Shown in pieces: positions 1 through 64,000 of a DNA stretch of 64,000 nucleotides. The position numbers and the translations under genes were made by a program. Source of the stretch: Zanthoxylum bungeanum (lineage: Eukaryota; Streptophyta; Magnoliopsida; Sapindales; Rutaceae); the NCBI GenBank assembly GCA_019454045.1, contig SKCR01032774.1, forward strand, positions 558,001 through 622,000. Reading direction: 5' to 3'. Each line of letters opens with the position of its first letter. Positions within the stretch are counted from its first letter, which is position 1. The notes under the pieces are model-generated. The model did not search any database. It had not been told where the DNA came from and worked only from the letters and a program-made list of their open reading frames with translations.

Positions 1-75
1 ACCTAAATGAGACATTGTCCCCAATGTCTTAAACAGTAGAAGAAGAGTTTAGAAAATCGTACCTGGTTAGCTGAA

Positions 76-720
76 CTACCGATTAAGATCTATGTCCAGT
101 TTACGCTTCTTACCACGATAGTTGTCTGTCCAGTCCAACTTGGAGAGAATGGGGTCGAGTTTTGGTTCAAAGGCTATGATTTGGTCAATTAATTCTTCGG
201 CCTTTGTCGCAGTCAGGAAGATATCATGTACTGATTTCGTGACGAACTCATGTCTTTTGGCTTCCGCAAGAAAAACAAAGAGAAAATCGAAGAAATGCTC
301 AATGTTAAGTAACCCAATGGGCTTCCGATGAATGTTTAAGTGCGCCCATGATGCTACAGTAAACATTTCCTCAAATGTCCCAAGCCCTCCTGGTAATGCA
401 ATAAACGCATCCGCAGTATTGATCATTTCATGAATTTGTTCGGGCATTCCAGATACGATGCGTTCATCTCCATTTGTTTGTCCGATTAAGTGTTCGTCCG
501 CCAAAGGTTTTGGAATGATTCCCAAAACATGACCGACACCATCCTGAACGGCTTTTGAAATGCTTCCCATCAATCCAAAATTGCCACCACCATATACTAG
601 GTGCATATTTCGCTCCGCTATGACTCGCCCCAATTCCTTTGCAGCTTCGATGAATTCTGGTTTATTACCATAATTGGATCCACAGAAAACACAAATTCGC
701 TGCTGTGAAGTTGCTTCCAT
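76..720 (-). CDS. LOG-family cytokinin riboside 5'-monophosphate phosphoribohydrolase-like protein, retroelement-borne
   Basis: 214-aa intact ORF of the LOG (TIGR00730, Rossmann-fold 'lysine decarboxylase-like') family. Typical members release active cytokinin bases from cytokinin riboside monophosphates in the cytosol. Visible landmarks are FCGS (residues 12-15), YGGGNFGLMG (43-52), and the family signature PGGLGTFEE (110-118) with its glutamates. Length is normal for a plant LOG. Two oddities: the usual Arg-Lys of the M-x2-RK-x2-M segment is Gln95-Ile96, so catalysis is doubtful; and the C-terminus is basic then acidic-leucine (GKKRKLDIDLN), which I do not recall from ordinary LOGs. There are no introns, unlike the multi-exon plant LOG genes, as expected for a captured cDNA. 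It lies downstream of the gag-like gene on the same strand, inside the element. A TATA box lies 56-67 bp upstream of the start codon. By eye it is about two-thirds identical to the LOG at 31981-32634. Confidence 0.9.
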   Translation of the reverse strand: MEATSQQRICVFCGSNYGNKPEFIEAAKELGRVIAERNMHLVYGGGNFGLMGSISKAVQDGVGHVLGIIPKPLADEHLIGQTNGDERIVSGMPEQIHEMINTADAFIALPGGLGTFEEMFTVASWAHLNIHRKPIGLLNIEHFFDFLFVFLAEAKRHEFVTKSVHDIFLTATKAEELIDQIIAFEPKLDPILSKLDWTDNYRGKKRKLDIDLNR

Positions 721-775
721 TTTCTCTCTCTTGTTTGGATGTATATCTGGATGTGTTGAAGAGAGAAATGTAGAG

Positions 776-787
776 CTGAATTTATAG
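776..787 (-). promoter_or_regulatory. TATA box of the LOG gene in LOG-RE1
   Basis: On the minus strand CTATAAATTCAG lies 56-67 bp before the LOG start codon. The same 12-mer precedes LOG in LOG-RE2 (31915-31926) and sits at the LTR TATA box (25095-25106). This suggests that LOG can be transcribed from its own core promoter as well as from the LTR. Confidence 0.6.
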
Positions 788-1247
788 AACCTGAAAATGG
801 GTGAGTAATAATTGCACTAGTATCTGCCAAATGACAATTATTAGATGAACGTTAAAATAAATCGTGAAAAGTATAAATCTTGTCGGCGAAAATAAAGATA
901 ATAACAAAAGAAAATCAAATCAAAGCAATTATTAAGGCAACGTAATTGTGTACGCAATACGCCACTAGTTTAATATAAATTCATGAGGGTGCGTCTCAAG
1001 AATTCATTCCTTACTCAGCCACCACTAATGAATTAGCCCTCATCTTTATGATTGCCAAACACCATTTCTTCTGTCTTAAAATGCTCCGTTTGTGTTTTTC
1101 CCTGAAAAACTAACACACAAAATTAAAAAGTTCTACAACATGTATACACAAAATTTGAAAACAAAAATTACAACAAAATTGCATGGGTTGCCTCCCTGCT
1201 AGCGCTAAATTTTTCGTCTTCAGCCAGACGTGACTGAAATCTATCTG
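788..1247 (-). other. Spacer between gag-like gene and LOG in LOG-RE1
   Basis: About 460 bp without a supported ORF. It aligns by eye with the spacer of LOG-RE2 (about 31458-31914). Conserved stretches include the segment just after the gag stop, with the words GCTAGCAGGGAGG and CCATGCAA (minus strand), and a T-rich tract that could act as a 3' splice acceptor. It is probably the leader or promoter region of LOG. Confidence 0.5.
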
Positions 1248-2495
1248 TCAAGGAGGTTTCAATGTCGTTTTGGATGTCCGATTAAAGATAATCTCGTGAG
1301 CGTTGCTTTTGAAGGGTCTCTTCCAACTGTAAAGTGGCAAAAAGAATTTTGTCCCATTTAGTGCTTGAACCATTTTTTTAACCTTTGTTGCTCCAGTTGT
1401 TCCTGAAAAGAAAGAAAGAAAATCAGGAGGTCTCGTATGGTGCTTGACTTTGAATGGAAGTTCCATTCTGTCAAGCTTCTGGGCGATGTCTTTGATTTGT
1501 ACTCCCCAAAACAATGATGTTTCACCTGAATGCTCTGAATCTTCAATAGGGTGTGACATTTGCTCCTCCATTTGCTCTGCTTTTTGCTCCACCTTTTCTT
1601 CACAGATGTATTTTAGGATTTCTTCATTTAGCTCTTCATCTGTCATCTGTGAAATGCATGCTTCAAAATTATCAACCTGAGGATGAAAAGATGTTTCTGA
1701 CATTAGGTCTTCATCCTCTGGTTTGACTGGAATGGATGTTTCAGGTAGATCTTCATCAAACATCATGGTAAAGCATGCTCCAAGATCTTCAGTTTGAGGA
1801 TTGAAAGTTTGATCCTCTGTTGTTGGTGCAGTTGGTACAAACAGCTCAGCTTCTTCGTCAGAGTCAGAATCTGAATAATAAAAATCAAATAGAGACTTTG
1901 CTGGTTTGGGCTCCGGAACTGATACCTCTGTTTCTTGATTCTGCTCAGCCTCCTCTTCTGCTGAAGTGTCATCGTGAAATGCTTGGTCATTTGAAAATGA
2001 TCATTGAGGTATGAAGTTCTGGTTTTCTGTTAATTGTCTGATCTGATCTGTTATTCTCTGTATGGATTCTGTTTGACTATGAACTTGTGCATCAATTTGA
2101 GCTGCCCGTTCTTTGAACCAATCTTTGAGCATGTGAAATATCTGATCTTCCTCTGATGGTTCTGGTTCTTGATGAAAATCATAGATAGATGGTGGATAAG
2201 ATGGAAGATGTGGTTCTGTGAAATATGTTGGTTCTTCGTACCATGAAGGATTTTGATAACTCTGCCACCCTGGATTGTAGTTGTACTCGCAATGATCTCT
2301 CGAGTGGTTACCATTACATATGTCACATCTCCACATTGAGTTATGTTGAGAAAATGTAGTATTGCTTGGTTCTGGCATCCAGTGATAATCGTTGGGCTGG
2401 ACAACAGGCCTCAGAAAACCGGACTGTTGCTCCCAGATGTGGGGTGTATCTTCTTATAACACTCGTAATTTCTCAATCTCCCAGTACTGTTCCAT
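1248..2495 (-). pseudogene. gag-like gene of LOG-RE1, disrupted
   Basis: Reading from a start codon at 2495, the frame encodes an N-terminus conserved with LOG-RE2 (EDTP-IWEQQSGF) but has one TAA stop at about 2456. A zinc knuckle C-x2-C-x3-H-x4-C (CDICNGNHSRDHC) follows, as in plant Ty3/gypsy Gag proteins. The frame then ends at a stop near 2001, where about 15 codons present in LOG-RE2 are missing. The downstream half, 1766-1248, is open and acidic (EDEDL, EEKVEQKAEQMEEQM) and ends in a basic segment (RWKRPF-like) with stop after KPP. The acidic middle and basic end match LOG-RE2 residue for residue over long stretches. I infer a Gag-like nucleic-acid-binding protein; no capsid-domain similarity is obvious to me. 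Confidence 0.65.
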
Positions 2496-2606
2496 TTTTC
2501 AACCACCTGAAATAAAAGAAAGAAATAAAAATTACAGATAAAAATAAAGAAAATAAGATACAAGTAAATTAGATAGCTTCAAAATTAATAACTCAAGAAA
2601 TATAAG

Positions 2607-2624
2607 TCCCCGGCAACGGCGCCA
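2607..2624 (-). other. Primer binding site (tRNA-Asp type) of LOG-RE1
   Basis: On the minus strand TGGCGCCGTTGCCGGGGA is the exact complement of the 3' 18 nt of plant tRNA-Asp(GUC) including CCA. It lies 6 nt inside the LTR end at 2631. This fixes the element's orientation and the LTR edge. Confidence 0.85.
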
Positions 2625-3337
2625 AAAACTTGACCGGTGCATTCACACGCGTATAACGCAAGCGCACATATAATTCAAGTAGTATAAAAATATCAATCCC
2701 ATAAGGACTTAATTCCTACTGTTGTTATTAATTATTGAATCTATTTATTTACAGGTATCTAATTATAGGGAGAAGGGAATTGATTGCTTTTGGTTGGTTG
2801 AATGTGGATTTGCTTAATTAAAATAAAAATAAAATAAACAAAAGAAAATACTAAGGAAAATTACAAAAGACTCAAAAGATCTAGGGTCGTGACTCCACAC
2901 AATACTGTTAAAAATATGAATTGATTTTCTTATTTATGTGTACTAATTCAGTTTGCTAACCTGGAACACGAAAATATATAAAAGCCTCTTCCGATGGTCA
3001 GACGCAAATACCCAGTATAACCCAATTGAACCATATTCCTATGTCAACCACATTACCCTGGATTCATTAAGTTTAAGTTCCAATTATGGCTACCCACGCC
3101 CGACAGGTATATTCCTATCCTGTAAGGAAATCTATTAAAGGGTTATTTATCCTCAAGGAAGATCGTGAGCTATTAAGTCTAAGGCTGAAACCTAAAATCC
3201 CTATGTCTAGTTCATTTTAGATTTACCACATCAATCATATTGGTGATCAGGCAACAGGAAGCATTAAGCTTAAGACTCAATAAACAACCTAAAGAATTAC
3301 CCATAAAAAGAAAATCAATTATTAAGTGTGGATATTG

Positions 3338-3530
3338 ACCCGGCCACGGTTCCGGTTCGGAACCGGAACCGAACCGGAACCGAACCGGTTGGAACCGGAA
3401 GGTTCCGGTTCCAACCGGTTCCGGTTTCGGTTCCGGAACCGAACCGGAATGGGACCGGTTCGGTTGGGGTTCCACCCCAACTCGAACCGGTCCGAACCGG
3501 TGGAACCGTACGGTTCCGGTTGGAACCGTC
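3338..3530. repeat. Left subterminal repeat array of hAT-1
   Basis: About 190 bp made almost only of GGTTCCGG / GGAACCGAACC words on both strands. The right end (6128-6235) and both ends of hAT-2 have matching arrays. hAT subterminal repeats are known transposase-binding sites in this superfamily (Ac/Ds, for example). The long proline-, arginine- and glycine-rich ORFs here are shadows of the repeat. Confidence 0.8.
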
Positions 3531-3541
3531 GGGCCCTACGA

Positions 3542-3628
3542 CCCCCAACGGCTACTAGCCGTTGGGGGCCAAATTTCCCCCAACAGCTAGTGCCGTTGGG
3601 GGATGCAGGGAGCCGTTTGGCTCCCTGC
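3542..3628. other. Cluster of strong hairpins upstream of the hAT-1 transposase
   Basis: Three adjacent inverted repeats. 3542-3568 has perfect 13-bp arms around one base (arms CCCCCAACGGCTA). 3577-3602 is a near copy with imperfect arms. 3605-3628 has perfect 10-bp arms GCAGGGAGCC with a 4-nt loop. They lie between the subterminal array and the transposase start. hAT-2 keeps a version of the first hairpin near 53270-53288. Confidence 0.75.
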
Positions 3629-3859
3629 CAAAAAAAAAAATTTATATTTTTATTATATAAAATAAAAATTACTAATGTACCCCTAAAACGGTTATATTTA
3701 GGGGCATTTTTGGTATCAAAAAAATTCTAAAATTCTATAAATATGATTCATTTTTCATAATTTCATCACACCAAATTCTCAACTCTCTCATTTTCTATAA
3801 TTCTGTTATTCGCAATTATTCAATTTTCTTATTTTTCTTCCTAATTTCGCAAACGAAAA

Positions 3860-5918
3860 ATGGCAAGCTCATCTGAGAACATAATGTCAAATATGCCAAC
3901 CCAAGAGAGCGGCCCTAGTGTCAGTGCGCAATCACGGAGAAGAGAATTTAAGGCTCGGTCCTCGGATATTTTCAAAATTCATTTTAATTTGGAACGCCTA
4001 GAAGATGATTCACAACGAGCAGTTTGCAACTATTGTGGGGTTATCTACAAATTTTCTGGTGGATATGGCAATATGATCAAGCACATGGAAAAACATCATC
4101 CGGTTGAATTTGGCATTGATACGACGCAAACTCAAATGGCCAGGTACGCATCATCAAGTAGAGGTACGAGTGCTTTAGATTTATTTAAATATTCCGATGC
4201 AAAAAATAGAGAAGAATTTGCGAAATTAACTTGTATGGCACATCTTTCTTTAAGCTTTGGTGAAAAACTTCATTTTACTAATTACGTGCATAATGCTTTA
4301 AACCCTTCTGCATGTAGAATGACTCGAAACACAACAAAACGTCATATTTTTAAATTATACAAAGATGGTAAAATTATTTTAAATGAAATATTTAAAGAGA
4401 TGAAAGGTCGTATTTCTGTATGTTCTGATATTTGGAGTGATCATTGGCAAACACACTCATACATGGGTGTGACTTGTCATTGGATTGATGCATCATTTAC
4501 CATGCAAAAACGACTTATTGCATTTAGAGTTTTTGATGACCAACATACTGCACATAATATTTATAGAATGATGAAGGTAATTTTTGATGAATATGGTTTA
4601 GGAGAAAAAATTTTAACAATTGGATTTGATAATGCATCTGCAAATACTGCATCCATCAATGATTTAAAAGAAATATGTCAACCAAATTTAGGAGGTCGGT
4701 TTTTTCATATTCGTTGTACATGTCATGTCCTCAACTTATGTGTGCAAGACGGTCTAAAATTATTATCACATTTCCTTGATCCAATTAAAACGGCACTTAA
4801 CTGTATTTGGTCATATTCTCAAATTAGGAGAGAATGGACCAAGTTTTGTAAAATAAATGGTATTAAACCGATTAAATTTTCAAGAGATGTTCCAACACGT
4901 TGGAATTCTACTTATTTTCTTTTATGTCAAGCATTTCAATACAAAGATGCATTATGTAGTTTTTTTTTCTCAACATGTTCAAAATATCACACTTTATCCT
5001 AGTCAATGGGATATTTGTGAAAAATTTTTAGATATTTTAAAAGTTTTTAATGATGCTACTTTAGTTTTTAGCGGCGTTTATTATCCTACAGCACATTTAT
5101 TTCTTCTTGAGAGTTTAAATATTGTTGGCACTCTCGATGAGCATGTTGACAGTAGCGATCCTAATGATATTGTTTTGTTAGAAGCCATTACTGTTATGAA
5201 GGTAAAATGGTTAAACTATTTTAGAGAAATTCCTTTACTTTATCTTATTGCTGCTGTTTTTGATCCTAGATTTAAATTAGAAGGTTTGAATGATGCTTTA
5301 CAAGCTTATTATGGTTATTTAGGAATATTAGATGAAATTGACATTACTAGATTAATGACGAAATTAAGAAATGATTTAATTGAGTTATTTAATGATTATA
5401 TTGTAAGATATAACTTAGGAACATTAGGTCAATCTAGTAGTAGCGAACCGGTAATTCAAACCAGACTTAGCGCAGGGGATCGTTGGTTATTGCAACGAAA
5501 TAAAAAAGCTAGGGATACGACAACTAATAACCCTGAATTAGATAATTATTTATCTACAAATTTTGAGTTTTCTAATGAAAGTTTATGCAGTAAAAATTTT
5601 AAAATCCTTGAATGGTGGAACCGGCATCAAAATATATATCCGGTTTTATCTATTATTGCTAAAGAGATCTTGGCAGCACCTATTTCCACCGTTGCGGTTG
5701 AGCAAGCCTTCAGCTTGGGAGGTAATATATTGGAAGCTAGGCGATCTTCATTACATCCAAGCACTCTAGAAGCAACAGCTTGTGTGGATGATTGGACTCG
5801 AGCTGATCTGAGACAACAAGAAGATGCCCCCGATGATTGTGAAGATTTGTTCGATAATGCTTCTGCAACAAGTGCAAGCGGAACCGGAGCCGAAGGATCA
5901 ACCGATAATGATGATTGA
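3860..5918 (+). pseudogene. hAT transposase (BED finger, RNase H-like core, hAT dimerisation domain), one frameshift
   Basis: The N-terminal part (3860-5002) starts MASSSENIM. It contains a BED-type zinc finger (Cys56, Cys59, His75, His79), the first catalytic-region motif CSDIWSD, the DNAS-N motif (IGFDNASAN), CHVLNLCVQD and DVPTRWNSTY. The C-terminal part, read in another frame to 5918, carries the hAT dimerisation domain (EWWNRHQNIYP; ISTVAVEQAFSLGG; RSSLHPSTLEA). The frames meet at a run of nine T near 4969-4978; the hAT-2 copy has seven T there. A run of eight would keep the frame open, so each copy is off by one base, in opposite directions. Otherwise this copy looks intact. It may be a recent mutation, a slippage-prone site or a sequencing error. 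Confidence 0.9.
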
Positions 5919-6127
5919 TAATTGTAAAATTATAATTTACAAAGGGGATATGTCTAAAAGACTAAAACTTGTAATGGAACTACGTGAGCTTTGATTCCTC
6001 TCACCATTGGAGGATACGTATGCAACTTAAATTTTTAAATATTTAAGCTCAAGCTCTTCAATGTAATAAATTTTTTTTTTATAAATTTAATCTCATTTTT
6101 TTTATTTTAATTAATTAAAAAAAAAAG

Positions 6128-6241
6128 GAACCGAACCGAACCGGAACCGAACGGTTCGGTTCCGGTTCCACTTAAGTGTGGAACCGGTAACCGGCCGGTT
6201 CGGTTCGGTTCCGAACCGGAACCGAACCGCCGGCCGGTCTA
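6128..6241. repeat. Right subterminal repeat array of hAT-1
   Basis: GGAACCGAACCGG words on both strands, ending at the terminal CCGGCCGGTCT. It mirrors the left array. Confidence 0.75.
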
Positions 6242-6395
6242 GATATTGTGTTTCATCACTTCCATAGAATAAAAATAAATGCCGGGGTTATAAGATCTAC
6301 ATTTAATATTTCTTATCTAGGAATCTTACTTACTATAATATATAAATTATTTTATGTTCTGTTTTCACATGAATTAATAATGTTAAACATTTAAA

Positions 6396-6530
6396 ACCAG
6401 CCATATAGGCGGTAATCCATTTAGTCCAACTACATCAGCCATATAGGCGGTAATTATTTGTCATATAAAGACCAGCCATATAGGCGGTAAGGTAATTTAT
6501 ATTTAAACTAGCCATATAGGCGGTAATAAA
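6396..6530 (-). repeat. Iterated GCCATATAGGC motif in the LOG-RE1 LTR
   Basis: Four copies of CAGCCATATAGGCGGTAA at irregular spacing of about 35-40 bp (near 6399, 6435, 6469, 6508). The core GCCATATAGGC is nearly palindromic. The same motif is repeated four or five times in every LTR of the family in this window, although the sequence between copies varies. Confidence 0.8.
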
Positions 6531-6834
6531 GTCTACCATTAATTAATCCAGTTAAATTATAATTTAAATATTATAATTAAGTGAGATTAACCTAGATAAT
6601 TATATTAAATATTTCACCTTTCACCCCAACAGAAATTTAACTATAAAACATAAAAGAATAGAGAAGAAGAAGAGAACTACTATTACTGAAAATTAAAATA
6701 CATAAATTAAAAAAATATTATTTATATATACAAAGCTAGATGCTTCCTATAAAATCATGGAAAAGTCCCCAAGGAAAGCACGAGGAGAAATGAGCATCTG
6801 AGGCCTTCAATTTATAGGCAACATTTCGGGTTGG

Positions 6835-7193
6835 GCGTCGCGACGCTAAACTGCTCGGCGTCGCGACGCCCGAATAGTGAATACAGGTCAACGCGGCTTG
6901 ACCACGCGTCTGTCGGTGCAATAATGGCTCGCCACGTGTCTCACTATGAATGGGCGATGACGCGGTCCAATAGATAAGCGACACGTGGAAGCAGCTGGTT
7001 GGTTGAGCTTTCGGTCAAATGGGAACATGACACGTGGCAGCTTGTGATTCGTCGGTGATTCGGTCCAATGATGAAGTGACACGTGGCACGCGGTTTGGGG
7101 TGGTCCAATGAGATGACGACATGTGGCAATCTGCGCACGTTAGCATGAGCGGCGTACGTTAGCAACTTCAGCGCATGATAAGCGTCGCGACGC
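6835..7193 (-). promoter_or_regulatory. U3 promoter region of the LOG-RE1 LTR
   Basis: Contains three perfect 12-bp palindromes GCGTCGCGACGC (6835-6846, 6858-6869, 7182-7193), CACGTG boxes near 6934, 6982, 7030 and 7080 in GACACGTGG/CCACGTGTC context, and three GGTCCAAT (CCAAT-type) words. A CTATAAAT-like TATA box is read on the minus strand at about 6810-6818. The arrangement parallels the U3 of LOG-RE2 although most of the sequence has diverged. Confidence 0.6.
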
Positions 7194-7381
7194 CAAAATG
7201 ACAAAAATGCCCTTTTTGGTTGTTTTTATCCATTTCGCCCCCAAATTGTCTCCAATGCTTTCCAAACTTTATTTATCTGCAAAATAACACAAAATACATC
7301 AAAACGTTCACAAAAATCGAGAAACTATACGAAATATTAGGTTAAATGAGTGGGAAAAAGTGATGTATTTACCACTCATCA

Positions 7382-8990
7382 AGCTTCATCTTTGCTCCTC
7401 AGCAAATACACATAACATAATCTTGTGCTATCATTGATAAAAGTGAGAAAGTACTTTTTACCGCCTCTTGTTTGCACAATATTCATATCACACACATCAG
7501 TGTGTACAAGTTCCAAGGGTTCAGAACTTCGTTCTATGGAATGAAATGATGTTCTATATATTTTTGCTTCAACACATGTCTCACACTTATGTTGGCTATC
7601 AATTTCAGATTTAGGTATAAGGTCCATGTTAATTAATTTACGCATCGTATCATAATTAAAATGTCCTAACTTCCCATGCCATACATTTTGTGACTCAATA
7701 ATATAAGCAGACGTTGTAGCTTTATTATTAATAGCAATGTGTCGATTGACAGTCATTACATTGAATTTGAAAAGGCCATCAGTGAGGTATCATTTTCCTA
7801 CATAGACATCATTTTTGGTCAATACAACCTTGTCAGAAATAAATACAAGCTTAAAGTCATTATTACTAAGGAGAGAACTCGAGACCAAGTTCTTCCGCAT
7901 ATCTGGAACATGCAAAACATTCTTCAATGTAAGCTCCGTTCCGGATGTCATCTTCAGAACCATTGTGCCTTGTCCAACCACTCTAGAGGTAGACGAGTTT
8001 CCCATAGTCAGATGATCGCCACCATCGACCTTCTGATATGAGGAAAAACATCTTGCTATCAACACAGATATGACGAGTAGCCTCAGTGTCTACTCGGATT
8101 CCCAACCAAGTTGGCTTCAATTACCACTGCTGAGAGGTTCATCTTTGAGATCTCATTAGTTAACTGCTCATCTTCAGCGACATGAGCCTCATTTTTCTTT
8201 TTCTTGCCCTTGTCCTGAGACTTTTTGTTTCTGCAGTCCTTTGCAATATGACCGCTTTTTCCACAGTTGAAGCACTTCTCCTTGAACTTCTTGTTTTGCT
8301 TGGGAAGAATCAGCTTCACTGTTCTCTCTCTTTTTGCTACCTTTTCCATCCTCGATGATGTTGGCCTTAAACTCCATAGTCTTGTAGCTGGCATTTTCGG
8401 ACTTTCTATTGTCCTCTTTGATCCTCAATCAAACTCCAAGATCTTCAAGGCTCATCTGCTTCTTTTTATGTTTCAGATAGTTCCTGAAGTCCTTCCATGA
8501 TGGAGGCAACTTTTCAATGATGGTGGCAACTTGAAACGTCTCACAGAGTTTCATACCTTCATCCAATATTTCATGAATGATCAATTACAGTTCACCCAAC
8601 TGAGACAACCTACCCACGATGAATTTCTTTGGTCCAGCATCCTCGGTTTTATATTTCATATCGAGAGATTCACAGAGAATCTTCGCAGAAACCATGCCTT
8701 GGTACACGACCATGTCTCTTCCCGCAGTTGCTTGGATATTTCTGATTCCTCTCCCCAAGATCCGGAGGATCTTTGAGGTATTTAGCCAACTGTAGAGTTG
8801 TCGGGTAGAACAACATTTTGCTCTGCCACTGTTTAAATTTTGCCCCATCAAACTTTTCCGGTTTTTCTCCATGAGAGACCGATACTGTGATGTTTCCGCT
8901 AGCCATATGTAACTGGAAAACCAACAGGGATCAATAAGTCTACAAAAGATAAATTGTACAACGATCAACAAATGATCTTGTTCAAATGAT
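7382..8990 (-). pseudogene. Ty1/copia gag-pol fragment (copia-1), truncated by LOG-RE1
   Basis: In minus-strand order: a Gag start with the copia-like phrase EKFDGAKFKQWQSKM (ATG about 8906); a zinc knuckle CFNCGKSGHIAKDC (about 8280-8240) followed by a Lys-rich tail; a degraded protease region where the expected DSGATRHIC appears as DTEATRHIC; NVLHVPDMRKNLVS (about 7900); and the GAG-pre-integrase/integrase N-terminus with the HHCC zinc motif (WHGKLGH... HKCETC) and the first integrase Asp in VHTDVCD. The integrase reading stops at 7382, where the LOG-RE1 LTR begins. Several frameshifts are present. The rest of pol presumably lies left of the window beyond LOG-RE1. Confidence 0.85.
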
Positions 8991-10539
8991 ATACCAAGTA
9001 TTCACTCGTTGTTCTACTGGACAATAGTACCAATAAACACAAGTCCTTGAATTTCTGACTAAGGTTTCTTATGATAAGTAAATAAATGAATATTCACAGA
9101 GGACGAGGGGCGTCCGAGATAACCACTTAAATCCCTAACCACTTAGGCTCTTATCGCATTTTTGACAGAATATCCTTTAAAAACTTCATCAATAGAATCT
9201 CTTAACAATTCAATACTCAGTATTTCACTTTCAATTTTACAATATAATATTCGATATGTGTAGATATATATATGTAAGTGTCAACCAAGATTTGATAGAA
9301 TTACTTGTGTATAATTACACTTTAAATTCTCAACCAAGTATGCAACACACAATTAATTTTCAACTTTATCACTATGTGTATGCTTGTGATAATTGAACAC
9401 CCTACTAATAACTTAAATCTATACTACCAAGATTATTGTTATCCAGTATATGATTTACTAAGTTAATATTATGATTACTTGAATTAATCTAAGTCTATTC
9501 AGTTTTAAAAATAATTCCAGGATTAATTCGTTAGTGTCGCGTTCGTATCTATGTTCGAACGAGACTGTCCAGTGTGTGCAGTTCGTGTTGCGTTCGAGAA
9601 CGCATTCGAACGAAGTGTTCCAGAGAGTTAAGGTTTGTATAGCGTTCGAGTACGCGTTCGAACGGACTATTCCAGAGAGTTCACGTTCGTGTTGCATTTA
9701 GGACGCGTTCGAACCTTTTAAGTCAGAGGGTTTGTGTTCGATTTGAGTTTAAAGACGCGTTCGAACGTTCTTAGGCAAAAGGCTTGCGTTCGAGTTCAGT
9801 TTGAAGACGCGTTCGAACATTCTTACGAAATTTCATATTTTTGCCTTTGCGTTCGTCGGGCGTTCGAATGCCCTACGTATTTTTCATGCACAGACTTTAT
9901 TTTTCCAGAAATTTTTCTTATCTAAGCATGCAAATTACTATCTAACAACACGAAATGATAAGTTCTTAAGATTGTTGGTGGATTAGTGTCATTAAATGGA
10001 AAACAAACATGCTATAAACAAATTCAAATCCATAAAATCAAAAGTAGATCTACACTATCATGCAAACCCTAAAACTTTAAGAACCAGAAAAACCTGATTG
10101 AAACGTCCAAGTCGAGATGATTCTCTGTCCTTAAGAACTTATTAGCCTCCGTCTTTGGTGCTCTACGGATTCGAAGTGGCCAATGTTCTCCCATGATAAC
10201 TCGGATTCCACTTGTTCAAGGGGCACTCCTTAACAAGATCTTGAACTAGGAAAGATGGTGGAAAAACTCTATTTACTCAAAAAATGAAATGATGAGACTC
10301 AAGACTTAAATATGGATCCTTATAATGAACCTCCAAAGCCCTTTAAATAGACATGAAATGGTGCCTTAAGGGAACCCTTTGGTTTGGGATGTAACCCTCC
10401 TAAGGGTTATACCTATTCCATGCACCATTTGGAGCCAAATGAGAGTTCTTATAAATTGGAGAACATGTCCCATTGGGGTACTATCAAAGGGACATGTCAT
10501 TCCTTCATCCAAACACAATAATTTAGAGAATTTACTATA
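8991..10539. other. Non-coding region, probably copia-1 leader and LTR
   Basis: No ORF can be supported. Near 8975-8990 the minus strand reads CTTGGTATATCATTTG, a poor match to an initiator-Met primer site, so the copia-1 5' LTR may start just right of it. The region holds a cluster of TTCGAAC-rich repeats (9545-9870). I could not fix a right LTR boundary. Confidence 0.4.
9545..9870. repeat. Degenerate repeats built on CGTTCGAACG
   Basis: About eight TTCGAA palindromes, two of them the full CGTTCGAACG (near 9655 and 9758), with TTCCAGAGAG between several units, at roughly 60-70 bp spacing. A very similar block lies in the 3' LTR of copia-2 (36795-36990) in the same plus-strand orientation. 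Confidence 0.7.
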
Positions 10540-11975
10540 GAGAATTTAATAAATAATGGTGTCATATGTATTAATGGTGATCAACAAGTCAAACCTAATC
10601 CCATGCACTCAGTGGGGTCCAAATATGTTATCTTACATCATGTCCCAACAAGTTGATTGTTGAGAATATATTATGCTTCATCAAACTTTTTCTTTTCTTA
10701 AAAATAAATAAATAAATTAGCATATTATACTGACATACTGCATGCATGCATGTTTACATATAACTGTTGATTTCATCGAAAAATGAAATTGATGTAAAAG
10801 TTTGCACAAATGGCTCCTTCAATCAGAGTTTCTACTTTTTAGTGTCTTTTATATTTATATTTTTTAATTTTTGTGGGCTTCTAAAGTGAGGTTTCAATTT
10901 ATTGGTAGCAAGGGCAGTGAACTCTCAAGTGATGGTATGATTAGATTAAAATGAAATTTAAAAAAGGATTACAAGCACTAAACAGTTATGCATGGTTGAA
11001 TATTTAAATTTCAGAAACAAACGACGATTTTATTAGATGTGTTTTTGTGTTGTTATAATAGTGTTAGATTGTTATGACTTAAAACACTAATTATTTACTA
11101 TAAAGATTAATAAATTAAAAGAAATCACACATAATCACTTGCAATGTGAGAGTTAGGGATGGCAATGGGTCGGGCTCGGGATGGGCTTTGATAAGCCTGG
11201 CCCGAGCCCGGTAAAAAAAATTTAGGCCCGGGCTTGATTTTTTATTATAAACAATTATAAAAATAAAAAATTATTATATATATATATTTTTTATAAATAA
11301 AAAAATTTAATTATTTATTTTACAAGGTTTAATTATATTTCACAAGGACAGGGATAAAGAGATGAATTTACAAGCCTCATGCTCCAGGATTTCACCAAAA
11401 TCAATCGGCAAATGCTTCAACGTTCTGATTACGATTCACTATTTTGATTCCAATTTATTCTGATTTCAAGTACATAAACCGTACACTGTAAAATCCAACA
11501 TAATACTTGACTGAAAACGTCAGATGACAAAACTATATCTCTTATATGTTTTGGATTTTTCATAGATTAGTTATTACTTTATTAAAAATAATTCATTAAT
11601 TTAAGTGTCCAAGTATCGAAATCGGTATAAATTTCATTAAAGCAACAAAAAATAATGATTTTGAACAACATTTTTGTATAAATGCAGTATTTAATTTATT
11701 AACATTCAACAATAAATCTCTATGAAGAAAAATTATCTTTAATGCCATATTTGAGCTTCTTGTTCGTTCTTATTCTTTTATCTGAAAGTTAAAACATCTC
11801 AGCTAATGTATTACTAATGTATTTCCTAGCTTCTTTAAAACATCTCTGCTAATGCATTACTAATGTATTTCCTAGATTTTATAGTAAAATTAGAATGCTT
11901 ATTAGATGGAGTTAGACATGAATAAATTTGGAAGAAAATGGTTGCAACATCAATTAGAAAATAATAGAAACATGA
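10540..11975 (+). repeat. Duplicated segment, copy A
   Basis: From 10540 to about 11130 it is nearly the same as 39895-40466. From about 11130 to 11975 it matches 55461-56130. The two partner blocks are contiguous once the Tat-like element (40472-55455) is removed. Copy A therefore shows the empty site of that insertion. It has its own extra insertion at 11157-11330. No gene is evident. Confidence 0.85.
11157..11330 (+). mobile_element. Fragment of a hAT-type MITE
   Basis: Starts TAGGGATGGCAATGGGTCGGG-like (TAGGGATGGCAATGG), a typical hAT end, followed by GGGCTCGGG/CCCGAGCCC words and an AT-rich stretch. It is absent from the paired segment at 55485-55520. I see no right terminal repeat, so it is truncated or decayed. 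Confidence 0.5.
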
Positions 11976-12680
11976 TTAAGAGTATGGAAATGTTTGGAAT
12001 TGCATTTGGGTGAGTTGGATTTGAAGAAGAAGAAGACAATCCTGGAAATGGATTCGCGTCGCGACACACAAGAGAAAAATGAATGCACGTTTCTGGATGT
12101 TGCGCGTCGCAACGCGCAAGAAGTTGCGTCGCGACGCGTGGCACATAATTTCCCAAAATTAGTTTTATACCACCCAGTTCCATCCTAGCGTGTTAAAGGC
12201 TACCCTTAGGGTCTCGTATCAGTTTGTATGCATACATTTCATCTTTTCCAAGCATGATATACTAAGTGACAATATCACTGACTTGAATTGAGGAAGTTAG
12301 TCTAATTCTAAAATACATTCCATGGTGTGAAGCCTAATCGAGTTACCATTTATAGGACATTGCAGGAATTGTATTTTTCTTTGACGAAGCGATATAGCAC
12401 CAGCCAGATTCTAATCTGTGAGTGGACATCTTTTTCTCAGAACTGATTTTATTTAACAGTTTTTCATTTCAGACTTACTATTCTTCCTTTTAGGGTGTTA
12501 GCCAATTTCTTCTTCAGTTATATTTTCTTGAGCATACTTTGAGAAATATTTTAGAAAAGAAATGTTTTCGAAACATGAGTTTTATATTTTTTCGGGGCAT
12601 GGGGGAAAAACCCACCCCAGTATGTAACTTATACAGACATGGAATTGAAGGACAGAGAACATGTGTACATGTAAAGGACT

Positions 12681-13480
12681 GGGGGGACGGCGATACGTAA
12701 CGCCCCCAGATCCTAGTTCAGGGCTAGGGGGACGGCGATACGTAGGGGTGGCAAAACGAATCAACGAATCGAATTTGTATCGAATCTTAAACGAATCGAA
12801 TCATATGATTCGTATTCGATTCGTTTATTAAACGAATCGAATACGAATATTCGTTTAGTCAAATATATTATTTAATAAAATAATTTACAACACTTGATTT
12901 ACATTAATTCTTCATAAATATATACACATGAAATATGTAATTAATATATTTACTACAAATGTCTCACCAAATATCGAAAATATTACATTTTCTATGGTAA
13001 TTAGTTATAATTTCTCGAATCTTAATTGAAAATTAACAAGAACTAGTAAATAAAAATAATAAAACGAATCCTAAATGAATAAACGAATCAATGAGCTTAA
13101 ATTCGTATTCGATTCGTTTAATAAACGAATCGAATCGAATTGACCCATTTATTAAACAAATCCATTTTTTCAAACTCGTATTCGCTTTAAAGCGAATCGA
13201 ATCGAACGAATAAACGAATCCTGACCCAAATTGCCACCCCTAGCGATACGTAACGCCCCTAGACCCTAGTTTAAGGGTCAGGTAGTAGCATGGATTAGCA
13301 CTACCGGCTCTAGTTCAGTGGATTGGGGGACGGCGATATGTAACGCCCCAAGACCACCAGTTTCAGGGACATGAGTGGCATGTTTTGGGGGACGGCGATA
13401 CGTAACACCCCAAAGTCATGGTTTTGCATTCCTGGATCTAGTTAAGCGTATGAGGGGACGGAGATACGTAACGCCCCCAT
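12681..13480 (+). repeat. Tandem GACGGCGATACGTAACGC repeats with G-run/C-run flanks
   Basis: Five or six units of a G-run, then GACGGCGATACGTAACGC, then a C-run, at about 45-70 bp spacing (near 12682, 12728/13243, 13325, 13387, 13456). The G- and C-runs make each unit able to fold on itself. The inverted LTR has diverged counterparts (GACTGTGAGTACAACGC-like, minus strand, near 16895 and 16990). One unit is the insertion target of the MITE. Confidence 0.75.
12743..13242 (+). mobile_element. hAT-type MITE, 500 bp, complete
   Basis: Perfect 12-bp terminal inverted repeats TAGGGGTGGCAA / TTGCCACCCCTA and a perfect 8-bp target duplication GCGATACG (12735-12742 and 13243-13250). Subterminal regions are built from ACGAATCGAATC words on both strands, analogous to the arrays of hAT-1 and hAT-2 but with a different word. 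The middle is AT-rich and has no ORF, so it is non-autonomous. Confidence 0.9.
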
Positions 13481-14103
13481 ACGTCAAGTTTTTTAGAAAC
13501 AGATCAGTTTTCAGATACCAGATTTTCAGCATACAGCTTTCAAAAATCAGATTTTAGAAATAGTTTTCCGAAACCAGAGCTTCAAAAGCAGTTTCCAGAA
13601 AGATAAATTTTATAAAAGAGATTTCAGATAAAGTTTTCAGAAAAGAGTATTCATATAAAGTTACTTCCGGCACTTTGGTTTTAAAACTAACTGTTTGGAT
13701 ATCAGTATTTCAGTTTTTACCATCCACTTCCTTAGATCATACAACGATCTAACCCCACACTCCCAGTTTTCTATTTTTACAGGTATTCTCGGAGGATGAG
13801 CTCGGGAGGACGGATATTGTTGCAGTCACTAGGGTATGGAGTCCATTAGTTCAAGTCAGGAAGAGTGAGAATCCAGTCTAAGTCAAGTAAAAGTTTTGTA
13901 TTAGTCTTTGATTTTGAGACAGTCATTATAAAAGTGTGTTATTAAGTGTTCAGTTTAATATGTTGAGTTGTATGTAATGTTTTTGAGTTGGGCTACGGTC
14001 CTACGGCATATTAGTATCTGTTTATGGTTAGAAAGTCAGAGGCTTATGGGGTTAGTATGGTCTATCATCTACCGGTAACATCTCCCAGATTGGGGATGTT
14101 ACA

Positions 14104-16144
14104 CAACAATACTCAAAATTCATTTATACTATAGGTCATGTTGTCACTTATTGAGTATCTCTTTAAAGGTTCAAGCTTTCCTTAAATCCCAATACACTCA
14201 CTTTTGATTTGGTATTACTATTTTACTAACTCCTCTATACTGATATCATGGAAACTCTTTGTAAGTCCATTACCCTATATCTTGAGAATTACTTTCTTTG
14301 ACTTCCTTATCCTTTTTTGAACTTTTATCCACCTTAAGGCCATGATTCTCATAATTTATAAGGTTATTACTTTAAACTTAACCTTATCTATAGTGAATTC
14401 AAACCTTTTCATTCCTTACAGAATATTATCATCTTACAATTCTGATCTAAATTCTCTTAGATTTCCCTGGTTCAATTATTATGTTATCTCGTATCCGCCT
14501 ATCCTGATAGATATTCTCATTTATTTGTTCAATTCCTTATTGGTATTGAAGTTGAGGGGTATCTATATACCTTCCATAAGGGTCTGAGGATGCACATTGC
14601 TATTATTACCTAAGCTTGGATGATAATCTAGTTAATTGACTACACACTGGCTATAATAAAGGTATTAGGAAAAAGATTTATCATTTACCCTACTGGGGTT
14701 TACATCAGCTCCTTCATTTTCAGTATTCCATAACTTTTGTCAATTGTCTTGAGATCTCCATTAGCTTTACCATCATTATATTGCACCATCTCTTTCATTA
14801 TCTTCTGTATCCACCATTATTATGTCCATATTCTATCTCTTAACTTCAAGTTATGCTGCTATGATTAGTGGTGATTCACTATTAGAAACTACAATATATA
14901 TCTCTATTCTATTTTCCTGCTATAAATTGCAACTATATCATTTAATCTTTTTACTTGTAATAGTACTCTGGTTAACTCTTGAGTATCACAAACCCCATGG
15001 ATCTATTCTTCCAACTTTACGTGAATTCCTTCTAGCATTGATCTAATTCATAACTTTTTTACTAGTACTACACGCTTGTCCATGAAATCTTGTATCAAAT
15101 TCCCTAATTTCTTATTAATTCCAGAAACTTCTCTACATATTTTCCGATTAGTTGATCCTAGGGTATATCATGCTTCTTTACAATTATTTCCAGTTATATA
15201 TATATTGGGAAAGGCTGGGAGAAGTATCTTATGTCCCAATGGGTATCGACATCCTTGTCTTTGTTCTGGTATTCTATACCCTAGTAGTGTCTATTGCTCA
15301 TTTAAGATAGGTGTGAAACGAACTCCGTCAAAACAGTTCCCTTAACTGGAGTCATCGAGAGGTTTTATATCTAAATTACTTGGAACTAATCTAAATCTGA
15401 TTCCTTAATAAAGATATCTAATTAATTTTCCTTATACCATTCATTTTATGTGCTTACTAGTTTGATTAGAATGTTTAAAATCTCTACGTCTCTTTCATAT
15501 CTCAAGTTCATTAGAACTCCTACAATTAACCTTGATTACTTACTTATCGTTTCTTCTGGTTGCCCCTCATTATTCGGGAAATTATCTTATAATTACGTGA
15601 TGCTGAAAAGCTAATGGATTAGCTAGAAAGAATTTCCGATAAGAAAATAATTATTACTAGAAGAGAATAAACCTTACTTAGGCCTACTCAATATTTTACT
15701 TTTGCTCGGGCTTACTATATTCTTCTTTCTCTCACAAGTCCTGGTACTTTTTTATAATCCCACTATGTATCTCTACTCCTACTGTCCTCGATTGCTTTAA
15801 GTATCTATACATCATTCTTTACTTTCTTATAGATTTCTCATTCTAATCTCTTGAGTGAACATTTCAAAACTTATTATTATTATTTAGCCTCATAACTCGG
15901 CTATACTCTTGGTAATAAGCTAGGATAACTACAGAAGAATTCTCAACTTTGATATAGAGTATGGTTGATTTCAAATAGAAGAATATTCAAATAGCTTGGA
16001 ATATTTACTAACCGGTCTATAAAACTTGAGGACGTACTCGAGGATCGAATACTGGAGAGGTAGTGCCTCGTATACTAGTACCTCGGGCATACTACATATA
16101 CAAGACCCCAACACTCTACCCACTGCAGTCACTGACTCCCTAGA
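14104..16144 (-). other. Decayed internal region between two inverted gypsy LTRs
   Basis: About 2 kb, AT-rich. The short ORFs look like chance hydrophobic readings of pyrimidine-rich DNA. The minus-strand PBS at its right edge suggests it is the 5' internal part of a minus-strand gypsy element. I see no gag, protease or pol motif. Confidence 0.45.
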
Positions 16145-16160
16145 CCATGTTCTGATACCA
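16145..16160 (-). other. Primer binding site (initiator-Met type), minus strand
   Basis: Minus-strand TGGTATCAGAACATGG, 4 nt from the LTR end at 16165. The first ten bases match the complement of plant tRNA-iMet. Confidence 0.7.
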
Positions 16161-16164
16161 TCTT

Positions 16165-18609
16165 TGTAACATCCCCAATCTGAGAGATGTTACCGGCATG
16201 GAATAGGTCTTACTATCCCCATGAGCCTCAAACCATCTAATTGTGATCAATACTGTCAAACTCATCACAAAAATAATATCATGCATAGGGTCCATTTACC
16301 AACTCAATGATAATAGAAATGCATCTCTAGTTTCCATACAATGTACTCAAAAATATATTACACTAGAAATCTAATGTTTGACACATTCAGATACTATGCA
16401 ATGTATGTCATGCAACATTTACTTGACTCTGTTTATGATGCCTTCTGGACTCAACCTGATGTACTCAACACCCAAGTGATTGCCTTCAGTATCCATCCTC
16501 TCGAGCTCGCCCTTCAGATTTACCTGCAAACTAGAATACTGGGAGTGGGGGGGTTAGGTCGTTTGAACGACCTAGTGAGTGGACAGTTTAAATCAGAACT
16601 GAAATACTTTATAAAAAAAAAATCCATGGTTTTAAAACCAAAATCATCTCAATAAACAGTCATTCCTGCTCTGAAAATATTTTCTAAAATTTCTCTAAGT
16701 CGTGAGTTCTCTTGAGAACTCCTTTATAAAACCATTCTCTTTAAAGAATCAAGTCTCAAAAGTCCGTTACTGAATCCATAAGATAAAAGTCAAGATTTTC
16801 TTTCCAAAACCTTTGTGAAAGATCATTCACAAAACCATATGTAAAATCATCTGTAAAAACAATTGTCAATTTGTACCATAATCTCGTGGTCTTGGAGCGT
16901 TGTACTCACAGTCTCCCAAGCCACTAAACCGGTAAACAGTGGTGCTATCAGTGCCACCAACCTGTCTCTGAAATCCGGGTCTACGAGTATTGTACTCACA
17001 GTCCCCATAGCTCAATACCCAAGATCTATAGGCATCTGTCATCTCTAGTCCTATATCCTATATACGGATTGGTTATCAATATCCGTCAATTCCATATCTG
17101 TATCAAGTAATATCTTAGATGGGTTTTCCCCCATGCCTCCAAAATCATAAAATCATACATTTGAAATGATTTTCATCATCAAAATATTAATTTGAAACCA
17201 AGCTTTATCAAAACCTTAAATCATAATTTTCAGCTCGCTTGAAATCAACAATTTCAAGTATAGGTTAATCAAATCAAGATATGCAAAATCAAAATTTTAG
17301 AAGACATAGTTAAAATTCTGAAATAAATACTCCCTGATAAAATAAAAATATCCACTCACAATGCTACGACAAATCAGGTACGGTATGCATTGTGGGTAAT
17401 CTCCGAGTGTCCGGCCGATGATCTAAGGCCAAAGAAATCGTTAGTTTTCCTTTCAATAAATAGAAAAGTATATACAATCAATGGTTGATGTTTACGCCTA
17501 TGGTATGACTTATCATGTGTCTACTCATCTATACAAAGTCCTTATAGTGCCCCCAATATCTTAGGATAAAACTGGAATGATTAAGAATATATCTTGAAAA
17601 AGTGTCACGTGTCAAGACGCAGTTTTTGGACGTCGCCACGCGCATGCAAATGAGTGAGGCAGTAACCATCATGTGCTTCACGCATAGCGACGCTGCTCAC
17701 CCGGCGTCGCGACGCGCCCAGCCCAGCACAAATCCAGATACCATTTTTCCAACACGTGTCGCAACGTCAGAGAGTTTGCGTTGCGACACAATGCTATTTT
17801 CCATGACTGAAATTGCAATCTCACTTCATACACCATTTCCTCAACATCATACAAGCTACAACCATAACAAATACATTACATATCATCAATTCCACTCTTA
17901 AACACTATCTCAAATCTAAATCATAACCATTTATAAACTCCAATTCAAATTCACACTTAAGGATTTCACAGTTTGGGGGGTTTCTCAAACTTTTTTTTCC
18001 AACTCAAAAATCATAATTACATCACCAACATAAACTACCATCACCCTTTCAAACATCAATCCATCAAAATTCAACAAATTAAAGTTTGTGTTTAACTTTT
18101 CTCACCTTAAATCAAATTATTTCTTCATAATTAGAATTCTATAAGCTTCCTTTCATCATTTCTAGGCTTGCATGTGGCTTTGGAGCTTTTGATCTTGAGT
18201 AGAAATGGTGAAGAAATTCTGAAATCTTGACTATGAAGTTGGCTTGAAGAATAAAGAAGAAGGGAAAAGAAGAAACGTGTGTGTGGTTGTGGGTTTCCTT
18301 CTATTTTTTTATACTTAGTAACACATGTGCTAGACATTTATTAATAAGGTTTAACAAATTTCACCAAGCCTTATTAACAAATGTCATTAGGTCTAAGTAC
18401 AAATAAGCATTTAATAAACATAATGATATTAGTTCAACTCTTATAATTCTTACTGGAGCCTAATGAATTAATTTAAGTATTATAAATATTGTGATTAAAA
18501 TTGGGTTTTTATGCCACCTCCAAATTTTATTCGCTACCGCTCGGGAAAAATTGTATTCCCTAACACCAAATTATCAATCCAATCAGTTATGAGTTTTGGA
18601 GTCATTACA
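16165..18609 (-). repeat. Gypsy-type LTR, minus orientation, about 2.45 kb
   Basis: Runs from TGTAACATCC at 16165 to CATTACA at 18609 (TG...CA; in element orientation it begins TGTAATGACTCC). An initiator-Met primer site follows inside at 16145-16160. It contains one perfect GCGTCGCGACGC (17704-17715). Its right edge abuts a truncated copia-2 LTR. No second LTR of matching orientation is present, so the element is incomplete. Confidence 0.75.
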
Positions 18610-19334
18610 CGTGCGTATCTGAGTTATTTTGGATGTGTTTCCAAGCCTTTTTGCTGTTGGAAACCCTCAACTTTGTCCTACCGATATAAAATGAACATAT
18701 AGCCACTTTCCCTGGGTTGAAAATATATCGTCTTGAGCCTAAACACCTTCCTAGATTTTCAACCTTATTGTTTATCACATTGAAGACTCTTTTGAATCTC
18801 ATTTCTTCATTTCCTTGGTGATTGAGATCTTTGATTTACCATCAACATAACCAAATCAAATTTCCTAGCCCTTCAGATTTCTCAAGGAGGAAGATTGGTA
18901 CTCGAAGTTTCGGTGTGCTTGCGGAGTTGATCTATTCAGAGACTTCAAAGGTTGGGGTACGGGCTCGGGGAGTTCTTCGAGTTCTTGCAGTCTAGAGATA
19001 CTGGAGTCGGTGGAGTTGCCGCTATAGGTCTTTCACCATCGCCGTAAGTCTTTCTTATATAGCAGATTTTGGGCCGGTTGCCGAGATACCTGAAGTGATT
19101 TTTTACTTGAACGAGTTTTCCACTTCGTCACTAAAATTATTGTGTTGATTTGTGGTATTGATTTTATTTACAGCTTTATCATATGTTATTGATTTAATAT
19201 TTGGGATTATATTGTAATTGCATATATTTAAGGTTGCTTGTTAGAAATCCATAGAAACAATAGCAAAGACTTGTCATGATTTATTGTGTTAATTCCGCAT
19301 AGGGTCAGAACCTTAGGATAATTATGAATTTTCA
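18610..19334 (+). repeat. Copia-2 5' LTR, truncated at its 5' side
   Basis: Matches 36987-37726 closely (starting CGTGCGTATCTGAGTTATTTTGG-like, both with TATATAAA-type and GGGTACGGGCTC words) and ends TTTTCA before the PBS. The first ~330 bp, including the CGTTCGAACG block of the 3' LTR, are missing. They were replaced by the end of the gypsy LTR at 18609. Confidence 0.85.
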
Positions 19335-19336
19335 AT

Positions 19337-19348
19337 TGGTATCAGAGC
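19337..19348 (+). other. Primer binding site (initiator-Met) of copia-2
   Basis: TGGTATCAGAGC, the standard complement of the plant tRNA-iMet 3' end, 2 nt after the LTR end. Confidence 0.9.
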
Positions 19349-20787
19349 ATGAACTCGATCCTTGACCTGTTAGCTATGGAACATAATCAACCCTTAAATT
19401 GTCCCAAATTCCTTGATGAGACTGAATATTTATATTGGAAGGTTCGCATGAGAGTGTTCCTTAAGTCCTTATATGTGAGGGTACGAATGGCAGTAGAGTA
19501 CGGGGTGGAAACCTCCCGTAGTTATGGTTGATGAAGTCTATTCCCCTAAAGACAAACCGACTTGGACCAAGGATGAATTTGACGCTAACAACAGGAAAAG
19601 CAAAGCTATTAATGTCATTCATTGTGCTGTGTGCTCGACTGAGTTTAAGAGAATCTCAATATGTGAGATAGCCAAGGATGCATGGGACATCCTACAGACT
19701 ACGCATGAGGGCACACTGTCTGTTAAAAATAATAAACTCCAAGATCTTGCTACTAGGTTTGAGGTCGCCAGAATGAAGGAAGATGAGATATTTGACGAGT
19801 TCTATTCTGAGATTAACGACATAGTCAACTCTAGTTTTAACCTAGGCGGGACCATACTTATCAGTAGGATAGTAAGGAAAATCCTTAGATCTTTGCCTAA
19901 CAAGTTCCTATCTAAAATCACCACCATCGAAGAAAGCAATGACCTCGATCATCTTAAATTAGAAGACCTCGTAGGAAAACTACAGGTTTATGAGAAGAAA
20001 CTTTCTGGATATAAAAAACTAAAAACTATAGCGATGAAGATCGTGAAGGAAGTTTCTCATGATCCATCAAGTGATGATGATGATATCCTCACAGATCATA
20101 ATTTGGCCATGTTTGCAAAGAGGTTTAAGAAATTTCTTAAGCTTAAGGAGGTTGGCCATGATAGGAATAAGGATGATATGCCTAGAGAGAGTATGTATAG
20201 TATGATAGAGTCTAGAGAGGATATAGTAGCAAACCCCATGGTATTCAATGCCATGAGTGTGAAGGTTTTGGGCATATTAAATTTGAATATCCTACTTACC
20301 TAAAATATAAGGGTAAGAAAGCCATGACAGCCTCTTTTAATGATTCAGAAGGTGGCTATACTTTTGATGAGTCTCCTAAAGATAAGAGCATTTTTATGAC
20401 CTTTTCTGCTAGTGTGACTGGTGAGAGGGAGGAAAACAGTAGTGACGAATATGCTAGATCTTATTTCTCTCACGATGAGTCTGTAGATGAGGATAATCTT
20501 TAGGTACCTTATGTTGAACTGTTTAATGAGAGTTTAGCTATCAAAAAGACGAACATAGAGGTTGAAGAAAGTAGAGCTAAAAAGGAATGAAGCTCAAGCT
20601 AAGTTTGAGAACAGCCTTGTGATGAGTGATGACCTCGAGGAGAGGAATAAAGATCTAGTTGATAGATTTAAAATTTTAGAAACTGAACTTGAAGATGTTA
20701 GAACGCAGCTGTCTATATTTTCTAGTGAGAATAAAAAACTAGACTGCATATTAGGGATTAGTGTTGAGCCTAATTGCGATAAGGCGT
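19349..20787 (+). pseudogene. Copia-2 gag (UBN2/DUF4219-type), first part
   Basis: The start MEHNQPLNCPKF with LDETEYLYWKVRMRVFLKS is the usual N-terminus of plant copia Gag. A one-base shift near 19500 moves the frame to 19524-20303, which holds the UBN2-type core (AKDAWDILQTTHEGT; KLQDLATRFEVARMKEDEIFDEFYSEINDIVN; ILRSLPNKF). Another shift follows at the first zinc knuckle near 20240-20285, where the last Cys of CHECEGFGHIKFEC reads as Tyr. A Ser/Asp-rich tract (to about 20500) and a coiled-coil-like segment (20562-20780, LEERNKDLVDRFKILETELEDVR) come next. The gene is then cut by the solo LTR at 20788 and resumes at 22650. Confidence 0.85.
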
Positions 20788-22644
20788 TGACCGGTGTGTA
20801 ATCACACGTGTATAACGCAAGCGCACGTATCGTTCAAGTAGTATAAAAATATCGATCCCACGAGGACTTAATTCCTACTGTTGTTATTAATTATTGATAC
20901 TATTTATTTACAGATATCTACTTAAAGGGAGAAGTGAATGATTGTTTGATTGGTCGGTTGAATGTGGATTTGATAAATAAAATAAAAACAGACTCAAAAT
21001 AAAATACTAAGGAAAATAAAAGAAAAGACTCAAAGATCTAGGGTCGTGACTCCACACAATATTATTCTAAAGATGAATTGATTCTCTTACATATGTGTAA
21101 TAAATCAGTTTGCTAACCTGGAACACGAAGATATGCAAAAGCCTATGTCGATGGTCAGATGCAAATACCCAGTATAACCCAATTGAACCATATGTCTATG
21201 TCAACCAAATTACCTGGATTCATTAATTTCAAGTTCCAATAGTGGCTACCCCCGCCCGACAGATATATGTCTATCATGTAAGGAAATCTATTAAAGGTTA
21301 TCTATCCTCAAGGAAGATCGTGGGCTATTGAATATAAGGCTGAAACCTAAAATCCCTATGTCAAGTTTACCACATCAATCTTATTGGTGATCAGACAACA
21401 AGAATCATTAAGCTTAAGACTCAATAAACAAACTAAAGAATTACCCATAAAAAGAAAATCAATTATTAAGTGTGGATATTGTGTTTCATCACTTCCCTAG
21501 AATAAAAATAAAATGGTGGGGGTTAGGGGATCCACCTTTACTATTTCTAATTTAGAAATCTCCCTTAATATAATATGGAATTTATCAGTGATATTACCAA
21601 TCGACCATATAGGCTGTATCTTCATTAAGTTAGATTTTAATTAAGTCCGACCAGCCATAAAGGCGGTATCATTATTTGTCCATAATCCAGCCATATAGAC
21701 GGTAATCATTTGTCACCTAAAGACCGGCCATATAGGCGGTGTCACATTATGTCAAGTAAATAAAACCAGCCATTAAGGCGGTAAACCTTTTAGTTTGAAT
21801 TATAATTTAATATTATAATTAAGTGAGATTAATCTTAACTAAAATAATAAAAGCTTCACCATTCCCCCAACGGAAATCTAACTACAAAACATAAAAGAAA
21901 AGAAAGGAAGAAGAAAAGAAACTACTACTATTACTGAAAATAAAAATACATAATTTAAATTACAAAAAATAAACAAACAAGATGCAATCCTTAAATTCCT
22001 ACAAAAACCTAAGGAAATCATGAGAATTACAAATGAAATGGCTTGGTATTTATAGGAAAATTTAAAGGCTTCCACCAATTTCTCCACCGATTGCTCCACC
22101 AATTGTTCCACCAAACATGACACCAAACATGACATCAAACATGGCACCAAACATGCAAGCATGTTTTGTGGAAGTTTGACAATTTTTTTTTTTTTTTTTT
22201 TTATTTTATTAATTTTATTTTATTTTGAAAATGACTATAGTAATTACACAAAATACACTAGATTGTTCATCAATTTCGGCCATGGAAACTTCTGAATTCG
22301 AAATTATTTTGACTTTCAAAGTTGTAGATCTTCTAGTATTATTCAATCTTTAACTTGAATCAGCTCAATCGGATATCAGATGAAAAATTTATGGCCAAAA
22401 TACGAAACATGCACAAAACTGAAATTTAGGACTGCACTTCGTGATGCGTATAGTAAAATTTCGTTTTTGACATTTTTTCCTCCGGATTTCATCGTTTTAG
22501 CCCCGATTTGATTCCATTAAGTCCCAATATTATTTTTATATGCAAAATAAATAAAAACACATCAAAACGTTCATAAAACTCAAGAAACTATACAAAATAT
22601 TAGGTTAAATGAGTGAGAAATAGTGATATAATTACCACTCATCA
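20788..22644 (-). mobile_element. Solo LTR of the LOG-element family, 1857 bp
   Basis: TG...CA ends in minus orientation and a perfect 5-bp target duplication GGCGT (20783-20787, 22645-22649) inside copia-2 gag. It aligns with the LOG-RE1 and LOG-RE2 LTRs over the R/U5 part, with five GCCATATAGGC-type motifs at 21604-21780 and the conserved block 21060-21380. The U3 part (about 22050-22640) is different: it has CCACCAA and AACATGACACCAAACATGG-type repeats and a T-run of about 28, with no GCGTCGCGACGC or CACGTG array. A solo LTR results from recombination between two LTRs, so a third full element once sat here. Confidence 0.9.
21604..21782 (-). repeat. Iterated GCCATATAGGC motif in the solo LTR
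   Basis: Five versions (near 21608, 21652, 21690, 21726, 21768) with small changes such as GCCATAAAGGCGGTA and GCCATTAAGGCGGTAA, spaced 35-45 bp. Confidence 0.8.
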
Positions 22645-23020
22645 GGCGTCATCATCTAGAGCTGTGCATGTCCATCCTAAACAAGACTTAGGCAAGAAGC
22701 TTGTTGACTGCAGTCATATGATTCATCATAATATTCCTCGTCCTGTGACTCAACCTCGATCTAGAGGTGTGGTGGGTAAACCTCGCTCTCATCCGAGGTT
22801 TGTGGCTGCATGCCATCATTGTGGCAAGACATGACATATTAGGCCCAAATGTTTCTTGTTGTGTAGACACAAGAAAAGGCCTAGAACTGTTCCATCTAGA
22901 TTTGCATCTTCAAATCTAGTTTCTCAGGTTTCTGCGCTAATAAAACTGATGCAATCCCTTTGTGAGAAACTTGTTGTATTAACTAGGAACTCTCAAGAGG
23001 AAGAGATTCCTAAGAAAGTT
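22645..23020 (+). pseudogene. Copia-2 gag, last part with zinc knuckle
   Basis: Continues the gag interrupted at 20788. It encodes a His/Arg-rich segment and a CHHCGK-x-HIRPKC zinc knuckle (about 22813-22850), broken by a TGA after CHHCGKT, then a Lys/Arg/Ser-rich tail to about 23020. No protease or integrase follows. Confidence 0.75.
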
Positions 23021-24343
23021 TGAGTGAGGAAGCATGATGACTTCCCATCTAATTCTGAGTGCCTAGATCATAAAAGGCATGATGTGAGTGCACTTCGGTG
23101 TAACTTCTGTTAGAAGTTGTATTTTATTTTCCCATTGCATGTGTGTGCGCGTGTGTCTTATATTTTTGCACATTTATTTTTTTCATTGCATATGAGTGTG
23201 TGTTTCTTTTTGTTGTTGTTATTTATCCCTTGGTATATATGATGGAAACCCAAACATAAATTTTATAGCCGATTCTGAATGGGTGGTAGTATGATCTGTA
23301 ATCGAGATATAGCTCCACATATAATTGGATATTGACAAGCCGTTCTGTGTCCTTACATTTTTTGTGTGTAAGAAACTGAAAAAAAAAAAGAAAATCAAAA
23401 AAATCAAAAATATTTTTTTGGGCTTGTTAGAGCATGAAAAACTGGTTGCATGTGATCATAATATGTATGATATATATTTATGCATGTGTAATATGCTTTT
23501 ACTTTATTTTATTTTTTGCTCCATGTGCATGAGTGTGTGTGATATAATCTTTGGTATATCTTGTGCTTGCACTTCACATACACGTTTTTATTATTGTCAA
23601 GACTTGGTCGCATGTATGAGTTTTTGGACTGACAGTCTAATCTCTATCATACTTAGCTCACTAAATAGTGTGACATTTGACTATATGACCTTGTGCTATC
23701 CCCTTGTAAAAGTAAAAAGAAAGAAAATAAAAAAATAAAAAAATATACGAGTCTCAAGTGTAAAAGAGCCAATGGGCCAAATTCAAAAGATAAGGGCAAA
23801 ATCCTTCACTCGAAAGAGTTTTTATTCGTGAGCTCATCATATTTATGGGGAAAATATTATAGCATGCAACCAATGTTGCTTATTTTCAGGTCCTAGTGGT
23901 GTCGGGTTTGACCATCTATTTTGTGGACTTTGTATGATAAGAGATGGGATTTCTTTGGCTGTGTCCCACTCACAAAATAAGGTCTTAAGCCTTGATTAGT
24001 TGTGCACTTATTTTTCACGCAAGTGCTTGCTATGCTTATGTGTTTATGTCATATGCATGTGTGCACTATTTAGCAAAATCTTAAGTGATACATATTATTT
24101 CATGTCATAAACAGTTGCTTACTGACTGGGTATCATTGTACTTGCTTGAAATGAGGTTACAATCAATTTTATTTTTTTCTCTCTCAGTGTGTGCTCATGT
24201 ATGCTTCATGTTATTGCATACCATTTCTTTTGCGACATATTTCAGAGTCTTGTTTTTACTTCCCTGGTGTTATTTTTGCTAACTGAGTGAGCCTTTTAGT
24301 GAGAGGGAGTAAGTCATGTTTGCATATACTCTTGCATGTATTG
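23021..24343 (+). other. Copia-2 non-coding internal region
   Basis: About 1.3 kb with TG-rich stretches (GTGTGTGCGCGTGTGT near 23142) and A-rich runs near 23375-23410 and 23705-23745. The 137-aa reading here is low-complexity and has no recognisable domain. It ends at the TTTAT target duplication of LOG-RE2 (24344-24348). Confidence 0.6.
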
Positions 24344-24538
24344 TTTATTGATGAGTGGTATTTATACCACTATTTCCCACTCATTTGACCTAATGTTTTG
24401 TATTGTTTCTCGAGTTTTATGAACGTTTTGATGTGTTTTGTTGTTATTTTGCAGATAAATAAAGTTTGGACAGCACTGGAGGCAATTTGGGGCAAAACTG
24501 GACAAAAATGCGCCAACTGGAAAATTTCAGTCTTCAGC

Positions 24539-25106
24539 GCGTCGCGACGCAGGATCCTTGCGCGCCGCGACGCCCAGCGTGCACCGGAGATGCTAAAATG
24601 CGCCCTGGTCAACGGGTCAACAAGTTGAAAAGTTTGACTTTGCTAACATGCGCCTGCCACGTGTCACCATCACAACGGAGATGCTAACATGCGCCGTGCC
24701 ACGTGTCAAGATCTCATTGCTTGGCCGGCCACCGCCATTACGTGTCATGCCACGTGTCGCCACGTCAGCGTCCACATCAGCAGCCACGTCAGCTAGTCAA
24801 CCGAGTCAACGAGCCACGTCATCATCAGCCAATCACAGCGCACCACGTGTCAAGCTCTCATTCGTCCGACGGCCGCCGCCCCACGTGTCAAGCCACGTGT
24901 CGCCACATCAGCACGATGACGTAAGCAATGACGTCATGAACAGTAGACACGTCAGCATGACGTAAGCGATGACGTCATGAACAGTGCCAAGTCAACGGGT
25001 CAAATCTGAGTCAACCAACCAGCGCGTGACACGTGTCACTGTAGCGCGCGTCGCGACGCTGGCCGCGCGGCGCGACGCCAGACCCTATCGACGCCTATAA
25101 ATTCAG
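24539..25106 (+). promoter_or_regulatory. LTR promoter with ACGT-core array, paired CpG palindromes and TATA box
   Basis: Sixteen ACGT cores lie between about 24658 and 25035, mostly as CCACGTGTC, CCACGTCAG or TGACGTCA/TGACGTAA. Such sequences are G-box/ABRE-like and as-1-like sites, bound by plant bZIP and bHLH factors. GTCAAC words (W-box cores on the other strand) are interspersed. Perfect GCGTCGCGACGC palindromes flank the array (24539-24550, 25048-25059), each followed by a one-mismatch partner (24562, 25067). CTATAAATTCAG at 25095-25106 is a good TATA context, so transcription should start near 25130. Factor binding is inferred, not shown. Confidence 0.7.
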
Positions 25107-25270
25107 AACCAGATTTCAGAATTTTGTATCCCATCCTCTCTCTTCAATTCTTCTAAAGAGAGAGTTTCTCTCTCTAAACTCTTTTAGTTTTTATTTTTTT
25201 TACTTTTGTAAATAATTTTAATTACTTTTTGTAATAATAGTAATTTAGTTTTTACTTTTTACTTTCTTTT

Positions 25271-25350
25271 ACAGTTTTTACTATTTACTATTTACTTTTT
25301 ACAGTTTTTACTATTTACTATTTACTTTTTACAGTTTTTACTATTTACCG
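25271..25350 (+). repeat. 30-bp tandem repeat in the LTR leader
   Basis: Three units of ACAGTTTTTACTATTTACTA plus a T-rich tail starting at 25271, 25301 and 25331, the last one partial. The 3' LTR has the same block. Confidence 0.85.
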
Positions 25351-25463
25351 TGATGCGGTAATTTCTTTATGTTCGGGTGAAAGGTAATTTCTTTTACTAT
25401 TACTATTTAGATTAATCTCCCTTAAAATAATATACTTACTATTTAAATTGGACTTAATCAGGA

Positions 25464-25600
25464 TACCGCCAGATTGGTCGGTGAATAATAAAACATATAT
25501 TCCGCCTTTATGGCTGGTTATTTTGGTTCCGCCTTTATGGCTGGTTATTTTGGTTCCGCCTTTATGGCTGGTTATTATGGTTCCGCCTTTATGGCTGGTT
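25464..25600 (+). repeat. 27-bp tandem CCGCCTTTATGGCTGG repeats in the LTR
   Basis: Four exact-register units starting at 25502, 25529, 25556 and 25583, plus a variant at 25464. Because 27 is nine codons, a chance ORF here repeats PPLWLVILV. This is the plus-strand form of the GCCATATAGGC motif in the other LTRs; here the units are homogenised at one fixed spacing. Confidence 0.85.
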
Positions 25601-26495
25601 GATATTAATCACAAGTTTTTATATTATTTTAATGGGAGATATCTAAATAAGTAGTAGTAGGATTAATTCCTTTTACCTTAACATTTTATTTTATTTTACT
25701 TTTCAGTATTTTTATTTTATGTCTTTTATTTTTATGTGTTTATTAGTCCTAGTTATGTGTTAGTTAACTAGGGGTTGTGATGACTTTTAATATCAATAGT
25801 TTATAAGGGATTATTTTATAGTTTGGATAATTAATAAGTTTACTTATTAAGTCTTAAGCTTAATGCTTCTTATTGTCTGATCACCAATAAGATAGATATG
25901 GTAAATCTAAAATGAACTAGACATAGGGATTTTAGGTTTTAGCCTTAGACTTAATAGCCCACGATCTTCCTTGAGGATAGATAACCCTTTAATAGATTTC
26001 CTTACAGGATAGGAATATACCTGTCGGGCGGGGGTAGCCATAATTGGAACTTAGATTTAATGAATCCAGGTAATGTGGTTGACATAGGAATATGGTTCAA
26101 TTGGATTATACTGGGTATTTGTAGTTGACCATCGGAAGAGGCTTTTACATAATTTAGTGTTCCAGGTTAGTAAACTGATTTATTACACAAACATAAAATA
26201 ATCACTTCATCTTTTAAATGATACTTAAAAGAAATCACAACCTTATATCTTTTTATCTGTATTTTCCTTAGTATTTTCTTTTATCTTTTTAGTTATTTAT
26301 TTAGCAAATCTACAATCAAACCAAATCAATCAAGCAATCAATTACATTCTCCCTTTAATTAGATATTGTAATTAAATAGATTCAATAATTAATAACAACA
26401 GTAGGAATTAAGTCCTCGTGGGATCGATATTTTTATACTACTTGAACGATACGTGCGCTTGCGTTATACGTGTGTGTTTACGCCGGTCAAGTTTT

Positions 26496-26513
26496 TGGCG
26501 CCGTTGCCGGGGA
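26496..26513 (+). other. Primer binding site (tRNA-Asp) of LOG-RE2
   Basis: TGGCGCCGTTGCCGGGGA, an exact complement of the 3' end of plant tRNA-Asp, 6 nt after the LTR. Confidence 0.9.
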
Positions 26514-26621
26514 CTTATTTCTTGAGTTGTTAATTTTGAAGCTATCTAATTTACTTGTATCTAATTTTCTTTATTTTTATCTATAATTTTTATTTCTTTC
26601 TTTTAATTTCAGGTAACTAAA

Positions 26622-27866
26622 ATGGAACACTACGGGAGATTGAGAGACTACGTGCTTTACAAGAAGATACACCCCAAATCTGGGAGCAACAGTCCGGTTT
26701 CTGTGGCCTGTTGAACAGCCCAATGATTATCACTGGATGCCAGAACCAAGCAATGCTACATTTGTTCATCAGAACGAAATGGGGAGATGTGTGATTTGTG
26801 ATAGTAACCACCCGAGCGATCAATGTATATATCGATCATCAGAGTGGGAGAATTTTGGAGGCAATCATGCAATGAAGAGCCATCACATTTCACAGAGCCA
26901 CATTTTCCATCTTATCCACCATCTACCTTTGATCTTCATCAACAACCAGAACCATCAGAGGAAGATCAATTGATTCACATGTTCAAAGAACAAGCAGCTC
27001 GATTTGATACTCAAGTTCAAAGTAACACAGAATCCATACAGAGAATGACAGATCAGATCAGACAATTCACAGAAAACCAGAACTACATACCTCAAGAATC
27101 AGTTCCAGATGACACTGATGAAGCCTTCAATTACCAATCATTTCACAATGACATTTCAACAGAGGAGGAGGCTGAGCAGTATCAACAACCAGAGGTATCA
27201 GTTCAGGAACCCGAACCGGCAAAGTCTCGATTTGATTTCTATTATTCAGATTCTGACGAGGATGAAGCTGATCCATTTATACCAACTGCACCAACAACGG
27301 AGGATCAAACTTTCAAGCCTCAAAATGAAGATCTTGGAGAGTGCTTTGCAAAAATGTTTGAAGAAGATCTACCTGAGACAATCATTTCACCCAGATCAGA
27401 GGATGAAGACCTAAAATCTGACATTTCTTTTCATCCTCAGGTTGACAATTTTGAAACATGTATTTCACAGATGACAGATGAAGAACTAAATACAGAAATT
27501 TTAAAATACATCTGTGAAGAAAAGGTGGAACAAGAAGCAGAACAAATGAAGGAGCAAATGTCTGACCTTAATAAAGATCCAGAGCATTCAGGAAAAACAT
27601 CGCTGTGTTGGGGAGTACAAATCAAAGATATCACCCAGAAGCTTGACAGAATGGAACATCCATTCCAAGTCAAACACCATACGAGACCTCCTGATTTTCT
27701 TTCTTTCTTTTCAGGTACTACTGGAGCAACAAAAGTTAAAAAGGTGACACGAGCAATGAAAAAGACAAAATTCTTTTTGCCACTTTACCGTTGGAAGAGA
27801 CCATTCAAAAGCAACGCTCACGGGATTGTCTTTAAACGGACATCCAAAACGACATTGAAACTTTGA
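26622..27866 (+). pseudogene. gag-like gene of LOG-RE2, copy A
   Basis: The start ATG at 26622 matches the gag start in LOG-RE1 but the first 30 codons are frameshifted. From 26737 the frame reads MPEPSNATF and a zinc knuckle C-x2-C-x3-H-x4-C (CVICDSNHPSDQC). A shift near 26840 moves to the main open frame, 26823-27866. That frame has an N-terminal Pro/Glu-rich part, an acidic middle (DSDEDEADPF; EDEDLKSDISFHPQ), a predicted coiled coil (EKVEQEAEQMKEQM) and a basic C-terminus (RWKRPFKSNAHG). The last codons are changed by the inverted-duplication junction at about 27861, so the protein ends KTTLKL. It is probably Gag-like. The shifts differ from those in copies B and C, so sequencing error is possible. 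Confidence 0.7.
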
Positions 27867-28025
27867 AAAATTTGGACTAAAAATAAAAACAACATACAAA
27901 CTAAAAACAAGGTACTAATCAACTAAATCCCTCCCCCAAACCTAAATGAGACATTGTCCCCAATGTCTTAAACAGTAAAAGGAGAATTAGAAGGTTGTAC
28001 CTGGTTAGCTGAAATCTAAAGGAAA

Positions 28026-28683
28026 TTAAAGGTTAAGGTCCAGATTAATTCGACGCCTCTTACCACGATCGTCCTCAGACCAATTTATTTTTGATAGGAT
28101 AGGGTCAACTTGTGGTTCATAGGCTATAAGTTGGTCTATTAGATCCGGAGCAAGTCTGGCAGTGAAGAGGAGGTCTTTCATCGGCTTTGACACGAACCCA
28201 TTTCTCTCCGAGCATCATCAAGAAACACACAAAGAAAATCATAAAATCCATCAACGTTGAGCAAACCAATTGGTTTCTGGTGTATATTCAGGTTCGCCCA
28301 AGATAGAACTATAAAAATTTCCTCCAATGTTCCCAAGCCACCTGGCAAAGCAATAAAAGCATCAGCACGGTTAATCATTTCTACCAAACGTTCAGACATA
28401 CCTGATACAATCAGTTCCTCTCCGTTTGATGATCCAATAAGATTTGCATCTGCCAAGGGTTTTGGGACGATTCCCAAAACGTGACTGCCTCCTTCCTGTA
28501 CGGCTTTTGAAACGATCCCCATAAGTCCGAGATTTCCTCCGCCATATATTAAATGCATATTCCTTGCGGCTAAGACTCGACCCAACTCCTGTGCTGCTTC
28601 TATGTATTGTGGTTTAGTACCAAAGTACTACCTACCGCAAAACACACAAATGTTTTCAACTGTCTTCTTGAAGTGGCTTCCAT
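28026..28683 (-). pseudogene. LOG, inverted copy in LOG-RE2, broken
   Basis: Reverse-complement copy of the LOG at 31981-32634. At least two small indels break it: one near 28610-28640 (the segment after CVFCG) and a 2-nt insertion near 28200 (after LDDAR). This leaves a 135-aa internal reading frame that still contains PGGLGTLEE. Its upstream TATA context is mirrored as well. It is antisense to the element transcript, so LTR read-through would produce antisense LOG sequence linked to sense LOG. Confidence 0.9.
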
Positions 28684-29199
28684 TTTTCTATGTATTTCTT
28701 TTTCAAATTAGGATGCCTTCAAAAGTGCAATGACGGGCTGAATTTATAGTACCTGAAAAAGGGTGAGTAATAATAGCAGAAGTATCTTCCAGAGGACGTT
28801 TGTTAGCTAAACAACAAAAGAAATCGTGAAAGGTCAAAAAGTCTGGATCCTGTCTACGAAAATAAAGATAATTACAACAGAAAAGCGAATCAAAGCAATA
28901 ATTAAGGTAACAGAATTGTGTATGCAATACGCCACTCGCTTAGTATAAATTCATTAGAATGAGTCTCAAGATTTCATTCTTTATTCAGCCATCGCTAATG
29001 AATTGTTTCTTATATTTGCTTGCCAAACACAATTCCTTCTGTCTTAAAATGCTTCGTTTGTGCCTTTCCCTACAAAAATAACACACAAAATTAAAAAGTT
29101 CACACAAAATATGAAAATAAATCATAACAAATTGCATGGGTTGCCTCCCTGCTAGCGCTGAATTTTCGTCTTCAGCCAGACGTGACTGAAATCTATTTG

Positions 29200-30299
29200 T
29201 CAAGGAGGTTTCAATGTCGTTTTGGATGTCCGTTTAAAGACAATCCCGTGAGCGTTGCTTTTGAATGGTCTCTTCCAACGGTAAAGTGGCAAAAAGAATT
29301 TTGTCTTTTTCATTGCTCGTGTCACCTTTTTAACTTTTGTTGCTCCAGTAGTACCTGAAAAGAAAGAAAGAAAATCAGGAGGTCTCGTATGGTGTTTGAC
29401 TTGGAATGGATGTTCCATTCTGTCAAGCTTCTGGTGATATCTTTGATTTGTACTCCCCAACACAGCGATGTTTTTCCTGAATGCTCTGGATCTTTATTAA
29501 GGTCAGACATTTGCTCCTTCATTTGTTCTGCTTCTTGTTCCACCACCTTTTCTTCACAGATGTATTTTAAAATTTCTGTATTTAGTTCTTCATCTGTCAT
29601 CTGTGAAATACATGTTTCAAAATTGTCAACCTGAGGATGAAAAGAAATGTCAGATTTTAGGTCTTCATCCTCTGATCTGGGTGAAATGATTGTCTCAGGT
29701 AGATCTTCTTCAAACATTTTTGCAAAGCACTCTCCAAGATCTTCATTTTGAGGCTTGAAAGTTTGATCCTCCGTTGTTGGTGCAGTTGGTATAAATGGAT
29801 CAGCTTCATCTCCTCCTCAGAATCTGAATAATAGAAATCAAATCGAGACTTTGCCGGTTCGGGTTCCTGAACTGATACCTCTGGTTGTTGATACTGCTCA
29901 GCCTCCTCCTCTGTTGAAATGTCATTGTGAAATGATTGGTAATTGAAGGCTTCATCAGTGTCATCTGGAACTGATTCTTGAGGTATGTAGTTCTGGTTTT
30001 CTGTGAATTGTCTGATCTGATCTGTCATTCTCTGTATGGATTCTGTGTTACTTGAACTTGAGTATCAAATCGAGCTGCTTGTTCTTTGAACATGTGAATC
30101 AATTGATCTTCCTCTGATGGTTCTGGTTGTTGATGAGATCAAAGGTAGATGGTGGATAAGATGGAAAATGTGGCTCTGTGAAATGTGATGGCTCTTCATT
30201 GCATGATTGCCTCCAAAAATTCTCCCACTCTGATCGATATATACATTGATCGCTCGGGTGGTTACTATCACAAATCACACATCTCCCCATTTCGTTCTG
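29200..30299 (-). pseudogene. gag-like gene of LOG-RE2, copy B (inverted)
   Basis: Inverted, near-identical copy of gag copies A and C. It is split into several frames by small indels (near 29330, 29435, 29815 and 30135). The natural C-terminus with KPP then stop is kept at 29200. The zinc-knuckle region lies at the loop end of the arm. Confidence 0.85.
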
Positions 30300-30358
30300 A
30301 TGAACAAATGTAGCATTGCTTGGTTCTGGCATCCAGTGATAATCATTGGGCTGTTCAA

Positions 30359-31457
30359 CAGAACGAAATGGGGAGATGTGTGATTTGTGATAGTAACCAC
30401 CCGAGCGATCAATGTATATATCGATCAGAGTGGGAGAATTTTTGGAGGCAATCATGCAATGAAGAGCCATCACATTTCACAGAGCCACATTTCCATCTTA
30501 TCCACCATCTACCTTTGATCTTCATCAACAACCAGAACCATCAGAGGAAGATCAATTGATTCACATGTTCAAAGAACAAGCAGCTCGATTTGATACTCAA
30601 GTTCAAAGTAACACAGAATCCATACAGAGAATGACAGATCAGATCAGACAATTCACAGAAAACCAGAACTACATACCTCAAGAATCAGTTCCAGATGACA
30701 CTGATGAAGCCTTCAATTACCAATCATTTCACAATGACATTTCAACAGAGGAGGAGGCTGAGCAGTATCAACAACCAGAGGTATCAGTTCAGGAACCCGA
30801 ACCGGCAAAGTCTCGATTTGATTTCTATTATTCAGATTCTGACGAGGATGAAGCTGATCCATTTATACCAACTGCACCAACAACGGAGGATCAAACTTTC
30901 AAGCCTCAAAATGAAGATCTTGGAGAGTGCTTTGCAAAAATGTTTGAAGAAGATCTACCTGAGACAATCATTTCACCCAGATCAGAGGATGAAGACCTAA
31001 AATCTGACATTTCTTTTCATCCTCAGGTTGACAATTTTGAAACATGTATTTCACAGATGACAGATGAAGAACTAAATACAGAAATTTTAAAATACATCTG
31101 TGAAGAAGGTGGTGTGGAACAAGAAGCAGAACAAATGAAGGAGCAAATGTCTGACCTTAATAAAGATCCAGAGCATTCAGGAAAAACATCGCTGTGTTGG
31201 GGAGTACAAATCAAAGATATCACCCAGAAGCTTGACAGAATGGAACATCCATTCCAAGTCAAACACCATACGAGACCTCCTGATTTTCTTTCTTTCTTTT
31301 CAGGTACTACTGGAGCAACAAAAGTAAAAAGGTGACACGAGCAATGAAAAAGACAAAATTCTTTTTGCCACTTTACCGTTGGAAGAGACCATTCAAAAGC
31401 AACGCTCACGGGATTGTCTTTAAACGGACATCCAAAACGACATTGAAACCTCCTTGA
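30359..31457 (+). pseudogene. gag-like gene of LOG-RE2, copy C
   Basis: Starts at the zinc knuckle just right of the loop, so it lacks the gag N-terminus. A one-base loss near 30490 shifts the frame. The long open part is 30556-31335 (259 aa, acidic middle and coiled coil as in copy A), then one missing T near 31325 stops the frame before the basic C-terminus. The original stop is at 31455-31457. It is followed by the spacer and the intact LOG. Confidence 0.75.
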
Positions 31458-31914
31458 CAAATAGATTTCAGTCACGTCTGGCTGAAGACGAAAAATTCAG
31501 CGCTAGCAGGGAGGCAACCCATGCAATTTGTTATGATTTATTTTCATATTTTGTGTGAACTTTTTAATTTTGTGTGTTATTTTTGTAGGGAAAGGCACAA
31601 ACGAAGCATTTTAAGACAGAAGGAATTGTGTTTGGCAAGCAAATATAAGAAACAATTCATTAGCGATGGCTGAATAAAGAATGAAATCTTGAGACTCATT
31701 CTAATGAATTTATACTAAGCGAGTGGCGTATTGCGTATTGCATACACAATTCTGTTACCTTAATTATTGCTTTGATTCGCTTTTCTGTTGTAATTATCTT
31801 TATTTCGTAGACAGGATCCAGACTTTTTGACCTTTCACGATTTCTTTTGTTGTTTAGCTAACAAACGTCCTCTGGAAGATACTTCTGCTATTATTACTCA
31901 CCCTTTTTCAGGTA
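31458..31914 (+). other. Spacer upstream of LOG in LOG-RE2
   Basis: No supported ORF. Contains T-rich tracts ending in TTTTTGTAG (31581-31589) and CTTTTTCAG (about 31903-31911) that resemble 3' splice acceptors, so LOG could be reached by splicing of a long LTR transcript. Conserved with LOG-RE1 (788-1247). Confidence 0.5.
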
Positions 31915-31926
31915 CTATAAATTCAG
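31915..31926 (+). promoter_or_regulatory. TATA box of the LOG gene in LOG-RE2
   Basis: CTATAAATTCAG, 55-66 bp upstream of the ATG at 31981. Position and sequence are conserved in LOG-RE1 (776-787), and the same 12-mer forms the LTR TATA context. Confidence 0.6.
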
Positions 31927-31980
31927 CCCGTCATTGCACTTTTGAAGGCATCCTAATTTGAAAAAGAAATACATAGAAAA

Positions 31981-32634
31981 ATGGAAGCCACTTCAAGAAG
32001 ACAAGTTGAAAACATTTGTGTGTTTTGCGGTAGTACTGTTGGTACTAAACCACAATACATAGAAGCAGCACAGGAGTTGGGTCGAGTCTTAGCCGCAAGG
32101 AATATGCATTTAATATATGGCGGAGGAAATCTCGGACTTATGGGGATCGTTTCAAAAGCCGTACAGGAAGGAGGCAGTCACGTTTTGGGAATCGTCCCAA
32201 AACCCTTGGCAGATGCAAATCTTATTGGATCATCAAACGGAGAGGAACTGATTGTATCAGGTATGTCTGAACGTTTGGTAGAAATGATTAACCGTGCTGA
32301 TGCTTTTATTGCTTTGCCAGGTGGCTTGGGAACATTGGAGGAAATTTTTATAGTTCTATCTTGGGCGAACCTGAATATACACCAGAAACCAATTGGTTTG
32401 CTCAACGTTGATGGATTTTATGATTTTCTTTGTGTGTTTCTTGATGATGCTCGGAGAAATGGGTTCGTGTCAAAGCCGATGAAAGACCTCCTCTTCACTG
32501 CCAGACTTGCTCCGGATCTAATAGACCAACTTATAGCCTATGAACCACAAGTTGACCCTATCCTATCAAAAATAAATTGGTCTGAGGACGATCGTGGTAA
32601 GAGGCGTCGAATTAATCTGGACCTTAACCTTTAA
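31981..32634 (+). CDS. LOG-family cytokinin riboside 5'-monophosphate phosphoribohydrolase-like protein, retroelement-borne, intact
   Basis: 217-aa complete ORF. Family landmarks: FCGS (15-18), YGGGNLGLMG (46-55), and PGGLGTLEE (113-121) with Glu120/Glu121. In the M-x2-RK-x2-M segment the Arg is kept (Arg98) but the Lys is Leu99, unlike the copy at 76-720, which has neither. LOG enzymes act in the cytosol as dimers to release free cytokinin bases. The tail is unusual: a basic patch GKRRR followed by LDLNL at the very C-terminus, which fits the LxLxL form of the plant EAR repression motif. A nuclear or repressor role is speculative. The start is supported by the shared MEATS N-terminus and the A-rich context. 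The gene is intronless, has its own TATA box, and lies between the gag-like gene and the 3' LTR. A broken inverted copy is at 28026-28683. Confidence 0.92.
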   Translation: MEATSRRQVENICVFCGSTVGTKPQYIEAAQELGRVLAARNMHLIYGGGNLGLMGIVSKAVQEGGSHVLGIVPKPLADANLIGSSNGEELIVSGMSERLVEMINRADAFIALPGGLGTLEEIFIVLSWANLNIHQKPIGLLNVDGFYDFLCVFLDDARRNGFVSKPMKDLLFTARLAPDLIDQLIAYEPQVDPILSKINWSEDDRGKRRRINLDLNL

Positions 32635-33147
32635 TTTCCTTTAGATTTCAGCTAACCAGGTACAACCTTCTAATTCTCCTTTACTGTTTAAGACATTGGG
32701 GACAATGTCTCATTTAGGTTTGGGGGAGGGATTTAGTTGATAGTACCTTGTTTTTAGTTTGTATGTTGTTTTTATTTTTAGTCCAAAATTTTTCGAAAAT
32801 ACAAAAAAAAATTGAAAAATTTTCAAAAATTACAAAAAATATTTTGCATTTTTATGGTTTTGTTTTGACTAAAAAGGTGAAATGGTAAAAGAGGTACCGA
32901 GTAAGGAATTTCCACTCCTGAGACGTATCTCAAGCCCATTTTCGAAATAAAGTTAATTGTTGTTTATTTCATTTTAAATTATTTAATTTGTGAATTCTCC
33001 TTAAATCTGACTAAAATGAATCTTCATATGTTCAGTTGACAGGTATTATGAACTTACATGAAACATACAGTCATGAGCTAAAATTGAAAAGTTTGTAATA
33101 TTCCGTGCTATAGTTTAATTGGAGGAAGCATCTCTAAATAGTGATGG

Positions 33148-33189
<42 letters not shown>

Positions 33190-33964
33190 GTCCGAGATCC
33201 GAGTTATTAAGTCTGTAAGGGTGTTTTAACACCTAGTGCCCTAAAACCAACTGGTTTGGGAGTCACTGGCCCAAAGCGTTACATGGATCGAAGATGCTGC
33301 AAAATATATATATCTGAAGTCTGAGTAATTAAGTTCGTAGGGTGTCTTAACACCTGGTGCCCTAAAGCCAACTGGTTTGGGAGCCACCGACCCAAAGCTC
33401 GCTACATAGACGAAGGGATTGTATATAAATAAAAAAAAAAAAAATCAAAGAAAAAATCAGAAAAATCAGAAAATTATTCCATTGCTACAAAAAGTGTGAA
33501 ATCTGAAAGAACTTTAGACAAAAATATTACTCTCTTATCAACTGCACTTATGACTGTTGTGGGCCAAAAATGAGTTGATTAATATTTGTTAGCTGTGTAT
33601 ATGGAGAATGGTAAAAATATCGGAGAATTTACTTATTCGGTAATTTAGAAAGAAACAAAACAACTAGTAACTTGGAGTAGAATTTTCACCTAATTAGTCA
33701 CTAACTTTCTTTATTCTCTTTTCGCTTGTCTTTTTGCTTTTGTGTGCATTAGTTTTAACTAACTTTTTACTTTTATAAAATGTTTGTGGGTATCATTGCT
33801 GTAAACCCTCACGAGACTACACTCGTCCACTAGGGACACCTAGGGGTTTAAAGGCTTGTTGCTACGCTAAATGCAACCGTGATCCTACGAAAGTGGCTTA
33901 GTTAGTTTTATTTTCTTGTTATTTTCTGTTTGCTCGAGGACTAGCAAAATTTAGGTTTGGGGTG
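32635..33964 (+). other. LOG-RE2 3' non-coding region and polypurine tract
   Basis: Begins with a segment shared with LOG-RE1 (1-40) that contains a purine-rich run TTTGGGGGAGGGA at 32720. It continues with an A-run of 38 (33151-33188), two direct repeats (33189-33300 and 33308-33420), and ends in AGGTTTGGGGTG (33953-33964), the polypurine tract immediately before the 3' LTR. No ORF is supported. Confidence 0.75.
33189..33420 (+). repeat. Direct repeat of about 110 bp
   Basis: Two diverged units (33189-33300 and 33308-33420) sharing words such as CACCTAGTGCCCTAAAACCA/CACCTGGTGCCCTAAAGCCA and ACTGGTTTGGGAG. They follow the long A-run. Confidence 0.8.
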
Positions 33965-36209
33965 TGATGAGTGGTATTTATACCACTATTTCCCACTCAT
34001 TGACCTAATGTTTTGTATTGTTTCTCGAGTTTTATGAACGTTTTGATTGTTTGGTTGTTATTTTGCAGATAAATAAAGTTTGGACAGCACTGGAGGCATT
34101 TGGGGCAAAACTGGACAAAAAATGCGCCAACTGGAAAATTTCAGTCTTCAGCGCGTCGCGACGCAGGATCCTTGCGCGCCGCGACGCCCAGCGTGCACCG
34201 GAGATGCTAAAATGCGCCCTGGTCAACGGGTCAACAAGTTGAAAAGTTTTGACTTTGCTAACATGCGCCTGCCACGTGTCACCATCACAACGGAGATGCT
34301 AACATGCGCCGTGCCACGTGTCAAGATCTCATTGCTTGGCCGGCCACCGCCATTACGTGTCATGCCACGTGGGTCGCCACGTAGCGTCCAGGCCCACGTC
34401 AGCTAGTCAACAGTCAGAGCCACGCTCAGCCAATCGCGCAACCAGTGTCAAGCTAGTCACGACCAGCCACGTCACATCACCCAACCAACACCACCACGCC
34501 GCAACACACGTGACGGCAAAGCCGCCCACGTGCCACGCCCGCGCCCCAAGCCACGCCACCACGCCAGTCAAGCGCCGACGCCCACGTGACAACGACGCAT
34601 AACATCAAGACTGTCGCCACATCAGCACGATGACGTAGCAATGACGTCAGAACAGTAGACACGTCAGCATGACGTAATCGATGACGTCATGAACATTGCC
34701 AGTCAACGGGTCAAATCTGAGTCAACCAACCAGCGCGTGACACGTGTCACTGTAGCGCGCGTCGCGACGCTGGCCGCGCGGCGCGACGCCCAGACCCTAT
34801 CGACGCCTATAAATTCAGAACCAGATTTCAGAATTTTGTATCCCATCCTCTCTCTTCAATTCCTTCTAAGAGAGAGTTTCTCTCTCTAAACTCTTTTAGT
34901 TTTTATTTTTTTTACTTTTGTAAATAATTTTAATTACTTTTGTAATAAAGTAATTTAGTTTTTACTTTTTACTTTCTTTTCAGTTTTACTATTTACTATT
35001 TACTTTTTACAGTTTTTTACTATTTACTATTTACTTTTTACAGTTTTTACTATTTACCGTGATGCGGTATTTCTTTATGTTCGGGTGAAAGGTAATTTCT
35101 TTTACTATTACTATTTAGATTAATCTCCCTTAAAATAATATACTTACTATTTAAATTGGACTTAATCAGGATACCGCCAGATTGGTCGGTGAATAATAAA
35201 ACATATATTCCATTCCGCCTTTATGGCTGGTTATTTTGGTTCCGCCTTTATGGCTGGTTATTTTGGTTCCATTTTGCCTGCCTTTAGTCTGGTTATTATG
35301 GTTCCGCCTTTATGGCTGGTTGATATTATCACAAGTTTTTATATTATTTAATGGGAGATATCTAAATAAGTAGTAGTAGGATTAATTCCTTTTACCTTAC
35401 ATTTTTTATTTATTTTACTTTTCAGTATTTTTATTTTATGTCTTTTATTTTTATGTGTTTATTAGTCCTAGTTATGTGTTAGTTAACTAGGGGTTGTGAT
35501 GACTTTTAATATCAATAGTTTATAAGGGATTATTTTATAGTTTGGATAATTAATAAGTTTACTTATTAAGTCTTAGCTTAATGCTTCTTATTGTCTGATC
35601 ACCAATAAGATAGATATGGTAAATCTAAAATGAACTAGACATAGGGTTTTAGGTTTTAGCCTTAGACTTAATAGCCCACGATCTTCCTTGAGGATAGATA
35701 ACCCTTTAATAGATTTCCTTACAGGATAGGAATATACTGTCGGGCGGGGGTAGCCATAATTGGAACTTAGATTTAATGAATCCAGGTAATGTGGTTGACA
35801 TAGGAATATGGTTCATTGGATTATACTGGTTATTTGTAGTTGACCATCGGAAGAGGCTTTACATAATTTAGTGTTCCAGGTTAGTAAAACTGATTTATTA
35901 CACAAACATAAAATAATCACTTCATCTTTTAAATGATCTTAAAAGAAATCACAACCTTATATCTTTTTATCTGTATTTTCCTTAGTATTTTCTTTTATCT
36001 TTTTAGTTATTTATTTAGCAAATCTACAATCAAACCAAATCAATCAAGCAATCATTACATTCTCCCTTCTCCCTTTAATTAGATATTTGTAATTAAATAG
36101 ATTCAATAATTAATAACAAAGTAGGAATTAAGTCCTCGTGGAGATCGATATTTTTATACTACTTGAACGATACGTGCGCTTGCGTTATACGTGTGTTTTA
36201 CGCCGGTCA
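33965..36209 (+). repeat. 3' LTR of LOG-RE2 (2245 bp)
   Basis: Same ends as the 5' LTR. It differs by scattered 1-3 nt indels and by a GC-rich block at about 34368-34613 that is roughly 100 bp longer than, and not alignable by eye to, 24752-24901. The palindromes GCGTCGCGACGC recur at 34153 and 34759. The 27-bp repeat block near 35215-35320 is partly degraded. Confidence 0.92.
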
Positions 36210-36214
36210 TTTAT

Positions 36215-36655
36215 CTTGGTACCTTAATCCTTTGTCATTTCGTGACAAAAAAATGAGGAGAGTAGTATATGGAAGAGTAGTATATAAGAGTCATAGAATA
36301 TCCATTCGATATCTCTGTTTTAAGGGGAGTAAGATTAAGAGGGAGTATGATATCTAATATTTATTTATACATCTCTACTATCTATTTATACATGCATGAG
36401 TTTTATCGTTGTTTTATCTGTTCTTTATAATCCATGTGCTTTTCACGGTATGTTTCGGTTTGTGATATTTCAGGTAAACATATTTGGTAGTTGTGGTGAT
36501 ATTGATTTTAAGACTACTTTTTTAGGTATCAGATCGAGTCTTATTATATAAGTCACTGTCTTGATGGTTGGTAGTTGGCTATTTTTCTTTTTGGGTCTTT
36601 TACTGTAGTTTTTATATTATGTGGTATTTTCTCACGGAATGTCAAATGAGGAGAT
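36215..36655 (+). other. Copia-2 3' internal region
   Basis: The phrase TTTGTCATTTCGTGAC followed by an A-run and ATGAGGAG resembles the region near the polypurine tract of plant copia elements. The purine-rich AAATGAGGAGAT just before 36656 serves as the tract. No ORF. Confidence 0.65.
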
Positions 36656-37726
36656 TGTTAGTTCCATTTTTATTGACAATGTCCATAAAAAAAACCAAGT
36701 TTAATTGAGTTATAATAAGTCTTGAAGAACTTGTAGCAATTGGACTGGTATTTGGCAAAGCTAGAGCAATTTCGTTAGTGCTACATTTGTTGAAGCGTTC
36801 GAACGTGTGACGTTAGTGTCACGTTCGTTGTTGGGTTCAAACAAATTATTCCAGAGAGCAAATGTTCGAGGTGCGTTCGAGTAAGCATTCAAGCGAAACA
36901 TTCTAGAGAACAAACATTCGTAGGGCGTCCGAGTAAGCGTTTGAATGAACCTTTCCAGAGAGCACGCGTTCGAGTGGCGTTCGAACGCCCGTGCGTATCT
37001 GAGTTATTTTGGATGTGTTTTCAAGCCTTTTTGCTTTGGAAATGCTATACTTTGCCCTACCTATATAAACAAACATATAGCCACTTTCCTCTAGGTTGAA
37101 ATATATCGTATTGAGCATAAACACCTTCCTAGATTTTCAACCTTATTGTCCATCACCTTGAAGACTCTTTTGAATCTCTTGTCTTCGTTTCTTTGGTGAT
37201 TGAGATCTTTGATTTACCATCAACACAACCAAGCCCAATTTCCTAACCCTTCAGAGTTCTCAATGAGGAAGGTTGGTAGTCGGAATTCCGGCGTGCTTGC
37301 AGAGTTAATCCGCTCAAAGACTTCAGAGGTTCTGAAGAAAATCGTGGGGTACGGGCTCTAGGAGTTCTTCGAGTTCTTGCAGTCTAGAGGTACAAAAGTC
37401 GGTGGATTTGCCGCCATAGGTCTTTTACTATCACTGTAAGTCTTTCTCATATAGTGGATTTTGGGCTGATAGCCGAGATACTCGGAGTGATTTTTTACTC
37501 GCACGACTTTTCCACATCGTCACTAAAATTATGATATTGATGTGTGATGTTGATTTTATTTACAGCTTTATCTTGTGTTATTGATTTAATATTTGGGATT
37601 ATATTATAATTGCATAGATTTAAGGTTGCTTGTTAGAAATCCATAGAAACAATAGCCAGAACTTGTCTTGATTTATTGTGTTAATTTCGCATAGGTTCAG
37701 AACCTTAGGATAATTACGAATTTTCA
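36656..37726 (+). repeat. Copia-2 3' LTR (1071 bp)
   Basis: TGTTAGTTCC...TTTTCA. The right 740 bp match the truncated 5' LTR (18610-19334). The left part holds a block of TTCGAA-containing repeats (36795-36990) interleaved with TTCCAGAGAG. The element was inserted in an AT-rich repeat that continues at 37727. Confidence 0.85.
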
Positions 37727-38115
37727 ATAATATTAATTAAAATAAGAAACATATTACAATATACAAATAAAATCTCATATTTATTATAAAATTATAAATT
37801 AAAATATCTCTATAAATTTTTTATTATTAAATTATAAAATTAAAATAAGAAACTATTACAATATAAAAACATAATCTCCCATTAAAATCATAAACATATT
37901 AATTTAATTAATTGATAATGTAATTTCTTATTATTAAATTATAAAAATAAGTCAAATTAAAATTTTAAAAAAAATATTTGTGGTATTTAATCTATATAAT
38001 TAATTTTTTTATTACCTATTATAATAAAAAGATATATTGTAATCATCTATTCAAATAAAAAAAAATTGTGACACATAATCTCTACAATTAATTTTTTATT
38101 AGTAACTTATAAATT
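37727..38115 (+). repeat. AT-rich dispersed repeat, copy of part of 58080-59105
   Basis: Very similar, in the same orientation, to about 58673-59047, including AATAAGAAAC-ATTACAATAT and GTGACACATAATCTC-like words. It is the flank of copia-2 on the right. The left flank is lost. Confidence 0.8.
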
Positions 38116-39894
38116 TGTACCCTCATCCGTTGTGCGAACTCCATTATACCTCTGGCTTTAAAGTTCCTCGAGGCTGAAAATTACCATCAACACAAATCCT
38201 TGAAATGGAGACTTATTGAATTGACTCAGTTTTTTTTGTACACACATCCTAGTAAGAAATTAGGGTTTTAGTTATTTTTTAAGAGTGGTTGGTTTGTTAG
38301 GTGAAAGTTCAATATTAAGATTGAGGTGTTCTATAGTATGTGTACCTAAAATGGAGCATTTGGATCAAATCATTCTAAGATGACCGAATAGAAGTAAAAA
38401 TAACTATTGAAGTTGGATCCAGCAGGACCAGCACTACCCATGATCAAAAATTTGCAAAATAGTATGTCACAGAAATGGAACTTGATTCTCTCATTGGAAA
38501 AGACCATTGTCACCAAAATAAATTAATACCTCTATCACTTTCAAATCCCAAAATGAGAATAGAATTTTTAATGTTTGAAAACTAGTGGGGGGCTTTAAAT
38601 TTTGGTGTGGAATAAATTAAATTTTATCGATTTTATTCTAAGTTTAATTAATTAAAGAAAGACTAGAGAATATGAATGGTATATCTAGAGTGGAGTTTCC
38701 TATTCCCATTAACTATTCTCTCCTCAAAAGACAAATAATCTTTTTTTTTTTAATTACAATTTTACATATATACAATCTGAAATCTACTGGGATATTCAAT
38801 ACATACAATTATCGCACACCCAGACATCTACGTCTACTAAGAGACGAACCCTAATCGGAAACATAACCGGAAATATCTACTCCCACTCAAATAATCGGGG
38901 AGAAATATACTCTCAAATCCCAATTTTTGGGATTAGAGACAAGAGTGACAGCAGAGGGGATAACATGTGTTACCACTCGGCCATGAGCCCCAGTACAATT
39001 AATCTTTTAAAAGAACAAAAATGTTCTATCTTTTAAAAGTTAATAATATTCTCCCCTCCCCACAAAACAACGTAAAAAAGGATCCAAAAACAATGCTTTC
39101 TTTTAAATTTTACTTATTCTTTTGAGGGCACACACATGTCTCACACAACTTAGTGAGAGAGAGAGAGAAAAAAGAAAAATAACAAGTGTTGTGTTGCCAT
39201 AGCAATGAGTGCATTTGTGGAGATCCATTAAGAAAGAATTTTTCAAAAAATTTCAGCTTTGTAAGAGAGAGCAAAGAAGAGATAAGATTCCCTTACTGCC
39301 TCTAAATTTTTGCTAGACTCTCTGGGGTAAGTCAACTAAAAAGCTGCCTTATATATATATTAATTATAAGGTGAATTCTCTTATTGTGTTCTCCACTTTT
39401 GGTATCGATTCATGGCTATGAGATGTCTTGCACTAGAAAAAAGAATATTGTATTTTGTATAGCCCATTTACTTAATAGAGCCATGGTAGTGTTTAGAGAA
39501 TAATTTTTTTACTAACTTTGTTGGAGAAACAAATTTTACAAAAACATCATATTTCAATATTAAGTTGAATTTGTATTGAGTATTGACGATTTATTAATGT
39601 GGGTTTCACATGGATTTCACTTATTTCTTAACTATTGATCCAGTATACTTATATATATATATATATACCATAGTCAGATTCATACACATTGTCATTGTCA
39701 CAGATCGATTTCAGCCCGGAATCAGGACAATCCATAATCGGGCCGAACTAGAATCAGAACCGTGTATGATACACCAGTGGGCACATGAGGACTTTAATAA
39801 ACAATGATGTCATATGTTTTTTTGGATTAGATTAGGTGTACGAGTTTCAACATGATATCAGAGCAAAACTCATGCACGAGTAGGACACTGAGAC
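38116..39894. other. Intergenic region
   Basis: No gene can be supported. It contains one likely SINE (38741-38992), a GA-rich run near 39152-39171 and a (TA)n microsatellite (about 39648-39667). The 60-65 aa readings have no recognisable features. Confidence 0.5.
38741..38992 (-). mobile_element. tRNA-derived SINE (probable)
   Basis: On the minus strand it starts GGGGCTCATGGCCGAGTGG, similar to the 5' half of Leu/Ser-type tRNAs including an A box, and ends in a run of about 12 A (T-run at 38741). Imperfect flanking repeats AATAATC and ATTAATC with following T bases could be the target duplication. The B box is weak. Confidence 0.5.
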
Positions 39895-40471
39895 TTTAAT
39901 AAATAATGAAGTCATATATATTAATGGTGATCAACAAGTCAAACCTAATCCCATGCACTCAGTGGGGTCCAAATATGTTATCTTACATCATGTCCCAACA
40001 AGTTGATTGTTGAGAATATATTATGCTTCATCAAACTTTTTCTTTTCTTAAAAATAAATAAATAAATTAGCATAGTATACTGACATACTGCATGCATGCA
40101 TGTTTACATATTAATGTTGATTTCATCGAAAAATGAAATTTATGTAAAAGTTTGCACAAATGGCTCCTTCAAACAGGGTTTCAACTTTTATTGTCTTTTA
40201 TATTTATATTTATATTTTTTAATTTTTGTGGACTTCTAAAGTGAGGTTTCAATTTATTGGTAGCAAGGGCAGTGAACTCTCAAGTGATGGTATGATTAGA
40301 TTAAAAAGAAATTTAAGAAAGAATTACAAGCACTAAACAATTATGCATGGTTGAATATTTAAATTTCAGAAACAAACGACCATTTTAATAGATGTGTTTT
40401 TGGGTTGTTGTAATGGTGTTAGATTGTTATGATTTAAAACTCTAATTATTTACTATAAAGATTAATAAATT
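39895..40471 (+). repeat. Duplicated segment, copy B, left half
   Basis: Nearly the same as 10540-11130. It is interrupted at its right end by the Tat-like element, and the other half resumes at 55461. Confidence 0.85.
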
Positions 40472-41792
40472 TGTTGACGGCTTTTTTTTTGTTCCGAGGA
40501 TAATTCGGGAAAATCACTTATCGAATAAATCTCCATCAACTGTAAATTTGTTTGGTTTGTTGGGAACCAAAAACAAACTTGGCAAAAGATAGAAATAACA
40601 GACAAAATAAAAAATTTACCGTGATTCGGTAGAATTGATCCAACCTACATTTTTTTTTTTTTTTGGAAACGATGGAAACCCTGCCACCAAACCACCCATT
40701 CTGGGCCGCGGCGCAGGTAAAACCACCGGCTGTCCCAGGCTCTTACAAGAAGTGCACCCCCTGGATTTGAACACAGAACCTCAAGGTGAGATCCTGGACC
40801 CTACACCACCAAGCCACACCCCTTGGGGACGGATCCAACCTACATCCATGGATGCAAATGAGATAAACTTTTTATTATGAGCTCGAGTCTGACCGACCTG
40901 CTCTGGCTTTCGTTTACACTTGGCTTTGTCATTCTCTTTTACAAGTTAAGAGTGAATAAATTTAGCTAACCCTTGCAATGAGTTCTCAACCCCTTTATAT
41001 AGTGTGTCTAAAATTAATATTCTGCCAACTCGTGACGTCAACCACGTTACCAAATCATTATTGCGTAGGTTCTCTTCCCCAACCAATCCTATAAGTAGTA
41101 GCTGCGACGGCTGACACAACCACTCACTGCCATTTAAAACTCATTAATGCACCCTTCTTGGTAATTGCCACACACTCTGCCCAAGTGCGAACCTACACGT
41201 CAACCACTCACGCAATTTCGTGTGTCAGTCAATAAGCCATCAGACCTCTTCCATCCCATCAGCCACAAACTTACTCTTATCTTATCAGTCATTATGAGGC
41301 TCAAACTTCCGTCTAAGAGCATAGTGCTAAAACCCCGACCAATATCCTCGGGTTGATATCCCGAAATAGATGACGTCCTTCCTTGCAGTTACTAGCAGGT
41401 CGGGTCAGCAAAAGAAATTTCACTCTCCCCACATTCTCTTCAGAAAAGTCAAACCAGTATTGAGCCCCTTCGTATATAGAAATATTGAGAAGTAGCTTCC
41501 CTTGATGACAGTCTAAACTGTTATGATTTTCTTCTAACTTGTATCTTCCAACAATCATCCTCCCTTGGTATACACAATTGTGCCTCTGCTGCTTCATCCC
41601 GAGACCCATTCACGATGCTTCAAAGCCAAAATTGACATCATTGGGTCGATCTTCAAATGTAGCCGAATATGGGCCTTGGGCCTGGATCCTCATCCTCGTA
41701 AAGACCTTGGGCCCCCACCTTGGTAAGCAAAATCTCCTTAATACCCTTTTTCATATTTCAGAACTTCTTGGGTCTGAAAATCACCATCAACA
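40472..41792 (-). repeat. 3' LTR of the Tat-like element, with SINE insertion
   Basis: Ends TGTTGACGG and CCATCAACA are near-perfect inverted repeats. About 1126 bp remain after removing the SINE and its duplication, close to the 1116 bp of the partner LTR. A TGACGTCA site occurs near 41034. Confidence 0.88.
40650..40831 (-). mobile_element. tRNA-derived SINE, about 180 bp
   Basis: Minus strand: A-box-like TGGCTTGGTGG and B-box GGTTCTGTGTTCAAATCC about 35 bp apart, then a body and an A-run of about 15 (T-run from 40650). Flanked by a perfect 13-bp target duplication GATCCAACCTACA (40637-40649 and 40832-40844). The other LTR of the host element lacks the insertion, which proves it. The ORF across it is meaningless. 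Confidence 0.9.
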
Positions 41793-42149
41793 TCTATCTC
41801 ATAGTTCTCGCTATCAACGAGTATGTGAGTCGGTGCCGAGAACTCAGAGTGGGTTCTACGACTGCAAGCTTCAGTGCTCCTTTTGAAGAGTCATGTCGGG
41901 TTCACAACCCCAATCTAGCATATCTACTTATGTCTCATCACTAGTTCATCTCTTCTTCTAGGCCTTCTTGGTCTGAAGAAATTGACCCAAATTATTTCTG
42001 ATCTGTCCATCCTTCGATTTCCCAACTTGAAGAAACTCATCTTGCACCACCTCGAGCCGACCGTAAGCTCTCGATGTGCTGCAATCTCGGAAGGGAATGA
42101 CTCACCAAGGCCTGCGAGACAAAACATAAACCATTATGGAAAACCATCA

Positions 42150-42935
42150 TTGGGTCATTACTTAAAAACGGGGCCTCGGCAGGACGTAACCCAGCCCCGA
42201 GCGGATACAATTACTTGGCCACAAGGGAATGTTCCCTCCTTGCGACATCGCTATTTTTCCATGGGGAGAAATTTTGATGCCATGTCCATGAGTGTAACAA
42301 GGCCTCGGTGGGATGTAACTCGACCCCGAGCCACCATAGTAAACCAGCCACAAGGGAATGTACCCTCTTTGTACCACCAACACTTGGCTATGGGGGAGAA
42401 ACGCCAATCTCATGCCAACAAATCATAACAAGGTCTCGATAAGACATAACCTGACCCCGAGCCAACGCAACAACTCAGCCATAAGGGAGTATTCCCTTCT
42501 TGTGCCACCAATACTTTATCATGAGGGAGAAACTCTAACCCCATGCCAACAAATCATAACAAGGCCTCGGCGGGACGTAACCCGAACCCGAGCCAACGCA
42601 GCAACTTGGCCTAATGGAAATGTTCCCTTATTGTTCCATCAACACTGGGTCATGGGGGAGAAACTCCAATCATATGCCTACAAATCATAATAAGGCATCG
42701 GTGGACGTAATCCGACCTCGAGCCAACGTAACAGCTTGGCCACAAGGAATGTTCCTTCATTATGCCAGCAACACTTGACTATGAGGGAGAAACTCCAACC
42801 CCATACCAATAAATCATAACAAGACCTCGGTGGAATGAATGCAGTCACGAGCCATCAAATAAACTGGCCACAAAGGAATGTACCATCTTTGTGCTACCAA
42901 CATGGCCTCGGCGGAATGAATGCAGCGCGAGCCAT
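42150..42935 (-). repeat. Satellite-like tandem array, period about 130 bp
   Basis: Six to seven units. The word AATCATAA recurs at 42421, 42552, 42683 and 42812, giving spacings of 131, 131 and 129; earlier units start near 42160 and 42290. Each unit has AAGGCCTCGGCGGGACGTAA, GCCACAAGGGAATGT and GGGGGAGAAACTCCAA words. It lies in the 3' untranslated part of the Tat-like element. Tat/Ogre elements are known to carry such arrays, which can seed satellites. Confidence 0.88.
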
Positions 42936-43385
42936 CAAAATTATTTCCAAGACTTAACCACGGTGAAAATTTTCCAACCTCCGAAAAATCACCATGGAGA
43001 CTGGAAATGGCGTCCCACTTCAAGTCATCAATCAAAAATAAAAACCAAAATAAAAACAAAACAAACATAACGATAGTGATATATCACATACCTCGTATTG
43101 ACCCAAAAGAAACAATAAGGAAGCCTGAGATAATGTCCTGCCCCACGCCACCCAAAATAATAATTTTGAACCATATAGTTCAATGTCCCGGAGAACCGAG
43201 CTATGGATCTAGGGAGCGGCCAACTCCATGAGATGTTTCCCATACTAGGCAGGCTCTGGGTCTGCAAACCCCACGAAGCCCACGTTATGCAAATCCAGAG
43301 GTACCCTAGTACCAAAGGCATTTACCATCCATACATGCTATGATTACCTTGGGGCACCAAATGCCACATCAACTCGCTCACCGAG

Positions 43386-43939
43386 TGTCACGGGCCAAAC
43401 TTTGGTGTCACCAAGTTGAGTCCGTGCGGCACTTGTTAACGTTATGTCTAACAAGTCAGCCTAGAATTGACCCTGTAAGGTCGTGCCCATGGTTAGCCAT
43501 CTATATAATGGGAGCATTATTAAGCAACAAAGTATAGCATACAACGATAAGCACACATCCGCAAGACATAAGATAATGAAACACATATGAGGCATATTGC
43601 ATACACATTCAGGCATTATATTTGGACAAAGCAATTGGAAATAAAAAAGGGAGCATGTTTCATTAAGCAATCCAACTAAGGGCGAGGGAGTACACAGCTA
43701 AAGCCCTAGTATGCTGGTGGCCAAGGCCCTTCTAAGCTGCCCGGGTCACCCCCCTAAAGAGGTTTTAAAGACATTGCACAAGTGACACTATGGAACATAC
43801 ATGATGTTTGAGTTGTCAACCCCTAAATAGAAAATAAAAATAAAATAAGAAAAATATAAAAATGCATCTTAGCACCACACGCAAGCGGCCATGGGCAAGT
43901 CATTGGCCCTGGACAAGTTTGGGGTGTAGGTGCATTACA
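43386..43939 (-). repeat. Chromovirus 3' LTR
   Basis: 554 bp, TGTCACGGGCC...TGCATTACA, near-identical to 48701-49254. Confidence 0.9.
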
Positions 43940-44109
43940 TCCTCCCCCACTTAATCTGTCGACGTCCTCGTTGACACATCTGAGCTGTTCTTCCTCTGCT
44001 CTTCACCTCGGTGCTGACAGGCTGGAAAGTCTTCACTCATCTGATGTGGTTGGTGCAGGTCTTCGGCTCTCTTGTCTCGACGCTGAAGGGTTGTAAAGTC
44101 TTCGATCTT

Positions 44110-44570
44110 CTATTTAAACTGTTGCAGGTCTTCGGCTCTCTCCCAACTAGTCTCTTCATCGTCCAGGTCTCTCCACTTCACTAGAAACTCCTTTCCATGT
44201 TGCTGGTCTCCATTCATCTCTCTTTCTGCTAAAATCTCCTCAACTTCCTTCATGGCTCTCTTCCTAGTTGGTTCTTCGATCTCCGGTCATCTTGGTTGGT
44301 TGCGAGTTGCATCACCGCTATCTGCATGAAATGGTCTCAACCTACTGACATGAAAAATTTGGTGCATCTTCATCCACGCTGGACTCTCAAATTTTTAGGA
44401 AGCCTTCCCCACTTTCTTAAGAATGGCAACAACCCTTCATACTTCCTCACCAACCGCTTGTCTATATTCCCTCTGAACCGCATTTGTTCTGGATTTAGCT
44501 TGATCAACACCAAATCTCCCGGTTGAAATTCTAGTGGTTTTCTATGCTGGTCTGCCCATTTCTTCATCCT
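44110..44570 (-). pseudogene. Chromovirus integrase C-terminus and chromodomain
   Basis: Reading 44567 onward: the integrase GPY/F-like part (FQPGDLVLIKLNPEQMRF), interrupted by a shift near 44400. Further on, EFLVKWRDLDDEETSWE and AEDLQQF at about 44205-44115 form a chromodomain, which in chromoviruses directs integration to marked chromatin. The stop follows at about 44113. Confidence 0.8.
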
Positions 44571-44642
44571 CGCGGAGGCTTTCTCCAGGTACGCTCGAGA
44601 AATTTCTGCATTTGTTCTCCATTCCTTTGTGAAGTTGAAAGC

Positions 44643-46584
44643 TCATTGACTCTTCCTTGTATACTCTGTCACTGTGTGTGGGAGCAGAGGTTGTTGACCC
44701 ATCACAATCTCAAAAGGCGTTTTACCGGTGGCCGAGCTCTTCTGGGAGTTGAAGTAAAATTGGGCAACATCAAGAAGTTGTGCCCAATTCCTCTGATTGG
44801 CACTAACAAAGTGGCGTAAGTACTCCTCTAGCATTCAGTTGAATCTCTTTGTCTGCCCATCAGTCTCAGGGTGGTAACTTGTAGACATGTTCAGTTGGGA
44901 ACCAAGTAGTTTGAAGAGTTCAGACTAGAAGGTTCCAGCAAATCTCTGATCTCGATCTCTCATAATTTGTCTAGACACGCCCCAATACTTCACCACATGT
45001 TTGAAGAATAACTTCGCAGTGTATTCCGCCTTGTAATATTTCGGTGCTGGTATGGATGTCGCATATTTGGAGAACCTATCAACAATCACCAAGATGTTGG
45101 TTAGTTCACCAATTTTTGGAAGGTTGGTTATGAAGTCAAGATAGATGTTCTCCCATGGCCTTTTGGGGACACTCAATGGTTCCAATAACCCAGGAGTCTT
45201 CAACTTCTCCACTTTATCTTGCTGGCAAATGAGGCATGTCTTGGTGTATTCCGTCACATCATCTCGCATCTGAGGCTAATAGTATCCTTATTTTAATAAT
45301 GCATGAGTTCTCTGCCAACCCGGGTGGCCGGCCCATAACGTATCATGACATTCCTTCATGAGAATCCTCCGTAAGTTTTCTGACTTGGGAACATACAAGT
45401 GGTTTCCCTTTGTCCACAAAAGTCCATCTTTGAGCCAAAACCGACGAGCCTTTCCCTCACTGACTAACTTAAGAAGTGCTTTAGAGACATGGTCCTTTTC
45501 CAAGTTATTTCTAATGAGTTCTCGGATAGGTGTAGATATGGTGCTGAAAGACATGTTGGCCAACGCCTTTAAGTGAATAAGTTCTGACTTTCGACTCAAA
45601 GCATCTGCCACATGATTCAAACATTCTGCTTTATGCTCAAAATGAAAGTCAAATTCAGCTAAAAATTCCTGCCATCGAGTTTGTTTCGAAGTAAGCTTCG
45701 GTTGAGTGAGGAAATAACTGATTTCGGAGTTATATATTTTCACCATAAATATCGACCCCAGAAGGTAATGTCTCCACACTCGCAGACAATGAATTACTGC
45801 CAGTAGCTCATTTTCCTGTGCTGTATATCATCGTTCCGCTTCGGAAAGCTTACGACTCTCATAGGCAATAGGATGACCTTCATGTAGCAACACTCCTACA
45901 AGTGCAGATTCGGAAGCATCCGTCTGAACTTTCAAATAGTTTGGCAATGCCTGGGAGAATGAGAACCGGGTCTTCTACCATCGCTTCTTTTAAGCTCTCA
46001 AAGGCTTCTCTGCACCCATCTGTCCATTCCCATGTTACCTCCTTCTTCAATAGTTCTGTCAGGGGTATTGCCTTCTTAGAGTATCCCCTTACTAATCTTC
46101 TATAATAGTTGGTAAGCCCAAGGAATGACCGTAATTCTCCGACATTGGTTGGGGTGCTCCACTCACGGATTGCTCGCACTTTCTCTATGTCCATCCGGAT
46201 ATGGCCCTGCTCTATAATGTGGCCGAGGAATCTGATGCGTTCCTGGGCGAATGAGCATTTTTCCTTCTTCACAAATAGTCTATTATCCTTCAACTTCTGG
46301 AATACCATGGCAAGATGTCTTTTGTGTTCCTCCAAGGTGGTGCTATAGACTACGATGTCATCCAGATAAACCACCACGAATTTGTCAAGATATTCATGGA
46401 AGACTTCGTTCATCAATGTGAAAAAAGTAGCAGGGGCATTAGTCAGCCCAAACGGCATTACCAAGAACTCAAATGCTCCATATCGGGTAACACAAGTCGT
46501 CTTCGGTTCATCCCCTTCGGCGATTCTCACTTGATAGTATCCCAAACGTAAGTCTAGCTTCGTAAAGTATCTTGCCCCACTCAA
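44643..46584 (-). pseudogene. Chromovirus reverse transcriptase, RNase H and integrase core
   Basis: RT (46584-45880) has [25 protein letters not shown] and the catalytic YLDD box ([11 protein letters not shown]). The frame then shifts near 45880. RNase H/connection follows (45779-45288; ADALSRKSEL, RRILMKECHD, WAGHPGWQRT). The integrase core (45269-44925) has CLICQQDK, the first Asp in YLDFITNLP, and DRFSKYA; it is frameshifted again before the NFHPETDG-like segment. 44834-44643 reads AQFYFNSQKSSATGKTPFE, the last part of the core. Each piece is recognisable but not in one frame. Confidence 0.88.
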
Positions 46585-48660
46585 CTAGTCAAACAAATCT
46601 GCTATAATGGGAATGAGGTAGGTGTTTCGTACTGTCAACTTGTTCAGAGCCCTATAGTCGATGCACAATCTCAGTCTTCCATCTTGCTTCTTCTGAAATA
46701 AGACCGGGGCTCCATATGGGGCCTTCGAAGGTATGATGAAGCCTGCCTCCAATAGTTCATTTAGTTGCTTGCGAAGCTCTGCTAATTCTGGTGGAGCCAT
46801 TCGATAAGGTGCTTTTGCCGGGGGTTTTGCTGAATGAACTAACTCGATTTGGTGATCAATGGATCTCCTCGGAGGTAAGACCTTGGGGAGCTGGTCGGGC
46901 ATCACTTCTATAAATTCTTCTAACACCTTGTTGATCTCAGGTACAGTAGTTTCCTCTCCCCCTTCTCCAATTAATGTAGAGATGGCAATGAATGTCGGTT
47001 CTCGCCTCTTGATCCCCTTCTTAAACTGGATTGCAGATAATAGTTTTCTTTCCGTGGGAGGTTTTACCTTTGCTGGTACTACGGTAGGTTTCTCCCCCAT
47101 GATCAATAAGCTCCCTGCAGCTGGGACGGGGATGGCCCCTTTGTCGAGCAGGAAGTCCATTCCTATGACAATATCAAAGTCATCCATTTGAACTGCTAAA
47201 AGGTCAGTTTGACCTTCCCACGTGCCGATCTTCACTCTTACTTGTCTCGCTAACCCACTCGTGGATAGCGCTTGTGAATTGACAGCTTTCATACGGCCCG
47301 CGTCTCGCTCTAATTTGAGCCCCAGACGCTTCGCTTCAGCGGTAGAAATAAAGTTATTGGTGGCCCACATGTCCACCATAACGTTTTTTGCTGCGAGCCC
47401 ATTAATCAATGCATCAACAAACATAAGGCCTTTTCTCAAGAACTTTTGAATTTCTGGCTGTTTGTTTAGGGCGTTGAGCATTCTCAATGCCACCATTCGG
47501 TCAGATTCTTCATTTTCTGGGTTCTTCTCAACCGCACGTCGTCGTTCTTCCTCTTCTTCTTGTGCTAAGAGGGTCGTCATTCTAGATTTCTTAGGGCACT
47601 CCATAGCTCGATGTGGCCCATCACAAATCCAACAACTTAAGGGCTTTTTCCCATTTGGAGGACCATTCTGAGGTGTCGGTCCTTTAAAGTTTGAAGAGCT
47701 TGAATCCACCCTCTTTTCCGCTCCCCCACTTCTATCGTTGTTCCAGGTCATGGGCTTCTTATTCCCACTATCGTTATTATTAGTGGGAGCTGGCATAGGT
47801 CTCTTTGATGAGGCCCCTCGAGGGAGTAGTCTATTAATTGCTCTGCAGCAGTTTGAGCGGAGGGTAAGTCTTTTACTCGTTGTCTTTGTAACTCTGTTCT
47901 GGCGCAAGGCTTCAACCCCTCTATAAAATAGAAGAGTTTGTCTTTTTCAGACATGTCCCGAATATCCAGCATCAATCCGGAGAACTTCCTCACATATTCC
48001 CGGATGGAGCCTGTATGTTCAGTTCTCGTAATTGTCGTCGAGCTATGTAAGCCACATTTCATGGTAGGAATTGTGTTTTTAGCTCACGCTTCAGATCATC
48101 CTAATTGTCAACGGCGCATCGCCCTTCTTGGATTTCAATGTGTTTTGCCCTCCACCATGATTTCGCATCTCCAGACAAGTACATCAAGGTTATTGAGACC
48201 TTGTCTCCTTCCTCTTCTATTTGTGAAGCTTTGAAGTACTGCTCCATGTTAAAGAGGAAATTTTCAAGGGCTTATGCGTCTTTAATACCTTTATACACTC
48301 TAGGTTCTGGGATTTTGGACCTCTTCAGTTCTTTGTTTTGAGTAGTCGTGGGCAAGTTTGAGACAGCAAGGGCGGTGAGGTTCACCCTTACGCTCAACTC
48401 GGTCAACTGCTCTTTTAAGGAGCTCACAGCATCTTGCCAATTGTTGGCATCTCCCCCTTCTCGTAGGGCACTAGTGCTAGCACCCGTAGCTTGAGTCTCC
48501 AGAGTACTCACTCTGGCTGTTAAGGCCTCAAGTACCTTGATAGTTTGTCTGAGATTCTCGACATCTGAAGTTTTGTTCGTGAGTGTTGTGATGTAGCTAT
48601 CAAATCCCCTAGTTTTTTCTCCACAGCATCCAAGCAAATTTTTTTGGAAGACTTCGTAGC
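46585..48660 (-). pseudogene. Chromovirus gag, protease and start of RT
   Basis: The gag N-terminus (48637-48272) has a coiled-coil-like region. The retrotransposon gag domain follows in pieces (48270-47750; LFNMEQYFKA, SGDAKSWW, EYVRKFSGLML). The zinc knuckle [13 protein letters not shown] is near 47630. The protease active site, expected DSG, reads DMW ([11 protein letters not shown], near 47370), so the protease is dead. The RT start ([22 protein letters not shown]) stops at a TAG at about 46582 where a Gln is expected (DLFD-stop-LSGAR), consistent with a C-to-T change. Confidence 0.85.
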
Positions 48661-48680
48661 CATTTTACAAGGCAAGCTTG

Positions 48681-48700
48681 AATCACGCTCTAATACCAAC
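48681..48700 (-). other. Chromovirus primer binding site
   Basis: Minus strand TTGGTATTAGAGCGTG adjoining the LTR at 48701; one mismatch to the tRNA-iMet complement in the first 12 bases. Confidence 0.8.
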
Positions 48701-49254
48701 TGTCACGTGCCAAACGTTGGTGTCACCAAGTTGAGTCTGTGCGGCACTTGTTAACGTTATGTCTAACAAGTCAGCCTAGAATTGACCCTGCAAGGTCGTG
48801 CTCATGGTTAGCCATCTATATAATGGGAGCATAATTAAGCAACAAAGTACAGCATACAATGATAAGCACATATCCGCAAGACATAAGATAATGAACACAC
48901 TATGAGGCATATTGCATACACATTCAGGCATCATATTTGGACAAAGCAATTGGAAATCAAAAAAGGAGCATGTTTCATTAAGCAAGCCAACTAAAGGCGA
49001 GGGAGTACACAGCTAAAGCCTCTAGTATGCTGGTGGCCAAGGCCATTCTAAGGTGTCTGGGTCACCCCCTAAAGAGGTTTTAAAGACATTGCACAAGTGA
49101 CACTAGGGAACACACATGATGCTTGAGTTGTCACCCCCTAAATAGAAAATAAAAATAAAATAAGAAAAATACAAAAGTGCATTTTAGCACCACACGCAAG
49201 CGGCCATGGGCAAGTCATTGGCCCTGGACAAGCTTGGGGTGTAGGTGCGTTATA
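48701..49254 (-). repeat. Chromovirus 5' LTR
   Basis: 554 bp, starts TGTCACGTGCC and ends GCGTTATA (the other LTR ends GCATTACA). Confidence 0.9.
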
Positions 49255-49569
49255 CCGAGCGTGCTATGGATACCTGAGGCGCCAAACGCCACACATGGCT
49301 TCACATTGTAGCATTCCTCAAAGATGCAAGTCATTGGGAGTTAACATTCCAGCTCGGGGGTTTGCTAATGACATCAGAGATTGGCCTGCCACTGGGTTGC
49401 ATGCTTTTCCCACATGCCTTGTATTACTTCATGTACTCCAATCATGAATATTTCATAAGAATATTAAACATGTCTTTCCCACTCAAATAATAAACAAGCA
49501 TATAGGAACAAGTTTTTTATTTAAGAAAAGGGACAGTCTTATTCATATTTAGGGGATCTACTAACCACC

Positions 49570-50461
49570 TTATAACTCATTGAGGGTCATTCTAAGATAG
49601 GCTCTATTGAAAAAATTTACTTCGTATCTTTGAACAATCTTCAACAATGTCTTTCTGAACTGAGTTCTTCGGAGAAACAGAAGACTGGCAGGTCGAACAA
49701 CAGCCATAATTTCTCTAGGCAGAACTCGTTCAACATTAGCACCAAAGGTTGAGAGAAACCCATCAATCTCCAACTCCTGACATTGCATTTCATTCAACAA
49801 CTCAATCCTAGGTGTTTCACCCCCTGGCATATTGGCTCTCCCACTGCTTCTTGATGACTGTTGCTATCGGCGCTGCTCGGCCTTCATAGCCGCTTGGTCT
49901 ATGTACCCATTCAGATAGTTGTTCCTTACCAAGTCCTCCACCTGCTCCTGCAGGTCTCTACATCTTTCTGTGGTGTGTCCCCTCATATTATGGTGCACAC
50001 AATAGCCCATGTTGTCCCTTTTATCAATTGAAAACTTTCTCTAGTCGGGTTCAATCAATAGGCATTTATTCTGGATTTCCCGATCTATCTGGGTCAGTCG
50101 TCTGTTCAGGGGTATACACTATCCCTCCGGCGACATGGGCGACTTGGGCAGGTGGTCTTCTCTCTTGGATTAGATTATTCTGAGGCATCGACCTGAACTC
50201 CTACTACCTCGAGATCGGTATTCTCTGGTCTTTGCCCACATCTCGCTGATTCTCCAGCCTGGGCACGCTTGACTTTTAAACAGTCCCTCCTCAGGCGATC
50301 TTATCTTTTCCTCCATTGACATAAACTTCATCGTCTGTTTTAAGGCCGCGACATAGTCTGGCATCTCATGGATCCTCATGTGGGACCATAACCTCCAAAA
50401 TTTGAGGGCTCATTAAAACTCCCAAGCACCTCTGGGAACTCATACGCCCCGACCTCTAGTA
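49570..50461 (-). pseudogene. Tat-like element Gag, C-terminal part with zinc motif
   Basis: Right of 50461 the gag is interrupted by hAT-2. From there the minus strand reads Gly/Pro-rich and Arg/Ser-rich segments, then a zinc motif of the Tat form near 50010-49960 (YCVHHNMRGHTTERC) followed by DLQEQVEDLVRNNYLNGYI, typical of that position in Tat Gag. An 86-aa frame (49830-49570, MPGGETPRIELLNEMQ) follows; I do not recognise it. No protease motif is visible. Confidence 0.7.
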
Positions 50462-50469
50462 CCAGGTTG

Positions 50470-53400
50470 TAGACCCGGCCGGAAGTTCGGTTCCGGTTCG
50501 GAAACGAATCGAATCGGCCGGTTTCCGGTTCCACAAGTGTGGAACCGGAACCGAACCGGTTAAATCCGGTTTGGTTCCGGTTCCACACTTAAGTGAAGCC
50601 GGAACTTTGAACCGAACCGGAACCGACTGGTTCGGTTCCGTTCCGGTTCAGTTCCTAATTTTTTTTTTTAATTTTGAAAATTAATTAAAATAAATGAGAT
50701 TAATTTTATAAATAAAAAAAATTATTACATTGAAGAGCTTGAGCTTAAATTTTTAAAAATTTAAGTTGCCTACGTATCCTCCAAGGGTGAGAGGAATCAA
50801 AGCTCACGTAGTTCCATTACAATTTTAAGACATATCCTCTTTTTAAATTATAATTTTACAATTATCAATCATCATTATCAGTTGATCATTCGGCTCCGGT
50901 TCCGCTTGCACTTGTTGTTGCACTTGCAGAAGCATTATCGAACAAATCTTCAAAATCATCGGGGGCATCTTCTTGTTGTCTCAGATCAGCTCGAGTCCAA
51001 TCATCCACACAAGCTGTTTCTTCAAGAGTGCTAGGATGTAATGAAGATCGCCAAGCTTCCAATATATTACCTCCCAAGCTGAAGGCTTGCTCAACCGCAA
51101 CGGTGGAAATAGGTGCTGCCAATATCTCTTTAGCAATAATTGATAAAATAGGATATAGATTTTGATGCCGGTTCCACCATTCAAGGATTTTAAAATTTTT
51201 ACTGCATAAACTTTCATTAGAAAACTAAAAATTTGTAGATAAATAATTATCTAATTCAGGGTTATTAGTTGTCGTATCTCTAGCTTTTTTATTTCGTTGC
51301 AATAACCAATGATCCCTTGCGCTAAGTCTTGTTTGAATTACCGGTTTGCTACTACTAGATTCACCTAATGTTCCTAAGTTATATCTTACAATATAATCAT
51401 TAAATAAAATAATTAAATCATTTCTTAATTTCGTAATTATGCTTGTAATATCAATTTCATCTAATATTCCTAAATAACCATAGTAAGCTCGTAAACCACC
51501 ATCAAACCTTCTAATTTAAATCTAGGATAAAAAACAGCAGTAATAAGATAAAGTAAAGGAATTTCCCTAAAATAATTCAACCATTTTACTTTCATAGCAG
51601 TAATGGCTTTGAATAAAACAATATCATTAGGATCGTCGCTGTCAACATGCTCATCAAGAGTGCCAACAATATTCAAACTCTCAAGAAGAAATAAATGTGT
51701 TGTAGGATAATAAACACCGCTAAAAAATAAAGTAGCATCATTAAAAACTCTTAAAATATCTAAAAAAATTTCACAAATATCTCATTGACTAGGATAAAGT
51801 GTGATATTTTGAACATGTTGAGAAAAAAACTACATAATGCATCTTTGTATTGAAATGCTTGACATAAAAGAAAGTAAGTTGAATTCCAACGTGTTGGAAC
51901 ATCTCTTGAAAATTTAATCGATTTAATACCATTTATTTTACAAAACTTGGTCCATTCTCTCCTAACTTGAGAATATGACCAAATACAGTTAAGTGCCGTT
52001 TTAATTGGATCAAGGAAAGGTGATAATAATTTTAGTCCGTCTTGCACACATATGTTAAGGACATGACATGTACAACGAATATGAAAAAATCGACCCCCTA
52101 TATTTGGTTCACATAAGGATTTTAAATCACTGATGGATGCAGTATTTGCAGATGCATTATCAAATCCAATTGTTAAAATTTTGTCTACTAAACCATATTC
52201 ATCAAAAATTACCTTCATCATTCTATAAATATTATGTGCAGTATGTTGGTCATCAAAAACTCTAAATGCAATAAGTCGTTTTTGCATGGTAAATGATGTA
52301 TCAATCCAATGACAAGTCACACCCATGTATGAGTGTGTTTGCCAATGGTCACTCCAAATATCAGAACATAAAGAAATACGACCTTTCATCTCTTTAAATA
52401 TTTCATTTAAAATAATTTTACCATCTTTGTATAATTTAAAAATATGACGTTTTTTTGTGTTTCGAGTCATTCTACATGCAGCAGGATTTAAAGCATTATG
52501 CACGTAATTAGTAAAATGAAGTTTTTCACCAAAGCTTAAAGAAAGATGTGCCATACAAGTTAATTTCGCAAATTCTTCTCTATTTTTTGCATCAGAATAT
52601 TTAAATAAATCTACAGCACTCGTACATCTACTAGATGATGTGTACCTGGCCATTTGAGTTTGCGTCGTATCAATGCCAAATTCAACCGGATGATGTTTTT
52701 CCATGTGCTTGATCATATTGCCGTATCCACCAGAAAATTTATAGATAACCCCACAATAATTGCAAATTGCTCGTTGTGAATTATCTTCTAGGCGTTCCAA
52801 ATTAAAATGAATTTTGAAAATATTCGAGGACCGAGCCTTAACTTCTCTTCTCCGTGATTGTGCACTGACACTAGAGCCGCTCTCTTGGGTTGGCATATTT
52901 GACATTATGTTCTCAGATGAGCTTGCCATTTTTCGTTTGAGAAATTAGGAAGAAAAATAAGAAAATGAATAATTGTTAAAATTTTAACAAATTAACAACA
53001 AGTTTAATTGAGATTGATAATAAGATATAAGAGAATTGTATTGAAGTGAGATTGAGAATAAGAGAATTATAGAAAATGAGAGAGTTGAGAATTTGGTGTG
53101 TTGAAATAATGAAAAATGAATCATATTTATAGAATTTTAGAATTTTTTTTATACCAAAAATGCCCATAAATATAACAGTTTTATTACTGTTATTAGGAAT
53201 ATATTAGTAATTATATTTTAATTTATAATTTTTTAAAATTTTTTTTTTTTACTATTGGGCAGGGAGCCAACGGCTACTAGCCGTTGGGGTAGGGTTCCTG
53301 TTGGAACCCTACGGTTCCGATTGGAACCGTAGAACCGGTGGAACCGTACGGTTCCACCAGTTCCGACCTGTTCGAGCTGGGGTCGAACCCCAACCAAATC

Positions 53401-53489
53401 GGTCGCCAACGGTTCCGGAACCGGAACCGGAACCTTCCGGTTCCAACTGATTCGGTTCCGGTTCCGAATTGAAACTGTGGCTGGGTCTA
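50470..53489 (-). mobile_element. hAT-family DNA transposon (hAT-2), about 3.0 kb
   Basis: Ends TAGACCCGGCC (50470) and GGCTGGGTCTA (53489) form imperfect terminal inverted repeats. The 8-bp target duplication is CCAGGTTG / CCAGATTG (50462-50469, 53490-53497), one mismatch. Subterminal GGTTCCGG arrays lie at both ends (50480-50655, 53320-53470). It is inserted in the Gag gene of the Tat-like element and is in the same family as hAT-1. Confidence 0.9.
50886..52929 (-). pseudogene. hAT transposase, second copy, several lesions
   Basis: Very similar to the transposase at 3860-5918. The N-terminal part (52929-51760) keeps the BED finger and the CSDIWSD and DNASAN motifs and reads open until the homopolymer near 51823, which has seven T instead of the frame-keeping eight. 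Further breaks are a deletion near 51500 (frame lost after RFKLEG), a TAG in place of the Glu codon in the STNFEFS segment near 51230, and small changes near 51400. The dimerisation domain (51217-50886) is recognisable. Confidence 0.9.
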
Positions 53490-53497
53490 CCAGATTG

Positions 53498-53850
53498 TGG
53501 TACTTATCAACAAAGCTTTTCAAAGACTTATCGTCTCTCTGCTTCATCAACCTCAACGACCCCACCGACTTCCTTGGCACGCATGCTCCTTTAGAATGAC
53601 GTACAAAAGACTTCCTTAGTTGGGGAAAGCTGCTAATACTTCCCGGGGTCAAGTTCATGAACCACAAGCTGGCTGATCCTCTAAAAAGTCAATGGAAATA
53701 CCTTGTAGATGGCCTCCCCTGCCATTCCCTGAATCTCTATCAACATGACAAACTTCTCGATGTGGGACTTGGGGTCACTGTTGCCCTTGTAGACATCCAT
53801 CGTGGGCATGGAAAATCTCATTGTAACCTCTATTTCCAACACTTCCTTCG
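53498..53850 (-). pseudogene. Tat-like element Gag, retrotransposon gag domain
   Basis: Minus strand: FSMPTMDVYKGNSDPKSHIE-like start near 53820, then FPQLRKSFVRHSKGACV and SLKSFVDKYHNLV (to 53500), the typical retrotransposon gag domain. Stops interrupt it (near 53690, for example). hAT-2 inserts immediately after the HNLV segment. Confidence 0.75.
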
Positions 53851-54317
53851 TGAAAGGGGATGTTGTCTCTATGTCTTGGTCACTTCGCGTCCCCCTTCCT
53901 TCTATTTTTTCATCTCCTTATGGAGACAACTCCTCATTTGGCCCTCAGAGTTGCTGTGCTTGCGCCCCAAGGTCTCCTCGGGCCCTCCACCATGGGCGCG
54001 GTATCTTTCATAACTCGGTGCCTCGCCTCTCTCCTCCGGGCACAGTACCTGATCACTTTCCCCGAAACACGGGCTGTTGCAAGATGATTCCAAGGTCTGT
54101 CTTCCCTCTTCTTCTCATGGCTCCCCGGTTGGCGTGGTGTTAGATACGACCACATATTTCATTCTCCGGGTCGTTTCCCTCTCTTTTCGAGCATTCTCTC
54201 TATCATTTCGCAAAGTTTCTTCCATCTTCTCTATTCACTCTATCGTGGAGGCCTATGAAGTTTTGTAGTTTTCGTCTCCCGCCATTTATCTTAACGTATT
54301 TTTCACTTTTCGTACAA
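53851..54317 (-). other. Tat-like element leader / N-terminal Gag region
   Basis: No intact ORF. The minus strand can be read as MAGDENYKTS from about 54284, with stops soon after, then charged sequence, which is probably a decayed Gag N-terminus. Confidence 0.5.
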
Positions 54318-54338
54318 GTTCCCCACAGATGGCACCAA
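54318..54338 (-). other. Primer binding site region of the Tat-like element
   Basis: Minus strand TTGGTGCCATCTGTGGGGAA next to the LTR at 54340. The form TTGGTGCC-TCTGTGGGGA is widespread in plant Tat-lineage elements. I did not assign the tRNA. Confidence 0.75.
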
Positions 54339-54339
54339 T

Positions 54340-55455
54340 TGTTGACGGTCCAATGGCAATTCAGGAAAATTACTCATCGAACAAACCTCCATCACATGTG
54401 AATTTGTTTGGTTTGTTGGGAACCAAAAGAAAACTTGGCAAAAGATAGAAACAACATACAAAACAAAGAATTTAACGTGATTCGGCGGAATGGACCCAAC
54501 CTACATCCACAGATGTAAATGAGATAAACTTTTTATTATGAGCTCGGGTCTGACCGACTTGTTCTAGCTCTCGTTTATACTTGGTTTTTTCACTCTCTTT
54601 TACAAGTTAAGCGTGGATAAATTTAGCTAATCACTTACAATAAGTTCTCAACACCTTTATATAGTGTGTCTAAAACTATTATTCTGCCAACTCGTGACGT
54701 CATCCACGTTACCAAGTCATTATTACGTAGGCACTTTTCCACAACCAATACTATAAGTAGTAGTTGCGCCATCTGACACAACCACTCTCTGCCATCTGAA
54801 ACTCATTAATGCACCATTCTTGGTAATTGCCACACACTATGCCCAAGTGCAAACCTACACGTCAACCACTCACGCAGTTGCGTGTGTCAGTCAATAAGTC
54901 TGAAGCCCTCTTTCATCTCATCAGCCGCGAACCTACTCCTATCTTATCAATCATTGGGAGGCTCAAACTTTTGTCTAAGAGCATAATGCTACAACCCCGA
55001 CCAATATCCTCGAGTCGATATCCCGAAACAGATGACGTCCTTCCTTGCAGAGTTACTAACAGATCGAGTCGGCAAAAGAAACTTCACTCTCCTTACTTTC
55101 TCTTCAGAAAAGTCAAACCAGCACTAAGCCTCTTCGCATGTAGAAATATTGATAATTAGCTTCCCTTGATGACGGCCTGAACTATTATGATTTTCTTCTA
55201 ACTTGTATCTTCCAACGATCACCCTCCCCGGGTATACATGACTATGCCTTTGCTAGTTTATCCAGAGCCCCCCTCACAATGCTTCAAAGCCAAAATTGAC
55301 ATGATTGGGTCGGTCTTCAAATGTAGTCGAATTTGAGCCTTGGACCTGGATCCTCATCCTCGTAAAGACCTTGGGCCCCACCTTGATAAGCAAAATTCTC
55401 TTAATACCCTTCTTCATATTTCAGATCTTCTCGGGTCCAAAAATCACCATCAATA
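54340..55455 (-). repeat. 5' LTR of the Tat-like element (1116 bp)
   Basis: TGTTGACGG...CCATCAATA, matching 40472-41792 without the SINE. The terminal CA is TA here. Confidence 0.88.
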
Positions 55456-55460
55456 AAATT

Positions 55461-56130
55461 TAAAAAAATCACACACAATCACTCGCAATGTGAGAGTAAC
55501 ATCCACTTGCAATCTCTACAAAGTTTAATTATATTTGGGATAAGGAGAAGAGTTTAAAAGCCCCATGCTCCAAGATTTCACCAAAATCAATCCACAAATG
55601 CTTCACCGTTCTGATTACGATTAACGATTTTGATTCCAACCTATTCTGATTTCATGTACATAAACTGCACACTATAAAATCGAACATAATACTTGACTGA
55701 AAACATCTGATGACAAAACTGTATCTCTTATATGATTTGGATTCTTCATATATTAGTCAGTACTTTATTAAAAATAGTTCATTATTTTAAGTGTCCAAGT
55801 ATCGAAATCGGTATAAGTTTCATTAAAGCAACAAAAAATAATGATTTTGAACAACACTTTTGTATAAATGCAGTATTTAATTTATTAACATTCAACAACA
55901 AATCTCTGTGAAGAAAAATTAACTTTAATGCCATATTTGAGCTTCTTGTTCGTTCTTATTCTTTTATCTGAAAGTTAAAACATCTCTGCTAATGCATTAC
56001 TAACGTATTTCCTAGCTTTTATAGTAAAATTAGAATGCCTATTAGATGGAGTTAAGGCATGAAGAAATTTGGAAGAAAATTGGTGCAATATCAATTAAGG
56101 AGAAAATAATAGAATTATAATTAAGATGAT
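55461..56130 (+). repeat. Duplicated segment, copy B, right half
   Basis: Matches about 11130-11975 but lacks the hAT fragment at 11157-11330. A 55-bp internal repeat of copy A (CTAATGTATTTCCTAG near 11813 and 11861) is single here. Confidence 0.85.
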
Positions 56131-58079
56131 TTAAACATATACAACATATAGACTTCTTAATGCCGTTGTGAGAAAATGGGAACGAATTGTGTTGTTATAA
56201 GTGAAGCGAGATCGGAGATTACTTAAATCAATTTGGACATAAATCATAAAGAGATATTTATATTTTATTGAGCTTAATGATACAATGATTCAAAAGAGAG
56301 CAAAATGACGTCAAAAGTACGTAAACTTGATGTTATAGTCTTTAAAAGGTACACAGGTTAGCTCAACTACAATTTTTCCACTTTGTTTCATGTCTTTCGG
56401 GTTACTAATATTTGTGTGCTTAATTAAATCAAGAGTAAATGCCAACTGCGTTCCCGAAGTGTGGATAATTAAACAAAAAGGGATAATAATTGTTGGTTCT
56501 ATTACTAGATACTTCTCATTAGTTTCATAGACTCTGATATCTGAAAGTTTGTAAAGTAAAACAAAATGTAAACCGATGCTAGCTGCTTCTCTTTAGCATG
56601 GGCGGCTTTGAAATGTCCGAGTTTTGGAAGGTCATAGATGGGTTTCTAAAAAGAGATTCTATCGATTAAAAAAAAATTTCAAATTTGAGGCCCTAATTTT
56701 AGTCTATATTTTGAGGCCTAACTAACGGTTTGTGCGGACTGTCCCCCAGTATCGATCATCTCTCTCTTTAATGTCCTAGGCCAATGGGTGAAATTTGATC
56801 TTATTCTTATACATATTATAATCAAGAGTAAGCATAAATTGTTAACAATATTTGCTTATTTACCCGTGATTCCAGATTGATTACTTTCATAACCCAATAA
56901 TGGAATTTCATGTAAAGAGGTCGAACAAAGGAATGGCATCTCTAATTTTTTAAAGCCCATTTTTAGGGCCTATGATATTTGACATTGGAAGGCAAAGGCC
57001 GGAAAGATATTGCCATCTTTTTCCCCCCCTTTTGATGTATATCAACTTTGCTAATTGACTTTTAAGCATGATAAATTCTGTTTGAAAAGAATATCAACAT
57101 TAATCACATACTTTTTTTTTATTAATCACGTACTTTTTTTTTCCAGGAATATGACAATATTGCATAAAAGGAATAAAAATATTAAGGTTACATCAAGGCA
57201 GTATAGGTTTACAAATTTTTTTTTTAAAACTCCGCTATCAAACCATTCTATCGGGCTTAAACGGAGTTAATAAAACCTCCGACTATCCTAAACTCTTATA
57301 AAGAAAAGCACATCTTGTACTCGAATCTAAGACCTGTCAACCAAATCCTAAGTCATTTGCCACCAAACCGCACCAATTGGGGACTGGGCTTACAATACAC
57401 TTAGGAAAATTTAAGAATTAATCATAGGTAGGACGTAGCCTAATAGAGCAAAATATACATAAAATAACATAACTTTATTCACTATTAAAATCTCATAACC
57501 GAGAGGAAAATGAATTCGTCAATAGAGTGGCTATTAAAAACCCCAAATACAACCAACAATAAACATAGAAACGTAAAAGAACACAAAAATACAAACTGCC
57601 TTGAAAGAAATCTTGATAAAGGATACTAATATATTAGAGATAGCCAAAGAACTAACCCAACAGTAATCTATGGTGTCCTTTTAACCGAAAAAACGACTTC
57701 ATCAATTAAGGTCTAATGATGACATAAGAGGAAAATTTTTAGATCTAATTTATTTTTAACACTTTTCAGCTTATGTTAAGTGGTTTTTGGGTTGAATTTA
57801 TTATTATTATTATTTTTAATTTCAAAAGCTATTTTTAAAATTTTTGGTGTATTTGGTTGTATTTAAAGTAAAGTTTTTGAAGATTAAAAAAATTATTTTG
57901 TCTCTACTAGCGAAAGCTAAAAATTTGGGCTTTTGATGAATAGAAATTAATTTTTTTTTAAAGAGTTAAATTATCTAAAACACTTTTATTCTATTTCAAA
58001 ATATTATTTTATTTTTTTTCATAACATAATGTCAAAACATTTGTCCATTAAAGTTATATATATATATAAAAGTTAAATA
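56131..58079. other. Intergenic region
   Basis: No gene recognised. Contains a probable SINE (57213-57378) and T-runs near 57110 and 57133. The 71-aa ORF at 57055 overlaps T-runs and the SINE and is not credible. Confidence 0.5.
57213..57378 (-). mobile_element. tRNA-derived SINE (probable)
   Basis: Minus strand: GTGCGGTTTGGTGGCAAATG (A-box-like) and GGTCTTAGATTCGAGT (B-box-like), then a body ending in an A-run (T-run from 57217). Possible target repeats TTACAAA/TTACAAT on either side. It is a different family from the other two SINEs. Confidence 0.5.
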
Positions 58080-59105
58080 TTTTCAAGTCTCCCTATCGCA
58101 CCATGTAGTGGCTCACTATTAAATTTTATTAAATAAAAAACCTATTACATTAAATTATAAAATTAAAATATCTTTAAAATTAGTTTTATTATTAAAAATT
58201 AAAATTAGAAACATATAATAAAATAAAAACTTAATCTCGTAGTAAAATAAGAAACCTATTAATTCAATATGTGTCACCTAATCTCTATAATAATTTTTTA
58301 TTATCAAATTATAAAATTAAAATATCTCTAAAATTAATTTTTTAATTTGAAATTATAAAATTAAAATAATAATTATTAAAATAAGAAACTTATTGCGATA
58401 TAAAAATAAAATCTCTTATTTATTATTAAATTATAATATTAAAAAATCTTTATAAAATTTTATTATTAAATTATATAATTAAAATAAGAAACCTATTACA
58501 ATATAAAAATATAATCTCCGATTAAAATAAGAAACCTATTAATTTAATTAAGTAATTAATAACAAATAAGAAACCTATTATAAAATAAAAATATAATATC
58601 TTATTAAAATAAGAAACCTAATGATTTAATACGTGTCACCTAATATGTACAATTAATTTTCTATTATAAAATTAAAATAAGAAACATATAACAATATAAA
58701 AATAAAATCTCATATTTATTATAAAATTATAAAATTAAAATATCTCTATAATATTTTATTATTAAATTGTAAAACTAAAATAATAAACCTATTACAATAT
58801 AAAAACATAATCTCCTATTAAAATAAAAAACATATTAATTTAATTAATTAATAATCTAATTTCTTATTATTAAATTAAAAAAATAAGTCACATTAAAATT
58901 TTAAAAAATATTTGTGGTACGTAATCTCTATAATTAATTTTTTTATTATTTATTATAATAAAAATATATATTGTAATCATCTATTAAAATACAAAAAATA
59001 TTTGTGACACCTAATCCCTACAATTAATTTTTTATTAGTAACTTATAAATTTAAAATAAAAAATCTATTACAATATTAAAATATGGTCTCCTATTAAAAT
59101 AGGAG
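58080..59105. repeat. AT-rich repeat array
   Basis: Irregular repetition of AATAAGAAACCTATTACAAT, AAAATATAATCTC, TAAATTATAAAATTAAAATA and GTGTCACCTAATCTCTA-like words with spacings of about 70-110 bp. The last 375 bp recur at 37727-38115. No ORF. Confidence 0.8.
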
Positions 59106-61737
59106 ACATAAATAGCAGTTGACCACAAAAACTATACAATTTTTTAGTTTTTGAGTCTATTGTTATTTGTTATTTTAATTTGAATTATTTCTATAAATTT
59201 TTTCATGAATTTTTTTATTATTTATTATGTTTCATGATGTAAACTCTGATTATTTGCTCTTGTATAAGACGATCAAGATTTCAAGTTCGATAAGAAAAAT
59301 TAAACTTAAATTTAATAAATTATATTAAAATTCATTAAAATTCATTCGAAAGAATATTAAATATTTTTAAAGTTATTTATAATTATGAATATGTTTTCAA
59401 ATGAGAAAGTTAGACGAGAGAAAGACTTTAATGTGAATTAGAAATACCGTTTGAGAATTGATAGACAAACAAATAAGACATAAATATTAAGTGTTAGTAA
59501 ATCAATTGTCTCATTTAAACTATAAAACCAACTAAATTCGGATCATTTATAAGATCAATACCTCAAATCTTATTAAGATTTTTGTTATGATATGAAATTA
59601 TAATAAAAAAATGTGTTCAACCCGCATAAAGTGCGAGCCCTATACTAAATAAAAAAAAAAGTTAATTTTTTTTTTAAAGATCAACCACTAGAAGCTTTAG
59701 CTGAAACGGATTGTAATAGATACAGACCTCGTTCAAAACAAATAAGAGAATTCTCTGAAACTAAAATAATAGTAAAATTAGCTTTGCTTTTAAAAAGGAA
59801 AATTGTTAAAGTATGAATGTAAAGAAAAACAATATTTGTACAAAATAGTGAGTTAATGATAAAACTTTGACAAAATATTATTAATGATAAAAATTTGACA
59901 AAATATTAATAAAAACTACTTAGTTTTGGTTCTTTTTTTTTTATTATTATAAAAACGATCAAACTTATATAATTTTATATTTTATTTTGTTAGGTAAGTT
60001 ACTTTGAATTGGTGATTTTGGACGGGTCGCTCATGATAGCATGACCCGATCCACTTTTGCTCCATATTATCATATTCGTTGGCATTGTGTACACACATAA
60101 TTCTAAAGATATATTCATTACAAAGCTTTAATTAGACTAATCATCGTCATTAATGATGCAAACATATTGATGAAATTTCCTATAAACACTCATACGACAC
60201 TAATTATATTAAGGAGGGGTAAATTGAGTATTGACCAAATATTACGTAATTAAAAATATTTACGAGTTTAAGCTACTTAGATGGTAGTTTTTACCGATTA
60301 AGCTTTGAATTTAATTTTTACAATTAATACACCCAATAATTAATTTTATCGATGGCAAGCTATATATGCTAAATAATATAAAATTTTAATATAAAACGTA
60401 AAATAAATTAAAGAGATAGGGTTAGAGAAATTGACACCGAATTTATAGTAGTTCGGTTAATAATGTCTACGTCTACTCTTCCAAGTTGCGCTTGAAGTTT
60501 TCCACTATCCAAAAGTGATTCCACACTTTACATCGTGAGTTTTTCGTAGCTCACTCACAACCAAAAGTTTTGTCCCCTAAATTCACTTCAAACCTTTACA
60601 AAATAGTTTTATCACATAAGTTCACTTTTAAACCTTTACACTAAATCACCATTTTGATTTGAATATACTCACTCAATAAGGGATTTCACTACCACAAGTG
60701 TTTAAGATATAAAAAGTTTATAACACAACTCGGGTACTCACAATATATAAAGAAGATCAAAGGTGTGAGTTCATAACCCAAGTAATTTCAAGCTCACTAA
60801 ATGTGTATGAATGTGAAGTGTGTGAGCTTTGATTATAAAGAGAGTGTTTGATAATGAAGGTTAAGGAGAACTCTCTATTTATGCTTTTAAAGAAATGTCA
60901 GAAGGTCTAAGAAGCATGCAAAAATGAAATTAGGGCTCGATATATAATAAAGGTGAAAACTGCCATAAGCTCTCTATCCTGAGACAGGTATGCCGGTCTA
61001 CATGGGTTGGTATGTCAGTCCTGTAATATAAACGGTTATAAAGTATATGATTGTTGAAGACTAAAGCACACACCGATCTGATTACTGACCAGTATGGTGA
61101 TCCATTGCCGGTTAGCTAATCGGTATGAGGACTTGTATGATCTGTCTAGGTTCCAGTACCTATACAAACTCCAGACTGACCAGTATGGAGTAGTTCGGTT
61201 CCAAAGAGCATGCAAAACTGTCCAAGATAGAACATGGACACTGGTATGCCGGTATCAGAGACCAGTATGCCCGTCACAGTGCAGAAACTCAAGATTTGAA
61301 GATTTAAAAAAATTTTACACATGACCTTGATGCATCTATATGAATGTGTATGAGTTCTATGAGTTTAGAATACTTAAATTATTAATTCACTTACATTGAG
61401 AGCCCTAAACTATAAGACTACACTAAATATATTTGTTAAGCTCTTTAGTCTTTACAACCATTTGCTTTGACATCTTTTTGTAATGCTCGCGAATGCGCTA
61501 ATTCCCTTGCGTTATATCATCAAAATCCTTCATCGAGTGCTTTGGCGCTAATAATTGAATCAGACTAAAATTAATTTGGTTGTAGTTGAAACAATTCCAA
61601 ATGAAGATATGTATTGTGTTTTAATTTATTTAAATAAGAATGCAAGTATATGATACGCTTAGCGCGATGATCAAGTGTTAACTTGTTATATATTCGTTCG
61701 AATTTTGAAACAATATCTTTGTTAAAAAAATATATAT
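59106..61737. other. Intergenic region
   Basis: No gene recognised. Near 60415-60540 a stretch resembles a plant retroelement LTR (AATTTATAGTAGTTCGG, GTCTACGTCTACTCTTCCAA-like). Between 60985 and 61275 the words ACCAGTATG and CGGTATG recur about eight times. Confidence 0.45.
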
Positions 61738-62467
61738 TGTTGACGGCTGATTTTGGTCTCAAGGGCAATATGAGTTTTTTACTCCTGAGACAATCCTCCA
61801 TCAATAGTGAATTTGCTCGGTTATGGGGGAACCGAAAGCAAACTTAGCAAAAGACAGATAAATACACCAATCGACAGAGAGGTTTAACGTGGTTCGACGG
61901 ATCTTGGTCTGACCTACGTCCACGGGCACAAAAAGGATGATACTTTTATTACTCAAATACACTTCTCAGCTCTGCTTCTTGCTTTTTACAAGTCTGATGG
62001 TAATGATTCTGATGTCCTTTTACACACACTCTACCCTCCTATTTATAATAACAGAGAAATCAGATTCTTTCTAGCATAAGGATTCCCAGTTGAAACAATC
62101 TCATTTTCCTATGAGGATTCCTAATCCAAAACTGACTTCACTTCATTTATCCTATCAGGACAGTGACTTATCAATTTCTGTGTGAAAGTAGGATAATTTT
62201 ATCCTTTTTCCCCGTAGAAATAGGATGTCTTTATCTTCTAGGCATGCTTCGCCATCTGGTCGGTCTAGACATGGTCGGTCATTTATGGGCTTATGAGCTG
62301 AGAATGATGTCGCCAAACTGATAGTGTCCGGTCACCTGGTCTCAAGTGGTCGGTCTCTTATTAATGTGGTCGGGTCGGCATTTAATGATTTCGACCAAGA
62401 TGGGAATTACCCCTTTTACCCTTGTCATGCTGCTTAACTGTCATAGGGTCTTTTTACACCGCCAACA
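61738..62467 (-). repeat. 3' LTR of the second Tat-like element
   Basis: Ends are inverted repeats of TGTTG-CGG. It contains the CGTGGTTCGACGG...CCTACGTCCACGG block also seen in other LTRs here. Confidence 0.82.
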
Positions 62468-63251
62468 TCTGTCCCCTAGTTCTTGGTTCCAACGAGTATG
62501 CGAGTTGGTGCCGGGAACTATAAAAGGAGTAGTTTTACTGGCGTGCTACCATAATGTCCTCGGTTCCGAATGTAGTGCTTGGCTTTGAATCATTTCCCTT
62601 GTCAAAATAAAACATTTCACCGCCTTTTCGGGCACTTCTTTCTCGAGACGTGCAGTCGTCACATCTGCTATAAATGCCCATCAAATCACTTTTTAGGGTT
62701 TTACCCCCAACCAGACACTTGTCGAGCATCTGTCTGTTTCCCGCCAAAAGTGAACAAGATCAACCGTCCGCTGCTAGCACCTAAATGCATTCTATCTCAC
62801 CCGTTCATTCATCTCTATTGAATTGCTTCCGAGGTCGACACTTGGCGTACATCCAAGACCTCATTATGATCTGACGGTTGGAACTGTTCCGTCGTTTTAC
62901 TATGAGAATGTGAACCGATAACTTTATATATGTTTGGCAAAACTTTGTTTTCTTCAAAACTTCCTTCTTTTCGACTACGATACGTCCGGTTCGGTTTTTG
63001 CCAAAGCTTCTCAACGCATCTCCCATTTTACGAGCAGAGATCAAGTAAGTTTTCCGAACGACCTTCTTCATCATTTTTTTTCTTGCTTGCTGTGCTTTTT
63101 GTTGTAGATTTCATGGTTTTTCTCGGATGTTGCTATGGCACTTAGGACTTCATAGATTTAGTTTCTCCTGGAAACTTAGGATAGCTTGCGAACCCTTGGT
63201 CGTTTTTCAAGAATATGGTTGTAGACTGACCTTCCCTTTTTATTTTTTCGG

Positions 63252-63972
63252 ATGCCAAGGATGTCTGACGACAGTTCTTCCCCTGAAAACCCTGCTAAAC
63301 CCTTGACTCCCCTTGCTGAAGAGCTTTCCTCGGGCTCGGGGGCACCCAGCGTGGAAGACCTCGACACCACCCCCACCCCTTCTGAAGGATCTGGAGCCCG
63401 GTGATTTTGACAGCTCGGCTCTGGACATGGATCGGCCTTCTAAGATAACCGAGGATAATCTAGCACTGCTTCGGCAATGATATGACATCCCGATAGATAT
63501 TGCTCTTGAGGTCCCTCTCCTATGTGATCGTGCCAGTCAGCCCGACGATGGTTCTGTGGCCCTTCTTCCAGCTTTCTTTGAGTGTGGGCTCCGGCTGCCA
63601 ATTCAACCCTACTTCGCCTGGATGCTGGCCGAGATGGAGATTGCCCCCTGTCAATTGAGTCTAAACAGCTGGAGGATCTTGGCCGGTTTGTATGTAGTTT
63701 GGCATCGGGCGGGGCTTGGCGAACCTTCTTTTGAAGAGGTGAATAGGTTATACCGGTTGAAGGCCAACCCAAAGACTTACCATGGTTGGTACTACCTTTC
63801 TGCCTATGCCGACTCATCAAACGTTGTCCGTAAACTCCCTGACTCTAACAAGAATTTCAAAGATCTTTGGTTCTGGGCCACTGGAGATTGGGGACGGGCC
63901 CTGAGATCGTGTGAAGAGGAGATCATAGTCCCGAACATCTTCAGAGCGGGAGGTCATGAGTCTGACCTTTAG
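63252..63972 (+). pseudogene. Antisense ORF of the Tat-like element ('putative gypsy type transposon' domain, PF04195-like)
   Basis: Plus-strand reading: Ser/Pro-rich N-terminus from ATG 63252 or 63261 (MSDDSSSPENPAKP), a frameshift near 63395, an in-frame TGA near 63478 where a sense codon would sit in LRQ-YDIP, then an open frame to 63972 containing ECGLRLPIQPYFAWMLAEM and LSLNSWRILAGLYVVW. This pattern (GLRLP, then NSWRIL) is the hallmark of PF04195, found in plant gypsy-associated ORFs. A possible TATA box is at 62922-62931. It is opposite to the element's own direction; Tat elements are known to carry extra, sometimes antisense, ORFs. Its function is unknown. Confidence 0.75.
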
Positions 63973-64000
63973 TTTTCCTACCCTTAGTTTTTATGCTTGG

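Follow-up and report, generated by a model that had tools for sequence, protein, structure and literature searches.

Background

Extra open reading frames (ORFs) are common in plant retrotransposons and mostly have no known function. Alvarado-Marchena et al. (2022, PMC9289625), who cite Steinbauerova et al. 2011, have already reported YgdH/LOG domains in Ty3/gypsy elements of Citrus and Populus. The same paper treats gypsy elements of Phalaenopsis whose AlkB-type m6A demethylase ORF likewise stems from a host enzyme that became an additional ORF and persisted through many copies. The Ogre/Tat/Athila elements (Neumann et al. 2019, PMC6317226) have in common with the family described here an extra ORF 3' of the polyprotein, large LTRs and a primer-binding site (PBS) that fits one of the tRNA types given for non-chromoviruses; that survey counted extra ORFs from 250 codons upwards, a cut above the 217 codons of the LOG described below. 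Our search of the literature, mostly outside subscription journals, found no LOG/EAR retroelement beyond PMC9289625.

We analysed a stretch of 64,000 nucleotides from Zanthoxylum bungeanum (the window) and the family of elements to which it led. New here are a single clade of element LOGs beside the host LOGs, a basic plus LxLxL tail on the encoded protein, and the loss of the adenine-site Lys in most rows, together with that of the catalytic Arg in the subclade of one element.

LOG-carrying elements in the window

An earlier note, made from the sequence alone, had proposed that the window contains two diverged LTR retroelements that carry a LOG gene. This is confirmed (Table 1): the elements RE1 and RE2 share the same LTR end and PBS, and their LOG genes are intronless. 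Both LOG ORFs are full length and 65.9% identical at the protein level, in agreement with the "two-thirds" of that note, the gag-like gene is disrupted in both elements, as the ORFs bear out, and the solo LTR does represent a third past copy. RE2 has the marks of an LTR retrotransposon (a 5-bp duplication, TG..CA ends, a PBS and a G-rich tract), and its PBS, TGGCGCCGTTGCCGGGGA, is of the tRNA-Asp type. No pol was found in RE2, which is thus non-autonomous. RE1 leaves the window at base 1, and its LTR is interrupted by a hAT insert from about 3337 to about 6540 (the edges being where the LTR matches stop and resume).

The interior of RE2 is a forward/reverse/forward zigzag, a feature absent from the earlier note, and the minus-strand LOG piece in its inverted copy is therefore a broken duplicate within RE2 and no further element. 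The gag-like ORF of copy A shows weak similarity to the gag-pol copy described below, both to the C-terminal part of its gag and to a piece of its protease region. The zigzag is repeated on a second contig, C47662, at 100% for LOG and spacer and at 98% for the inverted copy of the spacer. Template switching of the reverse transcriptase at insertion was rejected as its source: there are 12 substitutions in 2395 sites (and 14 indels) between copies B and C, versus 77 in 2119 between the LTRs. The zigzag is a later event or an assembly effect. Inversions were also seen in two of ten other stretches (L078 and L084).

Table 1. Features of RE1, RE2 and the solo LTR in the window
Feature	Position	Strand	Basis or remark
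RE1 LOG, 214 aa, with Gln (MPEQIHEM) in place of the catalytic Arg; tail GKKRKLDIDLNR	76..720	-	Pfam PF03641
RE1 version of conserved block 5' of LOG	775..812	-	
RE1 gag-like ORF, second piece	1248..1766	-	ORF list
RE1 gag-like ORF, first piece, zinc-knuckle-like CDICNGNHSRDHC	2001..2378	-	ORF list
RE1 PBS	2607..2624	-	same as that of RE2
RE1 LTR, split by hAT element	2631..7381	-	LTR end same as that of RE2; hAT by Pfam hAT domains
Solo LTR, same family	20788..22644	-	own duplication ACGCC
RE2, whole element	24349..36209	+	paired LTRs, TG...CA ends, 5-bp duplication TTTAT
RE2 5' LTR	24349..26489	+	duplication TTTAT at 24344-24348 and 36210-36214
RE2 PBS TGGCGCCGTTGCCGGGGA	26496..26513	+	just internal to 5' LTR
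RE2 zigzag copy A	26708..27861	forward	first forward part of RE2 interior
RE2 gag-like ORF of zigzag copy A, 347 aa	26823..27866	+	ORF list
RE2 zigzag copy B, inverted	27862..30361	-	gag-like gene and LOG both broken (LOG ORF 28178-28585)
RE2 zigzag copy C	30352..32797	+	gag-like gene and intact LOG
RE2 conserved block ending TTTTTCAGGTACTATAAATTCAGC	31890..31927	+	just 5' of LOG; TATA-like and 3'-splice-site-like; 36/38 bases common to RE1
RE2 LOG, 217 aa, tail GKRRRINLDLNL	31981..32634	+	Pfam PF03641
RE2 G-rich tract, PPT-like	33953..33964	+	adjoins 3' LTR
RE2 3' LTR	33965..36209	+	77 substitutions and 38 indels versus 5' LTR

The family in the host genome

The LOG-carrying LTR retroelement family is large in the host genome. 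In 3.96 Gb, 150 LOG matches were scored from 70,458 first-look candidates, and 148 of these 150 are without a stop, in a ranking that favours intact copies. One copy, C3294 (stretches L115 and L076), is a gag-pol form in which Retrotrans_gag, reverse transcriptase, RNase H and integrase are followed by an ORF resembling the carlavirus nucleic acid-binding protein (NABP) and then by LOG. It has the same PBS as the window elements, its LTRs are 95% alike, and it shows the Ty3/gypsy order (gag, then reverse transcriptase - RNase H - integrase) that is not present in RE2. Since this sister copy encodes gag, pol and LOG, both window elements look non-autonomous. The NABP-like ORF of L076 passes the cut-off for PF01623 (22.4 bits, cut-off 20.9) and falls below that for PF05515 (18.5 bits, cut-off 23); the corresponding neighbour ORF of L080 reaches 26.0 and 27.6 bits, respectively. 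The PBS and gag features only suggest the OTA group (compare PMC6317226).

Selection on LOG

A sample of RE2-type copies was picked by the non-coding spacer DNA that flanks LOG: from 40 scored matches 30 loci were fetched, of which four were dropped, namely the locus in the window and its counterpart on C47662, each with its inverted copy. LOG is present in all 26 remaining copies, as expected by the earlier note for an LTR-gag-LOG family, and is open in 12 of them, the other 14 having a stop or a frame-changing indel. Many of the breaks are single-base indels, which could be assembly errors. LOG has a dN/dS of 0.083 (codon bootstrap 0.050-0.128) in the 26 copies, versus 0.611 (0.476-0.781) for the gag-like stretch in the 25 copies with at least 200 codons mapped (0.598 with the ends left out), a value that could be inflated as the gag-like reference frame is a single copy (copy C) with indels of its own. 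The same frame makes the count of open gag-like genes (0/26) unusable. Between RE1 and RE2 the gag-like pieces gave 0.40 and 0.87. LOG copies obtained by protein search are biased towards intact ones, and their values of 0.021 (n=9) and 0.048 (n=17) were not counted as evidence.

Because LOG occurs in every copy and its dN/dS is far below that of the gag-like stretch, LOG of the RE2 type is an element gene kept by purifying selection, as had been proposed. The earlier note had named as evidence against itself a LOG missing from other copies, or a dN/dS near 1 with most copies broken; its idea survived for the RE2 type in the presence and the dN/dS of LOG, yet more than half of the copies are indeed broken. 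These breaks are what would be expected if LOG were functionless debris copied along with the elements, but the dN/dS contrast with the neighbouring gag-like stretch, the single old LOG clade (see below) and the conservation of the SERL site and the tail letters (each unaltered in 24 of the 26 LOGs) make this very improbable. This extra ORF of a plant retrotransposon is strongly constrained by purifying selection among its elements.

Origin and probable exchange of LOG

In a tree of 35 rows the element LOGs form one clade with a support of 95/95 beside the host LOGs, and with seven bacterial loci as outgroup this clade is sister to the plant LOGs. The view of the earlier note that LOG was captured before the copies diverged was upheld. 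The sister relation to plant LOGs gives no support to a bacterial source of the element LOG. The outgroup came from a scan of bacterial and archaeal genomes that yielded 22 bacterial loci. A search of IMG/VR with the RE2 LOG or P0078 as query found no relative at other loci; with alignment A1 it gave 24 distant LOG-like loci.

The history of the two LOGs is not one of simple co-divergence with their elements, the synonymous divergence between RE1 and RE2 being 1.84 for LOG and 0.25-0.27 for the gag-like pieces. As divergence breaks at 31926 and about 32684 moreover bracket the RE2 LOG, the LOG module was probably exchanged between element lineages.

Active site and tail of the LOG protein

Both proteins match PF03641 (RE1 106 bits, RE2 119 bits, cut-off 27), and the predicted fold of RE1 LOG (pLDDT 87) has AtLOG3 (2a33) as its top PDB match (E 1.1e-21). 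The motif PGGxGTxxE is intact in both. RE2 has the catalytic Arg and Glu, while Gln replaces the Arg in RE1 and eight other matches and His in P0120; the Arg is lost in the subclade of RE1. The adenine-site Lys is Leu in RE2 and Ile in RE1. Of 122 LOG-RE-type rows, 17 lack the PGG motif and were left out; among the other 105 the Lys is kept in 10 and lost in 95, and the Arg is kept in 95. In the host set both residues are present in all 108 rows that have the motif (12 rows lacked it). Changing either residue to Ala abolished activity in CgLOGII, a bacterial type-II LOG and not a plant LOG (PMC5379747). The "hormone-releasing enzyme" of the earlier note is therefore doubtful for RE1, which lacks both residues, and for RE2, which lacks the Lys, although the kept PGGxGTxxE speaks for it. 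We infer from these replacements that cytokinin release is reduced or lost in some lineages, at least in the RE1 subclade. RE2-type LOG, with its motif intact and Arg and Glu kept, may still have enzyme activity.

The C-terminus of the LOG-RE type has a conserved basic cluster and an LxLxL (EAR-like) tail. LxLxL lies within the last 12 residues in 80 of 100 such proteins of 200-260 aa (RE1 and RE2 among them) and in 25 of 31 after dereplication at 80% (1000 shuffles: mean 3.0, most 9). It occurs in none of 114 host LOG3-type proteins of the same length. RE2 ends in a strict motif (LDLNL), whereas RE1 (LDIDLNR) is one of the six dereplicated proteins without it, the others being P0021, P0034, P0043, P0054 and P0071, of which P0034 and P0071 retain Arg-Lys. 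In the 28 of 31 tails that passed a frame filter, variation is low in the L columns and high at x positions -4 and -2, a pattern that is supporting only, as the filter itself required L/I, L/M and L/R/P at the L columns. The conserved tail suggests that the LOG protein has a different or an additional role, although LxLxL alone is insufficient for TPL binding (PMC7446885).

Could the tailed LOGs be a normal host subfamily acquired by elements more than once? The host set consists of LOG3-type proteins and AtLOG8 only, and the basal rows (P0071 and P0116 of Xanthoceras, and P0034), which keep Arg-Lys and are without LxLxL, may be host genes; on the other hand, the tailed LOG is flanked by family LTRs in the whole copies read in the window genome and the tail is found in none of 120 host LOG3-type matches, so we regard this as quite improbable. 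A working cytokinin-activating enzyme, which would raise active cytokinin, hold cells in a dividing or meristematic state and hence bring more germline insertions, with the tail only placing the enzyme, agrees with the kept fold and PGGxGTxxE, with the Arg in most rows and with the low dN/dS. It is at odds with the widespread loss of the Lys, that of the Arg in the RE1 subclade and the CgLOGII results, and the tail is unexplained by an enzyme role alone, which leaves it somewhat unlikely. An unlikely reading, too, is that the protein serves element replication, for instance as a nucleotide-binding or capsid-associated factor whose tail binds RNA or an element protein instead of TOPLESS. LOG is indeed found in the gag-pol copy as well as in non-autonomous copies and keeps a nucleotide-phosphate motif, but the tail has EAR spacing and the C-terminus is the commonest place of EAR motifs.

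Proposed explanation

As the best explanation of the whole, held tentatively and somewhat short of an even chance, we propose that the LOG-fold element protein acts mainly in the nucleus, where it probably recruits TOPLESS, and that its release of cytokinin is changed or lost at least in the RE1 subclade; its fold, its tail and the changes in its site come from sequences or a model. The window carries members of a large Ty3/gypsy-type family with a retrocopied plant LOG as a 3' accessory gene, which is passed on with the elements. A gag-pol form, seen in one copy, coexists with short non-autonomous forms such as RE2 (LTRs, PBS, gag remnant and LOG), and LOG modules are presumably swapped between lineages. 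The protein would enter the nucleus, bind TOPLESS-type co-repressors through its LxLxL tail and damp host responses that limit the element, to the benefit of the latter. A more far-reaching version, which we consider doubtful, is that the family encodes effector-like genes, namely a nuclear LOG-fold protein that has abandoned or is abandoning hormone release and quiets host responses via TOPLESS and its EAR tail, beside a carlavirus-NABP-like protein. In this version the short forms, in which LOG is the only gene without obvious damage, may contribute the LOG protein. If true, a retrotransposon would hijack the same co-repressors as certain plant pathogens, and some of the genes annotated as "LOG" in plant genomes would code for effectors of elements rather than for hormone enzymes.

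Comparison with known systems

Like the Citrus and Populus elements, the present family has a LOG-type domain in plant gypsy-type LTR retrotransposons, but the sections of PMC9289625 considered here only name the domain; the tail, the site change, the selection test and the non-autonomous LOG form come from the present analysis. The AlkB enzyme of Phalaenopsis was active in vitro (same source), whereas the present LOG has an altered active site and a repression-type tail. AtLOG3 (2a33) and AtLOG8 (1ydh) have the same fold and PGGxGTxxE, with 42-45% identity to RE1 LOG in the structure match, but the element LOGs are intronless, carry the additional basic and LxLxL tail, have mostly lost the Lys and, in the RE1 subclade, the Arg. 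With EAR-motif proteins, including pathogen effectors with a C-terminal EAR such as HaRxL21 (PMC7446885, PMC9956375), the element LOG has the C-terminal LxLxL in common, but it is encoded by a retrotransposon and is a putative TPL binder.

Elements in the window

Both LOG open reading frames of the window, for which Arabidopsis AtLOG3 was the top solved-structure match, are carried by LTR retroelements. The LTRs of RE2 differed at 77 of 2119 aligned sites, which at plant substitution rates corresponds to about 1.4-2.7 million years. RE1, on the minus strand, runs out of the window at base 1; its readable part matches RE2 in the LTR end, the PBS and the order of genes. A search for pol in RE2 found none. 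A large inverted zigzag within RE2 (27862-32797) was also present on contig C47662 of the same genome; its divergence suggests that it is younger than the RE2 insertion, and it may be a real duplication or an assembly effect common to both contigs. One of the two hAT-type elements is nested in the RE1 LTR, which starts at the edge of the first-listed copia-type fragment. The GC content is just 17% at 58001-60000.

Features of the window and of two related stretches (L076, L080) of the same genome
Feature	Position	Strand or orientation	Remarks
RE1 LOG ORF	76-720	-	PF03641 match
RE2 LOG ORF	31981-32634	+	PF03641 match
RE2 whole LTR element	24349-36209		TTTAT duplication; PBS of tRNA-Asp type; G-rich tract preceding 3' LTR
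Solo LTR	20788-22644		own duplication ACGCC
Conserved block upstream of LOG	RE2 31890-31927; RE1 775-812		TTTTTCAGGTACTATAAATTC; at divergence break
Two hAT-type elements	3337-6540 and 50924-53183	opposite	matched arms 93-96% alike
AT-rich repeat units	37711-38116 and 58173-59110		AAATAAGAAAC...ATAATCTC
Copia-type gag, zinc-knuckle and GAG-pre-integrase domain fragments	7379-8394 and 19524-20303		
NABP-like ORF	L076:3872-4453		after pol, upstream of LOG; carlavirus NABP Pfam families
NABP-like ORF	L080:3706-4209		upstream of LOG; carlavirus NABP Pfam families

The family across the genome

A search of the genome (3.96 Gb, 51,709 contigs) with the RE2 LOG gave 70,458 first-look candidates, and the 150 that were scored, in a ranking biased toward intact copies, were 96-100% identical to the query and stop-free in 148 cases. 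LOG was gap-free over 651-654 bases in all 28 copies taken with flanks (the window's own copy and its C47662 twin included), and the RE2-type gag-like stretch had no match in nine of them. Five of ten longer stretches showed the order LTR, PBS, gag-like gene, LOG, 3' region and LTR, two were rearranged with inversions, and three had the LTR family, LOG and 3' region in common and different coding DNA upstream.

One of these three, on contig C3294 (read separately as stretches L115 and L076), encodes Retrotrans_gag (81 bits), reverse transcriptase, RNase H, integrase and an NABP-type ORF followed by LOG, between LTRs that are 95% alike; its PBS is that of the window elements, and no perfect 5-bp duplication was seen when looked for. 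In L080, another of the three, the NABP-like ORF exceeded both Pfam cut-offs, and the ORFs upstream of it had no Pfam family above cut-off. Both NABP-like ORFs contain a GRSTY.KKRRAK pattern and Cys residues and read as nucleic-acid-binding proteins of plant-virus type carried by a Ty3/gypsy element. A Pfam scan of the window gag-like gene found no domain. We take this gene to be a gag-pol remnant, because in a three-protein set it matched the C3294 gag at residues 380-449 (E 7e-7, 26% identity) and the C3294 protease-region ORF (23 residues, 57%, E 1e-4).

Selection on LOG

A set chosen blind to LOG was obtained with the gag-LOG spacer as query (40 scored matches out of 2,994 candidates, 30 loci fetched); removal of the window locus, the C47662 twin and the inverted copies of both left 26. 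LOG was found in all 26 and was fully open in 12; many of the breaks were indels of 1-2 bases, for which assembly errors could also be a source. The pairwise dN/dS was 0.083 for LOG (codon bootstrap 0.050-0.128, n=26) versus 0.611 for the gag-like stretch (0.476-0.781, n=25, each with 200 or more mapped codons; 0.598 with the ends left out), a value that may be an overestimate since its frame, that of the forward RE2 copy C, itself carries indels. The active-site stretch SERL was unaltered in 24 of 26 copies (one gap and one adjacent stop in the others), as were the last 14 LOG residues (one gap and one change outside LxLxL). The RE2-type LOG is thus under purifying selection and is a gene of the element.

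Between RE1 and RE2, LOG dN/dS was 0.12 (0.058-0.204; 886 usable of 1000 bootstraps) at a dS of 1.84, close to saturation, and two gag-like pieces gave 0.40 and 0.87. Synonymous change was far greater in LOG than in the gag-like pieces (dS 0.25-0.27; Fisher p about 2e-12), and the LTR part was 85.7% identical. The best three-segment fit placed divergence breaks at RE2 31926 and about 32684, the former coinciding with the end of a block of which 36 of 38 bases are common to both elements. The simplest account would be that LOG recombined between element lineages. The block reads as a putative TATA box or 3' splice site, and the N-terminal extensions of the LOG-RE-type proteins P0007 and P0011 look, in our reading, like read-through of it. 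In the spacer-picked set the spacer p was 0.021 versus a LOG dS of 0.113, the closeness of the spacer following from the choice of set. Across the spacer-picked copies (L085-L114), synonymous sites of LOG and the gag-like gene differed by 11-13% and the spacer by 2%. This contrast may come from a mosaic make-up of the copies or from a constrained spacer.

Relatives and active site of the LOG-RE-type proteins

Among the 120 listed of 7,862 protein matches under the E-value limit, the RE2 LOG had putatively element-borne relatives from environmental records at 75-87%, from Populus at 55-56% and from Malvaceae and Paulownia at 49-53%. A YgdH/LOG domain has been described in the consensus sequences of gypsy elements from Citrus and also, when the filter of that paper is not applied, from Populus (PMC9289625). 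The 35 LOG-RE-type rows chosen for a 59-row tree formed one clade (95/95), with the 16 host rows (LOG3-type and AtLOG8 only) and 8 bacterial rows outside; within the sampled rows the type is a single clade. The element LOGs consist of one open frame, versus 3 to 7 exons, and 7 in most, for the peanut LOG genes described in PMC13257298, from which we infer capture via an mRNA.

In CgLOGII, Ala changes are reported to show that the Arg and Lys of the MHxRK-equivalent stretch, and a Thr and a Glu in the PGG motif, are each required for activity (PMC5379747). In the 105 LOG-RE-type rows with a PGG motif among RE1, RE2 and the 120 listed matches (17 of 122 without it were excluded), Arg was retained in 95 and Lys in 10, versus Arg-Lys in all 108 host LOG3-type rows with the motif (12 lacked it). 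Gln replaces Arg in RE1 and eight matches, and His in P0120; the sequence shared among matches would suggest selection on this Gln subclade (RE1 type). The RE1 LOG model had the LOG fold (pLDDT 87; 2a33 match, E 1.1e-21) and a low-confidence tail. Nine of the ten Lys-keeping rows, P0039 being the exception, lacked the C-terminal LxLxL, which fits a stepwise change; alternatively, these rows could be host genes.

The C-terminal tail

Along with their active site, LOG-RE-type proteins have changed at their end, which tends toward [KR]KR[KR]-[LVI]-D-L-x-L-x-L. LxLxL was present within the last 12 residues of 80 of 100 listed LOG-RE-type proteins of 200-260 aa and of none of 114 host LOG3-type proteins; after 80% dereplication it remained in 25 of 31 (mean 3.0 and maximum 9 in 1000 tail shuffles). 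Within the last 15 residues, at any length, the counts were 88 of 120 listed matches versus 0 of 120 host proteins. In the 28 of 31 tails that passed the frame filter, entropy was 0.22-0.44 bits at the L columns and 1.92 and 2.41 at the -4 and -2 columns, a contrast partly built in by a filter that required the L columns to hold L/I, L/M and L/R/P.

The basic cluster may be a nuclear localisation signal. The LOG-RE protein could enter the nucleus and recruit TOPLESS, its hormone release being altered or lost, with a gain for the element. Alternatively, the RE2-type LOG may still be an enzyme, because this type retains Arg and Glu. LxLxL is described as an EAR motif, and the C-terminal LxLxL of the downy-mildew effector HaRxL21 is reported to bind TPL, the motif alone being insufficient (PMC9956375, PMC7446885). 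The LOG-RE tail resembles HaRxL21, as described there, in that both carry LxLxL at the C-terminus.
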